A stretch of 64,000 bases of DNA from Pedobacter nutrimenti (lineage in GTDB: Bacteria > Bacteroidota > Bacteroidia > Sphingobacteriales > Sphingobacteriaceae), in the NCBI RefSeq assembly GCF_003208655.1, contig NZ_QKLU01000008.1:1-64000 (forward strand), read 5' to 3'. The position numbers were made by a program, and so were the translations under genes. The notes beneath the pieces were generated by a model. That model saw only the letters and a list, made by a program, of their open reading frames with translations. It was not told the DNA's origin and did no database searches. Each line of letters begins with the position of its first letter. Position 1 is the stretch's first letter. Shown here in pieces: positions 1-64,000 of this stretch.

Positions 1-36
1 CAGTTTCACTGAAATACGCAACACCTAAAAACTAGC

Positions 37-79
37 TTTTTTAGCTAAAAAGCTATATTTTTTAGCTAAAAAACACGTG
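37..79. repeat. AT-rich direct repeat and near-palindrome
   Basis: The motif TTTTTTAGCTAAAAA occurs twice in tandem (37-51 and 58-72) and each copy is itself nearly palindromic; CACGTG follows at 74-79. It may be a terminator of a gene left of the window or an operator for the gene starting at 145. No function can be assigned from sequence alone. Confidence 0.4.
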
Positions 80-144
80 TTAATCATCGTTATTTATTTC
101 AACAAAAAGCCTAATTTAACTACAGCAAAAGTTTAATGTAAATT

Positions 145-612
145 ATGACAAAAAGTGAATTTATAACATTACATATCGACGCAATTCTTGCCCTGACAAC
201 TGCTGATGCTAAAAAGAAAGAATTGACAGTCTTATTATTCCAATACCTGCTCAGTTTTAAAAAACGAGAAGTTGAATTTCACATTGACCACTTCGCCAAA
301 TACTCAGGCCTGGCGGCATCATTTTTAAATCAACCTTATGATACCTATAAACAACCTGATTTTGCAGCTCCGGTTATGGATGTTTTCGGACTTCGCCACC
401 TGTTAATAGATGAAAATAAATACCAATCGTTACTGGAGTCTGCATTGATTTTATTAATGATGTCCAATATTGACATATTTCCTGAAAGATATTTCCATTA
501 CACTGTTATATCATCCATTATAAAATCAGATAAAAAGGACGAATTTTTTGCTTCGGAATTCCAGGCCCGCTTTTCTGAGGATTTCTGGCATCAACTTAAA
601 ACACTAAAGTAG
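145..612 (+). CDS. hypothetical protein, 155 aa
   Basis: I do not recognise this protein. It has no signal peptide or clear membrane segment and looks mostly helical, with a Leu/Ile-rich stretch around residues 88-105. The ATG at 145 follows an AT-rich leader with no strong ribosome site, which is usual for this phylum. It lies 78 bases before another unrecognised gene on the same strand, and both sit at the edge of a defence-gene segment, so an immunity or defence-related role is conceivable but not shown. Confidence 0.5.
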   Translation: MTKSEFITLHIDAILALTTADAKKKELTVLLFQYLLSFKKREVEFHIDHFAKYSGLAASFLNQPYDTYKQPDFAAPVMDVFGLRHLLIDENKYQSLLESALILLMMSNIDIFPERYFHYTVISSIIKSDKKDEFFASEFQARFSEDFWHQLKTLK

Positions 613-690
613 TACCCCTAATAATAAATTAAATAGCTGCTCAATGTTTACCTTAGCGGTATTTATTCTAAGACACTAAACAAGTCCTAA

Positions 691-1383
691 ATGACAATTA
701 AAGAATATCCCATACTTAAATACGTGGACAACAATGAACTCACACGGGGCATTTATACGATGTTGGACAATTCGGGATATAATGAAGATGGCATAACTGA
801 CATTGAAAAGAGCTTTAAATATTTTGCCGGAAGAGCAATTCATATCAACCATATATCCCAAGAGGTGCTTGGCTCGCTAGAAAAGACACCTAATTTCATG
901 CGTGATAAGACTTTATTGGCTGGTACGAAAGAAAGTGCAGGGTTACTTTTACTGCCAAAAACTATTTTACCAGATTTTAGCAATGTTCCTGAATATGCCG
1001 AGGCAAATCCGTCAGCTTATCCCATTAATGCCATATTGTATTCCTGGCTAAGTTTTAATAACCATGATATTATAGACGGGACTTTCGACCCTGAAGATGC
1101 TTATCGAGGTGATGACGGTCGGTCATTGGTCATTATCCCAATTTGTGATGATCGAATTACCCAGGCGACAGATGAGTACCATATGACAAGCAACGATGAA
1201 ATTTATGGTTGGCCTTGCAGTGAAAGTGAGGGCCGTGAATGGTATGGGACAATTCATGATTTGGTCATGTCACTGATTCTGGTCAATACCTTTCCTGATG
1301 TTTATGATCACATTATCACCGATCACCCTGCTAAAAGACAAATCGTAGTCTGTAATTATAACGACATTGAAGTAATTGCATAG
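691..1383 (+). CDS. hypothetical protein, 230 aa; source of repeated fragments
   Basis: Soluble, acidic protein of unknown family with no visible catalytic motif. Its C-terminal part (from about residue 158, GWPCSESEGREWYGTIHD and onward) is repeated as a frameshifted remnant at 40530-40752, and a shorter piece of the 3' end recurs at 50661-50765. Only this copy has an open frame over the whole length. The repeated 3' ends and the position beside other accessory genes recall immunity-protein or cassette-type genes that duplicate at their ends, but that is inference. The start is the ATG at 691; there is no alternative upstream in frame. Confidence 0.55.
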   Translation: MTIKEYPILKYVDNNELTRGIYTMLDNSGYNEDGITDIEKSFKYFAGRAIHINHISQEVLGSLEKTPNFMRDKTLLAGTKESAGLLLLPKTILPDFSNVPEYAEANPSAYPINAILYSWLSFNNHDIIDGTFDPEDAYRGDDGRSLVIIPICDDRITQATDEYHMTSNDEIYGWPCSESEGREWYGTIHDLVMSLILVNTFPDVYDHIITDHPAKRQIVVCNYNDIEVIA

Positions 1384-1455
1384 ATGCCATTTCAAAAAAG
1401 GCACAGTTATGAATGTCCTAGGACATATTTATTGAAAACTGCGATTAGTTGGAAA

Positions 1456-1705
1456 TGCCTCGCACACACTTGCGGCCTGCAAAAACGGGCCAACCCCACA
1501 GAGGCCGTAGCAGGTTTTTGCTTTGGGTGTTTACGGAGAAAAGACACGGCGAATAATGGGCGGCAGTAGTAGATCCGAGGTTTGTCTGTTTAAACCTAGC
1601 CAATGCCGAATGGTGTCGACATTAAATATAATCTGTCATTTTTGGAGGATATCCGACCGGATACGCACCATATACATCAATATAAGTTTTTAATATCAGA
1701 TCGGG
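1456..1705. repeat. dispersed repeat, left copy (partner at 51209-51462)
   Basis: About 250 bases that recur at 51209-51462 at high identity by eye, in the same orientation. The block includes the C/G-rich stretch with GCGGCCTGCAAAAA and the last ~80 bases of the coding region ending at 1622. Similarity stops around 1703, inside that gene. Small open frames in this stretch, for example 1384-1569, look spurious. Confidence 0.75.
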
Positions 1706-2497
1706 TTCCTTATTATAATTTATAAACTCAGTCCCAAAATCAGGAAATACCATCTCGCCGTTTTCTGGATTCCGATCACCAAGCTGCAAAAAGGACGCAA
1801 TACCTTCCAGAATACCAAATGTGGGATGTTCCGTGCCATCTTCAAAAGCTGTGTTCTTGGCCTCTATTTCCCTTTTTAAGCCCAGGATAAAATCAAAATA
1901 AAATTCTCTAAAATGCCAATTAATCCCCGCTGATTTTAAGAATTTAAAGATATGCTCATAAACAGGTCTTAGGTCGACCCTGGATGCTTTTTTATAAGGG
2001 TGCCGGAGATAAGTACTATAGAAAAAATACTCCTTAGAAGTCAACCCCATCTCGTAAACTAGTTTTTGTACAGTTTGACCATAATGATCGGAACCCCCAA
2101 AACCGTAATAATAATTGTCTTGGTTATATATTTTGCAACTACCACCAGCGATTTGATAAAATAATTCGCAAAGCATGGCAACTATTTCATCTGGAAGATG
2201 ATGCGGCATAGGCTTATAACCTGGTATAAATTCTTCAAAAGTAAGCAAGGGTGGATTCCTGACAAGAATTTTCTTTTCCCTTTTATCGTCTTTAAATCGC
2301 ATGGCGCGGATGCGGCGGTACATTTGGTATTCTTCTGCTAAGGTTTGGTGATAATAGTAGAAGAAGGGACTTTTTGTAAATCCTTCTGGTGCGATTGAAC
2401 CAGTTAACTGCGGAATGGTTTCTAATAGTTTCTTTAATATTAACTCAGCATCTTCCGAAGGGAGAAATTGGCCGTCAGACAATAGATTCATAAGCAA
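1622..2497 (-). CDS. hypothetical protein, 291 aa
   Basis: Soluble protein rich in Tyr and Phe, not recognised. There is no signal peptide or transmembrane segment. The last codons (ending PPKMTDYI) lie in the repeat shared with 51209-51462; in that second copy the rest of the gene is absent and the frame runs on without the stop. An internal ATG two codons downstream gives an equally plausible start. It is convergent with the gene at 691-1383. Its place in an accessory segment beside defence systems suggests a conflict-related role, but nothing in the sequence proves this. Confidence 0.5.
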   Translation of the reverse strand: MLMNLLSDGQFLPSEDAELILKKLLETIPQLTGSIAPEGFTKSPFFYYYHQTLAEEYQMYRRIRAMRFKDDKREKKILVRNPPLLTFEEFIPGYKPMPHHLPDEIVAMLCELFYQIAGGSCKIYNQDNYYYGFGGSDHYGQTVQKLVYEMGLTSKEYFFYSTYLRHPYKKASRVDLRPVYEHIFKFLKSAGINWHFREFYFDFILGLKREIEAKNTAFEDGTEHPTFGILEGIASFLQLGDRNPENGEMVFPDFGTEFINYNKEPDLILKTYIDVYGAYPVGYPPKMTDYI

Positions 2498-2695
2498 TAA
2501 GTTAGTTATACGAATTTATCGTTTTCTCGGGGATTTGCCAACCTAGTAAGTGTTTAACTTTTTTTGTAGTGAAATTCAAAGGAAATTATATTGGGGCTTA
2601 ATCATTTTATTAATACACATCTCGCAATTGAAACTCAACGAGTATTGAGGTTTGGTATTTCTTAATTATGCAATAGATTAATGCTGTTGATTGAT

Positions 2696-2703
2696 TACTT
2701 TTG
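2696..2703 (+). promoter_or_regulatory. Bacteroidota -7 element (TACTTTTG)
   Basis: TACTTTTG matches the TAnnTTTG -7 consensus and ends 20 bases before the ATG at 2723, giving an expected leader of about 13 bases. No convincing -33 TTG at the usual spacing is seen. Confidence 0.5.
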
Positions 2704-2722
2704 TTTACTCTAAATTCTCTCA

Positions 2723-3592
2723 ATGAAAAATATGATTTTTATTATTGCCTTTTGTATTGTTGCAGGCAAATCAATGGCTCAGAAATTTACTGAGAACTAC
2801 TTGGCAGATGACTTTAAATTGTACAAGGGATTGTTATTGAAGCTAAATCCTCAAGCGATTTCCGGGTTTGGGCATTCCTTTTATGAAAAAATGGATTATG
2901 TTCAGAGCATGTATGACGGTAGGGTGATTTACCCGGAAAAGAAATATACCTTCAATACACAAAAAGATAGTCTTTTAAACCGTATTTTCCGTGTACAGAA
3001 TATTGTCAATAAATCGGGTGCGGATTATAACGGCGAAACTTATCTAGAAAAGCCAATATTTGTTCTTCAGGATACAGTAAGCAAGCAACTTATTTACTAT
3101 AAATATGATGCAGAATATGAGCATAATTTCCCATTTTTGACATCTCCGATTAAATACGATGAACAGGAGCTATGTTCAAGAATTGAACGAGATGTGGATG
3201 AATTTACAGGAAAGATTACAATAAATTCTCCTATGTCGTCTGGTCATAGCATCAGCAACGTAATCCTCTATAAAAATATTCTGAAAGGTAAAATTGTATA
3301 TTATCTAAGTTTAAGGACAATCGGCAGCACCTTGAATGTAAGGGAAAAAGGTGTGTACATTATTTTTTCAGACGGGACGAAATGGTCAAGGCCTACAGAG
3401 GAAATAGAGGTTGAGGCTGATAAAAACGGCTATGAGTATTCGGCATTTATTACGCTTAGTGCTAATGACTTGTTGACTTTTAGTGGGAAAGGAATTAGAA
3501 AATTCCGACTCTTTATTTACGATGAAAGCGTGAACTCAGCTGATGCAGATAAATTCAAGACCTATGTGAAATGCGTCAGAAAAGCTAAATAG
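2723..3592 (+). CDS. secreted hypothetical protein, 289 aa
   Basis: The N-terminus (MKNMIFIIAFCIVAGKSMAQ) is a classic Sec signal peptide with cleavage after SMA, so the mature protein should be periplasmic or exported. The remainder is mixed alpha/beta without a domain I recognise. It is monocistronic, with its own -7 element 20 bases upstream, and convergent with the membrane gene that ends at 3636. Function unknown. Confidence 0.6.
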   Translation: MKNMIFIIAFCIVAGKSMAQKFTENYLADDFKLYKGLLLKLNPQAISGFGHSFYEKMDYVQSMYDGRVIYPEKKYTFNTQKDSLLNRIFRVQNIVNKSGADYNGETYLEKPIFVLQDTVSKQLIYYKYDAEYEHNFPFLTSPIKYDEQELCSRIERDVDEFTGKITINSPMSSGHSISNVILYKNILKGKIVYYLSLRTIGSTLNVREKGVYIIFSDGTKWSRPTEEIEVEADKNGYEYSAFITLSANDLLTFSGKGIRKFRLFIYDESVNSADADKFKTYVKCVRKAK

Positions 3593-3635
3593 GACTATTT
3601 TATTTAATACCCACAAGTTAGCAAACCATTTTTTG

Positions 3636-4136
3636 TTAGGAATCCCTTTGTAGGTTAATTATCTTGGTTAAGATTAACAAACTTCTCCATAGGGTTAGTA
3701 CAATAATAATCAACCCTACTATATTAAAGAAATATATACAAATGTAGTGTTGTTCTGGTAACAATATCTTCAAACTATAGCCGAGAACCGTAATGAAAAT
3801 CAATGACTTAACGCAGTTTTTCAATAGTGAAACAGTTTTAAAATACATTTCACTGGCAAAAAATATATCAAATAATGGGTCGTCCTCAGTATAATTTTCC
3901 CTGGTAACTCGACTGCCACTTTTGAAGGTAATAAGTACTGTCAATAGTGTCAATATGAATCCGGCAAGCGTTAGCGAGATTGTAGTCAGATCGGATGCCA
4001 TTGACATGATTGCTTCACTCTTAGGTAGTACTAATATTTGCTCATGATAGAATTTATAAACGATCATACAGAATATAATTGCGATTAAATAATCGTAGAG
4101 TAATGGTTTTTTAAAGTAGCGATCTAGAGTGTTCAT
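3636..4136 (-). CDS. four-helix membrane protein, 166 aa, paired with 4133-5113
   Basis: Contains about four transmembrane segments (near residues 13-30, 48-70, 105-123 and 130-155) joined by short charged loops, with no enzymatic motif. The start ATG overlaps the stop of the upstream 326-residue gene by four bases (ATGA), so the two are translationally coupled and very likely work together. A cytosolic protein coupled to a small polytopic membrane protein beside a Qat operon fits the layout of abortive-infection systems with a membrane effector (Kiwa has a comparable soluble/membrane split), but I see no specific homology. The last codons contain CTTTGTAGGTTAA, a string also present in the repeats near 12920 and 51770. 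Confidence 0.6.
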   Translation of the reverse strand: MNTLDRYFKKPLLYDYLIAIIFCMIVYKFYHEQILVLPKSEAIMSMASDLTTISLTLAGFILTLLTVLITFKSGSRVTRENYTEDDPLFDIFFASEMYFKTVSLLKNCVKSLIFITVLGYSLKILLPEQHYICIYFFNIVGLIIIVLTLWRSLLILTKIINLQRDS

Positions 4137-5113
4137 ATTGAATCAACAAATTCGTTAAACTCAGTTTCTATCAATTCATACCACTGGCGGAGTTTGGTTA
4201 TTTTTTTTAAATCTACTTCCCTTACCAATTCTTTTTTACCTTTTAGTAGATTGAAAACCTCTTCTTGACCATCCTTATCTTCATATTTTACCACAAAACT
4301 CTCAAATGCTTCAATATTAAAAGGTCTACCTTTAAATCTTTTAAGCATCGTTTTTATCATGCCATTTGCTTCCTTATTTATTTCTGTACTTGTAACGGTA
4401 TTACCAGGTGATTGATACATCGCCTCTAATTTGATGTACTTTGGTTTTAATAGATTTCCAAAGGAATTTATGCCAGTTAAATATGATCCTGTTAGGTCAG
4501 AGTCTAGATGTACCAGTTTTTTTGGCTGAAGCTTTATATCAATATTTAACACATTTTTTAGTTCAGCCAAAGTTTTATCTATAGTTGAATCCATAAACAT
4601 GGCCAGTTCAGTCGCTTTGGAAATCCTAAGGGTTTCATGCCCGACATTTCTAAAATAATATTCTATGTCTGATGCACGTGGGCCATGATAATTGAATTCT
4701 GTACAAAGAACAAGTTGAGACTTGCTGTAATCGATAAAAAAATGCGTTTGTTCAGCAATTGATCCTATTGTCGAATCCAACGGAATCAATTTGAATTTGT
4801 CTGCTGGTTTAAGCATCGGTACTCGTCCTGCCCGGAGAAGGGCAATCGTACACCGGATTCTTTTATCCTTTGGCATAATAACAGCACTCGAAATAAACAA
4901 CTCTCTTGGAGTTTCACCAATCCGTTTATGGTGACGGTCAATCAAATGGCCTTTTCCTTTGTGAATTTCATTGGTTACATAGGTAATTATTTTGGTAAGT
5001 ATGTCAGCATTTGTATACGATGCATCATTATATGGTGTGAACTTTAAAGAATAAAGATTAAACTTTATTGTCGTTAACTTTTCGTTCGGGTCTGGAGCGT
5101 CTCCTGTACTCAT
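4133..5113 (-). CDS. hypothetical cytosolic protein, 326 aa, candidate defence gene
   Basis: Not recognised. It is soluble, with charged helical stretches toward the C-terminus (residues 250-326) and a possible DNA- or RNA-binding basic patch around residues 50-95. No Walker, nuclease or HTH motif is obvious. It is the first gene of a two-gene unit whose second member is a four-helix membrane protein, coupled through an ATGA overlap. It follows the Qat operon on the same strand after 108 bases, so it may be read through from that operon. The context makes an anti-phage role the leading guess. Confidence 0.55.
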   Translation of the reverse strand: MSTGDAPDPNEKLTTIKFNLYSLKFTPYNDASYTNADILTKIITYVTNEIHKGKGHLIDRHHKRIGETPRELFISSAVIMPKDKRIRCTIALLRAGRVPMLKPADKFKLIPLDSTIGSIAEQTHFFIDYSKSQLVLCTEFNYHGPRASDIEYYFRNVGHETLRISKATELAMFMDSTIDKTLAELKNVLNIDIKLQPKKLVHLDSDLTGSYLTGINSFGNLLKPKYIKLEAMYQSPGNTVTSTEINKEANGMIKTMLKRFKGRPFNIEAFESFVVKYEDKDGQEEVFNLLKGKKELVREVDLKKITKLRQWYELIETEFNEFVDSI

Positions 5114-5221
5114 AATATTTTTGTCAATTTACAATTATGGTTAATAAATAGATCATTGTTAGGCATTTATCGATGAAATGATGATTTCCCAATCAATTTT
5201 AAATTTTTAGTTTCTTGACTT

Positions 5222-5638
5222 TCATTTTGGGTTGAGTTGTAAATAGATTTGAAGCAGTGTCAACACCGCAGTAATAAGAATACTTGCTATAGCAATATTA
5301 ACTGCTTTTTTTGCCAGTTTATTGGCGTCAAGCGCTTCGCTCCGAGCGGATTTTGCATCTTCTCTAGCAGCAGCTAATGACTCGTAGTTTAATAAATATG
5401 TTAAGGCTTCTGGTCTTAAATAGTATTGGCCCTGAAAATTTAAAACAGGCTTGTCACCATTTTCTCTGACAAAGTCCTGTCTGAAAATATTGATTAACAT
5501 CGTGTTACTTTCTGTTATTTTATATTCAAGGTGGAAACGAATATCGTTTTTGGTTATAAAATCAAATAGATTTTGAAATGTAATCGCATCGAATCCACTT
5601 GCAAATTTTAATATTCTTATGTAAGCATCCATTTCCAT
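5222..5638 (-). CDS. small tail-anchored protein, candidate fifth gene of the Qat operon
   Basis: 138 residues from the ATG at 5638; a TTG directly before it is in frame. The N-terminal ~90 residues form a small alpha/beta domain, residues ~88-112 form an Ala/Glu/Lys-rich helix likely to be coiled coil, and a single transmembrane helix (about 113-132) sits at the very C-terminus. Only six bases separate it from the qatD stop, so it is almost certainly co-transcribed with and coupled to qatABCD. It is not one of the four described Qat proteins. It could be a membrane-anchored accessory or regulatory component of this Qat variant; function inferred only from context. Confidence 0.65.
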   Translation of the reverse strand: MEMDAYIRILKFASGFDAITFQNLFDFITKNDIRFHLEYKITESNTMLINIFRQDFVRENGDKPVLNFQGQYYLRPEALTYLLNYESLAAAREDAKSARSEALDANKLAKKAVNIAIASILITAVLTLLQIYLQLNPK

Positions 5639-5644
5639 CAATAA

Positions 5645-6391
5645 CTATTGTAGGAGTTTTCTAAAGTTTTCATATATCGTATTTTTCATGGCTTCATCCG
5701 TCCTGTTTTTTATAGTGGCTAACCCTTTGATAGTATAATTTAATGAGGAAAGCCTATCTTTTATTATATTGTCAAATGTGAATGGAGCATCCGTTTCAGT
5801 GAGTAACAGTTCTTCAGGAATATTTCTGATGTTTTCTCTTGACCTATTACTCTGAAGCATCTTATGGTTGATGGAAAAATAGTACCCATAATCAATGGCT
5901 TTCATCATATCAGTAGTTCCGCCAGTATACCAGTGTAAAATTACTTTACTTGATGACGAATCCCCTAACTGATCGAATATGGTTTGGATTACATCTCTGG
6001 CAGCATTTCTCGTATGAACGGTTAGTATTTTATTCCCACTCTCTTTAATCTTGATTAAAATGGATTTCAAAATGGTTAGTTGTTGACTATATGTTTTTAT
6101 GTATTCCTTTGAACCGTCCATTCCAATTTCACCAATAAATCTCGACTGGAATATTAGTTTCTCCATAATTGGTAGGGTCTGCTGAAATTGTCCAATCAAT
6201 TCGGGGTGTAGCCCAATTGCTACTCGTATGTTTTTACAAGATGCAAATAATTGAACATTTGGCTCATAAAATGACGGGCTATTGGTAACGGTTATGGTTT
6301 TAATTCCCAGGGTATCCTCACGATTAACGTTGTTTTGGATATCTTTAAATAAATCGAGGTGACAGTGGGTGTCTACCAAATAGCTGCTCAT
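5645..6391 (-). CDS. qatD: QatD, TatD-family metal-dependent nuclease
   Basis: A 248-residue TatD-like hydrolase. Metal ligands of the family are all visible: the HxH pair His9 and His11 in THCHLD, Glu88 in GEIGMDG, His126 in TVHTRNA, His153 in LHWYTGG and Asp201 in TETDAP. TatD proteins are TIM-barrel DNases; QatD is the fourth component of the QatABCD anti-phage system. The start overlaps the end of qatC by four bases. The order KAP ATPase, QatB, QueC-like protein, TatD nuclease identifies the system more firmly than this gene alone would. Confidence 0.9.
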   Translation of the reverse strand: MSSYLVDTHCHLDLFKDIQNNVNREDTLGIKTITVTNSPSFYEPNVQLFASCKNIRVAIGLHPELIGQFQQTLPIMEKLIFQSRFIGEIGMDGSKEYIKTYSQQLTILKSILIKIKESGNKILTVHTRNAARDVIQTIFDQLGDSSSSKVILHWYTGGTTDMMKAIDYGYYFSINHKMLQSNRSRENIRNIPEELLLTETDAPFTFDNIIKDRLSSLNYTIKGLATIKNRTDEAMKNTIYENFRKLLQ

Positions 6392-7731
6392 ATCAGTTTC
6401 ACTTGCTTTATTAAATTGTTAACTTCTATTAAAGAACGCGAATATAAATCAATGAAAGGCAATACATCCTCACCAAGTGGGCCTGTCAATCTAATAGCGG
6501 CAGTTAGGAAATTGGGGTTTTTCTTTACTTTTTCGACCATAAACTTAAATGCGAGTATATCTGCTCCTTCCGCTTTTGCTATACTTAATCCCTGATGGCC
6601 TATGATTTCAGTCCGATAAGGGTATTTATCTTGCTGTTCACTTGCTAAAAAAGCTGCTTTTCTAATTATACAGGGTACACAATAACCGCAATGTAGGTTG
6701 CCCAACCCCTCATACCTTCCTGATGGGTGACTGCAAGACATTGTTTCGGTGTTTACTACTAGGGATTTATTTTTGCAATTAGTTAGCATCTCACCTTTGG
6801 TCTGATATTGATAAGGGTTGCTGATCTTTACCCCTAAATTTAATGCATTGAATAACTGCTGCATTTTGGAAAAATAAAAGGGATGAGTTGTTCTGGTGCT
6901 ATGTGACCCGGTACGCAAAGGGGTTAGGGGAATATTTAGACTGATCATCCCGTTTTCTGGTACAACCAAAGTAGAATTAGCATTCAACACCGATGCACAT
7001 ATAGCCCCTAACGTCAAGAAAAGGAACGATCTTCCTCGTTCGGTATCTTCTTGGCTATCAAAAAGGTTGGTCTTTGGGATAGCAATATGGGTTGATATTT
7101 GCTGAGGACTGAGGAGCGGATATGCTGCCACAAGTGCATCGCCGCATATTTTTTGAAACTTTGATACATCTCCACTTTTTTTATGCCCTACTAAAAGTGG
7201 CCTAACATTGCTCTCTAATAAATCAATTGCACCAATAAAACTGTCCATGCCGCCTGAAAAGAGGCAAACAGTATCGGTTTCATAGGGCATTTTATATCTC
7301 TTTAATTTCCCCCTAGGAGATAGCTGTAGGTCTGTTCCAGCCCTTGGTCTAAAGATTACTGTCCAAATATCTCCTGTAAGGAATTTAAAAATTCTTTCTA
7401 AATTTTCCTTTTGGTTATTCCAAACAGAAACGTCGCTTACCGGGATAAATAAGTCAATTATTCTTGTCCAGCCATCTTCTGCAAAATCTTTTCTATTGAT
7501 TCTAGTATCTGCTCCATACATTACAGCAGCGATCACTAATAAGTCCATTGAAAGCTCAGAAGGTTCAAGTTTAAGCTTTTTAAGTGACTTTAGGAAGGCA
7601 TGTAGACTTACATCATATTGATCGTAGTTTCGAAAAAGCGACAAGTTGGCTTGTCTCAAGTAGGTGCCTTCAGGTAAATTGACACCAGTATCTTCATTTC
7701 CAACAAGGGCAATTAAGGCAATTTTTCCCAT
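6388..7731 (-). CDS. qatC: QatC, QueC-like PP-loop ATPase
   Basis: 447 residues. The PP-loop signature SGGMDS is at residues 159-164, as in QueC and other N-type ATP pyrophosphatases. Four cysteines near the C-terminus (Cys333, Cys348, Cys351, Cys354) form the zinc site typical of QueC. The N-terminal ~150 residues are an extension absent from housekeeping QueC, as expected for QatC. QueC makes the preQ0 nitrile precursor of 7-deazaguanines, which suggests a 7-deazaguanine-like modification chemistry in Qat, although the reaction in Qat is not settled. Four-base overlap with qatD and a four-base gap to qatB support one operon. Confidence 0.9.
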   Translation of the reverse strand: MGKIALIALVGNEDTGVNLPEGTYLRQANLSLFRNYDQYDVSLHAFLKSLKKLKLEPSELSMDLLVIAAVMYGADTRINRKDFAEDGWTRIIDLFIPVSDVSVWNNQKENLERIFKFLTGDIWTVIFRPRAGTDLQLSPRGKLKRYKMPYETDTVCLFSGGMDSFIGAIDLLESNVRPLLVGHKKSGDVSKFQKICGDALVAAYPLLSPQQISTHIAIPKTNLFDSQEDTERGRSFLFLTLGAICASVLNANSTLVVPENGMISLNIPLTPLRTGSHSTRTTHPFYFSKMQQLFNALNLGVKISNPYQYQTKGEMLTNCKNKSLVVNTETMSCSHPSGRYEGLGNLHCGYCVPCIIRKAAFLASEQQDKYPYRTEIIGHQGLSIAKAEGADILAFKFMVEKVKKNPNFLTAAIRLTGPLGEDVLPFIDLYSRSLIEVNNLIKQVKLI

Positions 7732-7735
7732 GATA

Positions 7736-8638
7736 TTAATTATTAATACCGCCTAAAGTATCAAAGGCGGAACGGTAAATGTTTTCAATTTGTTTATTCA
7801 GGTCAGCTTTATCACCTAACTGAGTTGCGACTATCTCCGGCATAATTGTATTTCTTACCAGTCCACTTATGATTTGATAAGCATTATTCTCAACTTCCAG
7901 TAAGACTGTAATGTCACTTTCTAGGGCCGTCATTTTGTTACCCAAATCGCAAATGACCCGTTGTGCAATGGTTTCCTCAATAAAGATAGCTAGCATCACT
8001 TCGACCTGTTCGTTTGTTAGAGTATTGAGGTCTAAATTTTCAATATCACAGATACGCGTAACAGTGTTGGCGTATGCTAGTTTAGTTATTGCGTCGTCTT
8101 GGGTATTGTCGAAGGCATTTGCGTGATCTCTGAAGATTTCATCACTCAACGCCGAGAGGATTTCTAAGGCGGAACGTCCCTGATAGGATGTAAGATTAAA
8201 TGTTTGTAAAGACGCATCTAACCCTTCATTTTTGACTTTGTTTATGGCATTATAGAAGTCAACAACCCTGATAACAGACGGTTGCATCCGACGTGCCATT
8301 ACCCTAGTGTTACCGCTGGCACTTTTGCTGTAACCCCTTACAGCATCTTTGAAGGCCTGTTGATTATTCCCGCCGCTTCTTACAAAATTATTGAAATCTA
8401 CTTTCGGCTGCCTAAATCTATTTGTATTGGGTGGTGGAGAATTCGTAGGAACGTTATCGTCAGCAGGTGGTGTTGGTGGTTCTGGGCCATTATCTGGGTT
8501 AGGAGTGTCTTGCTCCGGAGGAGTAGGTTGTTCCTGGTCAGGGGGTGTAGGTGCTGGCCCAGGAGCCAAATCTGGTATCCATGACGGAATTAGAGGATTG
8601 GAGCCACTTGCTCCACTCGAAGGAGATGAAGTTCCCAT
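7736..8638 (-). CDS. qatB: QatB
   Basis: 300 residues, 2 bases downstream of qatA. It starts with the short Ser/Gly-rich MGTSSPSSG tract, then a Pro-rich low-complexity linker (about residues 15-75, many PTP, PEP and PP repeats) and a helical C-terminal domain of ~200 residues that carries the family similarity. QatB proteins have no known enzymatic motif and are required for defence together with QatA, C and D. The long Pro-rich linker probably presents the C-terminal domain flexibly. Assignment rests mainly on position between the KAP ATPase and QatC plus the characteristic N-terminus. Confidence 0.85.
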   Translation of the reverse strand: MGTSSPSSGASGSNPLIPSWIPDLAPGPAPTPPDQEQPTPPEQDTPNPDNGPEPPTPPADDNVPTNSPPPNTNRFRQPKVDFNNFVRSGGNNQQAFKDAVRGYSKSASGNTRVMARRMQPSVIRVVDFYNAINKVKNEGLDASLQTFNLTSYQGRSALEILSALSDEIFRDHANAFDNTQDDAITKLAYANTVTRICDIENLDLNTLTNEQVEVMLAIFIEETIAQRVICDLGNKMTALESDITVLLEVENNAYQIISGLVRNTIMPEIVATQLGDKADLNKQIENIYRSAFDTLGGINN

Positions 8639-8640
8639 AG

Positions 8641-10536
8641 TTATTTATTTTGCTTAAGTGTTATCACGGCATAATCTTTTAGAATCTTGTTTTCGGTTTG
8701 GGTAGACCATGCACGTAGTAATAGTGAGAATTCTTGTTGGGCTGATGGCTCTTTCAGGCCAGCCAATTGACTTATTGCCCATACACCTAATGATCCAGGC
8801 GGGTAAGAGGACAACAGTTTAACCACCCTAATCTCAAGTGCAGGGAAGCATTGGATCAACTTTAACAGACCTTTTATTTGTTTTGGTAACTCTTTAAGAT
8901 TCGGTGAGCTTCTACTTTCATTTTCTAAAATTTCATAGAGTCTTATTGCTTCTTCTTTATCTAGATCTGGCAATGCCTTAGCAACAGTATTTAATGCCAT
9001 ATCAGAGTTACTGTTTAGTTTTTCTAATATATCCAGTAGTCTTGGAGACAATTCGTCATTTAATTGCAAACCAATTGCTTTTTCTTTGGATATAAATACA
9101 TAAGGTCTTAAATCAGTATCTCCCAAAATTGGCTCGATTTTTACCCATTCTACTAATCTTTCAGGAAAATTAAGCTCATCAAGTTGCGATTCTGTCTCCG
9201 TTTCTTGTTCAGATTTTAGCTTATCTAAGTTCCCCTCAATTGTTTTTACTGTTTCAGAAATTCCTTTTTCGGTACTTACAACTTCCGATACGAGCTTTTC
9301 AAAAATCTCCGTTTCAAAACGCTCCAGTAACATCAATTTAGCCAAAACACCTAGTTCAATATTATCCTGGAGTCCATAGATTTTTGAGATTCGCATCCTT
9401 AAAAACAAGGTATTTAAAAAGCGTTTTATATTTCTAGGATTCCCTTTTAAACCATTGGTCAAAGTTGGGCCCAACCGATCTGCAATAAGTAGAGTCTTTT
9501 TTAATTCGGTGGTATTGTCATTTAATGCATCCTGTATCACCTCATAGGTCAAAGGAAAGTTTTCGTACGGAGTTTTTCGCTTACTGACAAATAATTCATA
9601 GATTTTTTTCAGTTCTATAAAATCATTTTTAAGATGAAACTGTAGCATCAGAAATTTAATGTAGTTTCCCGTTTGAAGCTGATTCAATAAAGGAATCCTG
9701 ATCGGTATTTGAATAAGTTTTTCTAAATAATTTTTGGTGTATTCCGAGTAGCTTGCTGGTAAATTTGGAAAATGCTCCCTAACCGCATATTCAATCATTT
9801 TTTCATCAGCGGAAATTATAAAGGTGGTGCCTTCAACGAATAAGAATAGCCGTATGGCTTCTAGAATTTCAATGACGGACTTAGGTAAACAACGGTCTAG
9901 GTCATCAACAAGTACAATGACTTGATCGACTTTTGATTTTTTTATCAGTTCAATAAATTCTTTCCTAAAAGCCTGAATTTGATCCGTTACAGTTTCTTCT
10001 TCTACGTCTTTCAGAAAGCCATCTTCCCCAGATTCAAATGGACTATTGCTATCGGCCTCTCCTGGGGAGATTATTTGCTTACCCTTTTTTATAAAACTTG
10101 AAATCCCACCTAAAACTGATCCCATTGGTATTCCTGTAACTCCAGTCAGGACTGCGTTGGCCGAGACTTTTGCCACTTTAAGCCAGTTTACTCGTTTGAT
10201 AAGGGACTTGGCGAGATTCTGGATTTTAACATTTCTGGGCTGTAACTTTGCCAATTCAGAAACTACTGTTTCCATTAACGCCGTTTTTGCATCCTCGTAC
10301 CCTTGAAATAACCAACCATTAAACATAATAGTATGCGCATTTATCAATTGCGCTTTGTTTTGTTTTTTGATTTCGCTTTGTAGTAGAGAAAGAACAGATG
10401 ATTTTCCTACACCCCAGTCACCATAAATCCCGATGGTTAGTGGCCTAAGATGATTGTCGCTTGTAATTTCAATAACTGTTTGAGCAATTTTTTCATGATC
10501 TAACAGGTCGATGTCAGTTTCTTTGTCGTTCCACAT
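8641..10536 (-). CDS. qatA: QatA, KAP-family P-loop NTPase
   Basis: 631 residues, first gene of the QatABCD operon. The Walker A motif GDWGVGKSS is at residues 39-47 and Walker B VLVDDLDRC at 208-216, both in the form found in KAP NTPases. Between them lies a segment with two weak hydrophobic stretches (about 125-150) that may be the membrane-inserted hairpin often found in KAP proteins. The C-terminal half is helical. KAP NTPases are STAND-like ATPases often used in phage sensing; QatA is the presumed sensor or energy module of the system. The ATG at 10536 follows a 569-base gene-free stretch that must hold the operon promoter. Confidence 0.9.
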   Translation of the reverse strand: MWNDKETDIDLLDHEKIAQTVIEITSDNHLRPLTIGIYGDWGVGKSSVLSLLQSEIKKQNKAQLINAHTIMFNGWLFQGYEDAKTALMETVVSELAKLQPRNVKIQNLAKSLIKRVNWLKVAKVSANAVLTGVTGIPMGSVLGGISSFIKKGKQIISPGEADSNSPFESGEDGFLKDVEEETVTDQIQAFRKEFIELIKKSKVDQVIVLVDDLDRCLPKSVIEILEAIRLFLFVEGTTFIISADEKMIEYAVREHFPNLPASYSEYTKNYLEKLIQIPIRIPLLNQLQTGNYIKFLMLQFHLKNDFIELKKIYELFVSKRKTPYENFPLTYEVIQDALNDNTTELKKTLLIADRLGPTLTNGLKGNPRNIKRFLNTLFLRMRISKIYGLQDNIELGVLAKLMLLERFETEIFEKLVSEVVSTEKGISETVKTIEGNLDKLKSEQETETESQLDELNFPERLVEWVKIEPILGDTDLRPYVFISKEKAIGLQLNDELSPRLLDILEKLNSNSDMALNTVAKALPDLDKEEAIRLYEILENESRSSPNLKELPKQIKGLLKLIQCFPALEIRVVKLLSSYPPGSLGVWAISQLAGLKEPSAQQEFSLLLRAWSTQTENKILKDYAVITLKQNK

Positions 10537-11105
10537 ATTTGGTTATTTAAGAATACTTTGTTTTGAGGATTCAGTACGGAATTGTGATGTGAAAATAAGA
10601 GATCAAGTATTTATGATTCTATATTTTCGGTATCTGGTTTGGAAACCACCTAGTTGATTAGTAAAATTTACTTAAACGGGAGGTGATCCGTTATGCGGTT
10701 TTATGCGAATAGAATTATCCTTAGATAAGGCAGAGAATGATGAGATTGAGAACTTAATTTTATAAGCCATTGCAGCTAAGAGGTTGATTTGTTTATCAAT
10801 AGTAAATAATTTTTAGTTATCAACCAAATAATTAATTTATGATATCCAACCGTTTTTGGCGGTTATTGTGTAAGTTGGATTTGTAATTCGGATTCAAATT
10901 GGTTCATTTAAAGCATAAACGCTCGAATCAAAGCCCCAACGAGGATAATTAGTGCAAACGCGAAATGATTGACCCTTATTATGTGAGAAATGGTGTATTC
11001 TTAGGTATTCTCTGAAAGTATTCTCAGAAGGAGATACTTTTTTTCTTGAAAAAAAACGCCTTAAATGTGGTCTTCAATGAACAACATAATTATTACTTTT
11101 GGTAA
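10537..11105. other. 569-base intergenic region between divergent qat and R-M operons
   Basis: No coding frame or RNA gene is evident. It must carry the divergent promoters of qatA (leftward) and the restriction operon (rightward, -7 element at 11094-11101). I see no clear operator, phage-type repeat or controller-protein box. Confidence 0.5.
11094..11101 (+). promoter_or_regulatory. -7 element TACTTTTG directly before the restriction gene
   Basis: Perfect TAnnTTTG match ending four bases before the ATG at 11106. Transcription would start at or within the start codon, so the restriction mRNA may be leaderless. Confidence 0.45.
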
Positions 11106-11990
11106 ATGAGTTCAGAAAAGAAAGATTTGCAACCTCTAGGCGAAGTTTTTGGGTTTCCTATCAATGATGAAAGTGAAAGAGCAAAGCGTTATCGGGACAA
11201 TAAACTTTGTCCATACAACAATATTGTCTCTAACTGCACTAAAAATAGCATTGAATTCCCCTTAGGAGTGTGCAGTTTAAACCATAAGGATAAGCAGGTG
11301 ATTATATGTCCGATTAGATTTAGAGAAGATTGGACGATTATCAGTGATGCTGCCAGCTTTATATTTAGCGAGAAATCAACATGGACTCATGTTGGTGAGG
11401 TTAGATTAAAAGACAAACATGGCAAATCTGCTGGCAATATTGATTATGTTCTAGTTTCATATGACGATAAAGGAAGAGTGGTTGATTTTGGTTCTTTAGA
11501 AGTGCAAGCAGTATATATATCAGGAAATCTTACTGGCCCCTTTACTGCTTATTTGGAATCCCCTACAGAGTCATTCACGTGGAATCACGCATTTAAATAT
11601 CCTAAGCCCGATTACCTTTCTTCTTCGCGAAAGAGACTAATCCCTCAGATCATTGCTAAGGGGTCTATTCTTAATCAATGGAAGAAGAAACAAGTGGTTG
11701 CATTACAGACGAGCTTTTACAATACTTTACCGCCTCTTCCAGAGGTTGACAAATCGTTGTCAGATTTTGCATTCTTCCTTTATGATCTTGTGCCAGATGT
11801 TGGGACAAAAGTATTGTCACTTAAGTTACAAAGAATAATATATACTAACTTTGCAAGTGCGCTAGAACAGATTGCGAAGTTTGAAGCAGGTTCTATCATT
11901 CAGTTTACTGATGTGCTCCAAAAGAAATTGGATGCGAAGAGAGCAGGTAATTCTAATTTGGACACCGTTGAAAGTATTGTAGTAGAATGA
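11106..11990 (+). CDS. NotI-family type II restriction endonuclease
   Basis: 294 residues. Four cysteines (Cys35, Cys44, Cys56, Cys68), in the contexts KLCPY, SNCTK, LGVCSL and IICPI, match the Cys4 iron-binding fold at the N-terminus of NotI. A PD-(D/E)xK-type active site follows: Asp113 in GNIDYVLV, then Glu132 and Gln134 in FGSLEVQAVYISGN, the E-x-Q form used by NotI. The gene overlaps the methyltransferase start by four bases, nuclease first, so both come from one transcript. NotI itself cuts GCGGCCGC, which has no adenine, whereas the partner here is an adenine methylase, so the target must differ. Confidence 0.85.
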   Translation: MSSEKKDLQPLGEVFGFPINDESERAKRYRDNKLCPYNNIVSNCTKNSIEFPLGVCSLNHKDKQVIICPIRFREDWTIISDAASFIFSEKSTWTHVGEVRLKDKHGKSAGNIDYVLVSYDDKGRVVDFGSLEVQAVYISGNLTGPFTAYLESPTESFTWNHAFKYPKPDYLSSSRKRLIPQIIAKGSILNQWKKKQVVALQTSFYNTLPPLPEVDKSLSDFAFFLYDLVPDVGTKVLSLKLQRIIYTNFASALEQIAKFEAGSIIQFTDVLQKKLDAKRAGNSNLDTVESIVVE

Positions 11991-12880
11991 ACAATCAAAT
12001 AAAAATGTTTGATATTGAAGAGAAAAGAGATGCACATGCAGTTGTTAATGTGGCATCTGTACCGCAAAGGAGTCCATTTAGATATCCCGGCGGTAAAACC
12101 TGGCTTATACCAAGAATTAGGAAGTGGCTTAAACAAGATCAATCAGTAGTAAACTTAATGATTGAACCTTTTGCGGGTGGGGGAATTGTCAGTCTAACTG
12201 CGGCTTTTGAGAAATTAGCTAATCACATTACAATGGTTGAGCTTGATGACGAAGTTTCCGCTGTCTGGCAGACCATACTTAACGGCAAGAATCGGTGGCT
12301 AGCAGAGAGGATATTCAACTTTGACCTTACACATGATAATGTGAATAGTGAATTGACAAAGCCCGATAAGCAGTTGTCCGATAAGGCCTTTTGCACGATA
12401 TTGAAAAACAGAGTTTTTCATGGCGGGATACTTGCCAAAGGTTCAGGAATGATTAAAAGTGGAGAAAATGGTAAAGGGATTACCTCACGATGGTACCCCA
12501 AAACCCTCCGAGATAGGATTCTTGCTATTGGATATGTTAAAGATAAAATTGATTTCATCGAAGGAGACGCATTTAAAGTTATCACAGAAAACTTAAATAA
12601 CGAGGGTGCATATTTTTTCATTGATCCACCCTACACTGTTGCTGGTAAAAGATTATATACTTGTTATGATATAGATCATGAAGAATTGTTCAGGCTAACT
12701 TCATTGATTAAGGGTAGGTATATGTTGACTTATGACGATACACCTGAAATAAGACAGCTGGCAGAGAAATATAATTTGGAGTATAGACTAATCCCGATGA
12801 AAACAACTCATCATACTCAGAAGAATGAGATTATTATATCAGATAATTTCTCGTGGTGGGTTGAAAATGATCTTCGATAA
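11987..12880 (+). CDS. D12-class DNA adenine N6-methyltransferase
   Basis: 297 residues, Dam/DpnM-like. RYPGGKTWL at 32-40 is the N-terminal motif of the D12 class, PFAGGG at 61-66 is the S-adenosylmethionine-binding motif I, and FIDPPY around 211-216 is the catalytic motif IV for N6-adenine methylation. It protects host DNA against the NotI-like nuclease encoded immediately upstream, with an ATGA overlap between the two genes. Length is normal for the class. Its first 26 residues are an extension with no motif. The transcript probably ends at the inverted repeat at 12959-13005. Confidence 0.9.
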   Translation: MNNQIKMFDIEEKRDAHAVVNVASVPQRSPFRYPGGKTWLIPRIRKWLKQDQSVVNLMIEPFAGGGIVSLTAAFEKLANHITMVELDDEVSAVWQTILNGKNRWLAERIFNFDLTHDNVNSELTKPDKQLSDKAFCTILKNRVFHGGILAKGSGMIKSGENGKGITSRWYPKTLRDRILAIGYVKDKIDFIEGDAFKVITENLNNEGAYFFIDPPYTVAGKRLYTCYDIDHEELFRLTSLIKGRYMLTYDDTPEIRQLAEKYNLEYRLIPMKTTHHTQKNEIIISDNFSWWVENDLR

Positions 12881-12958
12881 AAACTGTATAATGCTTATAA
12901 AACTACCTCAAAGTGTCTTTGTAGGTTAAAATTACCAGATGGCTGGTTTCGGTGTCGA

Positions 12959-13005
12959 GACGATAAAAGCTATAGTTAGGATTTTTAGGTATAGCCTTTA
13001 TCGTC
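12959..13005. terminator. long hairpin between convergent genes
   Basis: Arms GACGATAAAAGCTATA and TATAGCCTTTATCGTC pair over 16 bases with one mismatch around a 15-base loop. It separates the methyltransferase (rightward) from the 115-residue gene (leftward). There is no long T-run, so it could be a weak bidirectional terminator or some other structured site. The equivalent hairpin at 51952-51998 keeps the stem but not the loop. Confidence 0.5.
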
Positions 13006-13084
13006 ATGTAAAAGAACAGAAAGATAATAAGTTCGAGCTTATCATCATTAAACATTTTAGTCTAAATGCCGGGAGACGCCAATG

Positions 13085-13432
13085 TTATTTATCGTAGTCT
13101 CTAAGGTTAAATGTTCTTGACTCCGATGGTGAATCCGACGTATTAATTTCATCAATAAGTTCTTCAAAACTACCGTCTGCGTAATAATATCTCAAGATTT
13201 TATTGGCCTGCCCTCTATCTACTCCTATTTTAGAGAATTTATGCTCTAAGTCATAGAACCCCTTAAAATTCGCCATTTTTGATTCGTCTAAAAAAAACTC
13301 ATCTAGTATTTTTCCAACCCCATTAATTTCATCTTGTGTGACAAATCCAATCATTTCCAGTTCGTGATCAATAGCGTCTTCAAAACCATTTAATAAGCCA
13401 TATATCTGTCCAGATGACGCAGAAATCGCCAT
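13085..13432 (-). CDS. hypothetical acidic protein, 115 aa (duplicate of 52037-52384)
   Basis: Small, acidic, helical protein with no recognised domain; the C-terminus ends in SRTFNLRDYDK. A near-identical copy (about ten substitutions by eye) lies at 52037-52384. Both start at an ATG before the sequence ISASSGQIY. In the other copy the frame extends 13 codons further upstream to a TTG; here that extension is broken by a small indel, which supports the ATG as the real start. Preservation of the frame in both copies suggests both are, or recently were, functional. An immunity or antitoxin-like role is possible but unproven. Confidence 0.6.
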   Translation of the reverse strand: MAISASSGQIYGLLNGFEDAIDHELEMIGFVTQDEINGVGKILDEFFLDESKMANFKGFYDLEHKFSKIGVDRGQANKILRYYYADGSFEELIDEINTSDSPSESRTFNLRDYDK

Positions 13433-13751
13433 TTCAGATGTATTTTTTTGAGTCTATAAATCTCACCAAGTATTTTACCTAAAAGAATCTTGTTATCTTT
13501 ATCAATGTTTTTTTATTGAAAGATAACATGTTTGATTCAAGTCCCAATCAAAATGCCAGATTATTAGAGTAGGTGCTGATTGTCTTTAAAAGGCACTCAT
13601 GTAGCTTTAATAGGATGCCTACTGTTACTTATTTGTTACTCGCTCGATGTAATGCGTTGATAATTAGAGCTTAATTCTATTCCCAAGAACTCTAGTAGAA
13701 TAATTATTTTATCTTAGCTAGAGATTCGTGATTTTTGCAAAATTCAAAAAC

Positions 13752-13794
13752 TGATAAAGATCACTAGACTATGCTGATAGCCCTCACTTTTTTG
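13752..13794 (+). promoter_or_regulatory. Crp/Fnr-type operator and -7 region for the hemN operon
   Basis: TGATAAAGATCA (13752-13763) is a TGAT-N4-ATCA palindrome. The TTTG of a weak -7 element lies at 13791-13794, 36.5 bases from the operator centre, the same spacing as at the norZ, RIC and 16855 promoters. This corresponds to an activator bound near -42. The operator lies just outside the repeated block ending at about 13690. Confidence 0.7.
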
Positions 13795-13833
13795 AGAACC
13801 CCCAGTCCTTATTTTTGGTATAAAATTTTAAAG

Positions 13834-14220
13834 ATGAGTGCTGTAGCTTATAGTGTCGATCCCCCCATGAAAGAACCGCTTGCGATAGCTTATCGCAAAA
13901 AGCATGAAATCACATTGATTGCAAACTCCCTTGGGCCGGGGACGGTTTGTTATGCAGAAGGTAAGAATGCAGTAATTGTGTTTTCAGAAGATGTGATAAC
14001 TGCCGATCTGCTAAACCTGCTCGCAGAGGCAGGAGTCAAGTATATAGCCTCCTGTTCTGTTAACCGGTCACATATAGATCAGCTGGCTGCGGCACAATGC
14101 AACATCAGGCTTGGAAATGTTCCTACCGCTTCACTTATCGGTTTTTTAGAAAGTGAACGTCCGATGACCATCGCATTGGAAATGATTAATAATCTCGACA
14201 AATGGCAGGCAGATAGGTGA
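13834..14220 (+). CDS. stand-alone protein resembling the N-terminal domain of D-lactate dehydrogenase
   Basis: 128 residues from the ATG at 13834. An in-frame ATG at 13771 exists but lies upstream of the predicted transcript start. The pattern KKHEITLI, then KNAVIVFSEDVITADLLNLLAEAGVKYIAS, then HIDQLAAAQCNIRLGNVP follows the first half of the substrate-binding domain of LdhA-type 2-hydroxyacid dehydrogenases. The NAD-binding Rossmann domain and catalytic Arg/Glu/His are absent. The end also resembles the short helix where the two LdhA domains join. It lies 58 bases before hemN under the shared Crp/Fnr-type promoter, so it is probably a regulatory or binding protein of anaerobic metabolism rather than an enzyme. 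Homology is by eye. Confidence 0.55.
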   Translation: MSAVAYSVDPPMKEPLAIAYRKKHEITLIANSLGPGTVCYAEGKNAVIVFSEDVITADLLNLLAEAGVKYIASCSVNRSHIDQLAAAQCNIRLGNVPTASLIGFLESERPMTIALEMINNLDKWQADR

Positions 14221-14278
14221 CTGAGGGCAGTTGCATCTGCTCAATTTGTGGTAATCAATAAAAAAATATTAGGAAAAT

Positions 14279-15634
14279 ATGGACATCAAACAACTCAACG
14301 ATAAATATCGGGTAGCCGCTCCAAGGTACACCAGTTATCCAACCGTGCCTTACTGGGATTCTTGTAATTTTACTGAACTGCGCTGGTCTAAACAGGTTTT
14401 GCAGTCAAACGACTTTGCTACTGGCATCAGCCTATATATTCATTTGCCGTTTTGTGAGAGCCTCTGCACCTATTGTGGTTGTAATACCCGGATTACTAAA
14501 AACCATTCCGTAGAAGGGCCATATATATCCGCAGTCCTCAAGGAGTGGCAGTTGTACCTTCGCCAGTTTTCCACAAAACCCTTAATAAAAGAAATACATC
14601 TTGGAGGTGGAACGCCAACCTTTTTCAGACCGGCAAATCTGGAGTTATTGATTACGGGAATTACCGAATATGCTTACATACACCCGGAAGCAGAATTCAG
14701 CATTGAAGCACATCCAAATAATACAACCACAGAACATCTGGAAGTTTTATACCGTCTGGGTTTCAGAAGATTAAGTCTGGGTATTCAGGATTTTGACCCA
14801 ACAGTACAATTTGTAATCAATAGGATACAATCTGTAAAGTCCGTAGCTGATGTTACTGCCGAAGCAAGAAGGATTGGTTATCACTCGGTCAATTACGATC
14901 TCATTTACGGTCTACCCTTGCAGAAATTAGAAGGTTTAATCAGCACTATTGACATAGTAACCGAATTGGCACCCGACCGCATCGCGTTTTATAGTTATGC
15001 ACATGTGCCATGGGTGAGACCTGGACAGCGGAGGTATACCGAAGCGCATCTTCCCTCGGCGGAATTGAAAGCTGAGTTGTATCAGACCGGACGCAAAATG
15101 CTGATCGATGCTCGCTATACAGAAATCGGAATGGATCATTTTACGGTGGCGACAGATAGCCTCTATCAGGCACACCTTTCTGGGCGGCTTCGCAGAAACT
15201 TTATGGGGTATACCGAACAGTCAAGTCGTGTATTGATAGGTCTGGGCGTGTCGGCAATCAGTGATTGCTGGACTGCCTTTGCACAGAATGTTAAGACAGT
15301 CGAAGAATATCTTAAGATAGTGAATGAGGGCCGAATTCCGGTTTTCAAAGGTCATCTCTTGAACCAATCGGATTTGGTGATCCGTCAACACATCTTAAAC
15401 ATTATGTGCAAGGGATTTACTTCGTGGATACAACCCGAAATGCAGGACAAGATTTTTTCGGAGGCGAAATTGAGGCTTCTTGAATTGGCCGATGACGGAC
15501 TGATTGTCCTGGGACAGTCTGAGCTTAAGGTCACAACAATTGGAAAGCGCTTTCTAAGAAACATCTGTATGGCGATAGATGCAAGGCTCTGGGATTTCAA
15601 GCCCGAAACCCAACTGTTTAGTATTGCAGACTAA
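14279..15634 (+). CDS. hemN: oxygen-independent coproporphyrinogen III oxidase (radical SAM)
   Basis: 451 residues, the normal HemN length. The radical SAM iron-sulfur motif CX3CX2CXC is at Cys59, Cys63, Cys66 and Cys68 (PFCESLCTYCGC). The N-terminal RYTSYPTVPYW segment and the GGGTPTF motif are typical of true HemN rather than HemW. The enzyme converts coproporphyrinogen III to protoporphyrinogen IX without oxygen and so secures heme for the NO reductase, cytochromes and globins made during oxygen limitation. Second gene of a unit controlled by the operator at 13752-13763. Confidence 0.95.
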   Translation: MDIKQLNDKYRVAAPRYTSYPTVPYWDSCNFTELRWSKQVLQSNDFATGISLYIHLPFCESLCTYCGCNTRITKNHSVEGPYISAVLKEWQLYLRQFSTKPLIKEIHLGGGTPTFFRPANLELLITGITEYAYIHPEAEFSIEAHPNNTTTEHLEVLYRLGFRRLSLGIQDFDPTVQFVINRIQSVKSVADVTAEARRIGYHSVNYDLIYGLPLQKLEGLISTIDIVTELAPDRIAFYSYAHVPWVRPGQRRYTEAHLPSAELKAELYQTGRKMLIDARYTEIGMDHFTVATDSLYQAHLSGRLRRNFMGYTEQSSRVLIGLGVSAISDCWTAFAQNVKTVEEYLKIVNEGRIPVFKGHLLNQSDLVIRQHILNIMCKGFTSWIQPEMQDKIFSEAKLRLLELADDGLIVLGQSELKVTTIGKRFLRNICMAIDARLWDFKPETQLFSIAD

Positions 15635-15719
15635 TCTACCGTCTATGTTTTATAAACTAGACAAATCATCCGCCGGTTTGAGCTATACAGAAGAATCTGG
15701 TTAGATTAAATAATATTCT

Positions 15720-16316
15720 ATGATAAATGAAAATATACTAGCGGAATTTGGATCCAAAATAGTCACATTCGACAAGGGAGAAATCATTTTCAGAAAGGGC
15801 GACATACCAAGATATTATTTCCAAATTTTAAATGGAGGCATAAAAATGAATAATTTTAACGATGAGGGACGAGAATTTGTTCAGGGGCTTTTTAGCGACG
15901 GTGACAGTTTTGGCGAGCCCCCTCTTTTTCTGGGCGATACTTATCCAGCGAATGCAGTAACCATAGTGCCTTCAAAAGTCCAGCTTTTAGCTAAGAACAA
16001 ATTCATGGAATTGTTAATGGCCAATCCCGATATTCACTTACGTGTGACATCGAATCTGGCAAGACGACTTTATTACAAGTCGATTATGGCTTCCGAGATC
16101 GCATCAGAAGAACCCGAACATCGAGTGATAAAGTTGATAGAATATTTCAAAACAAAGATTGACAAAAGTCCATCCAGTAGCAAATATAAAGTTCAAATTA
16201 CCAGACAGCAGATAGCTGACCTTACCGGGTTAAGAGTTGAAACCGTTATCCGGTCAATAAAATCACTAGAGAAAAAAGGCGAATTGGTCATCATAAACCG
16301 CAAAGTTTACAGATGA
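15720..16316 (+). CDS. Crp/Fnr-family transcriptional regulator, cysteine-free
   Basis: 198 residues: an N-terminal cyclic-nucleotide-binding-like beta-roll (about 10-115), a dimer helix, and a C-terminal winged helix with TRQQIADLTGLRVETVIRSIKSLEKKG as the HTH. The recognition helix has V-E-T-x-x-R, the Glu/Arg pair that Fnr and Crp use to read TGA. There is no cysteine at all, so it cannot carry the Fnr oxygen-sensing cluster; a heme-based NO sensor of the DNR kind is the better model. It lies 85 bases after hemN and is the best candidate for the protein that binds the TGAT-N4-ATCA operators in this window. Confidence 0.85.
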   Translation: MINENILAEFGSKIVTFDKGEIIFRKGDIPRYYFQILNGGIKMNNFNDEGREFVQGLFSDGDSFGEPPLFLGDTYPANAVTIVPSKVQLLAKNKFMELLMANPDIHLRVTSNLARRLYYKSIMASEIASEEPEHRVIKLIEYFKTKIDKSPSSSKYKVQITRQQIADLTGLRVETVIRSIKSLEKKGELVIINRKVYR

Positions 16317-16450
16317 ATTAAATTCGTTTTATATGGTCCTTGCCCGAAGCGACTCTCACGTCAGCATTTATTCGACACTACTCATGTCCTTATCTTGACG
16401 TGTACATCAATTTGAATGCCATATCGATAAGGGATATACATGCCGCACGT

Positions 16451-16855
16451 TTAGCTGTCTGGTTTGGATTCACCGGCTGACCTGGGTACAAGTGCAAAAA
16501 CCGCCTTTTTTTCAATTTGGATGCTATGTGTCAACGCTTGAATTTTGGATTTTAGCTCGATATGGTTCTCCAGCAAAGTCAACTCGATTTTTTTCTCTGA
16601 AGCCACGGTGATTACACCTATAGCATGGACAAGGTTTTGCATATTATCTTTTAATTCCTGGCACTGACGAGTTAAATTCAACAGTTTTTCCACGAAGATA
16701 TTCTTGTTTAAAGGAGCGGAGGTTTTTTGAATAAGCTTTCCTAAGAAAATGAGTTCTGTTGAAAGAAATTCCAATTCTGCTGACCATTGTTTGCCTGTCA
16801 GGTAGAGTTCTTGCAACTCGGCATCCAATTCATTGTCTTCTATCGTTGTTGTCAT
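16451..16855 (-). CDS. hypothetical helical protein under the Crp/Fnr-type promoter
   Basis: 134 residues from the ATG at 16855 (MTTTIEDNEL); a longer frame to 16912 would start inside the operator and is unlikely. It is soluble and predicted almost all-helical, with a heptad-like Leu/Ile pattern over residues 28-118, and has one Cys and three His but no HHE, globin or iron-sulfur motif. I do not recognise the family. It is convergent with the Crp/Fnr gene and has its own promoter with an operator at 16904-16915, so it probably belongs to the nitrogen-oxide or low-oxygen regulon. Confidence 0.6.
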   Translation of the reverse strand: MTTTIEDNELDAELQELYLTGKQWSAELEFLSTELIFLGKLIQKTSAPLNKNIFVEKLLNLTRQCQELKDNMQNLVHAIGVITVASEKKIELTLLENHIELKSKIQALTHSIQIEKKAVFALVPRSAGESKPDS

Positions 16856-16872
16856 GGTGATGAAATTATAAT

Positions 16873-16937
16873 CAAATATTGCAATGTGTTTGTTTAGTTT
16901 GACTGATCTCAATCAGGCTGAAATGTGATCGTCATCA
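16873..16937 (-). promoter_or_regulatory. two Crp/Fnr-type operators and a leftward -7 element
   Basis: TGATCTCAATCA (16904-16915) and TGATCGTCATCA (16926-16937) are both TGAT-N4-ATCA, with centres 22 bases apart. On the minus strand AATATTTG (16880-16873) matches the -7 consensus at all defined positions but one, and its G lies 36.5 bases from the first operator. The second operator may help drive the rightward copper genes or strengthen binding. Confidence 0.7.
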
Positions 16938-17053
16938 TTATGCTATTTGGTCACTAAAAATCTACAGATATAGGGTGGAACTTTTAGTTGACGATGTTAG
17001 GAGATCACAGATCCTGCGAGGACGCAAAAGTGATCAGCGTCAGCTTTTCAAAC

Positions 17054-17066
17054 AATGATAATCATT
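17054..17066. promoter_or_regulatory. Fur-like box before the copper genes
   Basis: AATGATAATCATT is a 13-base palindrome matching the core of the classic Fur box. It lies 57 bases before the ATG at 17124. A Fur-family metalloregulator is suggested, but which metal it senses cannot be told from the site. Confidence 0.45.
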
Positions 17067-17123
17067 AATGGACAAGCCTTGAGTCATTACTTTTACCTCT
17101 TGAATAATAAGCATGATCGCAGG

Positions 17124-17498
17124 ATGAAGCAATTAATAAGTATTGTCTTAGTTTTACTCTTAGGTGTACAGTGCCTAATCCAGTTAGGAATTATAACAGG
17201 CTATCAACTGCATAAGGAATATATCGTTAAATCATCTTGCGAAAATAGAAACAAACCTGAAATGCACTGTGATGGAAAATGTTTCTTGAAGAAAAGATTG
17301 GCTGACGCTGAAAAAAACAAAAGGCAAGCCTCAGGGATAGAAAAACAGCTGGAAATGCCGTCGTTCCTTGTCGTTGTTGACCAGCACACCTCTTTAAGAT
17401 CGTTTACGATTATAGACAGCATCAAGCCGCTCATTGCAAATTATACAAATATCATCTATTTCAATATATTTCATCCTCCTTCAGCTGTCTTTGCTTGA
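17124..17498 (+). CDS. small membrane-anchored protein with a Cys/Met metal-binding motif
   Basis: 124 residues from the ATG at 17124 (MKQLISIVLV); an upstream in-frame ATG at 17055 would overlap the Fur-like box. One N-terminal hydrophobic helix (5-25) acts as signal or anchor. It is followed by CENRNKPEMHCDGKC (Cys39, Met47, Cys49, Cys53), a set of thiol and thioether ligands suited to Cu(I). The remainder is short and ends in a hydrophobic segment. It precedes a Met/His-rich lipoprotein and an OprC-like receptor on the same strand, so a copper-handling role in the envelope is likely. Such small proteins accompany copper receptors in related genomes, but no family name can be given. Confidence 0.6.
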   Translation: MKQLISIVLVLLLGVQCLIQLGIITGYQLHKEYIVKSSCENRNKPEMHCDGKCFLKKRLADAEKNKRQASGIEKQLEMPSFLVVVDQHTSLRSFTIIDSIKPLIANYTNIIYFNIFHPPSAVFA

Positions 17499-17610
17499 AT
17501 GATCTTGCCAGCTAATATTGTTGGTGTATCCATCGCTGTCACCAATTCTTAACAATTTGCCTTTTCGCGTAGCGAACTGGCTGTTTTATGCTTCTTAATA
17601 TTAAATCGTC

Positions 17611-18423
17611 ATGAAAAAACTATATGCTTTTGCCTTTTTATTAGTCATTTTTGCCGCCTGTAAAAAAGATGGCAATGCTGTTCCTGATCCTAAAGAGGGT
17701 CTCCAAAAAATCTCTGAAGCCTATGCTCCCGGGATATCAACCAAAGTAGAATTATGGGCGAAAAATGGTCTTTCCACAGGATATAATCAGTTATTTGTGA
17801 TACTTTATGATTCTGTTTCCAACCAGGCTGTAACTAAAGCTGTCATTAAAATTCTGCCTGTAATGAATATGGAAATGAATGGGATGCACATGTCCCATTC
17901 GACACCTTGTGTGCAGCCAGAAAGTGATCTGGCTGAAAATACCTTGTTTCCTTTTGCAGCAGTTTTTACAATGGCGGGCAACACAGAACAAAATAAATGG
18001 TCGTTTGAAATAAGCATTAAACGAGACGGACAAACCAAGACAGGAATAGCCAGATTAGGAATAAAGGTCGGGCCTTCTTCGCCTGAGCGGGTAAAAATGC
18101 TGACAACTGCTGAAGGTGATAAACTGGTAGTCGCTTACTTTTTTCCCATCTCTCCAAAAATCGGAATAAATGAGCTCGAAATCATCGTTTATCGTCAGCA
18201 GAATCTAATGAGTTTTGTTCCAGCTGAGGATTATCTTCTTGCCAGCACACCCGAAATGCCAGCCATGGGGCACGGTTCTCCCAATAATGTTGATCCTGCT
18301 TATGCAAAAAATGGTGGCTACAGAGGCAAGGTCAATTTTACGATGACTGGTGACTGGAGAATCAATTTGGAACTGACCAGGTCAGGGCAGAAAATTACTA
18401 CTTTTTTTGACCTTAGCTTTTAA
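17611..18423 (+). CDS. Met/His-rich lipoprotein with FixH/YtkA-like domains, likely copper handling
   Basis: 270 residues. Lipobox FAAC puts the lipidated Cys at residue 17. Two beta-sandwich-like halves follow. The first contains the Met/His cluster MNMEMNGMHMSH at about 85-96, and the second contains PEMPAMGHGSPN and a C-terminal GKVNFTMTGDWRINLEL, the pattern of YtkA/FixH-like domains. Such clusters bind copper in the periplasm. It directly precedes the OprC-like receptor (stop at 18423, next ATG at 18428), so the lipoprotein may pass or accept copper for the receptor. Copper demand is explained by NosZ and azurin encoded downstream. Confidence 0.7.
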   Translation: MKKLYAFAFLLVIFAACKKDGNAVPDPKEGLQKISEAYAPGISTKVELWAKNGLSTGYNQLFVILYDSVSNQAVTKAVIKILPVMNMEMNGMHMSHSTPCVQPESDLAENTLFPFAAVFTMAGNTEQNKWSFEISIKRDGQTKTGIARLGIKVGPSSPERVKMLTTAEGDKLVVAYFFPISPKIGINELEIIVYRQQNLMSFVPAEDYLLASTPEMPAMGHGSPNNVDPAYAKNGGYRGKVNFTMTGDWRINLELTRSGQKITTFFDLSF

Positions 18424-18427
18424 GGAG

Positions 18428-20449
18428 ATGTGGCATTTTTTTTCTTTTACTACTGCGATTGTTATGTTCCTTTCAACATCGGCAGCAATGGCGCAGGCCC
18501 GGCAGGATAGTGTGATCAGGGAACTGTCATTGAAAGAAGTGCAGATCCATACGATTAAGAAAAGTAAACAACCCAGAACTGCATTTTATCAGTCTTCAAT
18601 GCTTGCCAGCACGGAGGATATTCTGGCCAGAATAGAGGGGGTGAATTTGATCAGGCGTGGTCCAGTTGGGATGGAGCCGGTTTTAAGAGGCTTTTCTGCA
18701 GGGCAAATTAATGTTGTCATTGATGGAATGAGAATTTTCGGTGCCTGTACGGATAAGATGGATCCGGTAACAATTTACACGGAACCTGTAAATCTGAAGA
18801 GCATCGATATCAGATATGGGGGAGATGGCAGCGGAATGGGTGCGACCATCGGCGGAACGCTCAACTTGAAACTGGCGGATGCGTTAATCGATTCTAATGC
18901 CAGATTTACCGGAAGCCTTGCTTCAGGGTATTACTCAGCTGCCACTGCCGTACAAAATGTGCTGGCTATGAATTATAGCGAAAAAAGATGGGCCATTCGT
19001 TTTAGCGGTGTGTACCGCAAAGGAGGCGACTACCTGGACGGAGAAAATAAAAGGGTGAATTTCTCTCAGTACGGTAAATTAAACACCAGTGTCTCAGGGA
19101 AGTACTCCCTCAACAAAAATAGCGTCATAAAAGCAGACCTTTTGTTTGATGACGGCTGGAACATAGGATTCCCGGCTTTGCCCATGGATGTAGGTTATGC
19201 GAAAGCCCGAATTGGCTCTGTCACTTATGAGCGGAATGATCCCGTAGCATTTTTGCAGGCGCTGGAAGCTAAAATCTATGCAAATTCCGTCCGTCATGCA
19301 ATGGACGATACACATAGACCGGCCGGCACCATTCATATGGATATGCCGGGACAAAGCCATACCGCAGGGGCTTTTCTTCAGTTTCGGCTGAGAAGCAGCG
19401 GGAAGCATACCATAAGGGCAAAAACGGACTTTTATTACAATTCCGTCCGGGCAGAGATGACAATGTATCCTCCGGACGCCGCAGCCATGTTTATGCTTAC
19501 CTGGCCAAACAATCACCAGATGGTTGCCGGGATCTTTGTGGAGGATGAGATGTATGTGTCGGATAAAAGCCGCCTTGGTCTGAAACTTAGAGTGGAGGTT
19601 GCTCAGGCAAAAGTTACAGACGACGTGGGTGCACAACAGTTTTCAATAATGGGTTATGATGTGCAGCGGCCGGTTAACCGGATCTTGAAAAATGCGAACA
19701 TCAGTTACACCCGGTTTTTGAGTTCAGTGCTCACGGTATATCTGAGCACCGGGTTTAACGAAAGATCACCCACTACTTCTGAAAGGTATGGATTTTACCT
19801 GTTCAACCAGCTGGATAATCATGATTATATGGGAAACCCTTTGCTGAAAAATGAGCAGGCCTGGAATGCGGAGTGTAATTTACTATATGCTACAAAAAAT
19901 CTCTCCTGGAAATTAAGCGTCTTTGGCAGCCGTGTGGGAAATTATATTGTAGGAAGAACCCAATCTGGTTTAAGCGTGATGACTGCCGGAGCTTCCGGCG
20001 TGCGTGCCTATCAGAATATCCCTTCGGCTACACTTTTTGGCGCAGAAAGCAGTGTTAATTACCAGATACTGAATAAACACCTGATCATTAATAATACCTG
20101 GAAATGGTTGCAGGCAAAGGATAATGAAGACACTCCGCTTCCGCTAATTTCTCCCTTAAAAATCATGACCAGTATTCGCTTTCAGCACCGGACTTTGTTC
20201 TTCCAGGCTGAAAGTGAAATCAGTACTAAACAAGATCAGATCAATAGCGATTTTGGTGAAACCTTCAGTCCCGGATACATGTTGCTGCACATCAGATCCG
20301 GGTACGGATTTATCTTGAAAAAAAACAGACTGGATTTTTCCGCAGGAATCGAAAATCTATTTAATAAAGCCTATGCTGATCATCTGGACTGGGGAGCAAC
20401 CCTCAGACCCGGGCGAAACATTTATGGCTTAATAACTTTAAAATTCTAA
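18428..20449 (+). CDS. TonB-dependent copper receptor, OprC/NosA-like
   Basis: 673 residues from the ATG at 18428; a TTG at 18407 in frame is less likely because the sequence from 18428 gives a clean signal peptide ending AAMAQ. The plug domain is at about 40-155 and the remainder is beta-barrel ending in a C-terminal Phe. In the plug, FGACTDKMDP gives Cys107-x3-Met111, the CxxxM copper ligand pair of Pseudomonas OprC. An HxM pair (His290, Met292) and a second His/Met cluster (303-311) lie in the barrel. OprC/NosA imports copper and is linked to N2O reductase maturation. No carboxypeptidase-like N-terminal extension is present, unlike SusC proteins. Confidence 0.85.
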   Translation: MWHFFSFTTAIVMFLSTSAAMAQARQDSVIRELSLKEVQIHTIKKSKQPRTAFYQSSMLASTEDILARIEGVNLIRRGPVGMEPVLRGFSAGQINVVIDGMRIFGACTDKMDPVTIYTEPVNLKSIDIRYGGDGSGMGATIGGTLNLKLADALIDSNARFTGSLASGYYSAATAVQNVLAMNYSEKRWAIRFSGVYRKGGDYLDGENKRVNFSQYGKLNTSVSGKYSLNKNSVIKADLLFDDGWNIGFPALPMDVGYAKARIGSVTYERNDPVAFLQALEAKIYANSVRHAMDDTHRPAGTIHMDMPGQSHTAGAFLQFRLRSSGKHTIRAKTDFYYNSVRAEMTMYPPDAAAMFMLTWPNNHQMVAGIFVEDEMYVSDKSRLGLKLRVEVAQAKVTDDVGAQQFSIMGYDVQRPVNRILKNANISYTRFLSSVLTVYLSTGFNERSPTTSERYGFYLFNQLDNHDYMGNPLLKNEQAWNAECNLLYATKNLSWKLSVFGSRVGNYIVGRTQSGLSVMTAGASGVRAYQNIPSATLFGAESSVNYQILNKHLIINNTWKWLQAKDNEDTPLPLISPLKIMTSIRFQHRTLFFQAESEISTKQDQINSDFGETFSPGYMLLHIRSGYGFILKKNRLDFSAGIENLFNKAYADHLDWGATLRPGRNIYGLITLKF

Positions 20450-20466
20450 GTTCGGCGATTCTATCT

Positions 20467-20515
20467 GTTTTATGATTTCGCTCATAAAACCGAGCAGAAG
20501 ATCATTATAACTTTG
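20467..20515 (+). promoter_or_regulatory. operator palindrome and perfect -7 element for azurin-norZ
   Basis: Arms GTTTTATGA and TCATAAAAC (20467-20490) form a perfect 9-base inverted repeat around six bases, with a TGA-N6-TCA core. TAACTTTG (20508-20515) is a perfect -7 element whose G lies 36.5 bases from the palindrome centre, the same spacing as the hemN and RIC promoters. No T-run follows, so this is more likely an operator than a terminator. Confidence 0.75.
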
Positions 20516-20557
20516 ATCATAATTTATAACTATAATAAATCATTAAAAATTATCAAC

Positions 20558-21082
20558 ATGAAAAAAATATTCAAACTTTCAGCAATCGCTCTTACCATGA
20601 CTTTCCTGCTTTTCTCTTGCGGAGGCAATGGGCAAAAAGAAGCTGCCGCAACACAATCTGCAACAACCGTAGAGGAAGAGGCAGTGACCCCTGCAGCGCC
20701 GGTGTTGAGCAACGTCCTCAACCTGGAAGGAAATGATCAGATGCAATACAATCAAACTGAATTTAGAATTGCGGCCGGTCAATCCGTTACTTTAACGCTT
20801 AAACACACAGGAACGCTGGATAAGAATGCAATGGGACACAATTTTGTTTTGTTGAAGTCAGGGACTGATATCAATGCATTCGCGAAAAAGGCACTAGAGG
20901 CAAAAAACAATGGTTACATTCCTAAATCTGAAAGTGCCAGCATCATTGCACATACAAAACTCCTTGGAGGCGGGGAGTCAGATACGATTACTTTTTCGGT
21001 TGATGAAAAAGGTACTTATGATTTTATCTGTTCATTTCCAGGCCATGTCTCGATGATGAAAGGCAAACTAATTGTAGAATAG
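20558..21082 (+). CDS. azurin-like blue copper lipoprotein
   Basis: 174 residues from the ATG at 20558. Lipobox LFSC gives a lipidated Cys21, followed by an Ala/Thr/Glu-rich linker and a cupredoxin domain (about 50-174). The type 1 copper ligands are visible: His94 in MGHNF, then Cys158, His163 and a Met at 166/167 in FICSFPGHVSMMKG. It carries electrons in the periplasm, anchored to a membrane. First gene of the operon with norZ, 28 bases upstream of it. Since NorZ takes electrons from quinol, azurin may instead serve NosZ, the cbb3-like oxidase, or a nitrite reductase encoded elsewhere. Confidence 0.9.
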   Translation: MKKIFKLSAIALTMTFLLFSCGGNGQKEAAATQSATTVEEEAVTPAAPVLSNVLNLEGNDQMQYNQTEFRIAAGQSVTLTLKHTGTLDKNAMGHNFVLLKSGTDINAFAKKALEAKNNGYIPKSESASIIAHTKLLGGGESDTITFSVDEKGTYDFICSFPGHVSMMKGKLIVE

Positions 21083-21110
21083 GAAAAACAGAACTTAAGA
21101 CGTATTTAAA

Positions 21111-23363
21111 GTGAATAGAGAAAGAAAACTTTGGATTGGATTTGCACTGGTAATGGGTATTTCCTTTGCCATACTGGGCTATTTCGGTTACGAAATTTAT
21201 CAGCAGTCTCCCCCTGTACCAACAAAAATTATTTCTGCAGACAACAAGACTATTTTTACAGAAGCAGAGATAAAAGATGGTCAGAATATCTGGCAAAGCA
21301 TGGGCGGGCAGGAGGTAGGCACGATCTGGGGCCATGGTGCTTATGTGGCTCCAGACTGGACGGCAGACTGGCTGCACAGGGAAGCCGTTTTTATTTTAAA
21401 CAGCTATGCAAAGAAGGATTTTAACCAGGCCTTCCAGACATTAACGGAGGAGCAGAAAGCAGGACTTAAAATCAGGCTCCAACGCGATCTGAGGAAAAAT
21501 ACATTTAATGCCCAGACCAATACGATAACCGTCTCGAAAGATCGGATAGCTGCGATTACTTACCTGAGCAGCTATTATAAAGGTTTGTTCATGGACGACC
21601 CAAAATTTGATCAGTTGCGTCATGATTATGCGATTCCGAAAATGTCAATCAAGGATGTAGATAGAATGCATAAGATGAATGCCTTTTTCTTTTGGGCCAC
21701 CTGGGCCACTGTCACAGAAAGGCCGGGTTCCAAAGTTTCGTATACGCACAACTGGCCGTCTGATGAGCTGGTTGGAAATGTACCAACCTCAAATTTATTG
21801 ATCTGGTCGGGTGTCAGCATCATCCTGTTGATCTTCTGTATCGGGATATTGGTTTTTTATCACGTGAAGTCAGGTGAAGATGAACAGCTTGAAACACCGG
21901 CAACAGATCCCTTACTGAAACAGGGCATGACGCCATCTATGTTCATGATTAAAAAGTATTTCCTTGTGGTCAGTTTACTGATTGTGCTGCAGGTAGTGTT
22001 CGGGGTAGTCACTGCGCATTATGGCGTAGAAGGAAACGGATTTTATGGAATTCCCCTCGATGAGTGGCTCCCCTATGCAGTAACCAGGACCTGGCATACC
22101 CAACTGGCAATTTTTTGGATTGCGACGGCATGGCTCGCAACGGGCCTATACATTGCGCCTGCGGTATCTGGTAAAGACCCTAAATTTCAGGTATTTGGAG
22201 TGAATTTCTTATTCGTTGCCCTGTTGATTATTGTGTTGGGTTCGATGGCAGGGCAATGGTTTGGCGTAATGCAAAAACTCAACTTAATTGAAAACTTCTG
22301 GTTTGGTCATCAGGGTTATGAGTATGTTGATCTGGGCCGGTTCTGGCAAATATTTTTGCTGGTCGGTCTGTTTTTATGGCTGACATTGATGGTAAGGCCC
22401 TTGCTTCCTGTACTCAGAAAGAAAACAGCTGAAAAAAACCTGATCATCATGTTTTTAATTTCCTGCACGGCAATAGCTTTATTTTATGCTGCCGGGTTAA
22501 TGTGGGGAAGACAAACCAATCTGGCTATTGCCGAATACTGGCGGTGGTGGGTGGTTCACCTTTGGGTGGAAGGGTTTTTCGAGGTATTTGCTACGGTCGT
22601 TATTGCTTTTCTTTTTGTCCGACTGGGGCTGCTTAAGACTAAAACGGCAACGCTGAATGTAATTTTTTCGACCATTATCTTTATGTCGGGTGGTATATTG
22701 GGTACCTGCCATCATTTATACTTTTCGGGGACCCCAGTTGGCGTAATGGCTTTTGGCGCTACCTTTAGTGCACTGGAGATCGTCCCCTTGGTACTCATTG
22801 GTTATGAGGCCTATCACAATTACCGGCTTTCCAAATCCACCTTGTGGATCAGGGATTACAAATGGCCAATTTATTTTATGATTGCAGTTGCTTTCTGGAA
22901 TTTTCTAGGTGCAGGTGTATTTGGGTTTATCATTAACCCGCCAATCGCCTTGTATTATGTTCAGGGATTGAACACCACACCATTGCATGGACACACGGCC
23001 TTGTTTGGGGTTTACGGAATGCTTGGGATCGGATTGATGCTTTTTGTTTTAAGAAGCCTTTTCAGACATGAAGTATGGAATGAGAACTTGATGAAGTTTA
23101 TCTTTTGGTCTACCAATATCGGACTTTTGTCTATGGCGTTGTTAAGCCTTTTGCCGGTAGGTATCTGGCAAGCCATAGCCAGCATAGAACATGGAATGTG
23201 GTATGCCCGTTCCAGCGAACTTATGCAGCAGCCAGGAATGGTGATGCTAAAGTGGCTCAGAGCAATTGGTGATACGATATTTGGGTTTGGAATTTTGGCC
23301 CTCTGCTACTTTGTTATTGAAATTTCATTTAGAAAGAAAAACAGAGCGGTCATACAGAAATAA
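21111..23363 (+). CDS. norZ: quinol-dependent nitric oxide reductase (qNOR)
   Basis: 750 residues from a GTG start; the N-terminus from here (RERKLWIGFALVMG) is the expected first helix and periplasmic lead of qNOR. A cytochrome-c-like but heme-free periplasmic domain (about 35-220) precedes the catalytic bundle. FeB ligands and catalytic Glu are intact: HLWVEGFFE gives His483 and Glu487, and GTCHHLYF gives His534 and His535. The low-spin heme/quinol helix RTWHTQLAIFW has His329. Because Glu487 and both His are kept, this is a reductase (2 NO to N2O) and not an NO dismutase. Operon with azurin and four further genes, all behind the operator at 20467-20490. Confidence 0.95.
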   Translation: MNRERKLWIGFALVMGISFAILGYFGYEIYQQSPPVPTKIISADNKTIFTEAEIKDGQNIWQSMGGQEVGTIWGHGAYVAPDWTADWLHREAVFILNSYAKKDFNQAFQTLTEEQKAGLKIRLQRDLRKNTFNAQTNTITVSKDRIAAITYLSSYYKGLFMDDPKFDQLRHDYAIPKMSIKDVDRMHKMNAFFFWATWATVTERPGSKVSYTHNWPSDELVGNVPTSNLLIWSGVSIILLIFCIGILVFYHVKSGEDEQLETPATDPLLKQGMTPSMFMIKKYFLVVSLLIVLQVVFGVVTAHYGVEGNGFYGIPLDEWLPYAVTRTWHTQLAIFWIATAWLATGLYIAPAVSGKDPKFQVFGVNFLFVALLIIVLGSMAGQWFGVMQKLNLIENFWFGHQGYEYVDLGRFWQIFLLVGLFLWLTLMVRPLLPVLRKKTAEKNLIIMFLISCTAIALFYAAGLMWGRQTNLAIAEYWRWWVVHLWVEGFFEVFATVVIAFLFVRLGLLKTKTATLNVIFSTIIFMSGGILGTCHHLYFSGTPVGVMAFGATFSALEIVPLVLIGYEAYHNYRLSKSTLWIRDYKWPIYFMIAVAFWNFLGAGVFGFIINPPIALYYVQGLNTTPLHGHTALFGVYGMLGIGLMLFVLRSLFRHEVWNENLMKFIFWSTNIGLLSMALLSLLPVGIWQAIASIEHGMWYARSSELMQQPGMVMLKWLRAIGDTIFGFGILALCYFVIEISFRKKNRAVIQK

Positions 23364-23400
23364 AATGGCCGTCCATCTTACATAATTTTAATCAAATGCC

Positions 23401-24129
23401 ATGATAACAGATTATAAAATTACAATTGGTAACATGATCGTGAAGGACTTTAGGACTGCACCGCTGTTTTGGGCATGTCAAATAGATCTGGCTACAGAAC
23501 AGAATAAAACAATTGAGAAAGTTTGTAAGGAAAAAGATATTAATCTGACGCATTTAATGAATGATCTCAATGATATTGTAAACGGCACAAGAGAATCTTC
23601 AAGTGACTATACCTTATGGCCGCTTGGTTGGCTAATCGATATGATCTCCATCCGTATCCGCTTTATTGAAGAGAACCTGTCGGTTATTCTGCAGTTTCTG
23701 GACGGGCTCTCGGAATACCACAAAAAGCAGGATCAGTGCATTTCAGATTTTTGCTCAAATTTTAATTTTTATGCTGGACGATTGGTAGGTTCGCTGCAAA
23801 GGCGGATTCTGTCTTTGGTATCTTTCATTAAACAAATCTCCGGAACGCAGGGTGAGGAGGACTGTTTTGACAATTCTACTATTATCGCTGTTAATAACAC
23901 CGTCAAGAAAATGATTGATGAGTTCTCTCTTCATAAAAGGGGTTTTTTCTCAGTCATTGACAGCATTAAAAAATATGTTCCTCCAATAGATGCATACAAT
24001 TGCTTTAAAACTACTGTGGATTTATTGACAGAATTTGAAAATGATTTAAATAAAATAGTGAGTTTGCAAGATATAGTTTATACAAGATTTACGGCCCTTA
24101 AAAATGAACTGATAGCAGAACATCTTTGA
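23401..24129 (+). CDS. degenerate RIC/ScdA-like protein lacking metal ligands
   Basis: 242 residues that follow the two-domain plan of the RIC repair proteins. An N-terminal DUF542-like part (ITIGNMIVKDFRTAPLFWACQIDL, residues 7-30) has lost the Cys-Cys of the family. A helical part (69-240) aligns with the hemerythrin domain of the intact RIC at 26675-27637, but its iron ligands are replaced: NTHHQY reads SIRIRF and LMLHLSKEE reads RLVGSLQRR. With no di-iron site it cannot repair clusters as RIC does. The frame is intact and embedded in the nor operon, which argues for a retained structural, regulatory or partner role. Confidence 0.7.
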   Translation: MITDYKITIGNMIVKDFRTAPLFWACQIDLATEQNKTIEKVCKEKDINLTHLMNDLNDIVNGTRESSSDYTLWPLGWLIDMISIRIRFIEENLSVILQFLDGLSEYHKKQDQCISDFCSNFNFYAGRLVGSLQRRILSLVSFIKQISGTQGEEDCFDNSTIIAVNNTVKKMIDEFSLHKRGFFSVIDSIKKYVPPIDAYNCFKTTVDLLTEFENDLNKIVSLQDIVYTRFTALKNELIAEHL

Positions 24130-24179
24130 AATAAAAATAATGATTGATTCATCATAAAGGAACAACAATAAATTAACAG

Positions 24180-24995
24180 ATGAAAATTAATTCAAATACA
24201 CGGATAAAGGTACTGTTAGACGCCGACCAGGAAAAGGTAATTGACGCTCTGGTAGACTTAAATACCAATTTTTCAAAGCTGAGGAATCCGCTATTGCGTA
24301 ATTTATTGGCCCGCCGGGTGACTATTGCGGATGCATGTAAAGTGGGTAAATGTACTGTTGAGGATTTCCTGAAAAGTATGAAACAAATTGGTTTTGTCAT
24401 CGATGAGACTATTGAGAAAACGAACGCAACAGAAGAAAATCTCATCGACTTTAGCCGTCCGGCAACTTTACTTGAACTGGATGCCCGCAGCTTTCTGCAA
24501 CAAAACAAGGATCCGCTCAAGGATATTCTTCAAATGACTACTCAGATGCGCATTGGAGATCGATTGAAGATTATCAATTCTTTTGAGCCCGTGCCATTGA
24601 TACATTTACTGGCCGATAGGGGATTCCTTCATCATACCGAGCACATTGAAGACAAATTGGTAGTAACCTGGTTTGAAAAAACAACTGCCGCCAGCGTATT
24701 GGTAGAGTTGCCACCTGAATACCAACAAGACAATGAGCAGGTGTTGTTTGAGAAGATATTTCAAGGGGTCGCGAAAAATAAAATTAAATATATTGACGTT
24801 CGTCATCTGGAGATGCCTCAGCCGATGATGCAAATTATAGAAAATATCCAGGACTTAAAGGACGATGAATTGTTATATGTTTATCATAAAAAATCGCCAG
24901 TGTATTTGCTTCCTGAATTGAAAAAAAGGGGTTTGATGTTCGTGCTTAATCATAAGTCCCCTACAGAGCTGGATATGTTAATTTACAGGTCATGA
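24180..24995 (+). CDS. DUF1858-DUF2249-DUF2249 protein
   Basis: 271 residues, soluble. Residues 1-78 resemble DUF1858/ScdA N-terminal domains (NPLLRNLLARRVTIADACKV and a following helix). Two DUF2249 units follow: about 98-175 (LDARSFLQQNKDPLKDI with GDRLKIINSFEPVPLIHLLADRGF) and about 200-270 (IDVRHLEMPQPMMQIIENI with DDELLYVYHKKSPVYLLPELKKRG). DUF2249 also forms the N-terminus of the intact RIC encoded downstream. These domains occur in NO and hemerythrin-type stress proteins, but their biochemical role is not known. The stop overlaps the start of the next gene by four bases. Confidence 0.75.
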   Translation: MKINSNTRIKVLLDADQEKVIDALVDLNTNFSKLRNPLLRNLLARRVTIADACKVGKCTVEDFLKSMKQIGFVIDETIEKTNATEENLIDFSRPATLLELDARSFLQQNKDPLKDILQMTTQMRIGDRLKIINSFEPVPLIHLLADRGFLHHTEHIEDKLVVTWFEKTTAASVLVELPPEYQQDNEQVLFEKIFQGVAKNKIKYIDVRHLEMPQPMMQIIENIQDLKDDELLYVYHKKSPVYLLPELKKRGLMFVLNHKSPTELDMLIYRS

Positions 24996-26284
24996 CCTCC
25001 ATCAGTCACCATAACCCGCTTTATAGAATTGTGGTAGCGCACTATTTACTTGCAGGCCTGTGTTTTTTGATACTGGCGGGAATGTTCCTGTTTTCAGTGG
25101 AGTCTCTATCCGGACATTATTTTCAACCGAAGATTTTAGCACTAACTCATACCGCGGCACTAGGCTGGGGAACGATGATCATATTTGGTGCGCTATACCA
25201 ACTGCTTCCAGTGATATTAGAAACCAATTTATATAGTACAATATTCCCCTGGATCAGTCTTGCTTTTTTTGTTCCGGGCATAATTCTGCTCGTTTATAGC
25301 TTTTGGATCTTCGACCCGGGCCTGTACATGCAAATTGCTAGTATCCTGGTGCTTACAGGGGTCATATTCTTTACTTTGAATGTTTTTTTTACGGTTAAGC
25401 GTAAAAAGCGGGAATCTATTTTTCAGGAGTTTATCATTACATCCGTTTTATGGCTCACGCTTACTGCATTACTTGGAACCCTGTTGGTGTTTAACTTCCA
25501 ATTTTCATTTCTGCAAAAGGACCATCTTGATTTTCTGAGATTGCATGCGCACATGGGTATTGTCGGGTGGTTTTTGATGCTCATAATTGGGGTTAGTGCT
25601 AAGCTTGTACCGATGTTCCTGGTTTCTAAATACCAGAAAGTGCAGCTCCTTTCTTTTAGTTATTACTTTATCAATGCAGCCCTTGTATCATTTCTTTTGA
25701 GCGCATATTTGCAGGGCATTGTTTTTATAACCTATGTCGTTGTATTACTGGGTGCTACCGGAGTTTCTTTTTATTTATTTTATCTTTTCAAGTGTATGAA
25801 ATCCCGCATTCGTAAAGAGGTGGATCTCCCGATGGTAAAGACTTTATTCTCTTTTTTACTGCTCGCGGCAGGTATGTTGGTTTTGCCCTTTATACTCTAT
25901 TACCATTTAGAAAACCATCGCCTTGCTGTGAACATGTCTACCCTTTATGGAATTCTGATCTTTATGGGCTGGATCAGTGCATTGATATTGGGGCAGACTT
26001 TTAAGACCTTGCCTTTTATTGTTTGGCTGAAGCATTATGAACATTTAGCAGGGAACGTTAAAACACCGGTTCCCGCCGATTTGTTAAATGGCCGCCTCTT
26101 ATATATTCAATTTGTTGCATTTTTTCTTTTCCTGGTTACGTTTATAGCGGGATTTCTGCTTGGTTCCATTGTAATGAGATTTATGGGAGCCTGCAGTCTG
26201 ATTGTCACAGCGCTAAGTTATTTATTCCATGTAATTTACCTGCTTTTGCACAAAACTAAAATTCGCAATTATGACGATATCTGA
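24992..26284 (+). CDS. orphan heme-copper-oxidase-like / NnrS-like membrane protein
   Basis: 430 residues with about twelve transmembrane helices. Conserved histidines sit at helix ends in the manner of oxidase subunit I: His53 in LTHTAALGWG and His185/His187 in LRLHAHMGIVGWF. A complete set of binuclear-centre ligands is not evident, so it is probably not a terminal oxidase by itself. Proteins of this kind (NnrS-like or subunit-I-like) are linked to NO tolerance in denitrifiers. It overlaps both neighbours (4 bases upstream, 14 bases downstream), so it is firmly part of the nor operon. A heme-binding role is inferred. Confidence 0.65.
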   Translation: MTSISHHNPLYRIVVAHYLLAGLCFLILAGMFLFSVESLSGHYFQPKILALTHTAALGWGTMIIFGALYQLLPVILETNLYSTIFPWISLAFFVPGIILLVYSFWIFDPGLYMQIASILVLTGVIFFTLNVFFTVKRKKRESIFQEFIITSVLWLTLTALLGTLLVFNFQFSFLQKDHLDFLRLHAHMGIVGWFLMLIIGVSAKLVPMFLVSKYQKVQLLSFSYYFINAALVSFLLSAYLQGIVFITYVVVLLGATGVSFYLFYLFKCMKSRIRKEVDLPMVKTLFSFLLLAAGMLVLPFILYYHLENHRLAVNMSTLYGILIFMGWISALILGQTFKTLPFIVWLKHYEHLAGNVKTPVPADLLNGRLLYIQFVAFFLFLVTFIAGFLLGSIVMRFMGACSLIVTALSYLFHVIYLLLHKTKIRNYDDI

Positions 26285-26573
26285 TATTCCTTCTGCCCTG
26301 AAAACTGTTATAGATCCGGAACTGAACCTCAATATTGTTGACCTGGGTTTAGTTTATGCCCTAAAGCTTAATGAAACCACCCGGCAGTTCCTGATAGAAA
26401 TGAGCTTATCTTCAAAATTCTGCCCAATGGGTGAGAGTATTTTATCGGCGACTAAAAATTGCATGGAGCGAACTTTTCCTGATTATATGACAGAGGTTAC
26501 CCTGGTTTGGGAACCCGAGTGGAGCTATAAATTCATATCAGAGGAAGGACTAAAAACATTGAGAGGATATTAA
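26271..26573 (+). CDS. MIP18/DUF59-family protein (SufT/PaaD-like)
   Basis: 100 residues. The opening (IPSALKTVIDPELNLNIVDLGLVYALKL) is the hallmark of the MIP18/DUF59 fold, and SSKFCPMGESI keeps the family's Cys. These proteins assist iron-sulfur cluster assembly or target maturation (SufT, PaaD). As last gene of the azurin-norZ operon, overlapping the membrane protein before it by 14 bases, it may help insert or restore clusters under NO stress. About 30 bases separate its stop from the separate RIC promoter. Confidence 0.85.
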   Translation: MTISDIPSALKTVIDPELNLNIVDLGLVYALKLNETTRQFLIEMSLSSKFCPMGESILSATKNCMERTFPDYMTEVTLVWEPEWSYKFISEEGLKTLRGY

Positions 26574-26601
26574 AAATAGGAATCACTATTGTTTTTCAAT
26601 G

Positions 26602-26644
26602 TGATTGAGATCATAAACCAGCCGGATTCTGAAGGTTAAATTTG
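26602..26644 (+). promoter_or_regulatory. Crp/Fnr-type operator with perfect -7 element for the RIC gene
   Basis: TGATTGAGATCA (26602-26613) is TGAT-N4-ATCA and TAAATTTG (26637-26644) is a perfect -7 element. Operator centre to final G is 36.5 bases, placing the operator near -42 from the predicted start at about 26650, the classic class II activator position. Confidence 0.8.
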
Positions 26645-26674
26645 TTTTCATAAAATTCTAACAAAAGAAATATT

Positions 26675-27637
26675 ATGGAAACAATGAACACATTAGATGT
26701 GACGGCTTTGGAGCCCCGGTTAAAACATCCAACGATTTTTGATATATATGACAGGCTAAATCCAGGCGAGGCTTTTGTGATTAACAACGACCACGATCCT
26801 AAGCCACTCTATTATCAGCTGCTTGCAGAGCGCGGACCGGTTTTTACCTGGCAGTATCTGGAAGAGGGCCCTGAACTGTGGAAAGTGAAGATCTCTAAAA
26901 ACGGAGGTGTCGAGGCAGACCCAACTATAGGCGAAATTGTAACTAAGGATTATCGTAAAGCGCAGGTCTTTAAACATTACGGCATTGACTTTTGCTGTGG
27001 CGGAAAGAAGACCATTAAAGAGGCTTGTGAAAAAAAGGGAATTGATACAGCTGAAGTAACAAAAGCGCTGGAGTCAATCCAGGATAATACAAATAGCTGT
27101 GAAAATGATTACACGAAATGGGACATTGGATTTTTGACCGATTATATCATCAATACACACCATCAGTATGTAAAGGAAAACACTTCTTTTATTGTGGAAC
27201 TGGCAAATAAAGTGGCAAAGGTACACGGGCAGCAGCACCCTGAGGTTGTTGAAGTAGCTAAACTGTTCAACCAGGTTGGAGAAGATCTGATGCTACACCT
27301 GAGCAAGGAGGAAAAAGTTCTTTTCCCTTTTATAAAAGAGTTGGCCACCGTTCAGCGTGAGGGAGGACAACTTCCAGAAAGCGCTTTTGGCCATGTATCC
27401 AACCCAATTCATGTCATGGAATCGGAACACGAGCAGGCTGGCGATCTGTTGCATACCATACGGGAAATTACCCATGATTTTACATTGCCTGCCAATGCCT
27501 GCAATTCGTACACGATATTGTACAAAAAGCTGGATGAATATGAAAATGATCTGCATAAGCATGTGCATCTGGAAAACAATATCTTGTTCCCAAAAGCACT
27601 GCTAGCGGAACAAGAGCTGCAGGCAGGCGTAAAATAA
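26675..27637 (+). CDS. iron-sulfur cluster repair di-iron protein RIC with N-terminal DUF2249
   Basis: 320 residues. DUF2249 at about 18-75 (HPTIFDIYDRLNPGEAFVINNDHDP), then DUF542/ScdA N-domain at about 83-140 with GIDFCCGG (Cys107, Cys108), then a hemerythrin-like di-iron domain to the end. Ligands are plain: THHQY (His162/163), LHLSKEE, HVMESEHEQ and HKHVHLENN. RIC proteins (YtfE, ScdA, NorA) restore iron-sulfur clusters damaged by NO or peroxide. It has its own activated promoter and a terminator after the stop. The fused DUF2249 is not present in E. coli YtfE. Confidence 0.93.
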   Translation: METMNTLDVTALEPRLKHPTIFDIYDRLNPGEAFVINNDHDPKPLYYQLLAERGPVFTWQYLEEGPELWKVKISKNGGVEADPTIGEIVTKDYRKAQVFKHYGIDFCCGGKKTIKEACEKKGIDTAEVTKALESIQDNTNSCENDYTKWDIGFLTDYIINTHHQYVKENTSFIVELANKVAKVHGQQHPEVVEVAKLFNQVGEDLMLHLSKEEKVLFPFIKELATVQREGGQLPESAFGHVSNPIHVMESEHEQAGDLLHTIREITHDFTLPANACNSYTILYKKLDEYENDLHKHVHLENNILFPKALLAEQELQAGVK

Positions 27638-27654
27638 TCAGCATCGTAACTTAA

Positions 27655-27688
27655 AGGACCACTGTAAGCAGATTACAGGGGTCTTTTT
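27655..27688. terminator. terminator between RIC and the convergent membrane gene
   Basis: GGACCACTGTAA and TTACAGGGGTC pair with one mismatch around five bases and are followed by TTTTT. The structure runs into the last codons of the leftward gene, so it can serve both strands. Confidence 0.75.
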
Positions 27689-28929
27689 GCGTTTATAAAG
27701 TAACCGGCTTTTATTAGTGTTATGGCGAGACCTACTGCCATCATAACTGCAGCCAGGAATAAAACGATGCCTGTATGCACTACACCATTAAACGCGATGG
27801 CGTCCAACGCTTGTACCATTAATGCGCCTTCCTGAAGTAATACCCCAGATATAAAAATACATAGCCCGGTTTTATTTAATTCCCGGCCTACTCTCGCCAG
27901 TACAATGTTACAGCAGCCAAGAATAAAGAAAGAAATTACCCCCAGGAAACACAGGTGCAGGTAGGCTACAATTACTGGCCTGAGGCTAAAGGCAAAATCA
28001 GCAAAGTAAGGGATGATGGAAAAACTTTGCAGAACGATTTTCAGCGCAAACGAAATATAGGCAAGCGTCCATAAATAAGCGGTCATTTGGTTCAGGGAAA
28101 AATCAGGTCTGGATCTAAGTGCTTCTAAAAGGCGGTAGTTATAAAAAACTACAGACAGCTGAACGATAGCTGAGCCCGCAGCGATCCAAAACAAATACGC
28201 CGGTACTTTTAATCCCAATATAGATAGTAAGTAAGAGGGGATAACGGTCAATGCAAGAATTAAGAAGAGGCCCCTGTTGATTTTTAGTAAATGCATGTCC
28301 TCCTTTTGTTGGACGAAAGAAAATAACAGCCCAAAACAGGCGAACAGGAACCAGCCGTTATACTGGAAATGAAGGAAAAAATAAATGGCTGAAAAATAAA
28401 GATCCTGGACAAAAATGCGGTTCGCCATTAAGTAAGCGAGAGTAAAGGGTCCGATTGAAGAAATGCCTAGCAGCACAAGTGCAAATTTAAACCAATTGCT
28501 GGTGTGCTGGTTTCCTTTTATCCCGCTCAAATCTTTCCAGTAGTAAAAAATAAAAAAATAGGAAACAAAAATTGATAGTGTTGAAAATGTGATTGAAGCC
28601 AGGGCATATCCCTGTGCTGTAAATGCAATCAACATACCGTAAGCAGAGATTGTATTGGCAATGAATAAGCAATGGTATTTTTTATAATTGGTTACAATGC
28701 CAGACCTGGTCAGGTAGTTCACCATGAGGGCCATTAACGCCAATGATACCCAGCCTACAAATGCGAAATGAGAATGACCATGTAATAAAAATTTCTGGTC
28801 AATCAATGGCAGCGGAAAGTTAATTTTATAACGTAAAATGATGCCAACTACGGAAACTATAAAAAAATTAATCAATGAAATTATGATCCATCTTCGGCTA
28901 TTGAACTGATTGTCTCGCATTATTACCAT
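27673..28929 (-). CDS. polytopic membrane protein with oxidase-like histidines
   Basis: 418 residues, about twelve transmembrane helices. FLLHGHSHFAFVGWVS (His50, His52, His54) and VAYLHLCFLGVISFFI resemble the heme-ligand helices of NnrS or oxidase-subunit-I-like proteins, as in 24992-26284, but the two proteins are only distantly alike. No complete binuclear centre is visible. An ATG nine bases downstream is an alternative start. It is divergent from the nos operon and shares its 180-base control region, so it may respond to the same Crp/Fnr operators. Heme or NO-related function is inferred. Confidence 0.65.
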   Translation of the reverse strand: MVIMRDNQFNSRRWIIISLINFFIVSVVGIILRYKINFPLPLIDQKFLLHGHSHFAFVGWVSLALMALMVNYLTRSGIVTNYKKYHCLFIANTISAYGMLIAFTAQGYALASITFSTLSIFVSYFFIFYYWKDLSGIKGNQHTSNWFKFALVLLGISSIGPFTLAYLMANRIFVQDLYFSAIYFFLHFQYNGWFLFACFGLLFSFVQQKEDMHLLKINRGLFLILALTVIPSYLLSILGLKVPAYLFWIAAGSAIVQLSVVFYNYRLLEALRSRPDFSLNQMTAYLWTLAYISFALKIVLQSFSIIPYFADFAFSLRPVIVAYLHLCFLGVISFFILGCCNIVLARVGRELNKTGLCIFISGVLLQEGALMVQALDAIAFNGVVHTGIVLFLAAVMMAVGLAITLIKAGYFINAKRPL

Positions 28930-29004
28930 TTAATTTTAATTTGTAATTTTAAGTGTAATTCGTATCTTGATTTGTACAATTAAGACAAAAAATGGCATAA
29001 ATTG

Positions 29005-29081
29005 TGTGACCGATCTCACATAATAACGACACATTATATGATTCTAATCATATAATGTGAGTTTCTGATTTCCTATAATTA
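29005..29081 (+). promoter_or_regulatory. two Crp/Fnr-type operators before the nos operon
   Basis: TGTGACCGATCTCACA (29005-29020) is a perfect TGTGA-N6-TCACA palindrome. A second site at 29031-29058 has perfect 13-base arms (ACATTATATGATT and its complement) around CT, with core TGATTCTAATCA. The -7-like TATAATTA ends 36.5 bases from the second centre. The first site may serve the divergent gene or act as an upstream co-site. Confidence 0.75.
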
Positions 29082-29108
29082 CATAATTATTTAAACCTAA
29101 GAAATGTT

Positions 29109-29588
29109 ATGAAAAAACTGATTTTCTTATCTCTATTAGCCCTATTCGCTGCCGGGTGCGCAGGCGGAGGAAACACTGAATCAAATAATTCGACAGATAA
29201 ATCTGCTGAAAGCCAGGAACAGGCGCCGTCCACGGATACTTATGATCCCAACAGGGGCGAGGGTAAATTCACCGATGTTAAAGTCGGCGACAAACTGGAC
29301 CCAGCAATGGCCCAAAGGGGAGAAAAACTTGCAGATTTAAAATGTATATCCTGCCATAAGCTTACCGATGAAAAGCTCGTCGGACCTGGGTGGGCGGGAG
29401 TTACCAAACGGCACAAACCCGAATGGATTATGAATTTCATGACCAATACCGACGTAATGATTGATAAGGATCCGAAAGTACAAGCCATGTTAGAGATCTG
29501 TATGGTGCGTATGCCGAATCAAAACCTCAGTGATGATGATGCACGGGATATCCTGGAATTTTTAAGAAAAAACGACGGAGTAAAATAA
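29109..29588 (+). CDS. monoheme cytochrome c lipoprotein, likely electron donor to NosZ
   Basis: 159 residues. Lipobox AAGC gives lipidated Cys17, a Ser/Glu/Asn-rich linker follows to about residue 55, and a class I cytochrome c domain binds heme through Cys79, Cys82 and His83 (CISCH). A Met in VRMPNQNLS near residue 135 is the likely sixth ligand. First gene of the nos operon, 39 bases before nosZ. Clade II nos clusters typically carry such cytochromes in place of NosR-type electron supply, which is also missing here. Confidence 0.9.
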   Translation: MKKLIFLSLLALFAAGCAGGGNTESNNSTDKSAESQEQAPSTDTYDPNRGEGKFTDVKVGDKLDPAMAQRGEKLADLKCISCHKLTDEKLVGPGWAGVTKRHKPEWIMNFMTNTDVMIDKDPKVQAMLEICMVRMPNQNLSDDDARDILEFLRKNDGVK

Positions 29589-29627
29589 GGTCCGTTTAAT
29601 GCCAATTATTTATAATAAATTATTTTT

Positions 29628-31622
29628 ATGAAAAAGATTATATATCTATTTTTCGCCAGTGGAGCTTTCTTAATGCTGATTCACCTGTCTGGTTGTAAAC
29701 CAAAAAATGCGGGTGATGCCACTGGTAGCGATGCGGCGGGCAGAACCTATGTTCCACCAGGAAAATACGATGAGCTGTACAACTTTGTTTCCGGCGGCTT
29801 TAGTGGCCAGGTGAGCGTCTATGGTATCCCTTCTGGGCGCTTGCTGCGTGTGATCCCGGTGTTTTCACAGGATGCGGAAAAAGGTTGGGGGTACAGTGAG
29901 GAAACAAAACCAATGTTAAATACCTCTCACGGGGAGATTCCCTGGGGAGATCAGCACCATCTCGACCTTTCGCAAACTAATGGCGAGATAGATGGACGTT
30001 GGTTATTTGCAAATGAAAACAATACACCTCGTATTGCCAGAATCGATCTAAAGACCTTTCGTACCACAGAGATCATTGAAATTCCGAATGGCGCAGGAAA
30101 CCACTCTTCCCCTTTTATTACCGAAAATACGGAATACGTAGTGGCAGGGACACGTTTCAGCGTTCCGATGGATTATGAAAACGGCGACGTGCCGATCAGT
30201 TCCTATAAAAAGAACTTCAAGGGTACAATCAGTTTTATCAGTGTTGCCCCTACAAATGGTGAAATGAAAATAGCTTTCCAGATGCTGTTGCCAGGAATGA
30301 ATTTTGACTTGAGCCACAGTGGTAAGGGACCTAGCAGCGGATGGTTTTTCTTTAGCTGTTATAATTCCGAACAAGCCCACACTTTATTGGAAGTCAACGC
30401 TTCCAAAAGAGATAAAGATTATATTCTTGCTGTAAATTGGAAGAAAGCAGCGGAATATGTGAAACAGGGTAAAGGCAAAAAGGTTAAAGCTAACTTTGCG
30501 CACAATACCTATAGTGAGTCTACGCATACTGCTACCTCAAAAATGGAGTCAGAAGTGACGCTGATAGACGTCAGGGATTTTCCGGATCTGGTCTATATGA
30601 TACCATGTCCGAAATCTCCGCATGGTTGCGATGTGGATCCCACCGGTGAATATATCGTGGGTAGCGGAAAATTAGCGGCGCTGATTCCGGTATTTTCTTT
30701 CAGTAAAATCCAGAATGCCATTGCAAACAAAACATATGACGGCAGTTATGGTGGCATTCCGGTGCTAAAATATGAAGCTGCATTGTATGGTGAGGTTAAG
30801 AAACCAGGACTTGGGCCCTTGCATACAGAGTTTGACGGCAAGGGAAATGCTTATACCACCTTCTTTATCTCCTCGGAGATCGTAAAATGGAATGTTAAAG
30901 ATCTGAAGGTACTTGACAGGCAGCCGACTTATTATTCACCAGGACACCTGACCATTCCAGGCGGCGATACCAGAAAGCCCTACGGTAAATACCTTGTCGC
31001 TTATAACAAGATCACCAAAGACAGGTTTCTGCCTACCGGGCCAGAACTGGCCCAAAGTGCGCAGCTCTTTGACATTAGCGGGGATAAGATGAAGTTGTTA
31101 CTGGATTACCCGACTATTGGTGAACCACATTATGCACAAATGGTACCTGCAGAACTGATCTCTAAAAACTCCCAGAAGATTTTCAGATTAGATGAAAACA
31201 AACATCCTTATGTAACTATGGGCGAGAAAAATTCGAAAGTAACCAGAGAGGGAAACAAAGTACATGTTTACATGACGGCAATGCGTTCACACTTTTCCCC
31301 TGACAATATTGAAGGGGTTAAGCTTGGGGATGAGGTGTACTTCCACGTTACTAACCTGGAACAGGATTGGGATGTGCCACACGGTTTTGGTGTTAAAGGT
31401 AACAAAAATGCAGAGCTGCTGATCATGCCCGGAGAAACCACTACACTAAAATGGGTTCCGGAAAAAGTGGGTATATACCCAATCTATTGCACCGATTTCT
31501 GTAGTGCTTTGCATCAAGAGATGCAGGGTTACGTCCGGGTTTCTGCAAAAGGTTCAAAGGTGCCGATTTCCTTTAGCCTCGGGAAAAACTCAGAAGCGGC
31601 AGATGAAATACTGAAAAAATAA
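29628..31622 (+). CDS. nosZ: nitrous oxide reductase, clade II (Sec-exported)
   Basis: 664 residues. The leader is a Sec/lipoprotein signal (lipobox LSGC, Cys23) and not the twin-arginine signal of clade I. An N-terminal seven-bladed propeller carries the CuZ histidines, including GDQHHLDLS (His110/His111), SPHGCDV and EPHYAQM. A C-terminal cupredoxin domain has the CuA motif CX3CX3HX2M at Cys621, Cys625, His629 and Met632. It reduces N2O to N2 in the periplasm with electrons from cytochrome c or azurin. A perfect 15-base hairpin directly follows the stop. The gene is complete, with no frameshift. Confidence 0.97.
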   Translation: MKKIIYLFFASGAFLMLIHLSGCKPKNAGDATGSDAAGRTYVPPGKYDELYNFVSGGFSGQVSVYGIPSGRLLRVIPVFSQDAEKGWGYSEETKPMLNTSHGEIPWGDQHHLDLSQTNGEIDGRWLFANENNTPRIARIDLKTFRTTEIIEIPNGAGNHSSPFITENTEYVVAGTRFSVPMDYENGDVPISSYKKNFKGTISFISVAPTNGEMKIAFQMLLPGMNFDLSHSGKGPSSGWFFFSCYNSEQAHTLLEVNASKRDKDYILAVNWKKAAEYVKQGKGKKVKANFAHNTYSESTHTATSKMESEVTLIDVRDFPDLVYMIPCPKSPHGCDVDPTGEYIVGSGKLAALIPVFSFSKIQNAIANKTYDGSYGGIPVLKYEAALYGEVKKPGLGPLHTEFDGKGNAYTTFFISSEIVKWNVKDLKVLDRQPTYYSPGHLTIPGGDTRKPYGKYLVAYNKITKDRFLPTGPELAQSAQLFDISGDKMKLLLDYPTIGEPHYAQMVPAELISKNSQKIFRLDENKHPYVTMGEKNSKVTREGNKVHVYMTAMRSHFSPDNIEGVKLGDEVYFHVTNLEQDWDVPHGFGVKGNKNAELLIMPGETTTLKWVPEKVGIYPIYCTDFCSALHQEMQGYVRVSAKGSKVPISFSLGKNSEAADEILKK

Positions 31623-31630
31623 TATTCGGA

Positions 31631-31666
31631 TATTCCAGGCCATGCCATTAAGCATGGCCTGGAATA
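31631..31666 (+). terminator. strong hairpin after nosZ, inside the nos operon
   Basis: TATTCCAGGCCATGC and its exact complement pair over 15 bases around a six-base loop, starting 9 bases after the nosZ stop. Only a short T-run (TTTA) follows, and the next genes lie on the same strand, so it could stabilise the cytochrome-nosZ message or attenuate transcription into nosLDFY. Confidence 0.7.
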
Positions 31667-31685
31667 TTTATCTCATCCTATACCT

Positions 31686-32276
31686 ATGAAATCGACAGAT
31701 TTAACCACCACAAATAGAATCATTGTATTGGTCTGCGGCCTTGCGTTGTTTGTTGTTCTGTTTGTCCCGTTATGGCAAATAGAACTGGCTGCACCGCAAT
31801 ACCCGGAAGGTCTTGTGCTCAAAATGTACCCCAATAAAATAGCGGGAAATGTTGACATCATTAATGGACTGAATCATTATATTGGTATGAAGACACTCCA
31901 TACAGAAGACTTCGTGGAATTCGCCATCCTGCCTTACATCATCACTTTTTTTGCTGTGCTTTCGCTCGCTGTTGGTTTATTCCTGCGGACCTTTAAATGG
32001 CTTCTGGGTTTGTTTTCTCTTTTTGTAATTTTTGGTATAGTCGCAATGGCTGATTTCTGGCGATGGGAATATCAATACGGACACGATCTGGATCCAAACG
32101 CGGCAATCAATGTGCCTGGAATGAGTTACCAGCCCCCACTGATTGGTTATAAACAGCTGCTGAATTTTGGCGCTTATTCTGTCCCTGATATAGGCGGCTG
32201 GATATTTATTGTTGTCGGGTTGGGCTTGCTGGTGGCAGTTGTACTTCAATTTAAACATAAAAAACAATTTAAATGA
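31686..32276 (+). CDS. NosB-like membrane protein of the nos cluster
   Basis: 196 residues with four transmembrane helices (about 12-32, 80-100, 104-124 and 168-190) and a periplasmic loop between the first two. It contains no metal motif. It sits between nosZ and nosL and overlaps nosL by four bases. Clade II nos clusters often hold a small membrane protein of unknown function at this place (called NosB in epsilonproteobacteria); whether this is an orthologue is not certain. A role in NosZ assembly or electron supply is inferred from position. Confidence 0.65.
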   Translation: MKSTDLTTTNRIIVLVCGLALFVVLFVPLWQIELAAPQYPEGLVLKMYPNKIAGNVDIINGLNHYIGMKTLHTEDFVEFAILPYIITFFAVLSLAVGLFLRTFKWLLGLFSLFVIFGIVAMADFWRWEYQYGHDLDPNAAINVPGMSYQPPLIGYKQLLNFGAYSVPDIGGWIFIVVGLGLLVAVVLQFKHKKQFK

Positions 32277-32716
32277 AATCGATAACGTACATATTACCTT
32301 TCCTGTGGGTTATGGTGGCAATGGGATCATGCAATGTTGAACCTAAGCCCATTAAAGTCGGAACGGATGCCTGCAGCTTTTGTAAAATGGGGGTTGCAGA
32401 TAAACGTTTCGGAGCGGAATTAATTACGAGAAAAGGAAAGGTCTACAAGTTCGATGATCTTCATTGCCTGGTGGAATTTACAAGAACTGAAGGAGTTAAG
32501 CATGAGGACATTGATGGAATGTACCTGGTGAACTATGAGAAACCTCATGGTTTTATAGAACTGCAAAATGCGTTCTTGTTTAAAAGCGAAGCATTCAAGT
32601 CGCCAATGGGAAGTAATATTGCTGCTTTCCAAACTAAAGAAAAGTTAGCAGCTGCCTCGCAATCCGTAGAAGGGTCTGTTGTACAAGTAACGTCACTCAT
32701 GCCTTTTCATAAATGA
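32273..32716 (+). CDS. nosL: NosL copper chaperone lipoprotein
   Basis: 147 residues. Lipidated Cys20 (MGSC) and the NosL Cu(I) motif CSFCKM (Cys34, Cys37, Met39). NosL delivers copper to apo-NosZ in cooperation with NosDFY. It overlaps both neighbours by four bases. The length and the conserved DDLHCLVEF segment are typical of the family. Confidence 0.93.
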   Translation: MKSITYILPFLWVMVAMGSCNVEPKPIKVGTDACSFCKMGVADKRFGAELITRKGKVYKFDDLHCLVEFTRTEGVKHEDIDGMYLVNYEKPHGFIELQNAFLFKSEAFKSPMGSNIAAFQTKEKLAAASQSVEGSVVQVTSLMPFHK

Positions 32717-33951
32717 AAAGAATCCTATATACATTTCTGATCGGCTGTTTCGCGACTGTCTCTGTCGATGCCAAAGTGATAAAGGTTGGTAAATCGAGAA
32801 ATGTGAAATCTGTGCAAAAGGCTATAGATCTTTCTCAGAACGGTGATACCATTATTGTTGATCCCGGAATATACAAAGAGAAAAATATCATCATTCAAAA
32901 ATCTGTCACTTTAAAAGGTATCAATTATCCGGTTCTGGATGGCGAAAATAAGCACGCCATCATTTCTATAAAAGCAAGTAACGCAACTGTGGAGGGCTTT
33001 AAATTACAACACACGGGACGTTCGGAGATCAGGGACCTGGGGGCAATCATGATCTACGACAGCTATAAGATAACTGCGTTGAATAACATCTTGGAGGACT
33101 CTAATTTCGGTATTTACGTTCAGAACAGTAAACGGTGCACGATAAAAGACAATTCGATAACCGCCTACGGAAAGGATGAAGTTCAAAGCGGTAATGGGAT
33201 CCATTGCTGGCGATCGGACAGCCTGGTGATCATTGGAAATAAAATAAAGGGACATCGTGATGGGTTGTATTTTGAGTTTGTCAAAAACTCCCTGATCTGG
33301 AGGAATGTAAGCACCCGGAATGTGCGCTATGGCATTCACTTTATGTTCTCTAATCGCAATACATATGTGTCCAATGTTTTCGAGCATAATGAAGCCGGGG
33401 TTGCCGTCATGTACAGCAAAAATATTCACATGTATAACAACCACTTTTTGAACAACTGGGGAGATGCTGCATACGGAATATTATTGAAGGACATTACCGA
33501 TAGTGATATTTCAGGTAATCATTTTACTAAAAATACCGTTGGTTTACATATGGAGGGCTGCAGCAGGATCAAGCTATATAAGAATATCTTTAGCAGTAAT
33601 GGCTGGGCAGTTAAAATCCAGGCCAGTTGCGATAATAATGATTTTACCAGGAACAATTTTATCGGGAATACATTCGACATTGGGACAAATGGTTCCCTGG
33701 TATTAAATAAATTTACAGGTAACTACTGGGATAAATATGAAGGATATGATCTCTCTAAGGACAATACAGGTGACGTGTCTTATCATCCTGTGAGCATGTA
33801 CTCGATGATTATTGATAGCAATCCCGCTGCATTGATGCTTTTTAGAAGCCTGATTGTTTCCTTATTGGATAAGACAGAAAAAATCCTTCCAGGTGTGACC
33901 CCGGAAAATTTGAAAGACAACAAACCTGTAATGAGACAGATACCCTTATGA
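32713..33951 (+). CDS. nosD: NosD, periplasmic copper-maturation protein
   Basis: 412 residues. Signal peptide at 1-20, then right-handed beta-helix repeats of the CASH type (many NxI/NxF turns, for example SFGIYVQNSKRCTI and HNEAGVAVMYSKNIHMYNN). NosD takes copper from NosL and, with the ABC transporter NosFY, loads the CuZ site of NosZ. Overlaps nosL and nosF by four bases each. Length is normal. Confidence 0.93.
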   Translation: MKRILYTFLIGCFATVSVDAKVIKVGKSRNVKSVQKAIDLSQNGDTIIVDPGIYKEKNIIIQKSVTLKGINYPVLDGENKHAIISIKASNATVEGFKLQHTGRSEIRDLGAIMIYDSYKITALNNILEDSNFGIYVQNSKRCTIKDNSITAYGKDEVQSGNGIHCWRSDSLVIIGNKIKGHRDGLYFEFVKNSLIWRNVSTRNVRYGIHFMFSNRNTYVSNVFEHNEAGVAVMYSKNIHMYNNHFLNNWGDAAYGILLKDITDSDISGNHFTKNTVGLHMEGCSRIKLYKNIFSSNGWAVKIQASCDNNDFTRNNFIGNTFDIGTNGSLVLNKFTGNYWDKYEGYDLSKDNTGDVSYHPVSMYSMIIDSNPAALMLFRSLIVSLLDKTEKILPGVTPENLKDNKPVMRQIPL

Positions 33952-34652
33952 TAACAGCGAAAAATATTACGAAAACTTTTGGAAGGGTAAAGGCTTTAAA
34001 TGATATCTCCGTTTCTTTCACTAAAGGCGAATGCATTGCTTTGTTAGGACCTAATGGTTGTGGGAAAACCACGCTGATTAAATCCATCCTTGGGATGGTG
34101 GTGCCGGACAAGGGTAATATTGAGTTTGATGGACGGCCAATCAGCGAACAGTGGCAGTACCGCAGTAACATAGGTTATATGCCCCAGATAGGTCGTTACC
34201 CTGAAAATATGACGATCGCAAACGTGATCGATATGATGAAAGACATCAGAAAAGACACCACGGTGCATCTCGATGAAGAGCTGATCGTAAGTTTTGGTCT
34301 GCAGGAACTGATGGACAAGAAGATGCACACGCTTTCTGGGGGGACCCGCCAAAAGGTTAGCGCCTGTCTTGCCTTTTTATTCAGTCCCGATGTGTTGATC
34401 CTGGACGAACCTACTGCCGGACTTGATCCGGTGTCCTCTGAGCAGTTAAAGAAAAAAATTGTTTTGGAGAAAGAGAAAGGGAAACTGATTTTGATCACTT
34501 CGCATGTTTTGAGCGAATTGGATGAGCTGATCACCGAAGTTTTTTATATGCAGGATGGAAGGTTGCTGTTCCACAAAAAGCTTTTAGAATTAATCCAGGA
34601 CACCGGTGAAGAAAGGTTGGTAAAAGCGATTGCTAAAATTATGACCGCTTAA
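33948..34652 (+). CDS. nosF: NosF, ABC transporter ATPase
   Basis: 234 residues. Walker A GPNGCGKTT at 34-42, the LSGGTRQKVS signature near 125 (Thr in place of the common Gln/Met) and Walker B VLILDEPTAG. It powers NosY and NosD in copper-site assembly. Four-base overlap with nosD; three bases separate it from nosY. Confidence 0.93.
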   Translation: MITAKNITKTFGRVKALNDISVSFTKGECIALLGPNGCGKTTLIKSILGMVVPDKGNIEFDGRPISEQWQYRSNIGYMPQIGRYPENMTIANVIDMMKDIRKDTTVHLDEELIVSFGLQELMDKKMHTLSGGTRQKVSACLAFLFSPDVLILDEPTAGLDPVSSEQLKKKIVLEKEKGKLILITSHVLSELDELITEVFYMQDGRLLFHKKLLELIQDTGEERLVKAIAKIMTA

Positions 34653-34655
34653 AAG

Positions 34656-35423
34656 ATGAAAAAAATATTAAAATACGTAATCGTAGATATTGTCCAGAAC
34701 AAGATCGTACTGATCTACACATTTCTGTTATTGTTGATTGCTTTAAGTGTATTTAATCTCGAAAGTAATTCAGCAAAGGGCCTGCTAAGCCTTTTGAACA
34801 TCATACTGATATTGGTGCCGTTAATCAGTATCATTTTTTCGACAATTTATATATACAATAGCTCTGAGTTTATAGAGTTGCTGGTTAGTCAGCCCGTTAA
34901 AAGAAAGTCCATTTGGCTCAGTTTGTTTGGTGGGCTGGCCTCATCGTTGTCACTTGCTTTTTTTATCGGCGCCGGGATTCCGATTTTATTATATCATGCC
35001 GATGCAACGGGTATCACAATGATTTTGACCGGTCTTTTTTTAACAGTTGTGTTTGTGAGTATAGCGATGTTGGCTGCTGGAATTACCCGTGATAAAGCCA
35101 AAGGCATCGGACTTTCCATTTTATTATGGCTTTATTTTTCGCTTATTTTCGATGCACTGGTTTTGTTCTTTTTATTTCAATTTCAGGATTATCCTCTGGA
35201 AAGAGCCATGGTCTTTTTTAGTTTTCTCAACCCGATCGACCTGGGACGTATCCAAATTTTGCTCCAGATGGATATTTCGGCCTTAATGGGTTATACCGGG
35301 GCCATATTCCGGGAATTTTTCGGCAATTATATTGGCGTTTCGCTGTCTTTTTTAGGTTTGCTGATCTGGATCGTAGTCCCGCTAATGTGGTCACTAAAGA
35401 AATTTAGCAAGAAAGATCTATAG
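34656..35423 (+). CDS. nosY: NosY, ABC transporter permease
   Basis: 255 residues with six transmembrane helices of the ABC-2 type (first helix about 15-35, last about 230-248). It partners NosF and docks NosD for NosZ maturation. It follows nosF by three bases and is the last clear nos gene. The helix-rich sequence without motifs makes the identification depend on position and topology. Confidence 0.9.
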   Translation: MKKILKYVIVDIVQNKIVLIYTFLLLLIALSVFNLESNSAKGLLSLLNIILILVPLISIIFSTIYIYNSSEFIELLVSQPVKRKSIWLSLFGGLASSLSLAFFIGAGIPILLYHADATGITMILTGLFLTVVFVSIAMLAAGITRDKAKGIGLSILLWLYFSLIFDALVLFFLFQFQDYPLERAMVFFSFLNPIDLGRIQILLQMDISALMGYTGAIFREFFGNYIGVSLSFLGLLIWIVVPLMWSLKKFSKKDL

Positions 35424-35463
35424 ATGACAAATAGATAATGGCAAAAATTTAAATATTTACGAT

Positions 35464-36747
35464 ATGAACAATACAAAAATAATGGAAGCGGATGAGGCAG
35501 TCAAATTAATTCGATCGGATAGCAGGGTATTTGTCCATGGCAGCGCGGCAACTCCAGTCTGCCTGGTAAAAGCCATGCAAAGGAGACATGAGGAACTTCG
35601 GGGTGTAGAGCTGGTAAGCATTACCACGCTGGGTGACGTGAATTTTGATGCGCCGGAACACCGCAAGTCTTTTTTTGTAAATTCCCTTTTTGTTTCTGCT
35701 GCGACCCGCGGGGTCGTCAATAGTGACAGGGGTGACTATGTGCCTGTCTTTTTAAGTCAGATCCCACAGCTGTTCCGGCAAAATATTTTGCCCATTGATG
35801 TGGCACTTGTGCAGGTTTCGCCTCCGGATCAGCATGGTTATTGCTCACTGGGGACCTCCGTGGACATTGCCCGTGCAGCTGTGGATACGGCGAGGGTTGT
35901 CATTGTGCAAATAAATTCACGAATGCCAAGAACCCATGGTGAGAGCTTTATCCATATCAGTAAGATCACCGCAATGGTCTACCAGGACGCAGAGCTGCCG
36001 GTAATCGACTATTCAGCCGACACCAATGATGTGGTCAGTAAGATCGGCTATCATGTAGCCTCTCTTGTAGAGGATGGGTCAACTTTACAGCTGGGTATCG
36101 GAAGTATTCCCGATCAGGTCCTTAAAAATCTGGGCGGGCATAAAAAACTTGGCCTGCATACCGAAATGTTTTCTGACGGGGTGATCGGGCTTATTAATGA
36201 AGGGGTGATCGATAACAGCCTGAAAAAATTAAACAGGGGACGCTCGGTCACTGCTTTTATGGCAGGAACAAGAGACCTTTATGATTTTGTAGATGACAAT
36301 CCGGCTGTTCGGGTAATGGATATCAGTTATATAAACGATACGAGCATCATCAGACAAAATCCAAAAGTTGTAGCTATAAACAGTGCCATTGAGCTGGATC
36401 TTACAGGTCAGGTTTGTGCAGATTCCATAGGAACCTACCAGTTTTCTGGAATAGGCGGGCAGATGGATTTTATGCGTGGTGCATCTTTATCTGAAGGAGG
36501 AAAGCCTATTATTGCGCTTCCGTCTCAGACTAATAAAGGGATTAGCAGGATCGTCCCTTTTCTTAAAGAGGGTGCAGGTGTAGTGACTACGCGCGGGCAC
36601 GTTCATTGGGTGGTAACCGAATATGGTATCGTGAATTTGTTTGGTAAAAATCTTAAACAAAGGGCTAAGGCATTGATAGATATTGCCCATCCGAATCATA
36701 GAGAAGTTTTAGATCAGGCTTACGTTTCCAGATTCAAACGTGAATAA
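35464..36747 (+). CDS. acetyl-CoA hydrolase/CoA-transferase family protein
   Basis: 427 residues, the length of 4-hydroxybutyrate or acetate CoA-transferases. The catalytic Glu that forms the CoA thioester is Glu234 in LGLHTEMFSDGV, and the C-terminal half has the family signatures EYGIVNLFGK and the glycine-rich GIGGQMDFMRGA. It moves CoA between acyl groups, or hydrolyses acetyl-CoA, in the cytosol. It lies only 40 bases after nosY without a visible terminator, so it is probably cotranscribed with the nos operon, which may link acetate or fermentative metabolism to N2O respiration. The substrate cannot be told. Confidence 0.88.
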   Translation: MNNTKIMEADEAVKLIRSDSRVFVHGSAATPVCLVKAMQRRHEELRGVELVSITTLGDVNFDAPEHRKSFFVNSLFVSAATRGVVNSDRGDYVPVFLSQIPQLFRQNILPIDVALVQVSPPDQHGYCSLGTSVDIARAAVDTARVVIVQINSRMPRTHGESFIHISKITAMVYQDAELPVIDYSADTNDVVSKIGYHVASLVEDGSTLQLGIGSIPDQVLKNLGGHKKLGLHTEMFSDGVIGLINEGVIDNSLKKLNRGRSVTAFMAGTRDLYDFVDDNPAVRVMDISYINDTSIIRQNPKVVAINSAIELDLTGQVCADSIGTYQFSGIGGQMDFMRGASLSEGGKPIIALPSQTNKGISRIVPFLKEGAGVVTTRGHVHWVVTEYGIVNLFGKNLKQRAKALIDIAHPNHREVLDQAYVSRFKRE

Positions 36748-36932
36748 AATCATACTATTTATTACGGAAGTTTCTCCGGGCGTTTCCTGATGTCAGAAAA
36801 AATTAATCCGGAGAAACCGCGCTGGAATTTGATCAATATGAAAACATATAAAAAGGCCTTCTTAAAACCAAAGGCTTGGTTGAAGAAGTTACTTTGCGTT
36901 GCAATTTGAAGTAAAATACTAAATATAATGAT

Positions 36933-37433
36933 ATGGAAAAGAAACCCATTAAACGCAGCGAAGAATTTAAAGCATTTTCCAGGGACCATCATTTTGGCTT
37001 GCTTTTTTGCTGGAAGATAAAACAAGGACTGGAAACTTCCGTGGAACCTGAAAGATTAGGAAGTTATGTTGATTATTTTTGGTTGGGACATCTGAGAGAA
37101 CATTTTCATATTGAAGAGTCAGTATTGTTCGACAGGTTTCAGGACCCTGTTTGCATCCAGGCAAAAAAAGAGCACTGTACAATCATGAATCAGATCGAGA
37201 AAATCAGGGGTGAGGAACGAGAAAGTCAAGAAGCCTATGAGGGGCTGGTTAAGATGCTGAATAACCATATCCGTTATGAGGAAAGAGTCGTTTTTCCTCG
37301 TCTCGAACAAATATTACCGGTTTCGTCGCTAAATGAGATAACTCAACATTTAGATAGCGAGCACAAAGATGATTTTATAGATAATTATCCTGATGAATTT
37401 TGGGTTAAGCCAAAAAATCAATCAAATGTCTGA
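36933..37433 (+). CDS. hemerythrin-like protein
   Basis: 166 residues. HHE-type di-iron domain with ligands in SRDHHFGLLF, REHFHIEESVLF, KKEHCTIM and NNHIRYEERVVFP. It is clearly paralogous to the protein at 43520-43996 (shared KPIKRSE start, EERVVFP and DEFW end). Such bacterial hemerythrins bind O2 or NO in the cytosol; the setting suggests NO or low-oxygen sensing or storage. It has its own transcription unit, with 185 bases between it and the CoA-transferase. Confidence 0.85.
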   Translation: MEKKPIKRSEEFKAFSRDHHFGLLFCWKIKQGLETSVEPERLGSYVDYFWLGHLREHFHIEESVLFDRFQDPVCIQAKKEHCTIMNQIEKIRGEERESQEAYEGLVKMLNNHIRYEERVVFPRLEQILPVSSLNEITQHLDSEHKDDFIDNYPDEFWVKPKNQSNV

Positions 37434-37768
37434 GAGCGCTATCGGTGATTTCATTTTGCTTTAATATTATGCTAACTAGACATAAATATTTTTTAAATAC
37501 TATCTCAATCGCGTACATCTCAAATTATCAGATTCGATGTGTGTTGGCCATGCTTACGGTAAGCAGTTGTTTGATCGCATATGATGTTTGTGAGGTTTTG
37601 TTGCTTGCTATGTTGTAAAAAACTGTAAACATTTTAGGTAAGGTAAAAATTCAATCAACTGTAATACAGAATATTATAAAATAGTTTCGCAAACTCTATT
37701 CAATTATGACTGTTTAAAGTTTGCTGTTTCTTAGCTTTGAACTCTTAGCTAATTCATTTTTTATAATC
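37434..37768. other. 335-base upstream region of nrdJ
   Basis: No gene is seen. TGCTTAC-G-GTAAGCA (37551-37565) is a perfect 7-base inverted repeat of unknown role. A perfect -7 element TAGCTTTG lies at 37732-37739, 30 bases before the nrdJ ATG. I looked for a cobalamin riboswitch core and for NrdR boxes and found neither. Confidence 0.5.
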
Positions 37769-40324
37769 ATGGAAATTGTAAATCAATCAAAAAAACAAGC
37801 GACTTACACTGCTGATGAGGCATTTAAGGAGTCGCTGATTTATTTTAAGGGGGATGACCTGGCCGCAAGGGTTTGGGTCAATAAATATGCGCTCAAGGAT
37901 TCTTATGGGAACATATTTGAAAAGAACCCTGACGATATGCATCGGCGGATAGCCGGAGAGATTGCCAGGATCGAACAAAGATATCCTAATCCATTGTCAG
38001 AAAATGAAATTTTTGAACTGATCAGAGATTTTAAATATATCATTCCTCAGGGCAGCCCGATGACCGGCATCGGTAATCCCTATCAGATTGCTTCGCTTTC
38101 CAATTGCTTTGTAATCGGCAATGAAGGCAATTCTGATTCATACGGCGGAATCATGAAAATAGACCAGGAACAGGTGCAGCTGATGAAAAGGCGTGGCGGA
38201 GTAGGCCACGACCTGTCTCATATCCGTCCCAAGGGTTCTCCTGTTAAAAATTCTGCGCTTACATCCACTGGGATCGTGCCCTTTATGGAGCGGTTTTCCA
38301 ATTCTACACGTGAAGTCGCGCAAGACGGCAGAAGGGGCGCGCTGATGCTTTCTGTAGCCATTAAACATCCCGACTCCGAGGATTTTATTGATGCGAAAAT
38401 GACGCAGGGTAAAGTGACCGGTGCCAATGTTTCTGTACGGATAGACGATGCATTTATGCAAGCGGTAGAGTCCGGCAAGGCATACCCGCAGCAATACCCG
38501 GTAGACAGTGCAGATCCGCTTTATAAAAAGGAGATCGACCCTGCAGCACTATGGAAAAAGATTGTACACAATGCCTGGCGGTCCGCTGAACCGGGAATTC
38601 TGTTTTGGGATACGATCATCCGCGAGTCGGTGCCGGATTGCTATGCAGATCTTGGCTATAAGACGGTGTCTACAAATCCCTGCGGCGAAATACCGCTTTG
38701 TCCGTACGACTCATGCCGCCTGCTGGCAATCAATCTTTTTTCTTACGTAGATCAGCCTTTCACCGCAAAAGCATCTTTCAACTGGGATCTGTTTAAGAAG
38801 CACATCCATGCTGCCCAGCGCATTATGGATGATATCATCGACCTGGAACTGGAGAAAATCGACGCCATCCTGCAAAAAATAACCGAAGACCCGGAAGATG
38901 AAGAGTTGAAACGTCCAGAGAAAAACCTATGGCTAAACATCCAGACCAAAGCAAATGAAGGAAGAAGGACAGGGATAGGCATCACAGCTGAAGGCGATAT
39001 GCTGGCCGCCATGGGTCTGCGCTACGGAAGTGACGAAGGCTCGGAATTTGCTATAGAAATCCATAAGATCATTGCAATTGAGGCCTACAGGGCCTCTGTC
39101 AACACGGCAAAGGAAAGAGGTGCATTTGGTATTTTTGATGCCGAGCGCGAAAAGAACAATCCTTTCATCCTGCGCTTAAAAGAGGCAGATGCAAAGCTAT
39201 ATTATGAAATGCTGGAACATGGCAGGCGGAACATCGCCTTACTGACGATAGCCCCTACAGGAACAACTAGTTTGATGTCTCAGACAAGTTCCGGAATTGA
39301 GCCGGTATTTATGCCTGTTTACAAAAGAAGAAGAAAGGTTAATCCAAACGATAAGGATGTACGCGTGGACTTTGTAGATGAGGTTGGCGATTCCTGGGAA
39401 GAATATGTCGTATTCCATCACCGCTTCAGGCAGTGGATGGAAGTAAACGGGAAAGACTTAACGAAAAATTATACACAAAAAGAACTGGACGAGCTCGTAG
39501 CGCTGTCGCCGTACTACAAAGCTACGTCTAACGACGTTGATTACCTCAAAAAGGTAAAAATGCAGGGTGACATCCAGAAGTGGATAGACCATTCTATCAG
39601 TGTAACGATCAATATGCCCGCCGATGTGACCGAGGAAGTGGTAGGTCAGCTTTATATGGAAGCCTGGAAATCCGGGTGTAAAGGGGTCACGGTTTACAGG
39701 GATGGTTCAAGGTCTGGTGTGCTCATTGCCAATACAGAAGAAAAATCAGAAGCCGCGGAAGAGTCGTCCCGGCTTGTTTTTCCGACCACCAGGCCAGCTG
39801 TACTGGAGGCTGATGTAGTTCGTTTTCAAAACAGCAAGGATAAATGGATCGCATTTATCGGTTTAATAGAGGGCAAGCCTTATGAAATCTTTACCGGATT
39901 TGCGGATGATGAAGATGGCATCCTGATCCCGAGATGGGTAAATGACGGCCTGATCATTAAAAACAGAGATGCTGACGGCGGCTCGCGGTATGACTTTCAA
40001 TATAAAAATAAACGTGGTCATAAAACCACGATTGAGGGACTGTCCTATAAATTTAATCCCGAGTACTGGAACTATGCTAAATTGATCTCCAGTACGTTAA
40101 GACATGGCATGCCTATAGAAAAGGTCGTTGACCTGATCAATAGCCTGCAACTGGACGAAGCCATCAATACCTGGAAAAATGGTGTTGCACGTGCCCTGAA
40201 GAGATACGTGCCCGATGGTACCGAAGCTAAAAAGCAGCAATGTCAAAATTGCAACTCTACAAATTTACATTACCAGGAAGGCTGTCTGACCTGCAAGGAC
40301 TGCGGTTCTTCTAAGTGCGGATAG
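37769..40324 (+). CDS. nrdJ: adenosylcobalamin-dependent (class II) ribonucleotide reductase
   Basis: 851 residues from the ATG at 37769, chosen because it lies just after the -7 element; the frame is open back to 37721. Motifs include SNCFVIG, the catalytic NPCGEIPLCPYDSC segment, and the radical loop IAPTGTTSLM. The C-terminus has a zinc-ribbon-like set of cysteines (CQNCN, CLTCKDC and CG at the end) that re-reduces the active site. It makes deoxyribonucleotides using B12 and works with or without oxygen, fitting a lifestyle with anaerobic N-oxide respiration. It is followed by a strong terminator. Confidence 0.95.
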   Translation: MEIVNQSKKQATYTADEAFKESLIYFKGDDLAARVWVNKYALKDSYGNIFEKNPDDMHRRIAGEIARIEQRYPNPLSENEIFELIRDFKYIIPQGSPMTGIGNPYQIASLSNCFVIGNEGNSDSYGGIMKIDQEQVQLMKRRGGVGHDLSHIRPKGSPVKNSALTSTGIVPFMERFSNSTREVAQDGRRGALMLSVAIKHPDSEDFIDAKMTQGKVTGANVSVRIDDAFMQAVESGKAYPQQYPVDSADPLYKKEIDPAALWKKIVHNAWRSAEPGILFWDTIIRESVPDCYADLGYKTVSTNPCGEIPLCPYDSCRLLAINLFSYVDQPFTAKASFNWDLFKKHIHAAQRIMDDIIDLELEKIDAILQKITEDPEDEELKRPEKNLWLNIQTKANEGRRTGIGITAEGDMLAAMGLRYGSDEGSEFAIEIHKIIAIEAYRASVNTAKERGAFGIFDAEREKNNPFILRLKEADAKLYYEMLEHGRRNIALLTIAPTGTTSLMSQTSSGIEPVFMPVYKRRRKVNPNDKDVRVDFVDEVGDSWEEYVVFHHRFRQWMEVNGKDLTKNYTQKELDELVALSPYYKATSNDVDYLKKVKMQGDIQKWIDHSISVTINMPADVTEEVVGQLYMEAWKSGCKGVTVYRDGSRSGVLIANTEEKSEAAEESSRLVFPTTRPAVLEADVVRFQNSKDKWIAFIGLIEGKPYEIFTGFADDEDGILIPRWVNDGLIIKNRDADGGSRYDFQYKNKRGHKTTIEGLSYKFNPEYWNYAKLISSTLRHGMPIEKVVDLINSLQLDEAINTWKNGVARALKRYVPDGTEAKKQQCQNCNSTNLHYQEGCLTCKDCGSSKCG

Positions 40325-40375
40325 CAGTAATGCATATTATCCAAACGGAATAGCAACTAACCATATCACATATAG

Positions 40376-40408
40376 ATACACTGATGATCCAATTTTTCAT
40401 CAGTGTAT
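40376..40408 (+). terminator. terminator after nrdJ
   Basis: ATACACTGATGA and TCATCAGTGTAT are exact complements around a nine-base loop that contains a T-run. It lies 52 bases after the nrdJ stop. Confidence 0.75.
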
Positions 40409-40529
40409 TTATATGATATCTAAAAGCGGTGTATTAATGTGCAATAATATTGATGTTTTTAACATAATAATTACCTTTTCAATCGAGTTTGCTTTCTAAA
40501 GCAAGTTAGCAGATAAAAGGTGTCTTAAG

Positions 40530-40752
40530 GCCAGGCGACAGATGAGAACCACATGACAAGCAACGATGAAATTTATGGTTGGCCTTGCAGTGAAAGTGAG
40601 GGCCGGGAGTGGTATGGGACAATTCATGATATGGTCATGTCACTGATCCTAGTCAATACGTTTTCTGATGTTTATGATCACATTATCACCGATCATCCTG
40701 CTAAAGAAAAACCCTGTTCTGTAATTATAGTGATATTGAAGTATTCGCTTAG
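40530..40752 (+). pseudogene. 3' fragment of the 691-1383 gene, frameshifted
   Basis: About 220 bases nearly identical to 1160-1383 (shared GWPCSESEGREWYGTIHD coding). The 5' two thirds of the gene are missing and a one-base deletion after HPAK shifts the frame near the end, so the product ends in unrelated residues. It is a dead copy lying exactly between the denitrification module and the NO-detoxification module. Confidence 0.85.
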
Positions 40753-40771
40753 GTCTTCTCTAGAGCGGTAA

Positions 40772-41192
40772 AGTTATCGCTGCGCTGGCTTTTGCAGGGA
40801 TTTATTAAAAACAGCAATTAGCAACTGCGTTGAAGATGAGTATCGAATGAAGAAATAGTTGATAAACTAGGGTAAATTGGTCCTTCGTCGCTATTTTAGA
40901 TTTGGTGTTTTCCGGGATTATAAATCAAGATATTGCACCGAACTTTTAAGTGGTGGGGATGGAAACAAGTTTGATAGCCTAGTGTATATAAACCTTGCTA
41001 AGTTTACTCCTTCTCGCCAATTTAGAATAATCCCATCTGTGCTCATGCTCAGGTGATATATGATGGCTTCGGAATGAGAAATAAAGTTAATCTGATAATT
41101 TTAGAGCTAATAGAACTGTTTTGCTTCACAATTTTACTTTTTTCACGGTTAATAAAAGATGAATAACTCTTTTATTTTTTAAATATACTACG
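40772..41192. other. 421 bases without a gene
   Basis: No coding frame, repeat or RNA signature is recognised apart from a weak resemblance at 40800-40830 to the sequence after the 691-1383 gene (around 1435). It ends at the promoter of the Rrf2 gene. Confidence 0.4.
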
Positions 41193-41200
41193 TAAATTTG
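41193..41200 (+). promoter_or_regulatory. -7 element TAAATTTG of the Rrf2 gene
   Basis: Perfect TAnnTTTG ending nine bases before the ATG at 41209, so the leader is only a few bases long. A GTG at 41203 in frame would make the message leaderless. Confidence 0.55.
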
Positions 41201-41208
41201 TCGTGCTT

Positions 41209-41646
41209 ATGGGAGTCTTTTCAAAAACATGTGAATATGCAATCCGCTCGGTTTTCTTTATCGCGCACCGTACTACTTCTGGTAGTAGGGTAGGAATAAA
41301 GGAAATTGCTAATGGTATTGATTCTCCTGAGCACTTTCTAGCCAAAATTTTGCAGGATTTGAGTAGAAGAGGAATAGTGCAATCTGTAAAAGGCCCTAAT
41401 GGTGGATTTTACATTGATGAGATTGGTCTTAAACGTCCTTTATCAGATGTAGTAGAAGCAGTAGACGGAAAGAGCATTTTTACAGGCTGTGGTTTAGGTC
41501 TTGCCTATTGTTCTGAAACAAATCCGTGCCCATTGCACCATGAATTTAAAGCCATTCGTAACCAGCTGAAGAATCTGTTGGAGCAGACAACTATTGCCGA
41601 TTTTAGTGAGAGTCTGAACCTTGGTATTACCAAATTGAGGAAATAA
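41209..41646 (+). CDS. Rrf2-family (NsrR-like) transcriptional regulator
   Basis: 145 residues from the ATG at 41209. An N-terminal winged helix (about 1-75, with HFLAKILQDLSRRGIVQSVKGPNGGF as recognition part and wing) is followed by three cysteines at Cys94, Cys101 and Cys107 in CGLGLAYCSETNPC, the spacing used by NsrR and IscR to hold an NO-sensitive iron-sulfur cluster. It precedes flavohemoglobin, a classic NsrR target, by 56 bases, so NO-relieved repression is the likely logic. A decayed copy of this gene lies at 44327-44820. Confidence 0.88.
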   Translation: MGVFSKTCEYAIRSVFFIAHRTTSGSRVGIKEIANGIDSPEHFLAKILQDLSRRGIVQSVKGPNGGFYIDEIGLKRPLSDVVEAVDGKSIFTGCGLGLAYCSETNPCPLHHEFKAIRNQLKNLLEQTTIADFSESLNLGITKLRK

Positions 41647-41702
41647 AAGTAATTCAAACAATTTACCCTATTAAAAGATAAAAAGGTATTAATATATTTA
41701 TT

Positions 41703-42914
41703 ATGAATCTTGAACAAAAACAATTAATCAGCGCGACAGTACCGATACTAAGGGAAAACGGAGTATTATTAACGAAACATTTCTATAGCAGGATGTTTAC
41801 CCACAATCCAGAACTTAAAAATATGTTCAATATGGGGAACCAGGAGAGCGGGAAACAGCAGACGGCTTTGGCGCTTGCTGTATTAGCTTATGCAGAGAAC
41901 ATTGCCACTCCAGGTGTGTTAATGCCTGTGGTAGATAGAATTGGTCATAAACATGTGAGTTTAGACATTAGACCGGAACATTATGCGATTGTAGGTCGCC
42001 ATTTAATTGCTTCTATACAAGAGGTTCTTGGTGCAGCAGCAACGGATGACATTATAGATGCCTGGGTAGTAGCTTATCAACAGCTTGCAGCCTTAATGTC
42101 TGGCCACGAAATGAAACTATATCAGGAAAAAGCGGAAAAACTAAATGGCTGGACTGGCTGGAGACCATTTTTTGTGGGTAAGAAGGTTGTCGAATCAGAA
42201 GAGATTGTTTCATTTTACCTGCATCCGGCCGATGTTGGAAAAGTGATGCCTCATATACCCGGTCAATACATTAGCATCAAGGTGTTTTTACCAGAATTGA
42301 GTTTATATCAATCCCGTCAATACAGTGTTTCGAGTACGCCTACTCACGATTATTACCGTATTTCAGTGAAAAAAGAGAAAGGTGTTGCACTAGATACCGA
42401 TGGCAAAATCAGTAACTATCTGCACGATTTTATTAACGAAGGGGATAAAGTTGACCTCACTGCTCCTGCTGGTAATTTTACGCTGGCGGAGGATTTAAAC
42501 GCTCCGATAGTATTGATTAGCGGAGGAGTAGGTCTGACTCCAATGATGAGTATGTTGCAGAATCTGGTAGAGAAAGACTATAATCACCCCATTACCTGGT
42601 TACATGGCTGCAGAAACCGAAATGTACATGCTTTTAAAGCAGAGTTAGATGAAATTACAAAGGAAAACCAGCATGTAAGTCAGCATGTTTTTTATGATCT
42701 TCCAACGGCAGCTGATAAACAGGAAGGTATCATGGAAGGGTTTTTGGACATCAATAAGATCGCATCCCTGCCACAGTTTCCTGGAACAAGATACTATGTA
42801 TGCGGGCCTTCGGCCTTTATTCAAAAACAATACAAGGATCTCCTTGCCAAAGGAATAGACAAAGAGTCGATATTATTTGAGGAGTTCGGCCCGGCCTTAC
42901 TTCAACTGAATTAG
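41703..42914 (+). CDS. hmp: flavohemoglobin, NO dioxygenase
   Basis: 403 residues in the classical order. The globin domain (1-140) has the B10 Tyr (residue 28) and proximal His in IGHKHVSL (residue 84). The FAD domain carries SRQYSVSS. The NAD domain carries GGVGLTPMMSML and ends in EEFGP. It oxidises NO to nitrate with O2 and NADH. The leader contains GGTATTAATATA, also found before the cbb3-like oxidase, which may be an Rrf2 site. Confidence 0.96.
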   Translation: MNLEQKQLISATVPILRENGVLLTKHFYSRMFTHNPELKNMFNMGNQESGKQQTALALAVLAYAENIATPGVLMPVVDRIGHKHVSLDIRPEHYAIVGRHLIASIQEVLGAAATDDIIDAWVVAYQQLAALMSGHEMKLYQEKAEKLNGWTGWRPFFVGKKVVESEEIVSFYLHPADVGKVMPHIPGQYISIKVFLPELSLYQSRQYSVSSTPTHDYYRISVKKEKGVALDTDGKISNYLHDFINEGDKVDLTAPAGNFTLAEDLNAPIVLISGGVGLTPMMSMLQNLVEKDYNHPITWLHGCRNRNVHAFKAELDEITKENQHVSQHVFYDLPTAADKQEGIMEGFLDINKIASLPQFPGTRYYVCGPSAFIQKQYKDLLAKGIDKESILFEEFGPALLQLN

Positions 42915-43056
42915 TTTTTTTGTTAAAAAATATGAATCACTAGCATTGATTTATTTCCCCCTTCGGACAAAATGATAAAAATAACCCATTATGATTAAGT
43001 CGTACCTACAGAATATGAGTGGTGGTGAAAACCGTGTAATTGTATAAACAGATATT

Positions 43057-43446
43057 ATGGAGGTACAAAAAAGAGATATTCAGAACGAAACTGATGTGAA
43101 TTTATTGGTAAATCGGTTCTATATCATAGTAAGAAATGACAGGATTTTAGACGTTGTCTTTGCGCCTGTTATTAAGAATAACTGGGATGTCCACTTGAAG
43201 CTTATGGTGGATTTTTGGTCAACCTTGCTCTTGTATACCCGAAAATACAATGGTGATCCATTACCTAAACATTTGTCACTTGAGGTCTCAAAGAAGCATT
43301 TTGACCGATGGATTCAGTTATTCAATGAAACAGTTGATGAATTGTTTGCTGGTGTAATTGCTGAAAATGCAAAAAAAAGAGCGTCAAGCATCGCAAAAAT
43401 TATGAAAGCAGTTAAAGGAATTTCCGATGTTGAAGTCAATAACTAG
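43057..43446 (+). CDS. group III truncated hemoglobin
   Basis: 129 residues with the 2-on-2 globin plan. The HFDRWIQLFNETVDELFAG segment holds the proximal His and the group III pattern, and VDFWSTLLLYTRKYNGDP is the preceding helix. Similar to the protein at 48777-49169 but not a recent duplicate. These globins bind O2 and NO with high affinity; a role in NO handling at low oxygen fits the neighbours. Monocistronic or read with the hemerythrin that follows after 73 bases. Confidence 0.88.
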   Translation: MEVQKRDIQNETDVNLLVNRFYIIVRNDRILDVVFAPVIKNNWDVHLKLMVDFWSTLLLYTRKYNGDPLPKHLSLEVSKKHFDRWIQLFNETVDELFAGVIAENAKKRASSIAKIMKAVKGISDVEVNN

Positions 43447-43519
43447 GGATTGTAAAGTAAGGAGTTTGATGCTATATTTTGGATTGGCGTTGTAATGTCA
43501 ATTAGAGGAGGAAATATTT

Positions 43520-43996
43520 ATGAAAAATCAGCCGATAAAACGCAGTGAAGATATGAGGCTGCTCTCCAGAGATCATCACTTTGGTCTACTGTTTTCCTGG
43601 AAGATTAAACAGGGGATAGCTAGAAATGTAGATACCATAAGGATAAGGGATTATCTGAATTTTTTCTGGAGCCAAAACCTTAGGGATCATTTTCTCGATG
43701 AAGAAGTTTTATTGTTTAACAGGTTAGATGCGGAGGAGCCTTGTATACAGGCGAAAAAGGATCATCAGCAGATAGTCACCCTTTTAGATGCGGCGAATGC
43801 AGCTGATCAGGGAGATTATTTAGTATACGAAAAATTGATCTCTTTTCTTAATGATCATATCCGCTTTGAAGAAAGAGTCGTCTTCCCGCATTTGGAAAAG
43901 GTGTTATCTGAATCTACTTTAAGTAGTATTGGTTATTTTTTGGAAAGACAGCATCATGAATTCATTGATGATTACAAGGATGAGTTTTGGAAATAG
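43520..43996 (+). CDS. hemerythrin-like protein
   Basis: 158 residues; paralogue of 36933-37433. Ligands are in SRDHHFGLLF, RDHFLDEEVLLF, KKDHQQIV, NDHIRFEERVVFPH and RQHHEFIDDYK. It probably binds O2 or NO with a di-iron site. A good purine-rich ribosome site (GAGGAGG) precedes the ATG, which is unusual for this genome. Its 3' end overlaps the start of the ferredoxin gene by 17 bases in another frame, so the two are coupled. Confidence 0.87.
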   Translation: MKNQPIKRSEDMRLLSRDHHFGLLFSWKIKQGIARNVDTIRIRDYLNFFWSQNLRDHFLDEEVLLFNRLDAEEPCIQAKKDHQQIVTLLDAANAADQGDYLVYEKLISFLNDHIRFEERVVFPHLEKVLSESTLSSIGYFLERQHHEFIDDYKDEFWK

Positions 43997-44315
43997 TTTT
44001 GACTTAAACAATATTAGACTAACTGTAATATGGGATGAAGAAAGTTATGAAATACAAACCTTTTTCAATGAATACCGTAGTTTAATGATGCTGATCTTTG
44101 ATCGGATAAGTCCCGAAGAATTTGGGGTATGTCTGGGAATGGGAAAATGCGGTACTTGCATGGTAGAGGTTATTCAAAGTAGTATGTTAACTGATTTCGA
44201 TAGAAATGAAAGCAATACCCTTATTAAGCATGGAATAAGTAACCCTAACATTCGCTTAGCCTGTCAACTATTGATCGATGAGCAATGCAATGGGATGATT
44301 GTTAGAATATTATAA
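43980..44315 (+). CDS. 2Fe-2S ferredoxin
   Basis: 111 residues from the ATG at 43980; the frame is open further upstream but inside the hemerythrin gene. The cluster ligands fit CX5CX2C...C in GVCLGMGKCGTC with the last Cys in RLACQL, the adrenodoxin-like spacing. The start overlaps the hemerythrin stop in another frame, implying the pair is made together: an electron donor for the hemerythrin or for a neighbouring globin is a reasonable guess. Confidence 0.78.
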   Translation: MSFGNSFDLNNIRLTVIWDEESYEIQTFFNEYRSLMMLIFDRISPEEFGVCLGMGKCGTCMVEVIQSSMLTDFDRNESNTLIKHGISNPNIRLACQLLIDEQCNGMIVRIL

Positions 44316-44326
44316 AGGAACTAATC

Positions 44327-44820
44327 ATGTATAAACTTTTAGAAGAAATAAGAGATTGTAAAGTATGTGAAATTTATCCTGAATTAGAGGCTAATCCTAT
44401 TGTTTCAGCAAGTTCGAAAAGCAAAATTGTTATTATCGGACAAGCACGAGGGAGAATTGTTCATCAGACAGGGATTAAAGAGACTGCAGCAGAAATTAAT
44501 TCACCGGAACATTTTCTTGCTAAAATTTTGCAGGAGCTTAGCAGAAAGGATATTGTTAAATCTGTTAAGGGCCACAAGGTGGATTTTATATGGATGGTAT
44601 TGCGTTAAAAAGATTATTATCAGAAGTCATAGAGGCAGTAGATGGAAATGGCCTTTTTACAGACAGTGGTCTTGGGCTTGATTATTGCTCTAAAAATAAT
44701 CCCTGTCCCTTGCATAACGAATTCAAAGTAATAAGAGACGGCATTCATTAATGTTACAATGCATGACCATAGAAGAATTTAACGGAGATTTAAATCCCGG
44801 GATTACCACATTGAAAAAAT
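44327..44820 (+). pseudogene. chimeric remnant: uracil-DNA glycosylase start fused to a decayed Rrf2 gene
   Basis: Codons 1-46 (IRDCKVCEIYPELEANPIV, then SKIVIIGQARGRIVHQTGI) match the N-terminus of a uracil-DNA glycosylase family protein. At KETAAEINSPEHFLAKILQ the sequence becomes a copy of the Rrf2 protein at 41209-41646, joined in frame. After VKGHK a frameshift occurs, the next frame continues FYMDGIALKRLLSEVIEAVDG and stops after KVIRDGIH, and a last piece ends PGITTLKK. The first cluster cysteine has become Ser. The copied region includes the Rrf2 3' end and the sequence up to the promoter of the next gene. Confidence 0.85.
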
Positions 44821-44877
44821 AAAAAGTTTTTATCCATATAAAGGATATAACGGTATTAATATACTTATAACAAATAT

Positions 44878-47031
44878 ATGAATACATTGAAATCTCTAAT
44901 TGTCGTCCTGCTGTTGAGCGCAGGAACTTCCTTTTCCATTTCTGCCCAGGAAGTAAAGCCTGTTGTGACTCATGTATCCACTGCAAACGGAGTGGTGTGG
45001 TTGCTTACGGTAATGGTCTTGATCCTGTTTTTTGCTGCATTATACGTGTACCGGAAAGTGAAACAGATTAAAAGATTTTCTGATAAAAGTGATCAGAAGA
45101 CAGCACAGCTTAAGGATTACTTAAACAGTATGGATGCGCGGCAAATTGAGGCTTATCTAAAGTTTAAAAAGAACAAGTCTGAAAATCATGGTCGTCAGGG
45201 TATCTCGGTGTTAATATGGTTGGCTGTCACCTTAGGACTTTCTTTCTTTTCGAATATAGTCCATGCACAGGGACAGGGAGCACAGCGCTCGTTCTGGGCG
45301 GAGGGGGGCGTGATTATTACTTTGGTGCTGATTGCCATCCCTATCCTTGCCGGGGTTTTCATTATGATCATGAAAATCGGCAGTCTTTTTAAAGTTTATC
45401 AGAACAAACAAATCCTGGAAGAAGCTGAAAGGCTGGCAGCATATTTAAGGGAATCCGAAACTGGCGAAATTGAAGAGCTCTTACTCAAACGTAAGAAAGC
45501 TTTGGATTTTACTTTGAGTCATCAGGAGCTTTCCGGTGATCGGCTGCCTGAAGATAGCAAAGGTTTATTGCAGCAGGTAAACACGAATTCCGTTTTGCCT
45601 TTGGTAGCTGCTAAAAAAAGAGCAATAAAAAGACCGCCAATTGATCCTGCATTGTCAAAACTGATCCTTTGGTTTATTGGGACAGCTGCTTTCTGGCTCA
45701 TCTTCGGAACTACGGTTGGAGAGTATCTTGGGATAAAATTTGTTGCGCCGGATGCAGACCAGTTCAGCTGGTTGAGCTTTGGGCGGTTACGTCCGGTACA
45801 TACCAATGCTGTATTCTGGGGATGGGCTTCTTTGGGCATGCTTGGACTTGGCTATTATGTCGTTCCACGTGTCAGTAACGTTCCGCTAAAGAGTATAAAA
45901 TTAGGTTGGTATACCCTTTACCTGATCAATATCACCGTCGTACTTGGAACCATATGCCTGATGGCAGGCATCAACAACAGTGGCGGTGAATATCGGGAAT
46001 ACATTTGGCCTGTCATGCTCCTGTTTGGCATTGGACTGCTGCTAACCCTGATCAATTTTATCCAGACCATTGCCAGTAGGACAACCAAAGAGATTTATAT
46101 TTCTAACTGGTACATTGTAGCAGCAGTCATCTTCGCCATTGTGATCGCTATTGTCGCTTATGTTCCGGTCTGGCAGGATGGTCTTGGCGAAACCATTATA
46201 CAAGGCTACTACATGCACCAGGGTGTGGGTATGTGGTTTATGCTGTTTACACTAGGTATCGTTTATTATTTCCTTCCCCAACAGCTGAACAAGCCGATTT
46301 ATTCCTATAGTCTTGGAATCCTGGCATTCTGGACACAGATTCTTTTTTATACAGTGATCGGCACGCATCATTTTGTGTTTAGTTCCATTCCCTGGTGGTT
46401 ACAGACTACAGCAATTGTAGGAAGTGTCGGTATGGTGATTCCAGTTGCTGCTGGTACGACAAATTTTATTTTGACCTTTAAGGGAGGATGGTATAAATTA
46501 CCCTCCAGCTATACACTTCCATTCTTTTTAATTGGGATCATATTTTATTTTACCGGCTCACTTCAGGGCACCGCAGAGGCCTTCCGGTCTACTAACCTGA
46601 TTTGGCATTTTACCGATTTTACAGTTGCCCATTCCCATATTACCATGTATGGCATCATCTGCTTTTTTCTTTGGGCGGGTATTTATGCCGTTGTCCCGAG
46701 ACTGACGGGAAAAGAAGCACCGCAGATCACCATTGGCGCCCATTTCTGGCTCGCGCTCATTGGATTGTTGTTTTATACGATTCCGCTGATGTACGGAAGT
46801 ACACTCAAGGGGATGATGTGGATGCAGGGAAAACCTTTTATCGATAGTGTGGTATTTATGGCTCCTTATTGGTTATGGCGGGCAATTGGCGGCAGCCTGA
46901 TGTGGCTTTCTCACCTGTTTTTTGTTTATAACCTGTATAAAATGTTCACAGGAAGCACAACGGTGGATATACGTGAAGCCGCCATTGAAAAGCTTAACCA
47001 ATCTTATACTTCTACGGAATCCAGTTTATAA
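44878..47031 (+). CDS. cbb3-type oxidase catalytic subunit with long N-terminal extension
   Basis: 717 residues. The first ~255 are unusual: a signal-like start, membrane helices at about 38-58, 108-128 and 145-168, and a charged helical stretch to 215. The CcoN-like core (about 260-710) has LRPVHTNAVFW (His308), YYMHQGVGMWF (His447), the cbb3 cross-link helix KPIYSYSLGI (Tyr475/477), GTHHF (His497/498) and HFTDFTVAHSHITM (His585, His587). The Tyr helix, rather than the NorB Glu, indicates oxygen reduction. It heads a four-gene operon and follows a decayed Rrf2 copy whose flank supplies the promoter region. Confidence 0.85.
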   Translation: MNTLKSLIVVLLLSAGTSFSISAQEVKPVVTHVSTANGVVWLLTVMVLILFFAALYVYRKVKQIKRFSDKSDQKTAQLKDYLNSMDARQIEAYLKFKKNKSENHGRQGISVLIWLAVTLGLSFFSNIVHAQGQGAQRSFWAEGGVIITLVLIAIPILAGVFIMIMKIGSLFKVYQNKQILEEAERLAAYLRESETGEIEELLLKRKKALDFTLSHQELSGDRLPEDSKGLLQQVNTNSVLPLVAAKKRAIKRPPIDPALSKLILWFIGTAAFWLIFGTTVGEYLGIKFVAPDADQFSWLSFGRLRPVHTNAVFWGWASLGMLGLGYYVVPRVSNVPLKSIKLGWYTLYLINITVVLGTICLMAGINNSGGEYREYIWPVMLLFGIGLLLTLINFIQTIASRTTKEIYISNWYIVAAVIFAIVIAIVAYVPVWQDGLGETIIQGYYMHQGVGMWFMLFTLGIVYYFLPQQLNKPIYSYSLGILAFWTQILFYTVIGTHHFVFSSIPWWLQTTAIVGSVGMVIPVAAGTTNFILTFKGGWYKLPSSYTLPFFLIGIIFYFTGSLQGTAEAFRSTNLIWHFTDFTVAHSHITMYGIICFFLWAGIYAVVPRLTGKEAPQITIGAHFWLALIGLLFYTIPLMYGSTLKGMMWMQGKPFIDSVVFMAPYWLWRAIGGSLMWLSHLFFVYNLYKMFTGSTTVDIREAAIEKLNQSYTSTESSL

Positions 47032-47048
47032 TTTCAATCAGATTACAC

Positions 47049-48062
47049 ATGGAATTTTTCAACAACCATACCAAGTTATTTACCACGGCATTTTTACTCT
47101 TTGTTGGACTGACAATATTTGTTTGTATTATTCCTGCACTGAATAACCAGACGAACAATGCTCCGCTTCCTTTTGCGCAACCTTTAAGTGAAGAAGCCAT
47201 TAAAGGAAAAGCAGTGTTTATCTCTAATGGTTGTGTGGCCTGTCATACTCAACAGGTACGCAACGTCGACATGGATAAAGTTTGGGGCGAACGGCCAAGT
47301 ATTGCCGCAGATTATGCCGATAACCATCGGACAGATTTCTGGCGGAATACAGCCACTTTAATGGGAACAGAACGGACAGGTCCTGATCTGACCAATATAG
47401 GCTCCCGTCAGCCGAGTAAAGAATGGCACCTTTCCCATTTATTCAATCCGCGGATTGTAGTTAAAGAATCCATTATGCCGGCCTATCCCTGGATGTTTGA
47501 AATAAAGGAAAAAAAAGAAAAAGGAGATGTAAGCGTCAGTGTGCCTGAAGAATACATGAATGGTGAAAAAGGCACGGTAGTGGCGAAAGCAGAAGCTTTG
47601 CAGCTAGTGGCCTATATACAAGCCCTGAAACAAACGAAATTACCTGGTGATGCACCTCAACCTGTATTTCTTTATAAAAAAACAGGTGAACTGACCACTG
47701 ACGGTAAATCAGCTGCGCCAAAAGAACTGAACGGCGCAATGCTATATACCAACAATTGCCAAAGTTGCCACCAGCAAAATGGTGAAGGTTTAAAAGGAGC
47801 ATTTCCGCCTCTTAAAGGAAGTAAAGTGGTTCTTGATGAAAATCCGGAGTTACTCGTTGACATCATTATGAATGGTTACAGTGGCAGGGAAAAAGAGGGA
47901 TTTGGCGCAATGCCTGCTGTTGGTACTAATAACAGGTTAAAAGCGGAAGAGATTGCGGCGATTATGAACCATGAACGTACCAGCTGGGGCAATAATGCAA
48001 AAAAAGTGACAGCCGATCAGGTACAAAAATTAATGGACAAAGTTAAAGTAACTGCTAAATAG
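47049..48062 (+). CDS. CcoO-CcoP-like fused diheme cytochrome c subunit
   Basis: 337 residues. One N-terminal helix (10-30), a CcoO-like domain with heme motif CVACH (Cys62, Cys65, His66) and the CcoO signatures ERTGPDLTNIGSR and HLFNPRIVVKESIMPAYPW, then a second cytochrome c domain with CQSCH (Cys237, Cys240, His241). Standard cbb3 oxidases use separate CcoO (one heme) and CcoP (two hemes); here one chain holds two hemes in total. It brings electrons to the catalytic subunit encoded 17 bases upstream. Confidence 0.87.
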   Translation: MEFFNNHTKLFTTAFLLFVGLTIFVCIIPALNNQTNNAPLPFAQPLSEEAIKGKAVFISNGCVACHTQQVRNVDMDKVWGERPSIAADYADNHRTDFWRNTATLMGTERTGPDLTNIGSRQPSKEWHLSHLFNPRIVVKESIMPAYPWMFEIKEKKEKGDVSVSVPEEYMNGEKGTVVAKAEALQLVAYIQALKQTKLPGDAPQPVFLYKKTGELTTDGKSAAPKELNGAMLYTNNCQSCHQQNGEGLKGAFPPLKGSKVVLDENPELLVDIIMNGYSGREKEGFGAMPAVGTNNRLKAEEIAAIMNHERTSWGNNAKKVTADQVQKLMDKVKVTAK

Positions 48063-48066
48063 AGAA

Positions 48067-48345
48067 ATGATGGAAAACACGCACATTAAACGCCTATTAT
48101 TAACCATACTGCTTTGCTTCTTTATGGTATCAACGTACGCCTGTCCTGCCTGCGATAAACAACAACCAAAACTGTTACAGGGCATTACACATGGAACGGG
48201 ACCAGATGGAAATTGGGATTATATAATCATTACCATAGCAGTTATAATAGTCTTGCTTACCCTATTTTATTCTATTAAATGGCTAATCAAACCGGGCGAG
48301 AAGGCTACTAGCCATATTAAGCAAATCATTCTAAATGCAGACTAA
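48067..48345 (+). CDS. small membrane protein of the oxidase operon
   Basis: 92 residues. Signal-like helix at about 9-27 ending in TYACPACDKQQP, then a second transmembrane helix at about 55-75. The CPAC pair could bind metal or form a disulfide. It lies four bases after the cytochrome subunit and one base before the next gene. Not recognised as CcoQ or CcoS; probably an accessory subunit of this oxidase type. Confidence 0.6.
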   Translation: MMENTHIKRLLLTILLCFFMVSTYACPACDKQQPKLLQGITHGTGPDGNWDYIIITIAVIIVLLTLFYSIKWLIKPGEKATSHIKQIILNAD

Positions 48346-48346
48346 A

Positions 48347-48763
48347 ATGGAAGAGCGAAGCAAAATCTATATCTTCATTGATGAAGATATTCAACCTATA
48401 GCGGAATTGGTCGCCCCCGTTAATTTTGAACTGGATACGACCAAGCTGATCGATGGTAAACATATCCTAAAGATTGTAAGTAAGGACCCTACTGGAAAAG
48501 AAGGAGTTCGTCTAGTTCCTTTTGAGGTTAGAAATGGCCCTGCCATCGCCATTGAAGGGATTAAAGAAAATGCTGTTGTGGATGGAGTGATCCCGATTAT
48601 GGTCAATGCCTATGGAAAAGGTGATCAGAAAAATTTTATGATTGTTGGAAGTGAGACCCCGCAAAGCATTCCTTTCTGGATCTTTATATTGCTGATCTTG
48701 TTTGTTGCCTGGGCAGCATACTATCATTTTACTTCTTCAGCAGTTCAGCTTTATACTAAATAA
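48347..48763 (+). CDS. Ig-like membrane-anchored protein of the oxidase operon
   Basis: 138 residues from the ATG at 48347; an ATG at 48335 overlaps the previous gene. Residues 1-95 form a beta-sandwich-like domain (ELDTTKLIDGKHILKIVSKDPTGKEG reads like an Ig/FixH fold) and a transmembrane helix spans about 105-128. There are no copper or heme ligands. The lack of a signal peptide suggests the C-terminal helix anchors a domain whose side of the membrane is unclear. Likely an accessory subunit or assembly factor for the cbb3-like oxidase. Confidence 0.6.
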   Translation: MEERSKIYIFIDEDIQPIAELVAPVNFELDTTKLIDGKHILKIVSKDPTGKEGVRLVPFEVRNGPAIAIEGIKENAVVDGVIPIMVNAYGKGDQKNFMIVGSETPQSIPFWIFILLILFVAWAAYYHFTSSAVQLYTK

Positions 48764-48776
48764 AACACAAACTGAT

Positions 48777-49169
48777 ATGGAAACAAGAAGCGATATTAAG
48801 GGCTTGGATGACATCATCTCATTTGTAAATAAATTTTACGAAAAAGTTCAACAAGATGACCTGATCGGGCCCATCTTTAACAACGTAATTGAAGATTGGA
48901 GTCCTCATCTGGAAAAAATGTATTCCTTTTGGAATGCAGTATTATTCGGTGTTCCCGGCTTTACCGGAAATCCTTTTGCAAGACATGCACCATTACCCAT
49001 ACAAGAGCAGCATTTTGAACGTTGGATTTTGCTTTTTCAGGAGACAATTGATGCCCTTTTTGTTGGTGAGATGGCCGAGAACACAAAGAAGAAGGCAGAA
49101 ACAATGGCAATTATGTTTTTAAGCAAGCTCAAAGCTATGAGAGGGGGCCCAACGAGGGTGATTGTATAG
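48777..49169 (+). CDS. group III truncated hemoglobin
   Basis: 130 residues from the ATG at 48777. Typical group III globin features are FYEKVQQDDLIGPIFNNVIEDWSPHLEKMYSFW and HFERWILLFQETIDALF with the proximal His. It follows the oxidase operon by 13 bases and is probably its fifth gene, which suggests oxygen or NO delivery, or protection of the oxidase. More canonical than the globin at 43057-43446. Confidence 0.92.
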   Translation: METRSDIKGLDDIISFVNKFYEKVQQDDLIGPIFNNVIEDWSPHLEKMYSFWNAVLFGVPGFTGNPFARHAPLPIQEQHFERWILLFQETIDALFVGEMAENTKKKAETMAIMFLSKLKAMRGGPTRVIV

Positions 49170-49235
49170 GCAATGGTTTAGTAAAAGAAGATGTTTAGTT
49201 TTTCATCGAAAAGTTATACTGAAGTTTAAATCTAG

Positions 49236-49796
49236 ATGACTATAACAAAATTAAATACAATTTGGACCATTGGACATTCTACACATACGTTGGAAGAGTT
49301 TTTAACAATATTGAAATCCTTTGAAATAGAATTGGTTGTCGATATCAGAAATTTCCCGGGGTCGAAACGATATCCTCATTTTAACAAAGCTGCTTTGAGT
49401 GTATCATTGCCAGAGCGGGGGATTGGATATATTCACTTAAAAGATCTTGGTGGAAGAAGAAAGGCCAAGATTAATTCGGTAAACACAGCCTGGCGATTAC
49501 CAGCATTCCGTGGGTATGCAGATTACATGGAAACGCCAATTTTTAAACATTCCATAAACGAGCTTGAGAAATTAGCAAGCAATAAACGCGTTGCTTTTAT
49601 GTGCGCGGAAGCAGTGTGGTGGAGTTGCCATCGTTCTCTTGTGTCCGATTATCTCAAACACGAAGGCTGGAAAGTACTTCATATTATGGCCGAAGGAAAG
49701 GCTACTGAACACCCTTACACTGCACCCGCAAGAATAAAAAATGGAAAGCTTGTGTACAGTAAACCCAATGAGTTATTTAGTCCTGGTCAGGAATAA
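49236..49796 (+). CDS. DUF488 family protein
   Basis: 186 residues. The family signatures are WTIGHSTH at the N-terminus, VVDIRNFPGSKRYPHFN, and the central MCAEAVWWSCHRS with Cys123, Cys131, His132 and Arg133. DUF488 proteins are cytosolic with an unproven, probably nucleic-acid or heme-related function, and are common near stress genes. Separate unit, 66 bases after the globin and convergent with the cupin. Confidence 0.88.
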   Translation: MTITKLNTIWTIGHSTHTLEEFLTILKSFEIELVVDIRNFPGSKRYPHFNKAALSVSLPERGIGYIHLKDLGGRRKAKINSVNTAWRLPAFRGYADYMETPIFKHSINELEKLASNKRVAFMCAEAVWWSCHRSLVSDYLKHEGWKVLHIMAEGKATEHPYTAPARIKNGKLVYSKPNELFSPGQE

Positions 49797-49813
49797 ATAG
49801 CCATACTTTTATA

Positions 49814-50221
49814 TTAATTTGCTTTCTGTTTTTTTATAGCGAGCGTCAGCAGAAAAACGGTCTCCATGTTCGCAAGCACGCTATGCGCAATTCCTTCGTG
49901 AAGCGCTAGCATTTGTCCTTTGTTCAATTCAGTAGTCTGCTGCTCAGTTGTAAATCTCATTTGTCCTTCCAAAACTTGTACGCTAATAATACCAGCTGCA
50001 GAATGGGTTTTCAATTCAGCACCTTCATGTAGCGCTATCATTACAATACGCATACCGTCGGTCTTAAAGATTGTTATCGAATTCCGATCACCATCTTTCC
50101 AGGATGATTCCTGTTTAATCTGTTCCATAAAAGAGGGTAGATCCATAATAACCATAGTCGCATCCAATGGGCGATCGCCTTCGGGGCGCTGTGGTGTGGC
50201 TTCATTAAACTTATTTTCCAT
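49814..50221 (-). CDS. cupin-domain protein
   Basis: 135 residues from the ATG at 50221 (MENKFNEATP); the frame extends to 50302 but that start is weaker. A single small cupin barrel at about 45-130, with HEGAELKTHSAAG, the Gly-rich EGQMRF strand and HEGIAHSVLAN. Histidines in the two cupin motifs could hold a metal, though the first motif is reduced. Function and ligand unknown; such proteins often bind small effectors. Confidence 0.75.
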   Translation of the reverse strand: MENKFNEATPQRPEGDRPLDATMVIMDLPSFMEQIKQESSWKDGDRNSITIFKTDGMRIVMIALHEGAELKTHSAAGIISVQVLEGQMRFTTEQQTTELNKGQMLALHEGIAHSVLANMETVFLLTLAIKKQKAN

Positions 50222-50361
50222 ATTTAGATCTGTTTTTTTATTTGATGTGTGTTTAGCTTCATTTTTTGACCTGTTAAGGGCGTTTATCATTTCGTCTGAC
50301 AAGTTGTCACTGTAAATTCCATACCCATTGATTAAAGTTCCTTTTATCCCATGCTTGGGGA

Positions 50362-50565
50362 TTAAATAGCATATATGATTGCTTCATCTGCCGGATCAGA
50401 AAGCCCTTCAAAACGAAAAGTTCTGTCTATTTCAAATTCTCCCGGCAATAGCTGTAAATAATTGCCCCGGCATTCCAGGCAACTTTCCTTTAAATTGAAG
50501 TCAACTGAATATCCCTCTTTTTTTAGTTTATTCGGTATTTCCGAAACTGTTGTCATTGTATCCAT
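50362..50565 (-). CDS. small conserved Bacteroidota protein, 67 aa
   Basis: The sequence NLKESCLECRGNYLQLLPGEFEIDRTFRFEGLSDPADEAIIYAI matches a small protein widespread in Bacteroidota that databases often name phosphoribosylpyrophosphate synthetase, although it has none of that enzyme's motifs. It is soluble, with two close cysteines (CLEC). It follows the same direction as the cupin gene 140 bases downstream. Real function unknown. Confidence 0.7.
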   Translation of the reverse strand: MDTMTTVSEIPNKLKKEGYSVDFNLKESCLECRGNYLQLLPGEFEIDRTFRFEGLSDPADEAIIYAI

Positions 50566-50660
50566 AGCAAAATGATTTATTAAATCTAGTTAAGTTAATT
50601 ATTATAAATGACTTAACAGTTTTTAATCTATTTGATTTGTGATGATAGAATGCTCAGGCA

Positions 50661-50765
50661 GATTCTGGTGAATACCTTTCCTGACGTTTATGATCACATT
50701 ACCACCAATCATGTAAAAGAAAAATCCTTGTCTGGAATTATAACAATATTGAATTAATTGCTTGA
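50661..50765 (+). pseudogene. short 3' remnant of the 691-1383 gene
   Basis: About 105 bases align with 1271-1383 (TCTGGTnAATACCTTTCCTGA and onward to the stop), with substitutions and a small deletion. No start is present. This is the leftmost part of the right-hand scaffold copy. Confidence 0.75.
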
Positions 50766-50768
50766 GTG

Positions 50769-51002
50769 TCACAATAGAAGCAAAGTTATGATTTCTATGG
50801 TTGTGTTAAAAACGGTGATTAATAAGGCTTCCAGCCGCTCTTTGTCATCGCCAATAAATCCAAATTTGTCATAACGTTCAAAAAGCGCTTTCTCATATTT
50901 ATTGAAGGTGTCATAATCAATGTACTTGCTTCGTATTCGCTCATCAGAATTGTATTTAGATCGAACCACACAAAAGGCATTATTTATGAAGTCTATTGTC
51001 AT
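50769..51002 (-). CDS. possible small protein, 77 aa
   Basis: An open frame rich in Tyr, Asp and Lys (SKYIDYDTFNKYEKALFERYDKFGF) with a hydrophobic C-terminus (ITLLLL). The composition looks protein-like, but no family is recognised and it lies in a stretch of gene fragments, so it may itself be a truncated gene. Confidence 0.35.
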   Translation of the reverse strand: MTIDFINNAFCVVRSKYNSDERIRSKYIDYDTFNKYEKALFERYDKFGFIGDDKERLEALLITVFNTTIEIITLLLL

Positions 51003-51208
51003 GCTATAGCGATATCCGTCTGAATTCTTTAATAACGAAATTAAGATTGTATGATCTTTATCTGGATTTGTTTTTCTCTTATGAAAAAGGTCAGCGAATT
51101 TCAGAAAGTTATTTTGTCAAAATTTTAAAAACGTCTCACGCTGAAAAGCGAAGGCACACTCCTATTAATATAAATCTTTGCAGTCTTTAAAATTAACAAA
51201 TTTATTGG

Positions 51209-51462
51209 AAATGCCCCGCACACCTTTGCGGCCTGCAAAAAAGGCCAACCCCACAGAGGCCATAGATGGTTTTTTGCTTTCGGTGTTTACGGAGAAAAGA
51301 CAGGGCGAGTAATGGGTGGCAGTAGTGGAACCGAGGTTTGTCTGTTTAAACCTACCCAATTCCCAATGGTGCCGATTTATGTCCGAAATATAATCTGTCA
51401 TTTTCAGAGGGTATCCGACCGGATACGCACCATATACATCAATATAAGTTTTTAATATTAAA
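51209..51462. repeat. dispersed repeat, right copy (partner at 1456-1705)
   Basis: Same orientation and content as 1456-1705, ending at the equivalent point within the 3' end of the 1622-2497 gene. Here the gene is absent beyond that point. Confidence 0.75.
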
Positions 51463-51755
51463 TACCAAAATACTGGATCAGGGATTGTATCAAAACAGGT
51501 GGTGAAAGCTGTCTGTGGTTGTTTATTTTGGCTCCTATACGGAAGAATACGTATCCATCGAGGGAACAGGTCTCGCTAAACTACGAAAAATGGCTTTGGA
51601 TCCCCTGATTAGGTGTTTGGGGTCGATTACCGGACGCTATAGGGGGCTGGTGACCTCAAAACGGTGGAAGTACAGGAGGTTTAGAATTGGAGCAGGTACA
51701 AAACGCACCTATGGGAAATTAATTATATTTGGCCTGGATGTAATAGCATTCGCTA
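51463..51755. other. 293-base unique filler in the right scaffold copy
   Basis: In the left copy the same position holds about 11.2 kb of genes (1706-12901). Here it holds only 293 bases with an unconvincing 86-codon frame (51515-51775). This may be a cargo remnant. Confidence 0.5.
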
Positions 51756-51951
51756 ACCTCAAAGTGTCTTTGTAGGTTAAAATTACCACAGGACTGCTTT
51801 CGGTGTTGAGATTTTCTTATCGGCGGTAATTTTCTTTTATTGTAGCACGACCATGGCGTCTCGTTATGTTACCAAAATGCGTCGCCACTAGAAAAGCCAG
51901 GTTTTCTCCTATGTTTTTGAAAATAAGAGTGCGTAACAATTAATGTGCGAA

Positions 51952-51998
51952 GATGATAAATGCTATAACCTGGCCTTTTAGTTATAGCATTTATCGTC
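51952..51998. terminator. long hairpin, counterpart of 12959-13005
   Basis: Arms GATGATAAATGCTATAAC and GTTATAGCATTTATCGTC pair over 18 bases with a single G-T type change. Where the left copy has a mismatch (A/C), this copy has a T-A pair. The loop (CTGGCCTTTTA) is unrelated to the left loop. Confidence 0.55.
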
Positions 51999-52036
51999 GT
52001 ATAAACGGACAGAAAAGTATGAGGAAGACGCCAATG

Positions 52037-52384
52037 TTATTTATCGTAGTCTTTAAGGTTAAATGTTCTTGACTCCGATGGTGAATCCGACGTATTCATT
52101 TCATCAATAAGTTCTTCAAACCTACCGTCTGCGTAATAATATCTCAAGATTTTATTGGCCTGCCCTCTATCTACTCCTATTTTAGAGAATTTATGCTCTA
52201 AGTCATAGAACCCCTTAAAATTCGCCATTTTTGATTCGTCTAAAAAAACCTCATCTAATATTTTTCCAACCCCATTAATTTCATTTTGTGTGACAAATCC
52301 AATCATTTCCAGTTCGTGATCAATAGCGTCTTCAAAACCATTTAATAGGTCGTATATTTGTCCAGATGATGCAGAGATTCCCAT
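52037..52384 (-). CDS. hypothetical acidic protein, 115 aa (duplicate of 13085-13432)
   Basis: Near-identical to the left copy, ending SRTFNLKDYDK. The ATG at 52384 matches the left start. An in-frame TTG at 52423 would add 13 residues (beginning ARFIDSIKNTSE), and similar sequence exists upstream in the left copy but out of frame. Function unknown. Preservation of the frame suggests recent duplication or selection. Confidence 0.6.
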   Translation of the reverse strand: MGISASSGQIYDLLNGFEDAIDHELEMIGFVTQNEINGVGKILDEVFLDESKMANFKGFYDLEHKFSKIGVDRGQANKILRYYYADGRFEELIDEMNTSDSPSESRTFNLKDYDK

Positions 52385-52787
52385 CTCAGATGTATTTTTT
52401 ATAGAGTCTATAAATCTCGCCAAGTATTTTACCCTAAAAGAATTTTGTTATCTTTTTCCATGTTTTTTTATTGAAAGATAACATATTCCATTCAAGTCCC
52501 AAATCAAAAACTAGATTTATTAAACGTGGTGCTGTTTACTACTAAAAGACCCTCATGTAGGCTTAAATAGGATGCCTACTGTTACTTATTTGTTACTCTG
52601 CTAGTGTAACGTATTGATAGTTAGAGCTTAATTCTATTCCGGCCATACTAGGGGTGGGGAGTCAATTGTTTTTCCTGCAAAGGTAAGGGATAAAAAATTG
52701 GCACGGGAAAGTTTAGCACGGATTTGGATATTTATCATTCAGTACCCATTTTGCTTTTGGACTAAACCGCAATTGCAGGAGATTTTT

Positions 52788-53897
52788 TTAAGTTTTGACC
52801 GCATTTAACAATAGCTCCCATTCCGCATAATAGTCTTTTGAATCCAAAAGCTTCTTTATGATAAATGAGTAAGCCGGATCGAAATACGAGGCATATATAT
52901 ACACGTCAAGAGCAGACGCAGGTTTAAAGGCAGCTCCGATTTTATAGGTTGCTTCCTTGTTGTCGGCCCTTTTTTTATCAAATGAAACTTTGCTGTTCAC
53001 AAATTCGCGATGTATTTTCTCGCCGGTAACATAAGGCAATAAGAAATTAACAGAATTTTGTATAGAAGAGCCTGAAGGTGATTTGTAATGAAAGTAATCC
53101 CCTTTACCTGTTCGCTGAATGGTCATTGCTGCCCTTAATAAAGGTTCAAGAGTATAAATGTGGTAATGCAATGCATCTCTTTCCTCAAAGTCAAAACCCG
53201 AACCATTGGGGTACAGATTTTTCAGGACCTGGCTTTTTATTGCTGAATCAATAAATTTCTGGTAAGCCTTGTGATCCAGGATGTAAGCAATATTGGCTAC
53301 AATTTTTATCCGGTGGGAATTCCAGTTGTTGTTGACCGATTTTTTGGCAGAAAGAAATCTTGGATTTGAAATCTGGGCATCCGCGATCTGAACCAGCCAG
53401 GTGTTTATCCTGTCCCTGTCCTGCCGGGACATATCTTCCTTGATCAGGTCATAGCCTTCCAGTAAAGGATCCAGTTTGGTATCATTAATCGGGTTGCCTG
53501 TACTTTTATTAACCTGTGCCCAGGCCAGCAGGTAAGCAATACATTTTTTCAGGTAAAGGGCTTGCTGGCTGATCCGGTAAACATAAGCCAGCGCATATAT
53601 TTTACGTACATCAGCCAGGGCTTTTATCGTAACTATTTTCTTTGGGTCATTGGCCAGATGCCCTTCAGATGTAATCGTATCCACCGGATTTGGAGTTTGC
53701 CGAAGCGCAGCTTCGGCCAATACCTCCAGGGGGGTATAAATTTTTTTTGCTTCAGGATCAGTCTTTACAAGTAAAGCCAGTTTTGTGAGCTCATCCTTAT
53801 TTAAACCAACATACTGGGCTTTTAGCCTGGCGGTGAACAACAAACTTATTAGGATAAATGCAGTTCCGGGAATTAGAATTCTGTTTAGGTTAATCAT
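52788..53897 (-). CDS. alginate-lyase-family polysaccharide lyase
   Basis: 369 residues. Signal peptide at about 1-27 ending LKAQ. The helical sequence with NNWNSHRIKIVANIAYIL and ERDALHYHIYTLEPLL matches the (alpha/alpha)6 alginate_lyase fold, where Asn, His, Arg and Tyr of these segments form the active site. Length and context fit PL5/PL38-type lyases that cleave uronic-acid polymers (alginate or glucuronan). Last gene of the SusCD operon, five bases after the DUF5017 gene, and the only catalytic enzyme of the locus. Confidence 0.8.
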   Translation of the reverse strand: MINLNRILIPGTAFILISLLFTARLKAQYVGLNKDELTKLALLVKTDPEAKKIYTPLEVLAEAALRQTPNPVDTITSEGHLANDPKKIVTIKALADVRKIYALAYVYRISQQALYLKKCIAYLLAWAQVNKSTGNPINDTKLDPLLEGYDLIKEDMSRQDRDRINTWLVQIADAQISNPRFLSAKKSVNNNWNSHRIKIVANIAYILDHKAYQKFIDSAIKSQVLKNLYPNGSGFDFEERDALHYHIYTLEPLLRAAMTIQRTGKGDYFHYKSPSGSSIQNSVNFLLPYVTGEKIHREFVNSKVSFDKKRADNKEATYKIGAAFKPASALDVYIYASYFDPAYSFIIKKLLDSKDYYAEWELLLNAVKT

Positions 53898-53901
53898 ATT
53901 A

Positions 53902-54798
53902 CTATTTTACTGTTACATCAATTGTTTTGACCACTTCCTTGTTCCCATATATGGTAAAATTAGCAGCAACGAATGTAGCTTTGTAAGTGCCTGGTTTGCT
54001 GTACCTGTAAGTATAAGAGCTGATTTCTGCATCCAGATAGCTCTTGACTGGCAGGCCTTTATCCGGCCCTTTGTCTGCTTTTCCGGCATCAAAACCCTTG
54101 CTTATCGCCCAGGTCACCGTCCTTGCTTCTGTATTGACATCATTCCCCCTCAGAATGATAGCAGAGGTTGAAACGGAAGACCTGCCTGGATCAACTGCGC
54201 CTTCATTAATGAGCTGAAACCCGGAATTACTGTTGTCACCCAGGTCCACCAGGCCAATTGAAGTATTGCTTTTTAAGGTTAAGTTGTTCACTGTCCAGGT
54301 CCTTTGCTTACCATTGGCGGCCTGCGGTGCTGTGGTATAACGAAAAGCAATATAAATGGGCTTTCCGTCCACAACCAGATCGGTTAAGTTGGCCGAAGTA
54401 TTCACAAAGGTTGCATTGGTTGCCAGGGTAACCCTGCTGGTCACATCTGTCCAGGTTGCAGCCTTTACCTGCTCAATGGTAGGTATCCCCTTAAAGTCAG
54501 TAGAGACAAGCACCGAGAACTGGTTTTGCTGAGTGCCGTTATTTACATTACTGGCAAACTTTAAGGACAGATCGCCCTTTTCAACAATCCTGCCGGTTTT
54601 AAAAGTGTAATCATTTCCAACTTCCCCGGAATAGAACGTGATCAGCCCGCTGGCGGTTTTTAAATTAAACTTTACGTCTTGTCCCGGCGAATATTCGGCC
54701 TGTCCCAGCGTAACTTCCAGCAATGGTGCTTCTGGTGCCGGGTCTTTAGCGCAGGCAGCAAAAAGCAGACAAATAACAAGAAAATAAAAATTTTTCAT
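53902..54798 (-). CDS. DUF5017-like surface lipoprotein (SusE-type glycan binding)
   Basis: 298 residues from the ATG at 54798; the longer frame to 54879 runs into susD. Lipobox FAAC gives lipidated Cys17, then an Ig-like domain (about 25-120) and a second beta domain containing AATWTDVTSRVTLAT and IYIAFRYTT. The arrangement is typical of DUF5017/SusE-position proteins in Bacteroidota polysaccharide loci, displayed on the cell surface to bind the target glycan. Same operon as susC, susD and the lyase. Confidence 0.8.
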   Translation of the reverse strand: MKNFYFLVICLLFAACAKDPAPEAPLLEVTLGQAEYSPGQDVKFNLKTASGLITFYSGEVGNDYTFKTGRIVEKGDLSLKFASNVNNGTQQNQFSVLVSTDFKGIPTIEQVKAATWTDVTSRVTLATNATFVNTSANLTDLVVDGKPIYIAFRYTTAPQAANGKQRTWTVNNLTLKSNTSIGLVDLGDNSNSGFQLINEGAVDPGRSSVSTSAIILRGNDVNTEARTVTWAISKGFDAGKADKGPDKGLPVKSYLDAEISSYTYRYSKPGTYKATFVAANFTIYGNKEVVKTIDVTVK

Positions 54799-54815
54799 CT
54801 TTTTTAATTTATAAA

Positions 54816-56396
54816 TTACCAACCTGAATTTTGGGTCAACTTCCTGTTTAAACCAATTTCCCTTGAAGGGATAGGCCATATTACATCTCTGCCGGTGACA
54901 TTGTTAAATGCAAGCCTTCCGTATTTTTGACTTGCAGGGGCCTCGGCATCAAACAGGTCTAAAGTTTGTTTCATCGCCGTTAGAAAGGTATTCCATCTGA
55001 CCAGGTCGCGTTTTCTTAAGCATTCAAAACACAGCTCCCTGGAGCGTTCGTTCTGGATATCCTGCAGGGTGACCGATGCCAGGTCAAATTCGCCCGGGTT
55101 AACAGCTCCTGGCAATAATTTACCATAAGCCCTTCTCCTGACCAGATTAAATGCATTCCTGCCTTCCGGGCTGGGGCCGACCTGGAGGTCCGCTTCGGCA
55201 AACATCAACAGTACATCAGAAAATCTGAGTATGGGAAAGTTTTGCGGGGTATCATTTTTTCCCTGAGGTTTTAATGTTTCATACTCCCTGCGCCATTTAC
55301 CCGAATTTCTTTGGTATATCTGGCTTGCGGTATGATTGACCTTACTGGTACCGTTCCACCGGTAGGGGGCTATTGCCCAGTCCCTCCTCAGGTCAGCAGA
55401 AGTTCCATTGGCATTGTTCTGATAAAGGGCAAACAATTTACCCGTTGTTGCGATATAGCCATAGGTATAACCGGCATCGGTATTGTTCTGGATCCCGTTA
55501 TTATTTCCCACCCTGCCACCTTCACGGTAAGCATCCAGGCGGTTACCCCAGAATTCCACTTCCCATATGCTTTCCCTGATGTCGTATTTATCCTCAGCAT
55601 AATTGATAAATACCCTGCTGTAATCCGGATTAAGGGCATGTCCGGCCAATGGGTCATTGATGACCTTCAGGGCCCATTCCCTTGCCTGGGCATACCGTTT
55701 TGTGTCATTTACAGGGTTTCCTGCCGCATATAAGCATACCCGGGCAAGTATGCCGCGGATTGCTGATTTACTGATCCTGCCCCCAAAACCAATAGTTGTA
55801 ATGGGTTTTACCAGCCCTTCGGCTTCAGTCATATCCATTATGATTTTATCGTAGACTTGTTTGGCAGGGGTCCTGGCCTGATCAGTTTCATCTGCATTGG
55901 GCAAAGATTGTAACACCAGAGGTACATCACTAAAATTGCTCACCAGCATAAAATGATAATATGCCCTTAAAAAAAGGGCTTCGCCTTTAATGGAATTGCG
56001 GTTTGCGTCAGAGATATCTGAAGCCTTGTGGATGTTTTCCAGTAACAGGTTTGCCCTGTTGATCCCCTGATAACACTGCTGCCAATAGCCCAGAACATAG
56101 GGATCAGCAACCGAAACATCATAGACCGATACTCCTGTAAGCTCCGTAGTGCGAAAAAAGTACATCTCATCTGCGTCCAGACCCAGGCGCCCAAGCATCC
56201 TGTCCCCATACAGGAAAGCAGATCCCAGCGGATCATAAACCCCGTTCAGTGCTGTATTCAGCTGTGCTTCCGTTTGATAATAATCTGCAGTGGAAACAAA
56301 ATCTTTTGGCGTGGTGTCTAGAAATTTGCCACAGGAACTGGGCAGTATCAGGACAACTGCTATTATTAAATTGAAAATCTTTTTCATCTGTTTCAT
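54816..56396 (-). CDS. susD: SusD/RagB-family outer-membrane lipoprotein
   Basis: 526 residues; an ATG three codons in is an equal candidate. Lipobox PSSC gives the lipidated Cys, followed by the SusD opening KFLDTTPKDFVSTADYYQTEAQLNTALNGVYDPL. TPR-like helices follow, with the family end ELCFECLRKRDLVRWNTFL and VIWPIPSREIGLNRKLTQNSGW. It caps the SusC barrel encoded 19 bases upstream and captures oligosaccharides. Confidence 0.95.
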   Translation of the reverse strand: MKQMKKIFNLIIAVVLILPSSCGKFLDTTPKDFVSTADYYQTEAQLNTALNGVYDPLGSAFLYGDRMLGRLGLDADEMYFFRTTELTGVSVYDVSVADPYVLGYWQQCYQGINRANLLLENIHKASDISDANRNSIKGEALFLRAYYHFMLVSNFSDVPLVLQSLPNADETDQARTPAKQVYDKIIMDMTEAEGLVKPITTIGFGGRISKSAIRGILARVCLYAAGNPVNDTKRYAQAREWALKVINDPLAGHALNPDYSRVFINYAEDKYDIRESIWEVEFWGNRLDAYREGGRVGNNNGIQNNTDAGYTYGYIATTGKLFALYQNNANGTSADLRRDWAIAPYRWNGTSKVNHTASQIYQRNSGKWRREYETLKPQGKNDTPQNFPILRFSDVLLMFAEADLQVGPSPEGRNAFNLVRRRAYGKLLPGAVNPGEFDLASVTLQDIQNERSRELCFECLRKRDLVRWNTFLTAMKQTLDLFDAEAPASQKYGRLAFNNVTGRDVIWPIPSREIGLNRKLTQNSGW

Positions 56397-56415
56397 AATT
56401 TGTTTTCTAGAACAA

Positions 56416-59400
56416 TTAAAATTTTACATTTAGTCCGAATACCACCGTTCTTGCACGGGGATACGCGGAAAAATCAAATCCCGGGGTTAGCGCTGAATTC
56501 CTCACGGAAACTTCCGGGTCCATACCGGAATATTTGGTCCAGGTATGGATGTTTTGTGCCGAGACGGAAAAGTTGACTGCATTCAGTTTTAAGCTTTTGC
56601 TGATCTTTTTTGGAAGCGTATAGCTTAGGGAGATGGTTTTTAGCCTTAAAAAGGACCCATCTTCCAGTACCCTTGACGAATACACTCCATTAGGCCCCGC
56701 ACCATTGACACCAGGTAACAAATTGCTTGGATTGCTTGGTGTCCAGCGATCGTTGTAGGAGGCAAACTGGTTGATGTTGGTCCCCCGGCCGCCACCTTCA
56801 AAGAAAATCCTGTTTGCGTTATAGATGTCATTTCCGTAAGACCACTGGAGAAGTACATTGAGGTTAAAGCCTTTGTAGGTAAAGTCATTGGAAAAACCAC
56901 CGATATGTTTAGGTAAGGTCCGCCCGATTACGGTCTGGTCGTAACTGTTTATCTCCAAATCCCCGTTGAGGTCTTTGTATTTTATATCTCCGGGCTTGAT
57001 GTTGGCCCTCGGCGTACCATTTCCGGGAATATTATTTTTTAGGACATAAGTGCCTGGGGAGGGCTGATCGAAGTCCCCCAGCTGATAAACGCCATCGAAA
57101 ATATAACCAAAAAACTGAGCTGCAGGTTCACCGATTTTGGCTACATAAAGAAAAGAATTGTTAAAAAAAGTATCCCACCTGACATTCGACAATAAAACTT
57201 CCTCATTCGTGTTCAGCGCCAGGACTTTGTTCTGGTTAAAACTGATATTGAAATTTGACCTCCATTTGAAATTTTCAGAGTTGATGTTTACTGTACTGAG
57301 TGAAAATTCAAGTCCGGTGTTTTGTACTTTGCCAACGTTCCTGAAAGCTGTCTGGTAACCGGAAGTGAATGGAATATTTGCATTTAGCAATAAATCATTG
57401 GTGATCTTTTTATACCAGTCAACTGTAAATTCTATACGGTCCTTAAACAGGGCCAGGTCATAACCGATATCAAATGAGTTGGTGGTTTCCCATTTTAAAT
57501 TATTGTTGCTCAGGGAAGCCGGTACGGCACCTAATGCAGGGGTACCATTGTTAAAAGAATAGGAGTTTTCTATCGGAAAATTCAATGCGGCCAGATAGGC
57601 ATAGTCATCCACACGGTTGTTTCCCGAACTTCCATAGCTCAGCCTTATTTTCGATTCAGAGACGAAGGCCAGGTTTTTCATGAATTTTTCCTCGTTCATT
57701 TTCCAGGAGACAGCCGCGGAGGGAAAATAACCCCATCGGTTACCCCTGGCAAAACGCGAGGAACCATCTGCGCGATAGGTTGCCGAAAAATAATACCTGG
57801 ACTTATAATTATAATTTACCCTTCCGAATAAGGACATCAGGCGCGAATCAGACAACTGGGAGGTATTGGGCAGCGGAATCCCCTCATCAATCCCGCTAAT
57901 GCCCAGCAGTTCATTCGGGATCAGCTGGCTTTCCAGTCCAAACACACTGGTGCTTGTATTTTGTAAAGAAGAGCCGACCACTACATCTAAAGCATGTATT
58001 TTGCCAAATATATTGGTATAGTTCAGTGTATTTTCATTGTCCCAGACATTGGTTTCAGAAAAATTCACACTGCCCTGGACCCCCCTGATATTGGTTGGCA
58101 ACAATGGGGTCCCCCTGGAGGTCTGGCTGTTGTAAAATTGCTGTCCCCTGACCAAACGGTTGTTCAGCCCTCCTTGTACTTTTAACTTTAAATTCTTTGT
58201 AAAACTATAGGATGCATAGGCATTGGTAATGATACTGTTGCTCCTTATATTCCTGAATTCGTTTTTTGCAGATGTTACCGGATTGATCCGGTAATCATTG
58301 CTCAGATCAGCTTCCGGATCTACCAGTTCGTCCTCCAGGTCAATTCCTGAACCCGTTACCGGCCTGGAACCAAACACCGAATACAACAAATAGCTGGTCG
58401 AAGAACTTGAACCTGTTCCGTTCGAAACGGTCTTTCCGGTGGAGACATTACTGGAATAATTCATGTTTATTCCTGCACTCAGTTTCCTGGAGATGGTTTG
58501 GTCCAGGGCTACCCTTCCCTGGTAACGTTTGACCCCTGAATTGATGATAATGGCACTTTGATCAAACAAAGAACCGGAAATGGAATATTTCGTATCCTTG
58601 GTGCCCCCTCTTAAAGATAAATTGTGGATCTGGGTGATCCCTGTCCTGAACAACAGGTCCTGCCAATTGGTCGATCTCACATTTCTGTAATCTTCAAGTG
58701 TCTTTCCTGCAGCATTGTAGGAGGCATCTGTAGGGTCAAGGTCTGCCGGGGTATAATTCCGCTTCCCGTTCAAAGGGCTTTTTTCTATCGCATAACGGAC
58801 AAAATCGTAGGCATCCATTGTAGGGATGGTTTTAGTGATTTTGTTGAAACCTACAGAAGCAGAATAACTTAAAACCGGGAGGCCCGCCTTACCTTTTTTG
58901 GTTTCGATAACGATAACCCCGTTGGCGCCCCTTGCTCCATAAATTGCAGTGGATGAAGCATCCTTCAGCACAGTTATAGATTCAATATCGTCCGGATTGA
59001 TCGCAGAGGTCTCCAGGCCCTCCATGGGAAAGCCATCCAATACATATAAAGGGCCATTGTTCTGCGTAAGGGAATTTGCCCCCCTGATGACAATGTTGAT
59101 GCCTTCCGATCCAGGCTGGCCATCGTTGGATGAAACCTGCACCCCGGCAATCCTTCCGGCCAGGGCCTCATCAAAAGACCTTACGGGGGCTTTTTGCAGG
59201 TCCGTTATATTAACAGAACCTACTGATCCGGTAAGGTCTTTTTTCTTGACCGTTCCATAACCAATGACCATAACTTCCTCCAGGTCACTGGAACTTGGTT
59301 TTAAGGTCACATTCACAACCGTTCTGTTACCGATATTAACTTCCTGATTCCCGTAACCAATAAAACTAAAAGTCAGTACCAGGCTGCTTCCCTTCAGGTT

Positions 59401-59628
59401 GATTTTATATTTGCCATTTGTAGCGGTAGAGGCGATGGCATCAGTTCCTTTAAGACGGACCGTTACCCCTGGAACAGGCTCGCCTTTCTCATCGACTACC
59501 GTACCGGTAACCACTTTTTGAGGTGTATTGGCCGGGTTGGAATTGTTCTGCTGGGAAAAGGCATCCTGCCCGTAAATAAATAAAAGGAACAACAGTCCCT
59601 TTACACTGTTTAAATAAAATTTGCTCAT
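56416..59628 (-). CDS. susC: SusC/RagA-family TonB-dependent receptor
   Basis: 1070 residues. A signal peptide is followed by a carboxypeptidase-regulatory-like domain (about 38-115, VVTGTVVDEKGEPVPGVTVRLKG), the plug (120-240, with GSVGSVNITDLQKAPVRSFDEAL and VLDGFPMEGL), and a barrel ending VVFGLNVKF. It imports oligosaccharides with SusD. The substrate is probably an alginate- or glucuronan-like polymer, inferred from the lyase. Confidence 0.95.
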   Translation of the reverse strand: MSKFYLNSVKGLLFLLFIYGQDAFSQQNNSNPANTPQKVVTGTVVDEKGEPVPGVTVRLKGTDAIASTATNGKYKINLKGSSLVLTFSFIGYGNQEVNIGNRTVVNVTLKPSSSDLEEVMVIGYGTVKKKDLTGSVGSVNITDLQKAPVRSFDEALAGRIAGVQVSSNDGQPGSEGINIVIRGANSLTQNNGPLYVLDGFPMEGLETSAINPDDIESITVLKDASSTAIYGARGANGVIVIETKKGKAGLPVLSYSASVGFNKITKTIPTMDAYDFVRYAIEKSPLNGKRNYTPADLDPTDASYNAAGKTLEDYRNVRSTNWQDLLFRTGITQIHNLSLRGGTKDTKYSISGSLFDQSAIIINSGVKRYQGRVALDQTISRKLSAGINMNYSSNVSTGKTVSNGTGSSSSTSYLLYSVFGSRPVTGSGIDLEDELVDPEADLSNDYRINPVTSAKNEFRNIRSNSIITNAYASYSFTKNLKLKVQGGLNNRLVRGQQFYNSQTSRGTPLLPTNIRGVQGSVNFSETNVWDNENTLNYTNIFGKIHALDVVVGSSLQNTSTSVFGLESQLIPNELLGISGIDEGIPLPNTSQLSDSRLMSLFGRVNYNYKSRYYFSATYRADGSSRFARGNRWGYFPSAAVSWKMNEEKFMKNLAFVSESKIRLSYGSSGNNRVDDYAYLAALNFPIENSYSFNNGTPALGAVPASLSNNNLKWETTNSFDIGYDLALFKDRIEFTVDWYKKITNDLLLNANIPFTSGYQTAFRNVGKVQNTGLEFSLSTVNINSENFKWRSNFNISFNQNKVLALNTNEEVLLSNVRWDTFFNNSFLYVAKIGEPAAQFFGYIFDGVYQLGDFDQPSPGTYVLKNNIPGNGTPRANIKPGDIKYKDLNGDLEINSYDQTVIGRTLPKHIGGFSNDFTYKGFNLNVLLQWSYGNDIYNANRIFFEGGGRGTNINQFASYNDRWTPSNPSNLLPGVNGAGPNGVYSSRVLEDGSFLRLKTISLSYTLPKKISKSLKLNAVNFSVSAQNIHTWTKYSGMDPEVSVRNSALTPGFDFSAYPRARTVVFGLNVKF

Positions 59629-59670
59629 GGTTTAAGTTTGGTTGATCCATCTGAAAAGATCAGATGTTCA

Positions 59671-59712
59671 CAAAACTATGGGCGAGCGCAGAGAAAAACA
59701 CATGTTTTTTGG
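59671..59712 (-). promoter_or_regulatory. susC promoter and A/T inverted repeat
   Basis: On the minus strand TAGTTTTG (59678-59671) is a perfect -7 element, giving a leader of about 37 bases. Upstream, AAAAACACATGTTTTTT (59695-59711) is a near-palindrome at the place where a hybrid two-component regulator would bind. Confidence 0.6.
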
Positions 59713-59749
59713 TGAATAAATACATGGTTAATGCACTTTTTGATTGTTT

Positions 59750-62700
59750 TTAATGACTTTGAGGGCCCTCCTTGCTGTACAGGACATGCTCCTTGGGGCT
59801 ATAGCCAAATTGTTCCTTAAAGCATTTTCTGAAATGGTTAACATCCGAAAATCCAACACTATAGGCAACCTGGTTAACATTCAGTTGGCCCCGGGACAAC
59901 AACTGGGAGGCCCGCTTTAGTTTAATGCTGCGGATGAACTCCACCGCTGTCTGATCTGTCAGTGCTTTTATTTTTTTTGTAAAAGTATTACGGTGCATGG
60001 CTACCGCTTCACTCAGCTGTTCAACGCCTAAGGTTTCGTCGCCCATATGATCTTCAATGAAACTCAAAACCTTGCTGATGAAGTGGCCGTCTGTTTCACT
60101 TATGGCAATGTTCTGGGGTTCAAGCATAATTTCCTTTTGATACCTGGCCCTTAATTTCTGGCGGCTTTCGATCAGGTTCCAGACCCTGGCTTCAAGGAGG
60201 TTAAAATTAAATGGCTTGGTTACATAATCGTCGGCACCGGTTTCCAGGCCTTCCATTTTAAAGATCAGGGGTGTACGGGCGGTAAGCAGTATGACTGGTA
60301 TATGGCTGGTGGCTATATCCAGTTTCAGGTGCCTGCAAAGCATGATCCCATCCATTTTAGGCATCATGACATCACTGATGACCAGATCGGGTATATGTTC
60401 ACGGGCAAGTTCCAGTCCGGCCAGTCCATCGGGTGCAGTAAGTACCTCGAAGTCATCAAAGCCTGATTTTATAAAATCCAACACCTCTGCATTGTCCTCT
60501 ACAATGAGGATAGACATCTTTTCTTTTATCGAATTTTTAAGGATTTCCATTTTTCGCGAGGAGAACCGGGAGGCCATGGCCTGTTCTGCAGGTAAGTACC
60601 TCGTTATGTCGTCGCTGTTTTTAAAATGTTCCAATACCTCATCCGGCTTAAAACTTTCTATACCGGCAGGAAGGCTGACTTCAACACAGGTATATCCCCG
60701 GCTGGCACCACTTTCCGGTCTGCTCTTGATCCCGATGTGCCCATGGTGCAGTTCAACCAGTTCTTTAGAAAATGCAAGTCCCAGTCCTGTTCCCTGTACA
60801 TCGGACCGGTCCAGTTCATCGTGGTAGAACCGGCTAAACAATTTGTCCATATTTTCGGGAGGGATCCCGCAGCCATTATCCTCAACGGTTATAATTGCTT
60901 TGTTCTGATGGTCATCTTTTCTAAGCTTCAGGACAACCCTGCCATCCATAGGGGTAAACTTCAGGGCATTGGACAATAAATTATACATCACCTTTTCCAG
61001 CTTATCACGATCAAACCATGTCCGGAACACGTCGGTCCCGCTTTCAAAAACAAGATCAATTTTTTTTGACAGGGACAGTCCGCTAAATGCAAGGGTTATT
61101 TCCTGCAGGAAAGCAACCAGATCTTCATTAACAACTTCCAGGTGCATTTTTCCATCGTCAAATTTGCGTATGTCCAGGAGCTGGTTGATCAGTTTTACCA
61201 GCCTTTCGCTGTTTCGCTGTATGAGCATCAATTGATGCCGGACCTGATTGTTTCCTTCATTGATCTTAACCAGCCGGTCTATAGGCCCGGTAATGAGGGT
61301 CAGGGGGGTCTTTATTTCATGTGAAATATTGATGAAAAAACTGAGTTTTTTTTGTGCCAGTTCCTGGTCCTTTAAATGGCTCACAGATTCGAACTCCAGC
61401 TGTGCTTTCAGACGTTCTGCCTTTTTAGAGTAATAATTGAACAGGTACAGCAAGGTGAAAATTAGGATCGCATAGCCAAAATAGGCATACCAGGTCCTGT
61501 ACCATGGGGGTAGTACCGTTATCTTTAAAGTACGGGGCGTTTTATTCCATAACCCATCGTTATTGGCTGCTTTTAATTTAAACAGGTAGGTACCCGGGGC
61601 CAGGTTGGTATAGGTAGCCATTTTCTGGTTGCCGACATATTGCCATTCACGATCTGAAAAACCTTCCAGCTTAAATGCAAATTGATTTTTTTCCGGATTG
61701 ATGTAATTTAGGGCCGTAAATTTAATGCTGAAGAAAGCCTGGTCATAAGCCAGTGTGATTGCCGGGGTTTCATCTATGGGCACGGTTAAAGGAGCATTTT
61801 TTTCCCCGAACACAACGGGCTTGTTCAGGACCAGAAAATCAGTAAATACCACAACGGGCATTACCTTATTGACTTTGATCCCTACAGGATTAAAAAATGT
61901 AATCCCGTTGATGCCGCCAAAAGCCAATCGCTGGTCTTTGGTTGCGGTCCCGGCCCCCGTTATGAACTGATTGCTCTGTACACCATCCTGAACCGTATAG
62001 TTCGCGATATCCAGGTCCTGCGCGCGAAAGGGGACTTCAAACTTTTTAAACCGGACACAGACAAGCCCCTTATTTGTACTCATCCATAGCCTGCCTTGGT
62101 GGTCTTCTGCTATTTTGTGAATGGTATTGTTCCGTATGCCCACTGCCTCTGTTATTGCGTAGAATTTCTTTGTTGCAGGATCAAAATAGTTTAATCCTCC
62201 GCCATCCGTACCAATCCAAAGCCTTTTTTTAGCATCTTTATAGATACTTAAAATCGCGCTGTTGGTGAGGCCATCTTTTTTCCCTTCATTAAATTGATAG
62301 ATCTCAAAAGTCTGTTTATTGATGTCAAGTCGGTTAATTCCTGAGGATTTGGTGCCGATCCATAAATCGTTGCCATCTCGAAATAGAGCAGTGATATTTG
62401 CGGAACTGATGTGCTTTTTGGAGTGTCTGACAGGTAAGTAATGGCCGGTAACCTTATTGCTTTGAAGGTAATACAGGCCGGCAAAATTTGTACCTACCCA
62501 AATCCCGCTGCTGTCCCTTAATAAAACATAATTTTGGATCAACCCTTTGGCTGCAGGTGTATCGATCAGATTAATATCATTGAATTTATGAAGTTTTTTG
62601 TCAAAAATCTTCAGTCCGTTTCCTGTACCGACCCAAAGGTATCTTTTATCAGCATGGTCCGATATCGCCTTTACATTATTGCTTAACAGTTCATCGTCTG

Positions 62701-63892
62701 CTCCTTTGTGTATAGAATAGACCTGGTTTTCTGTAAGTTTCTCATTCATATGGTTTAAACCGCCCATATCTGTCCCGATCCAGAAGGAACCATCAGTGTC
62801 CTGCCGGATAGTGTTCACAATTTCCGATGATAAGCCTGTATTTTTCCCTTGTTTACGGCCCAGGTTAAAAAAATTATCAGATTGGCTATACACCACATTC
62901 ACACCTCCGTTATAGATACCAAGCCATATACTTCCTTCTTTATCCCTTGTGATACACCGTACGGAATTTTGACTTAAAGATGCAGGATCATCGGGGTCAT
63001 GTTTATAAGCATTTAGGAGATGATCCTGCAAACTGATGGTATTCAGGCCATCTTTGGTTCCAACCCACAGTTTGTTTTCCATTTCAGCAAGGCACCTGAC
63101 CGTATTGCCCAGTAAACCATTGTTTTTATGGTAATTGACCACTGCCCGTGTTTTGGCGTTAAAGAAAAACAAACCTTCGGTTTCTGTGGCAATCCAAAAA
63201 TTGCCCGCACTGTCGTTGAGCACACTTCTTACGGCAGCATTGGACAGCTTATTGCTCAGGGGCTGGGGAATTGGTAGAAAAGTGCCATTTTTCGGATCGT
63301 AAATGTGAAGTGACCGGGCAGCACCTATCCACAGATGTCCATAGCTGTCTATGCTAAGGCTCTGGATTTTGTCATTACAAATATTTGTTTTAGTAAATAA
63401 ACCTGCAAGGGGGCGTGTTGTGGAAGGGACATATTGAAACAGACCAATATTTGTCCCGATCCAAATGATGCCGGTTTTATCCTCCACAAGATCAAACACT
63501 GTATATTTCATTGGAGGGCCGGAAAGTTTATAACGGACAAACTGATCTGTTTTCCTGTTGTACCGGTTGACCCCGTTCAGCGTCCCTACCCAAAGGTCAC
63601 CATTTCGGTCTTCCACCAGCTTATTGACCTGGTTACTGCTTAAACTTCCCGGGTTCGCCGGATCATTCTTATAGGTAATGAATTCGGTCCCCGTGAATTT
63701 ACTTAACCCATCAAATGTGCCGATCCATATCTGGCCTTTTTTATCCTGCAGAATACTCATTGCCGTATTTTGGGCAAGCCCGTTATCTACATTTATCCTT
63801 TTAAAGACCAATGATTTTTGCGCTAACAAATGTTCACTGCAAAAAAACATGATCCAGACAAATAAAATATGCTTCAGTATTCTTCTGCCCAT
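59750..63892 (-). CDS. hybrid two-component sensor-regulator (HTCS)
   Basis: 1380 residues in one chain. Signal peptide, about twelve Reg_prop repeats (many IWIGT and LWVGT motifs) forming a two-propeller periplasmic sensor, a Y_Y_Y domain, and one transmembrane helix (near 800). Then a histidine kinase with the phospho-His in FFINISHEIKTPLTLI and ATP site DNGCGIPPENMDKLF, a receiver with Asp in VISDVMMPKMDG, and a C-terminal AraC-type HTH ending VGFSDVNHFRKCFKEQFGYSPKEH. It senses oligosaccharide and activates the adjacent susCD operon. Confidence 0.95.
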   Translation of the reverse strand: MGRRILKHILFVWIMFFCSEHLLAQKSLVFKRINVDNGLAQNTAMSILQDKKGQIWIGTFDGLSKFTGTEFITYKNDPANPGSLSSNQVNKLVEDRNGDLWVGTLNGVNRYNRKTDQFVRYKLSGPPMKYTVFDLVEDKTGIIWIGTNIGLFQYVPSTTRPLAGLFTKTNICNDKIQSLSIDSYGHLWIGAARSLHIYDPKNGTFLPIPQPLSNKLSNAAVRSVLNDSAGNFWIATETEGLFFFNAKTRAVVNYHKNNGLLGNTVRCLAEMENKLWVGTKDGLNTISLQDHLLNAYKHDPDDPASLSQNSVRCITRDKEGSIWLGIYNGGVNVVYSQSDNFFNLGRKQGKNTGLSSEIVNTIRQDTDGSFWIGTDMGGLNHMNEKLTENQVYSIHKGADDELLSNNVKAISDHADKRYLWVGTGNGLKIFDKKLHKFNDINLIDTPAAKGLIQNYVLLRDSSGIWVGTNFAGLYYLQSNKVTGHYLPVRHSKKHISSANITALFRDGNDLWIGTKSSGINRLDINKQTFEIYQFNEGKKDGLTNSAILSIYKDAKKRLWIGTDGGGLNYFDPATKKFYAITEAVGIRNNTIHKIAEDHQGRLWMSTNKGLVCVRFKKFEVPFRAQDLDIANYTVQDGVQSNQFITGAGTATKDQRLAFGGINGITFFNPVGIKVNKVMPVVVFTDFLVLNKPVVFGEKNAPLTVPIDETPAITLAYDQAFFSIKFTALNYINPEKNQFAFKLEGFSDREWQYVGNQKMATYTNLAPGTYLFKLKAANNDGLWNKTPRTLKITVLPPWYRTWYAYFGYAILIFTLLYLFNYYSKKAERLKAQLEFESVSHLKDQELAQKKLSFFINISHEIKTPLTLITGPIDRLVKINEGNNQVRHQLMLIQRNSERLVKLINQLLDIRKFDDGKMHLEVVNEDLVAFLQEITLAFSGLSLSKKIDLVFESGTDVFRTWFDRDKLEKVMYNLLSNALKFTPMDGRVVLKLRKDDHQNKAIITVEDNGCGIPPENMDKLFSRFYHDELDRSDVQGTGLGLAFSKELVELHHGHIGIKSRPESGASRGYTCVEVSLPAGIESFKPDEVLEHFKNSDDITRYLPAEQAMASRFSSRKMEILKNSIKEKMSILIVEDNAEVLDFIKSGFDDFEVLTAPDGLAGLELAREHIPDLVISDVMMPKMDGIMLCRHLKLDIATSHIPVILLTARTPLIFKMEGLETGADDYVTKPFNFNLLEARVWNLIESRQKLRARYQKEIMLEPQNIAISETDGHFISKVLSFIEDHMGDETLGVEQLSEAVAMHRNTFTKKIKALTDQTAVEFIRSIKLKRASQLLSRGQLNVNQVAYSVGFSDVNHFRKCFKEQFGYSPKEHVLYSKEGPQSH

Positions 63893-64000
63893 TTAGTCGT
63901 GGTCTATTCCAAATTAAAGGAATGTGGTTGATTGGTTACACAAATCTAATCATAACTAACTGAAATTATCAAAGCCCTGGTTTGTAGAAACTATACAGGA

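Follow-up and report, generated by a model that had tools for sequence, protein, structure and literature searches.

The question raised by this locus is how the genes of its nitrogen-oxide module are switched on. An initial annotation of the window (the entire 64,000-nt stretch of Pedobacter nutrimenti DNA analysed) had proposed that one activator site, at a fixed spacing, drives promoters at hemN, an unassigned 134-residue gene, azurin-norZ, RIC and nos, and that the binder is a cysteine-free Crp/Fnr-family protein encoded between them. The reading favored here, with considerable confidence, takes these promoters to be ordinary class II promoters activated by Crp/Fnr proteins, with the Bacteroidota housekeeping element as their core, two operator classes and two Crp-family proteins.

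Operators and core boxes in the window

The operators have the two-fold symmetric form TGA-N6-TCA. Spacing is given as the distance from the operator centre to the last G of TTTG in the core box TAnnTTTG; the distance from the dyad centre to the first base of the core is 29.5. All five operator centres of the initial annotation are present in the window letters (Table 1), and TTTG ends exactly 36.5 bases from the centre at the four sites for which this had been described; at nos, TATAATTA lies at that distance. The assignment to TAnnTTTG promoters held in part: the box is complete at azurin (TAACTTTG) and RIC (TAAATTTG), but not at the other three of the five named sites. Complete boxes are those of azurin, RIC and the hemN proximal site (see below), with partial boxes at the 134-residue gene and nos. 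In 4 of 5 relatives inspected, the nos box position reads TATCATTA, TACTATTA, TACTTTTA and TAATTTTG.

Table 1. Operators, core boxes and selected genes of the window.
Feature	Sequence	Position	Strand	Remarks
hemN distal operator	TGATAAAGATCA	13752..13763, centre 13757.5	+	class B
hemN proximal operator	TGATAGCCCTCA	13775..13786, centre 13780.5	+	class B; absent from initial annotation
hemN core box	TATTTTTG	13810..13817	+	last G 36.5 from 13780.5; predicted start ~13822
Operon, 2-Hacid_dh-like protein and hemN		13834..15634	+	
Cysteine-free Crp/Fnr-family regulator CDS, 198 aa		15720..16316	+	putative activator of class A sites
134-residue gene core box	AATATTTG	16873..16880	-	TTTG at 36.5; predicted start ~16868
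134-residue gene operator	TGATTGAGATCA	16904..16915, centre 16909.5	-	class B by score
Extra operator	TGATCGTCATCA	16926..16937, centre 16931.5	+	absent from initial annotation
azurin-norZ operator	TGATTTCGCTCA	20473..20484, centre 20478.5	+	class A
azurin-norZ core box	TAACTTTG	20508..20515	+	at 36.5; predicted start ~20520
RIC operator	TGATTGAGATCA	26602..26613, centre 26607.5	+	class A
RIC core box	TAAATTTG	26637..26644	+	at 36.5; predicted start ~26649
nos distal operator	TGACCGATCTCA	29007..29018, centre 29012.5	+	absent from initial annotation
nos proximal operator	TGATTCTAATCA	29039..29050, centre 29044.5	+	class A
nos core box	TATAATTA	29074..29081	+	at 36.5; TA retained, TTTG not; predicted start ~29086

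The hemN promoter had been misplaced. The 8-mer at the position first assigned is CTTTTTTG, and a core box at 13791-13794 was rejected because the aligned stretch is not conserved in the promoter of the hemN paralog on contig C11 of the same genome. The conserved unit is the operator at 13780.5 with TATTTTTG at 36.5, and the counterpart of this box in the C11 promoter is TTATTTTTG. The distal operator precedes the proximal one by 23 bp, which puts it at about -64.5 if the proximal operator is at -41.5. Such tandem operators, 22-23 bp apart, are kept in 10 of 16 hemN loci of relatives. The operon comprises a 2-Hacid_dh-like gene (13834-14220; PF00389, 1e-6; the start codon is our choice) and hemN (14279-15634; TIGR00538 hemN, 1.8e-120).

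At nos a distal operator of ambiguous class (class scores, as defined below, A 5.3 and B 11.1) precedes the proximal one by 32 bp, and the 32-bp tandem is also found in genomes G136 and G164. Neither strand has a core box 36.5 bases from the extra operator at 16931.5, which for this reason was not adopted as a class II site of the 17055/17121 gene. It scores A 15.9 and at best B 13.7 with an earlier training set, and A 5.8 and B 12.7 with the cleaner set.

Operator classes and candidate regulators

For class A the training set comprises 30 distinct sites, each immediately following a regulator gene, and for class B it comprises hemN-type sites. The two sets separate fully (misclassed 0/30 and 0/22); the flank is mostly TATGAT in class A and xCTGA in class B. 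The operators of azurin-norZ (A 18.8, B 10.8), RIC (A 16.2, B 11.3) and nos proximal (A 17.7, B 10.0) score as class A. Those of hemN, distal (B 15.1, A -5.0) and proximal (B 10.8, A -8.3), and of the 134-residue gene (B 13.9, A 2.9) score as class B, and the proposal of one activator site is not borne out. The promoter layout appears to be common to two or more distinct activators. The sole homolog found of the 134-residue gene (locus L390, 61%) has CCTGATTGATATCAGC upstream and AAAATTTA at 36.5.

The two operator classes are linked to two Crp-family proteins by gene position. The first is the cysteine-free regulator, which has Pfam matches to cNMP_binding (1.2e-16) and HTH_Crp_2 (1.3e-6). 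There is no cysteine in its 198 residues and it is thus without the FNR cysteines. Its recognition helix, GLRVETVIR, is found in 49 of 50 Bacteroidota loci, with GVRVETVIR in one. The best NCBIfam match is CRP (62 bits against a cut-off of 266, in a model list that does not include DNR), and the PDB matches to DNR (3dkw, 5.7e-14) and CAP (4i0a, 4.5e-14) are about equal.

Of 51 genomes of the order with nosZ, 29 have a homolog of this regulator oriented divergently from nosZ and within 2 kb of it (the comparison covers the regulator rows from nosZ genomes, plus a small number of other rows). Of the 30 homolog loci in the order, 24 carry a TGA-N6-TCA/TAnnTTTG composite immediately after the regulator gene (19 at 36.5, 5 at 37.5); the window is among the six without one. 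At the 50 named regulator loci, the composite is directly downstream in 27 (9 at 36.5, 18 at 37.5) and lacking there in 23; it is lacking within 4 kb in 11. A Pfam search with three small proteins encoded behind the regulator in relatives gave no family. The earlier suggestion that the cysteine-free protein is the natural binder is likely to be correct for azurin-norZ, RIC and nos, given these gene positions and scores, but not for hemN and the 134-residue gene, whose sites score as class B.

The second protein is a receiver-Crp hybrid with the helix ATETVSR. Its gene lies just upstream in the ten relatives that have the tandem hemN promoter; at hemN loci L384, L385, L387 and L388 the hybrid is also upstream and the strict composite is absent. 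A second hemN operon of this kind in the P. nutrimenti genome adjoins the hybrid on C11. The genome encodes four proteins above the HTH_Crp_2 cut-off, two of which are the regulator and the C11 hybrid; for a Crp-like protein at C3, the only match is to cNMP_binding. Pairings proposed for the CRP-180 residue are V (GLRVETVIR) with TATGAT, T (MATETVSR) with xCTGA, and R (VSREAVSR, the C3 protein) with GTGA.

The cysteine-free regulator might alone read all sites, including those of hemN and the 134-residue gene, with the flank differences as tolerated variation. In favor of this, hemN is the gene immediately before that of the regulator in the window, every site has the TGA-N6-TCA core, and a hemN-like stretch is present within 4 kb at 6 of 50 regulator loci. 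The class B scores of the hemN and 134-residue-gene sites nevertheless make this unlikely, as do the hybrid upstream of hemN in all ten tandem-promoter relatives and the position of the second hemN operon next to the hybrid on C11.

It is also quite improbable that class A sites have a further binder, either another Crp-family paralog or an unlinked regulator, and that the main target of the cysteine-free protein is its own neighbor. The genome does encode four HTH_Crp_2 proteins in addition to the C3 protein; 16 of 51 nosZ genomes are without a regulator homolog (1e-20) on the nosZ contig, and 9 of 15 RIC composites occur in genomes without one at the same threshold. Gene neighborhood, however, ties the regulator to class A composites, and the RIC sites of the nine regulator-less genomes score away from class A (9/9), as expected if an operator follows its regulator. 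These nine sites are probably read by another protein, to judge from their scores.

Spacing within and beyond the genome

Five of the 74 oriented TGA-N6-TCA sites in the window have TTTG at 36.5, as against a mean of 0.63 per spacing, and at most 3, at other spacings. In 40 dinucleotide shuffles the count at 36.5 averaged 0.25 with a maximum of 2, which upholds, for the window, the contention that chance coincidence is unlikely. In the P. nutrimenti genome as a whole, 36.5 by itself is not outstanding: 7 of 61 operator-TAnnTTTG pairs show this spacing, with a mean of 1.8 for other gaps, one of which reaches 6. Three of the seven pairs are within the nitrogen-oxide module, one is before the second hemN operon and another is at the end of another Crp-like gene. 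The pattern TGAT-N4-ATCA followed by TTTG has 129 matches in this genome.

A scan of 188 Bacteroidota genomes for TATGA-N6-TCATA followed by TAnnTTTG, at 21 spacings, yielded 69 matches: 32 at 36.5, 13 at 37.5 and 24 across the 19 others (mean 1.3). The reversed control yielded 19. Fifty Bacteroidota loci with a homolog of the cysteine-free regulator (55 loci minus L438, L439, L441, L443 and L444, which are from other phyla) have 25 composites at 36.5, 18 at 37.5 and 0.21 per other spacing. Thus the distance is 36.5 or 37.5. The fixed spacing of 36.5 claimed initially is above chance and conserved beyond this genome, but it is not a single value, since 37.5 is also common.

Counts over orthologous promoters, which are not independent of one another, are as follows. 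In the best 30 RIC loci of the order, an operator with a TTTG box is found in 15 (10 at 36.5, 3 at 37.5, 2 at 35.5), in every case 19-47 bases ahead of the match. Strict composites at the order level number only 2 in 19 norZ loci (without the partial norZ rows L080, L081 and L082) and 6 in 30 nos loci. Among the phylum matches from 136 and 129 genomes, respectively, 86 distant RIC loci have TTTG four times at 36.5 and twice at 37.5, and 87 distant nos loci 13 times and three times; strict composites are rare in distant promoters. A check of reading direction found a stop in 1 of 60 RIC regions (L279) and 0 of 60 nos regions. Locus L196 has a single palindrome with TAnnTTTG at 36.5 on both sides, and TTGAC sites are present in three distant loci (L215, L253 and L259).

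That the sites are repressor or autoregulatory sites and not class II activator sites, or that TTTG is a coincidence of AT-rich composition, is highly improbable: intergenic DNA is AT-rich, TTTG alone is frequent and the seven genomic pairs at 36.5 barely exceed the six of the next gap, but shuffling gave far fewer than the five of the window and, for TAnnTTTG in relatives, at most 1 against 10 observed, the phylum scan stands well above its mean for other spacings, and a repressor site would need no single register to the core box.

Promoter geometry and comparison with known systems

TAnnTTTG is described as the core element of the Bacteroidota primary sigma factor (PMC7366714), and in Flavobacterium psychrophilum it is located at -12 to -5 (PMC9723704). 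In this register a spacing of 36.5 therefore places the operator at -41.5. In E. coli, 19 of 23 FNR-activated promoters with a known start are listed with the site at -41.5 ± 4 (PMC3688515). The geometry had been put forward as Bacteroidota-specific; it is not, because 36.5 in the borrowed F. psychrophilum register equals the ordinary class II position, as with E. coli FNR. This suggests that the -41.5 contact arose before Proteobacteria and Bacteroidota diverged.

In the mechanism proposed here, a dimer would bind TGA-N6-TCA with its centre about 41.5 bases before the predicted transcript start, adjoining the polymerase. Binding would activate, the dimer helping the polymerase to open TAnnTTTG, a core without a normal -35 box. 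The cysteine-free protein would serve the class A promoters (azurin-norZ, RIC and nos), with NO or nitrogen oxides as its putative signal. The C11 receiver-Crp hybrid may at least partly serve the hemN operon, and probably also the 134-residue gene, with low oxygen sensed through a PAS kinase as the candidate signal.

A wider proposal is offered only tentatively: several Crp-family activators in a single Bacteroidota genome may share one promoter frame and be kept apart mainly by the base adjoining TGA, which would follow the CRP-180 residue. In that case Operator-N21/22-TAnnTTTG would serve the class generally as an activator-dependent core promoter, the activator replacing the missing -35 contact.

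Activator recruitment of RNA polymerase at Bacteroidota promoters, which are without a normal -35 box, seems little described. No report of Crp/Fnr spacing on TAnnTTTG promoters was found among the top-ranked matches in the open-access literature, judged by title and abstract opening, a scope outside which most subscription papers fall. With so specific a composite, transcript starts can be predicted to the base, and candidate targets of NO and low-oxygen regulators, including clade II nosZ, can be picked out in many genomes.

Class II FNR/CRP promoters (E. coli narG, dmsA, nirB and nrfA) share the TGA-N6-TCA dyad at -41.5, if the published TAnnTTTG register holds. They differ in that the core here is TAnnTTTG and the class A flank is mostly TATGAT, whereas the FNR flank is TTGAT. 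There is a likeness to FixL/FixJ-FixK as well, in that a PAS histidine kinase and a receiver protein adjoin FixG_C and FixH proteins and hemN; in contrast to that system, the receiver and Crp domains are here fused in one protein and the promoter has two operators.

HcpR/HcpR2 of Bacteroides and Porphyromonas, described as a Crp/Fnr protein for nitrosative stress (PMC12750200), offers a likeness within Bacteroidota. The HcpR2 motif reported before hcp is GTAACnnnnGTTAC (PMC1274295), which is not the form of the operators here, TGA-N6-TCA.

In the DNR regulon of denitrifying pseudomonads and beta-proteobacteria, a Crp/Fnr protein likewise stands over nor and nos genes with FNR-like operators, whose consensus is given as CTTGATnnnnATCAAG (PMC1274295). 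The operators here are mostly TATGAT, and the regulator helix is VETVIR. The DNR operator TTGATnnnnATCAA does not fit them: T precedes TGA in 1 of 68 half-sites, the two preceding bases being TA 42, AA 10, TG 7, CA 4, AG 2, GT 1, CG 1 and GG 1 (half-sites of the earlier 34-site class A set, including repeats and RIC sites of regulator-less genomes; 3 of the 34 score higher as B). The regulator itself resembles the DNR family in combining cNMP_binding and a Crp-type HTH without the FNR cysteines.

Operators and core boxes in the window and its genome

The promoters of the nitrogen-oxide module (hemN, the 134-residue gene orf134, azurin-norZ, RIC and nos) carry TGA-N6-TCA operators, and all five are centred where the initial annotation had placed them. 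The proposed distance of 36.5 bases from operator centre to the last G of TTTG holds at all four sites for which it was claimed, and TATAATTA occupies this place at nos, as described. There are 74 oriented sites in the window, and five have TTTG at 36.5 (mean at other spacings, 0.63); 40 dinucleotide shuffles gave a mean of 0.25 and a maximum of 2 at 36.5. The full core box, TAnnTTTG, is present three times at 36.5 vs twice over all other spacings combined. Among the five named sites it is found at azurin and RIC only; the third belongs to an additional, previously overlooked hemN operator. For the operator that separates orf134 from the next rightward gene, neither strand shows a core box at 36.5.

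Features of the module and related loci, with operator class scores (hemN, orf134, azurin, RIC and nos proximal sites held out of training); the start codons behind the predicted leader lengths were picked by the analyst
Feature	Position	A score	B score	Start codon	Predicted leader (bases)
hemN distal operator		-5.0	15.1		
hemN proximal operator	13780.5 (centre)	-8.3	10.8	13834	12
hemN core box TATTTTTG, 36.5 from 13780.5	13810-13817				
2-Hacid_dh-like + hemN operon	13834-15634				
Second such operon (L198)	G000:C11:65446-67264				
orf134	16451-16855	2.9	13.9	16855	13
Operator beside orf134	16926-16937 (centre 16931.5)	5.8	12.7		
azurin operator		18.8	10.8	20558	38
RIC operator		16.2	11.3	26675	26
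nos proximal operator		17.7	10.0	29109	23
nos distal operator		5.3	11.1		
CoA-transferase homolog	35464-36747				

A scan of the 5.72 Mb genome for the operator followed by TAnnTTTG (gap 10 to 40) yielded 61 matches, and 38 in a reversed control. Seven pairs have the gap equivalent to a spacing of 36.5, the other 30 gaps having a mean of 1.8 and one of them 6. It is the location of these pairs, not their count, that stands out: 3/7 fall in the module, and one is the promoter of the second hemN operon on contig C11, which adjoins genes for a PAS histidine kinase, a 352-residue receiver-cNMP-HTH_Crp protein, and DsbD_2, FixH and FixG_C proteins. Another, on C3, starts within the end of a Crp-like gene, upstream of an alpha/beta hydrolase; the C3 protein, with its VSREAVSR helix and AGTGA site, agrees with the association of Arg180 with G described before (PMC1274295). 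The pair at C5:152533 has a 311-residue open reading frame 122 bases downstream; none of 80 residues follows C11:181047 within the stretch read.

Two operator classes

Operators were scored against 30 distinct sites directly behind genes for the cysteine-free regulator (class A) and 22 hemN sites (class B), with no training site misclassed. The azurin, RIC and nos proximal sites score as A; both hemN sites and orf134 score as B. The claim of one activator site for all promoters is not supported. The regulator, proposed as the natural binder, probably binds the first three, but the hemN and orf134 scores point away from it; such assignments of proteins to sites are putative. The nos distal and 16931.5 sites are unlike A; an older, mixed class A set had placed them closer to A. 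The RIC sites of nine genomes lacking a regulator homolog all favour B (9/9), and therefore B in part means "not A".

In ten of the 16 hemN loci, TAnnTTTG lies exactly 36.5 from a proximal operator, and a further operator is found upstream of the latter, at 22 bp (nine) or 23 bp (one); in the window's own genome the distances are 23 bp (window) and 22 bp (C11), the two operons sharing this tandem-operator promoter. All ten have a receiver-Crp gene just upstream, with the helix ATETVSR. Four further hemN loci have the receiver-Crp gene, with no strict composite found. No Pfam family was found for orf134; its one homolog found (61% identical, Pedobacter sp. ok626, L390) has a near-identical operator upstream.

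Conservation and the regulator locus

Operator sequence, spacing, conservation and gene links can be read directly from the genomes. Among 250 genomes of the order, 15 of the 30 best RIC loci have operator and TTTG box (35.5, two; 36.5, ten; 37.5, three), all located 19-47 bases before the match; a regulator homolog at 1e-20 is present in 6/15 of these genomes and absent from 9/15. The composite is present in 6/30 best nos loci (36.5, one; 37.5, five), 2/19 norZ loci, and the azurin promoters of four relatives without norZ in the stretch (36.5, three; 37.5, one). Five of six nos promoters of the genus have TATAATTA, TATCATTA, TACTATTA, TACTTTTA or TAATTTTG at 36.5, and three of six have a second operator exactly 32 bases upstream. 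Farther from the window's genome the strict composite is rare: in the phylum, TTTG lies at 36.5 and 37.5 four and two times for 86 RIC loci, and 13 and three times for 87 nos loci.

The scan of relatives, also proposed initially, shows 36.5 to be preferred in relatives and phylum, with 37.5 also used. Ten stretches from eight relatives have TAnnTTTG ten times at 36.5 and three times at 37.5 (mean 0.14 over the 49 spacings other than 36.5). A search of 188 genomes of the phylum (TATGA-N6-TCATA, gap 11-31, TAnnTTTG) gave 69 matches in 42 genomes: 32 at 36.5, 13 at 37.5 and 24 over the other 19 gaps; 29/32 and 13/13, respectively, come from the window's own genome or from its class. Around 50 Bacteroidota regulator loci (Pedobacter, Flavobacterium, Salinimicrobium, Tenacibaculum and others; homologs 49-82% identical), which are not 50 independent cases because near relatives are included, the counts of TAnnTTTG are 25 at 36.5, 18 at 37.5 and zero at 35.5, with a mean of 0.21 over the other spacings; 39/50 have at least one.

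The regulator (198 residues, no cysteine) matches cNMP_binding and HTH_Crp_2. Its helix, GLRVETVIR, bears out the V-E-T-x-x-R noted initially, with 50 matches in the 50 loci (second position L in 49, V in one). Among solved structures CAP and DNR match about equally, and the sensing domain favours neither. Of the order's 51 nosZ genomes, 29 have a divergent homolog within 2 kb of nosZ; in six others, including the window, the distance is 2-14 kb, and 16 have none at 1e-20 on the nosZ contig. A composite lies directly behind the regulator gene in 24/30 loci of the order (36.5, 19; 37.5, five) and 27/50 of the named loci (36.5, nine; 37.5, 18); loci without one there include the window, G067 and G038.

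In 13 of 14 Flavobacteriaceae loci viewed (L400-L437), a composite promoter behind the regulator gene precedes an open reading frame of 93-99 residues (no Pfam family for the one protein tested, L414). In Pedobacter-type genomes (L123-L142) a ~38% identical regulator homolog is followed by a composite promoter and a CPRCRKG/CPRCRQG open reading frame (the protein from L139, the one tested, has no Pfam match). In 14/50 loci a CoA-transferase homolog lies no more than 4 kb from the regulator; the window copy is behind the nos genes. At L196:12086.5 (G043:C10), both sides of a single palindrome, TATGATTTCAATCATA, carry TAnnTTTG at exactly 36.5, one facing a lipoprotein/TonB pair and the other a cluster of nos genes.

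Position relative to the transcript start

The sigma-A box TAnnTTTG of Flavobacterium psychrophilum is placed at -12 to -5 (PMC9723704). With the last G at -5, a spacing of 36.5 would therefore put the operator at -41.5. Activation at these promoters is inferred, as are the signals for it. In E. coli, 19/23 FNR-activated promoters with a known start have a site within 4 bases of -41.5 (PMC3688515). A Bacteroidota-specific geometry, as first suggested, is thus not indicated by these two sources. If the F. psychrophilum register holds, the window operators share the -41.5 position of E. coli FNR class II promoters, and the geometry would be that of ordinary class II promoters, combined with a Bacteroidota core box.
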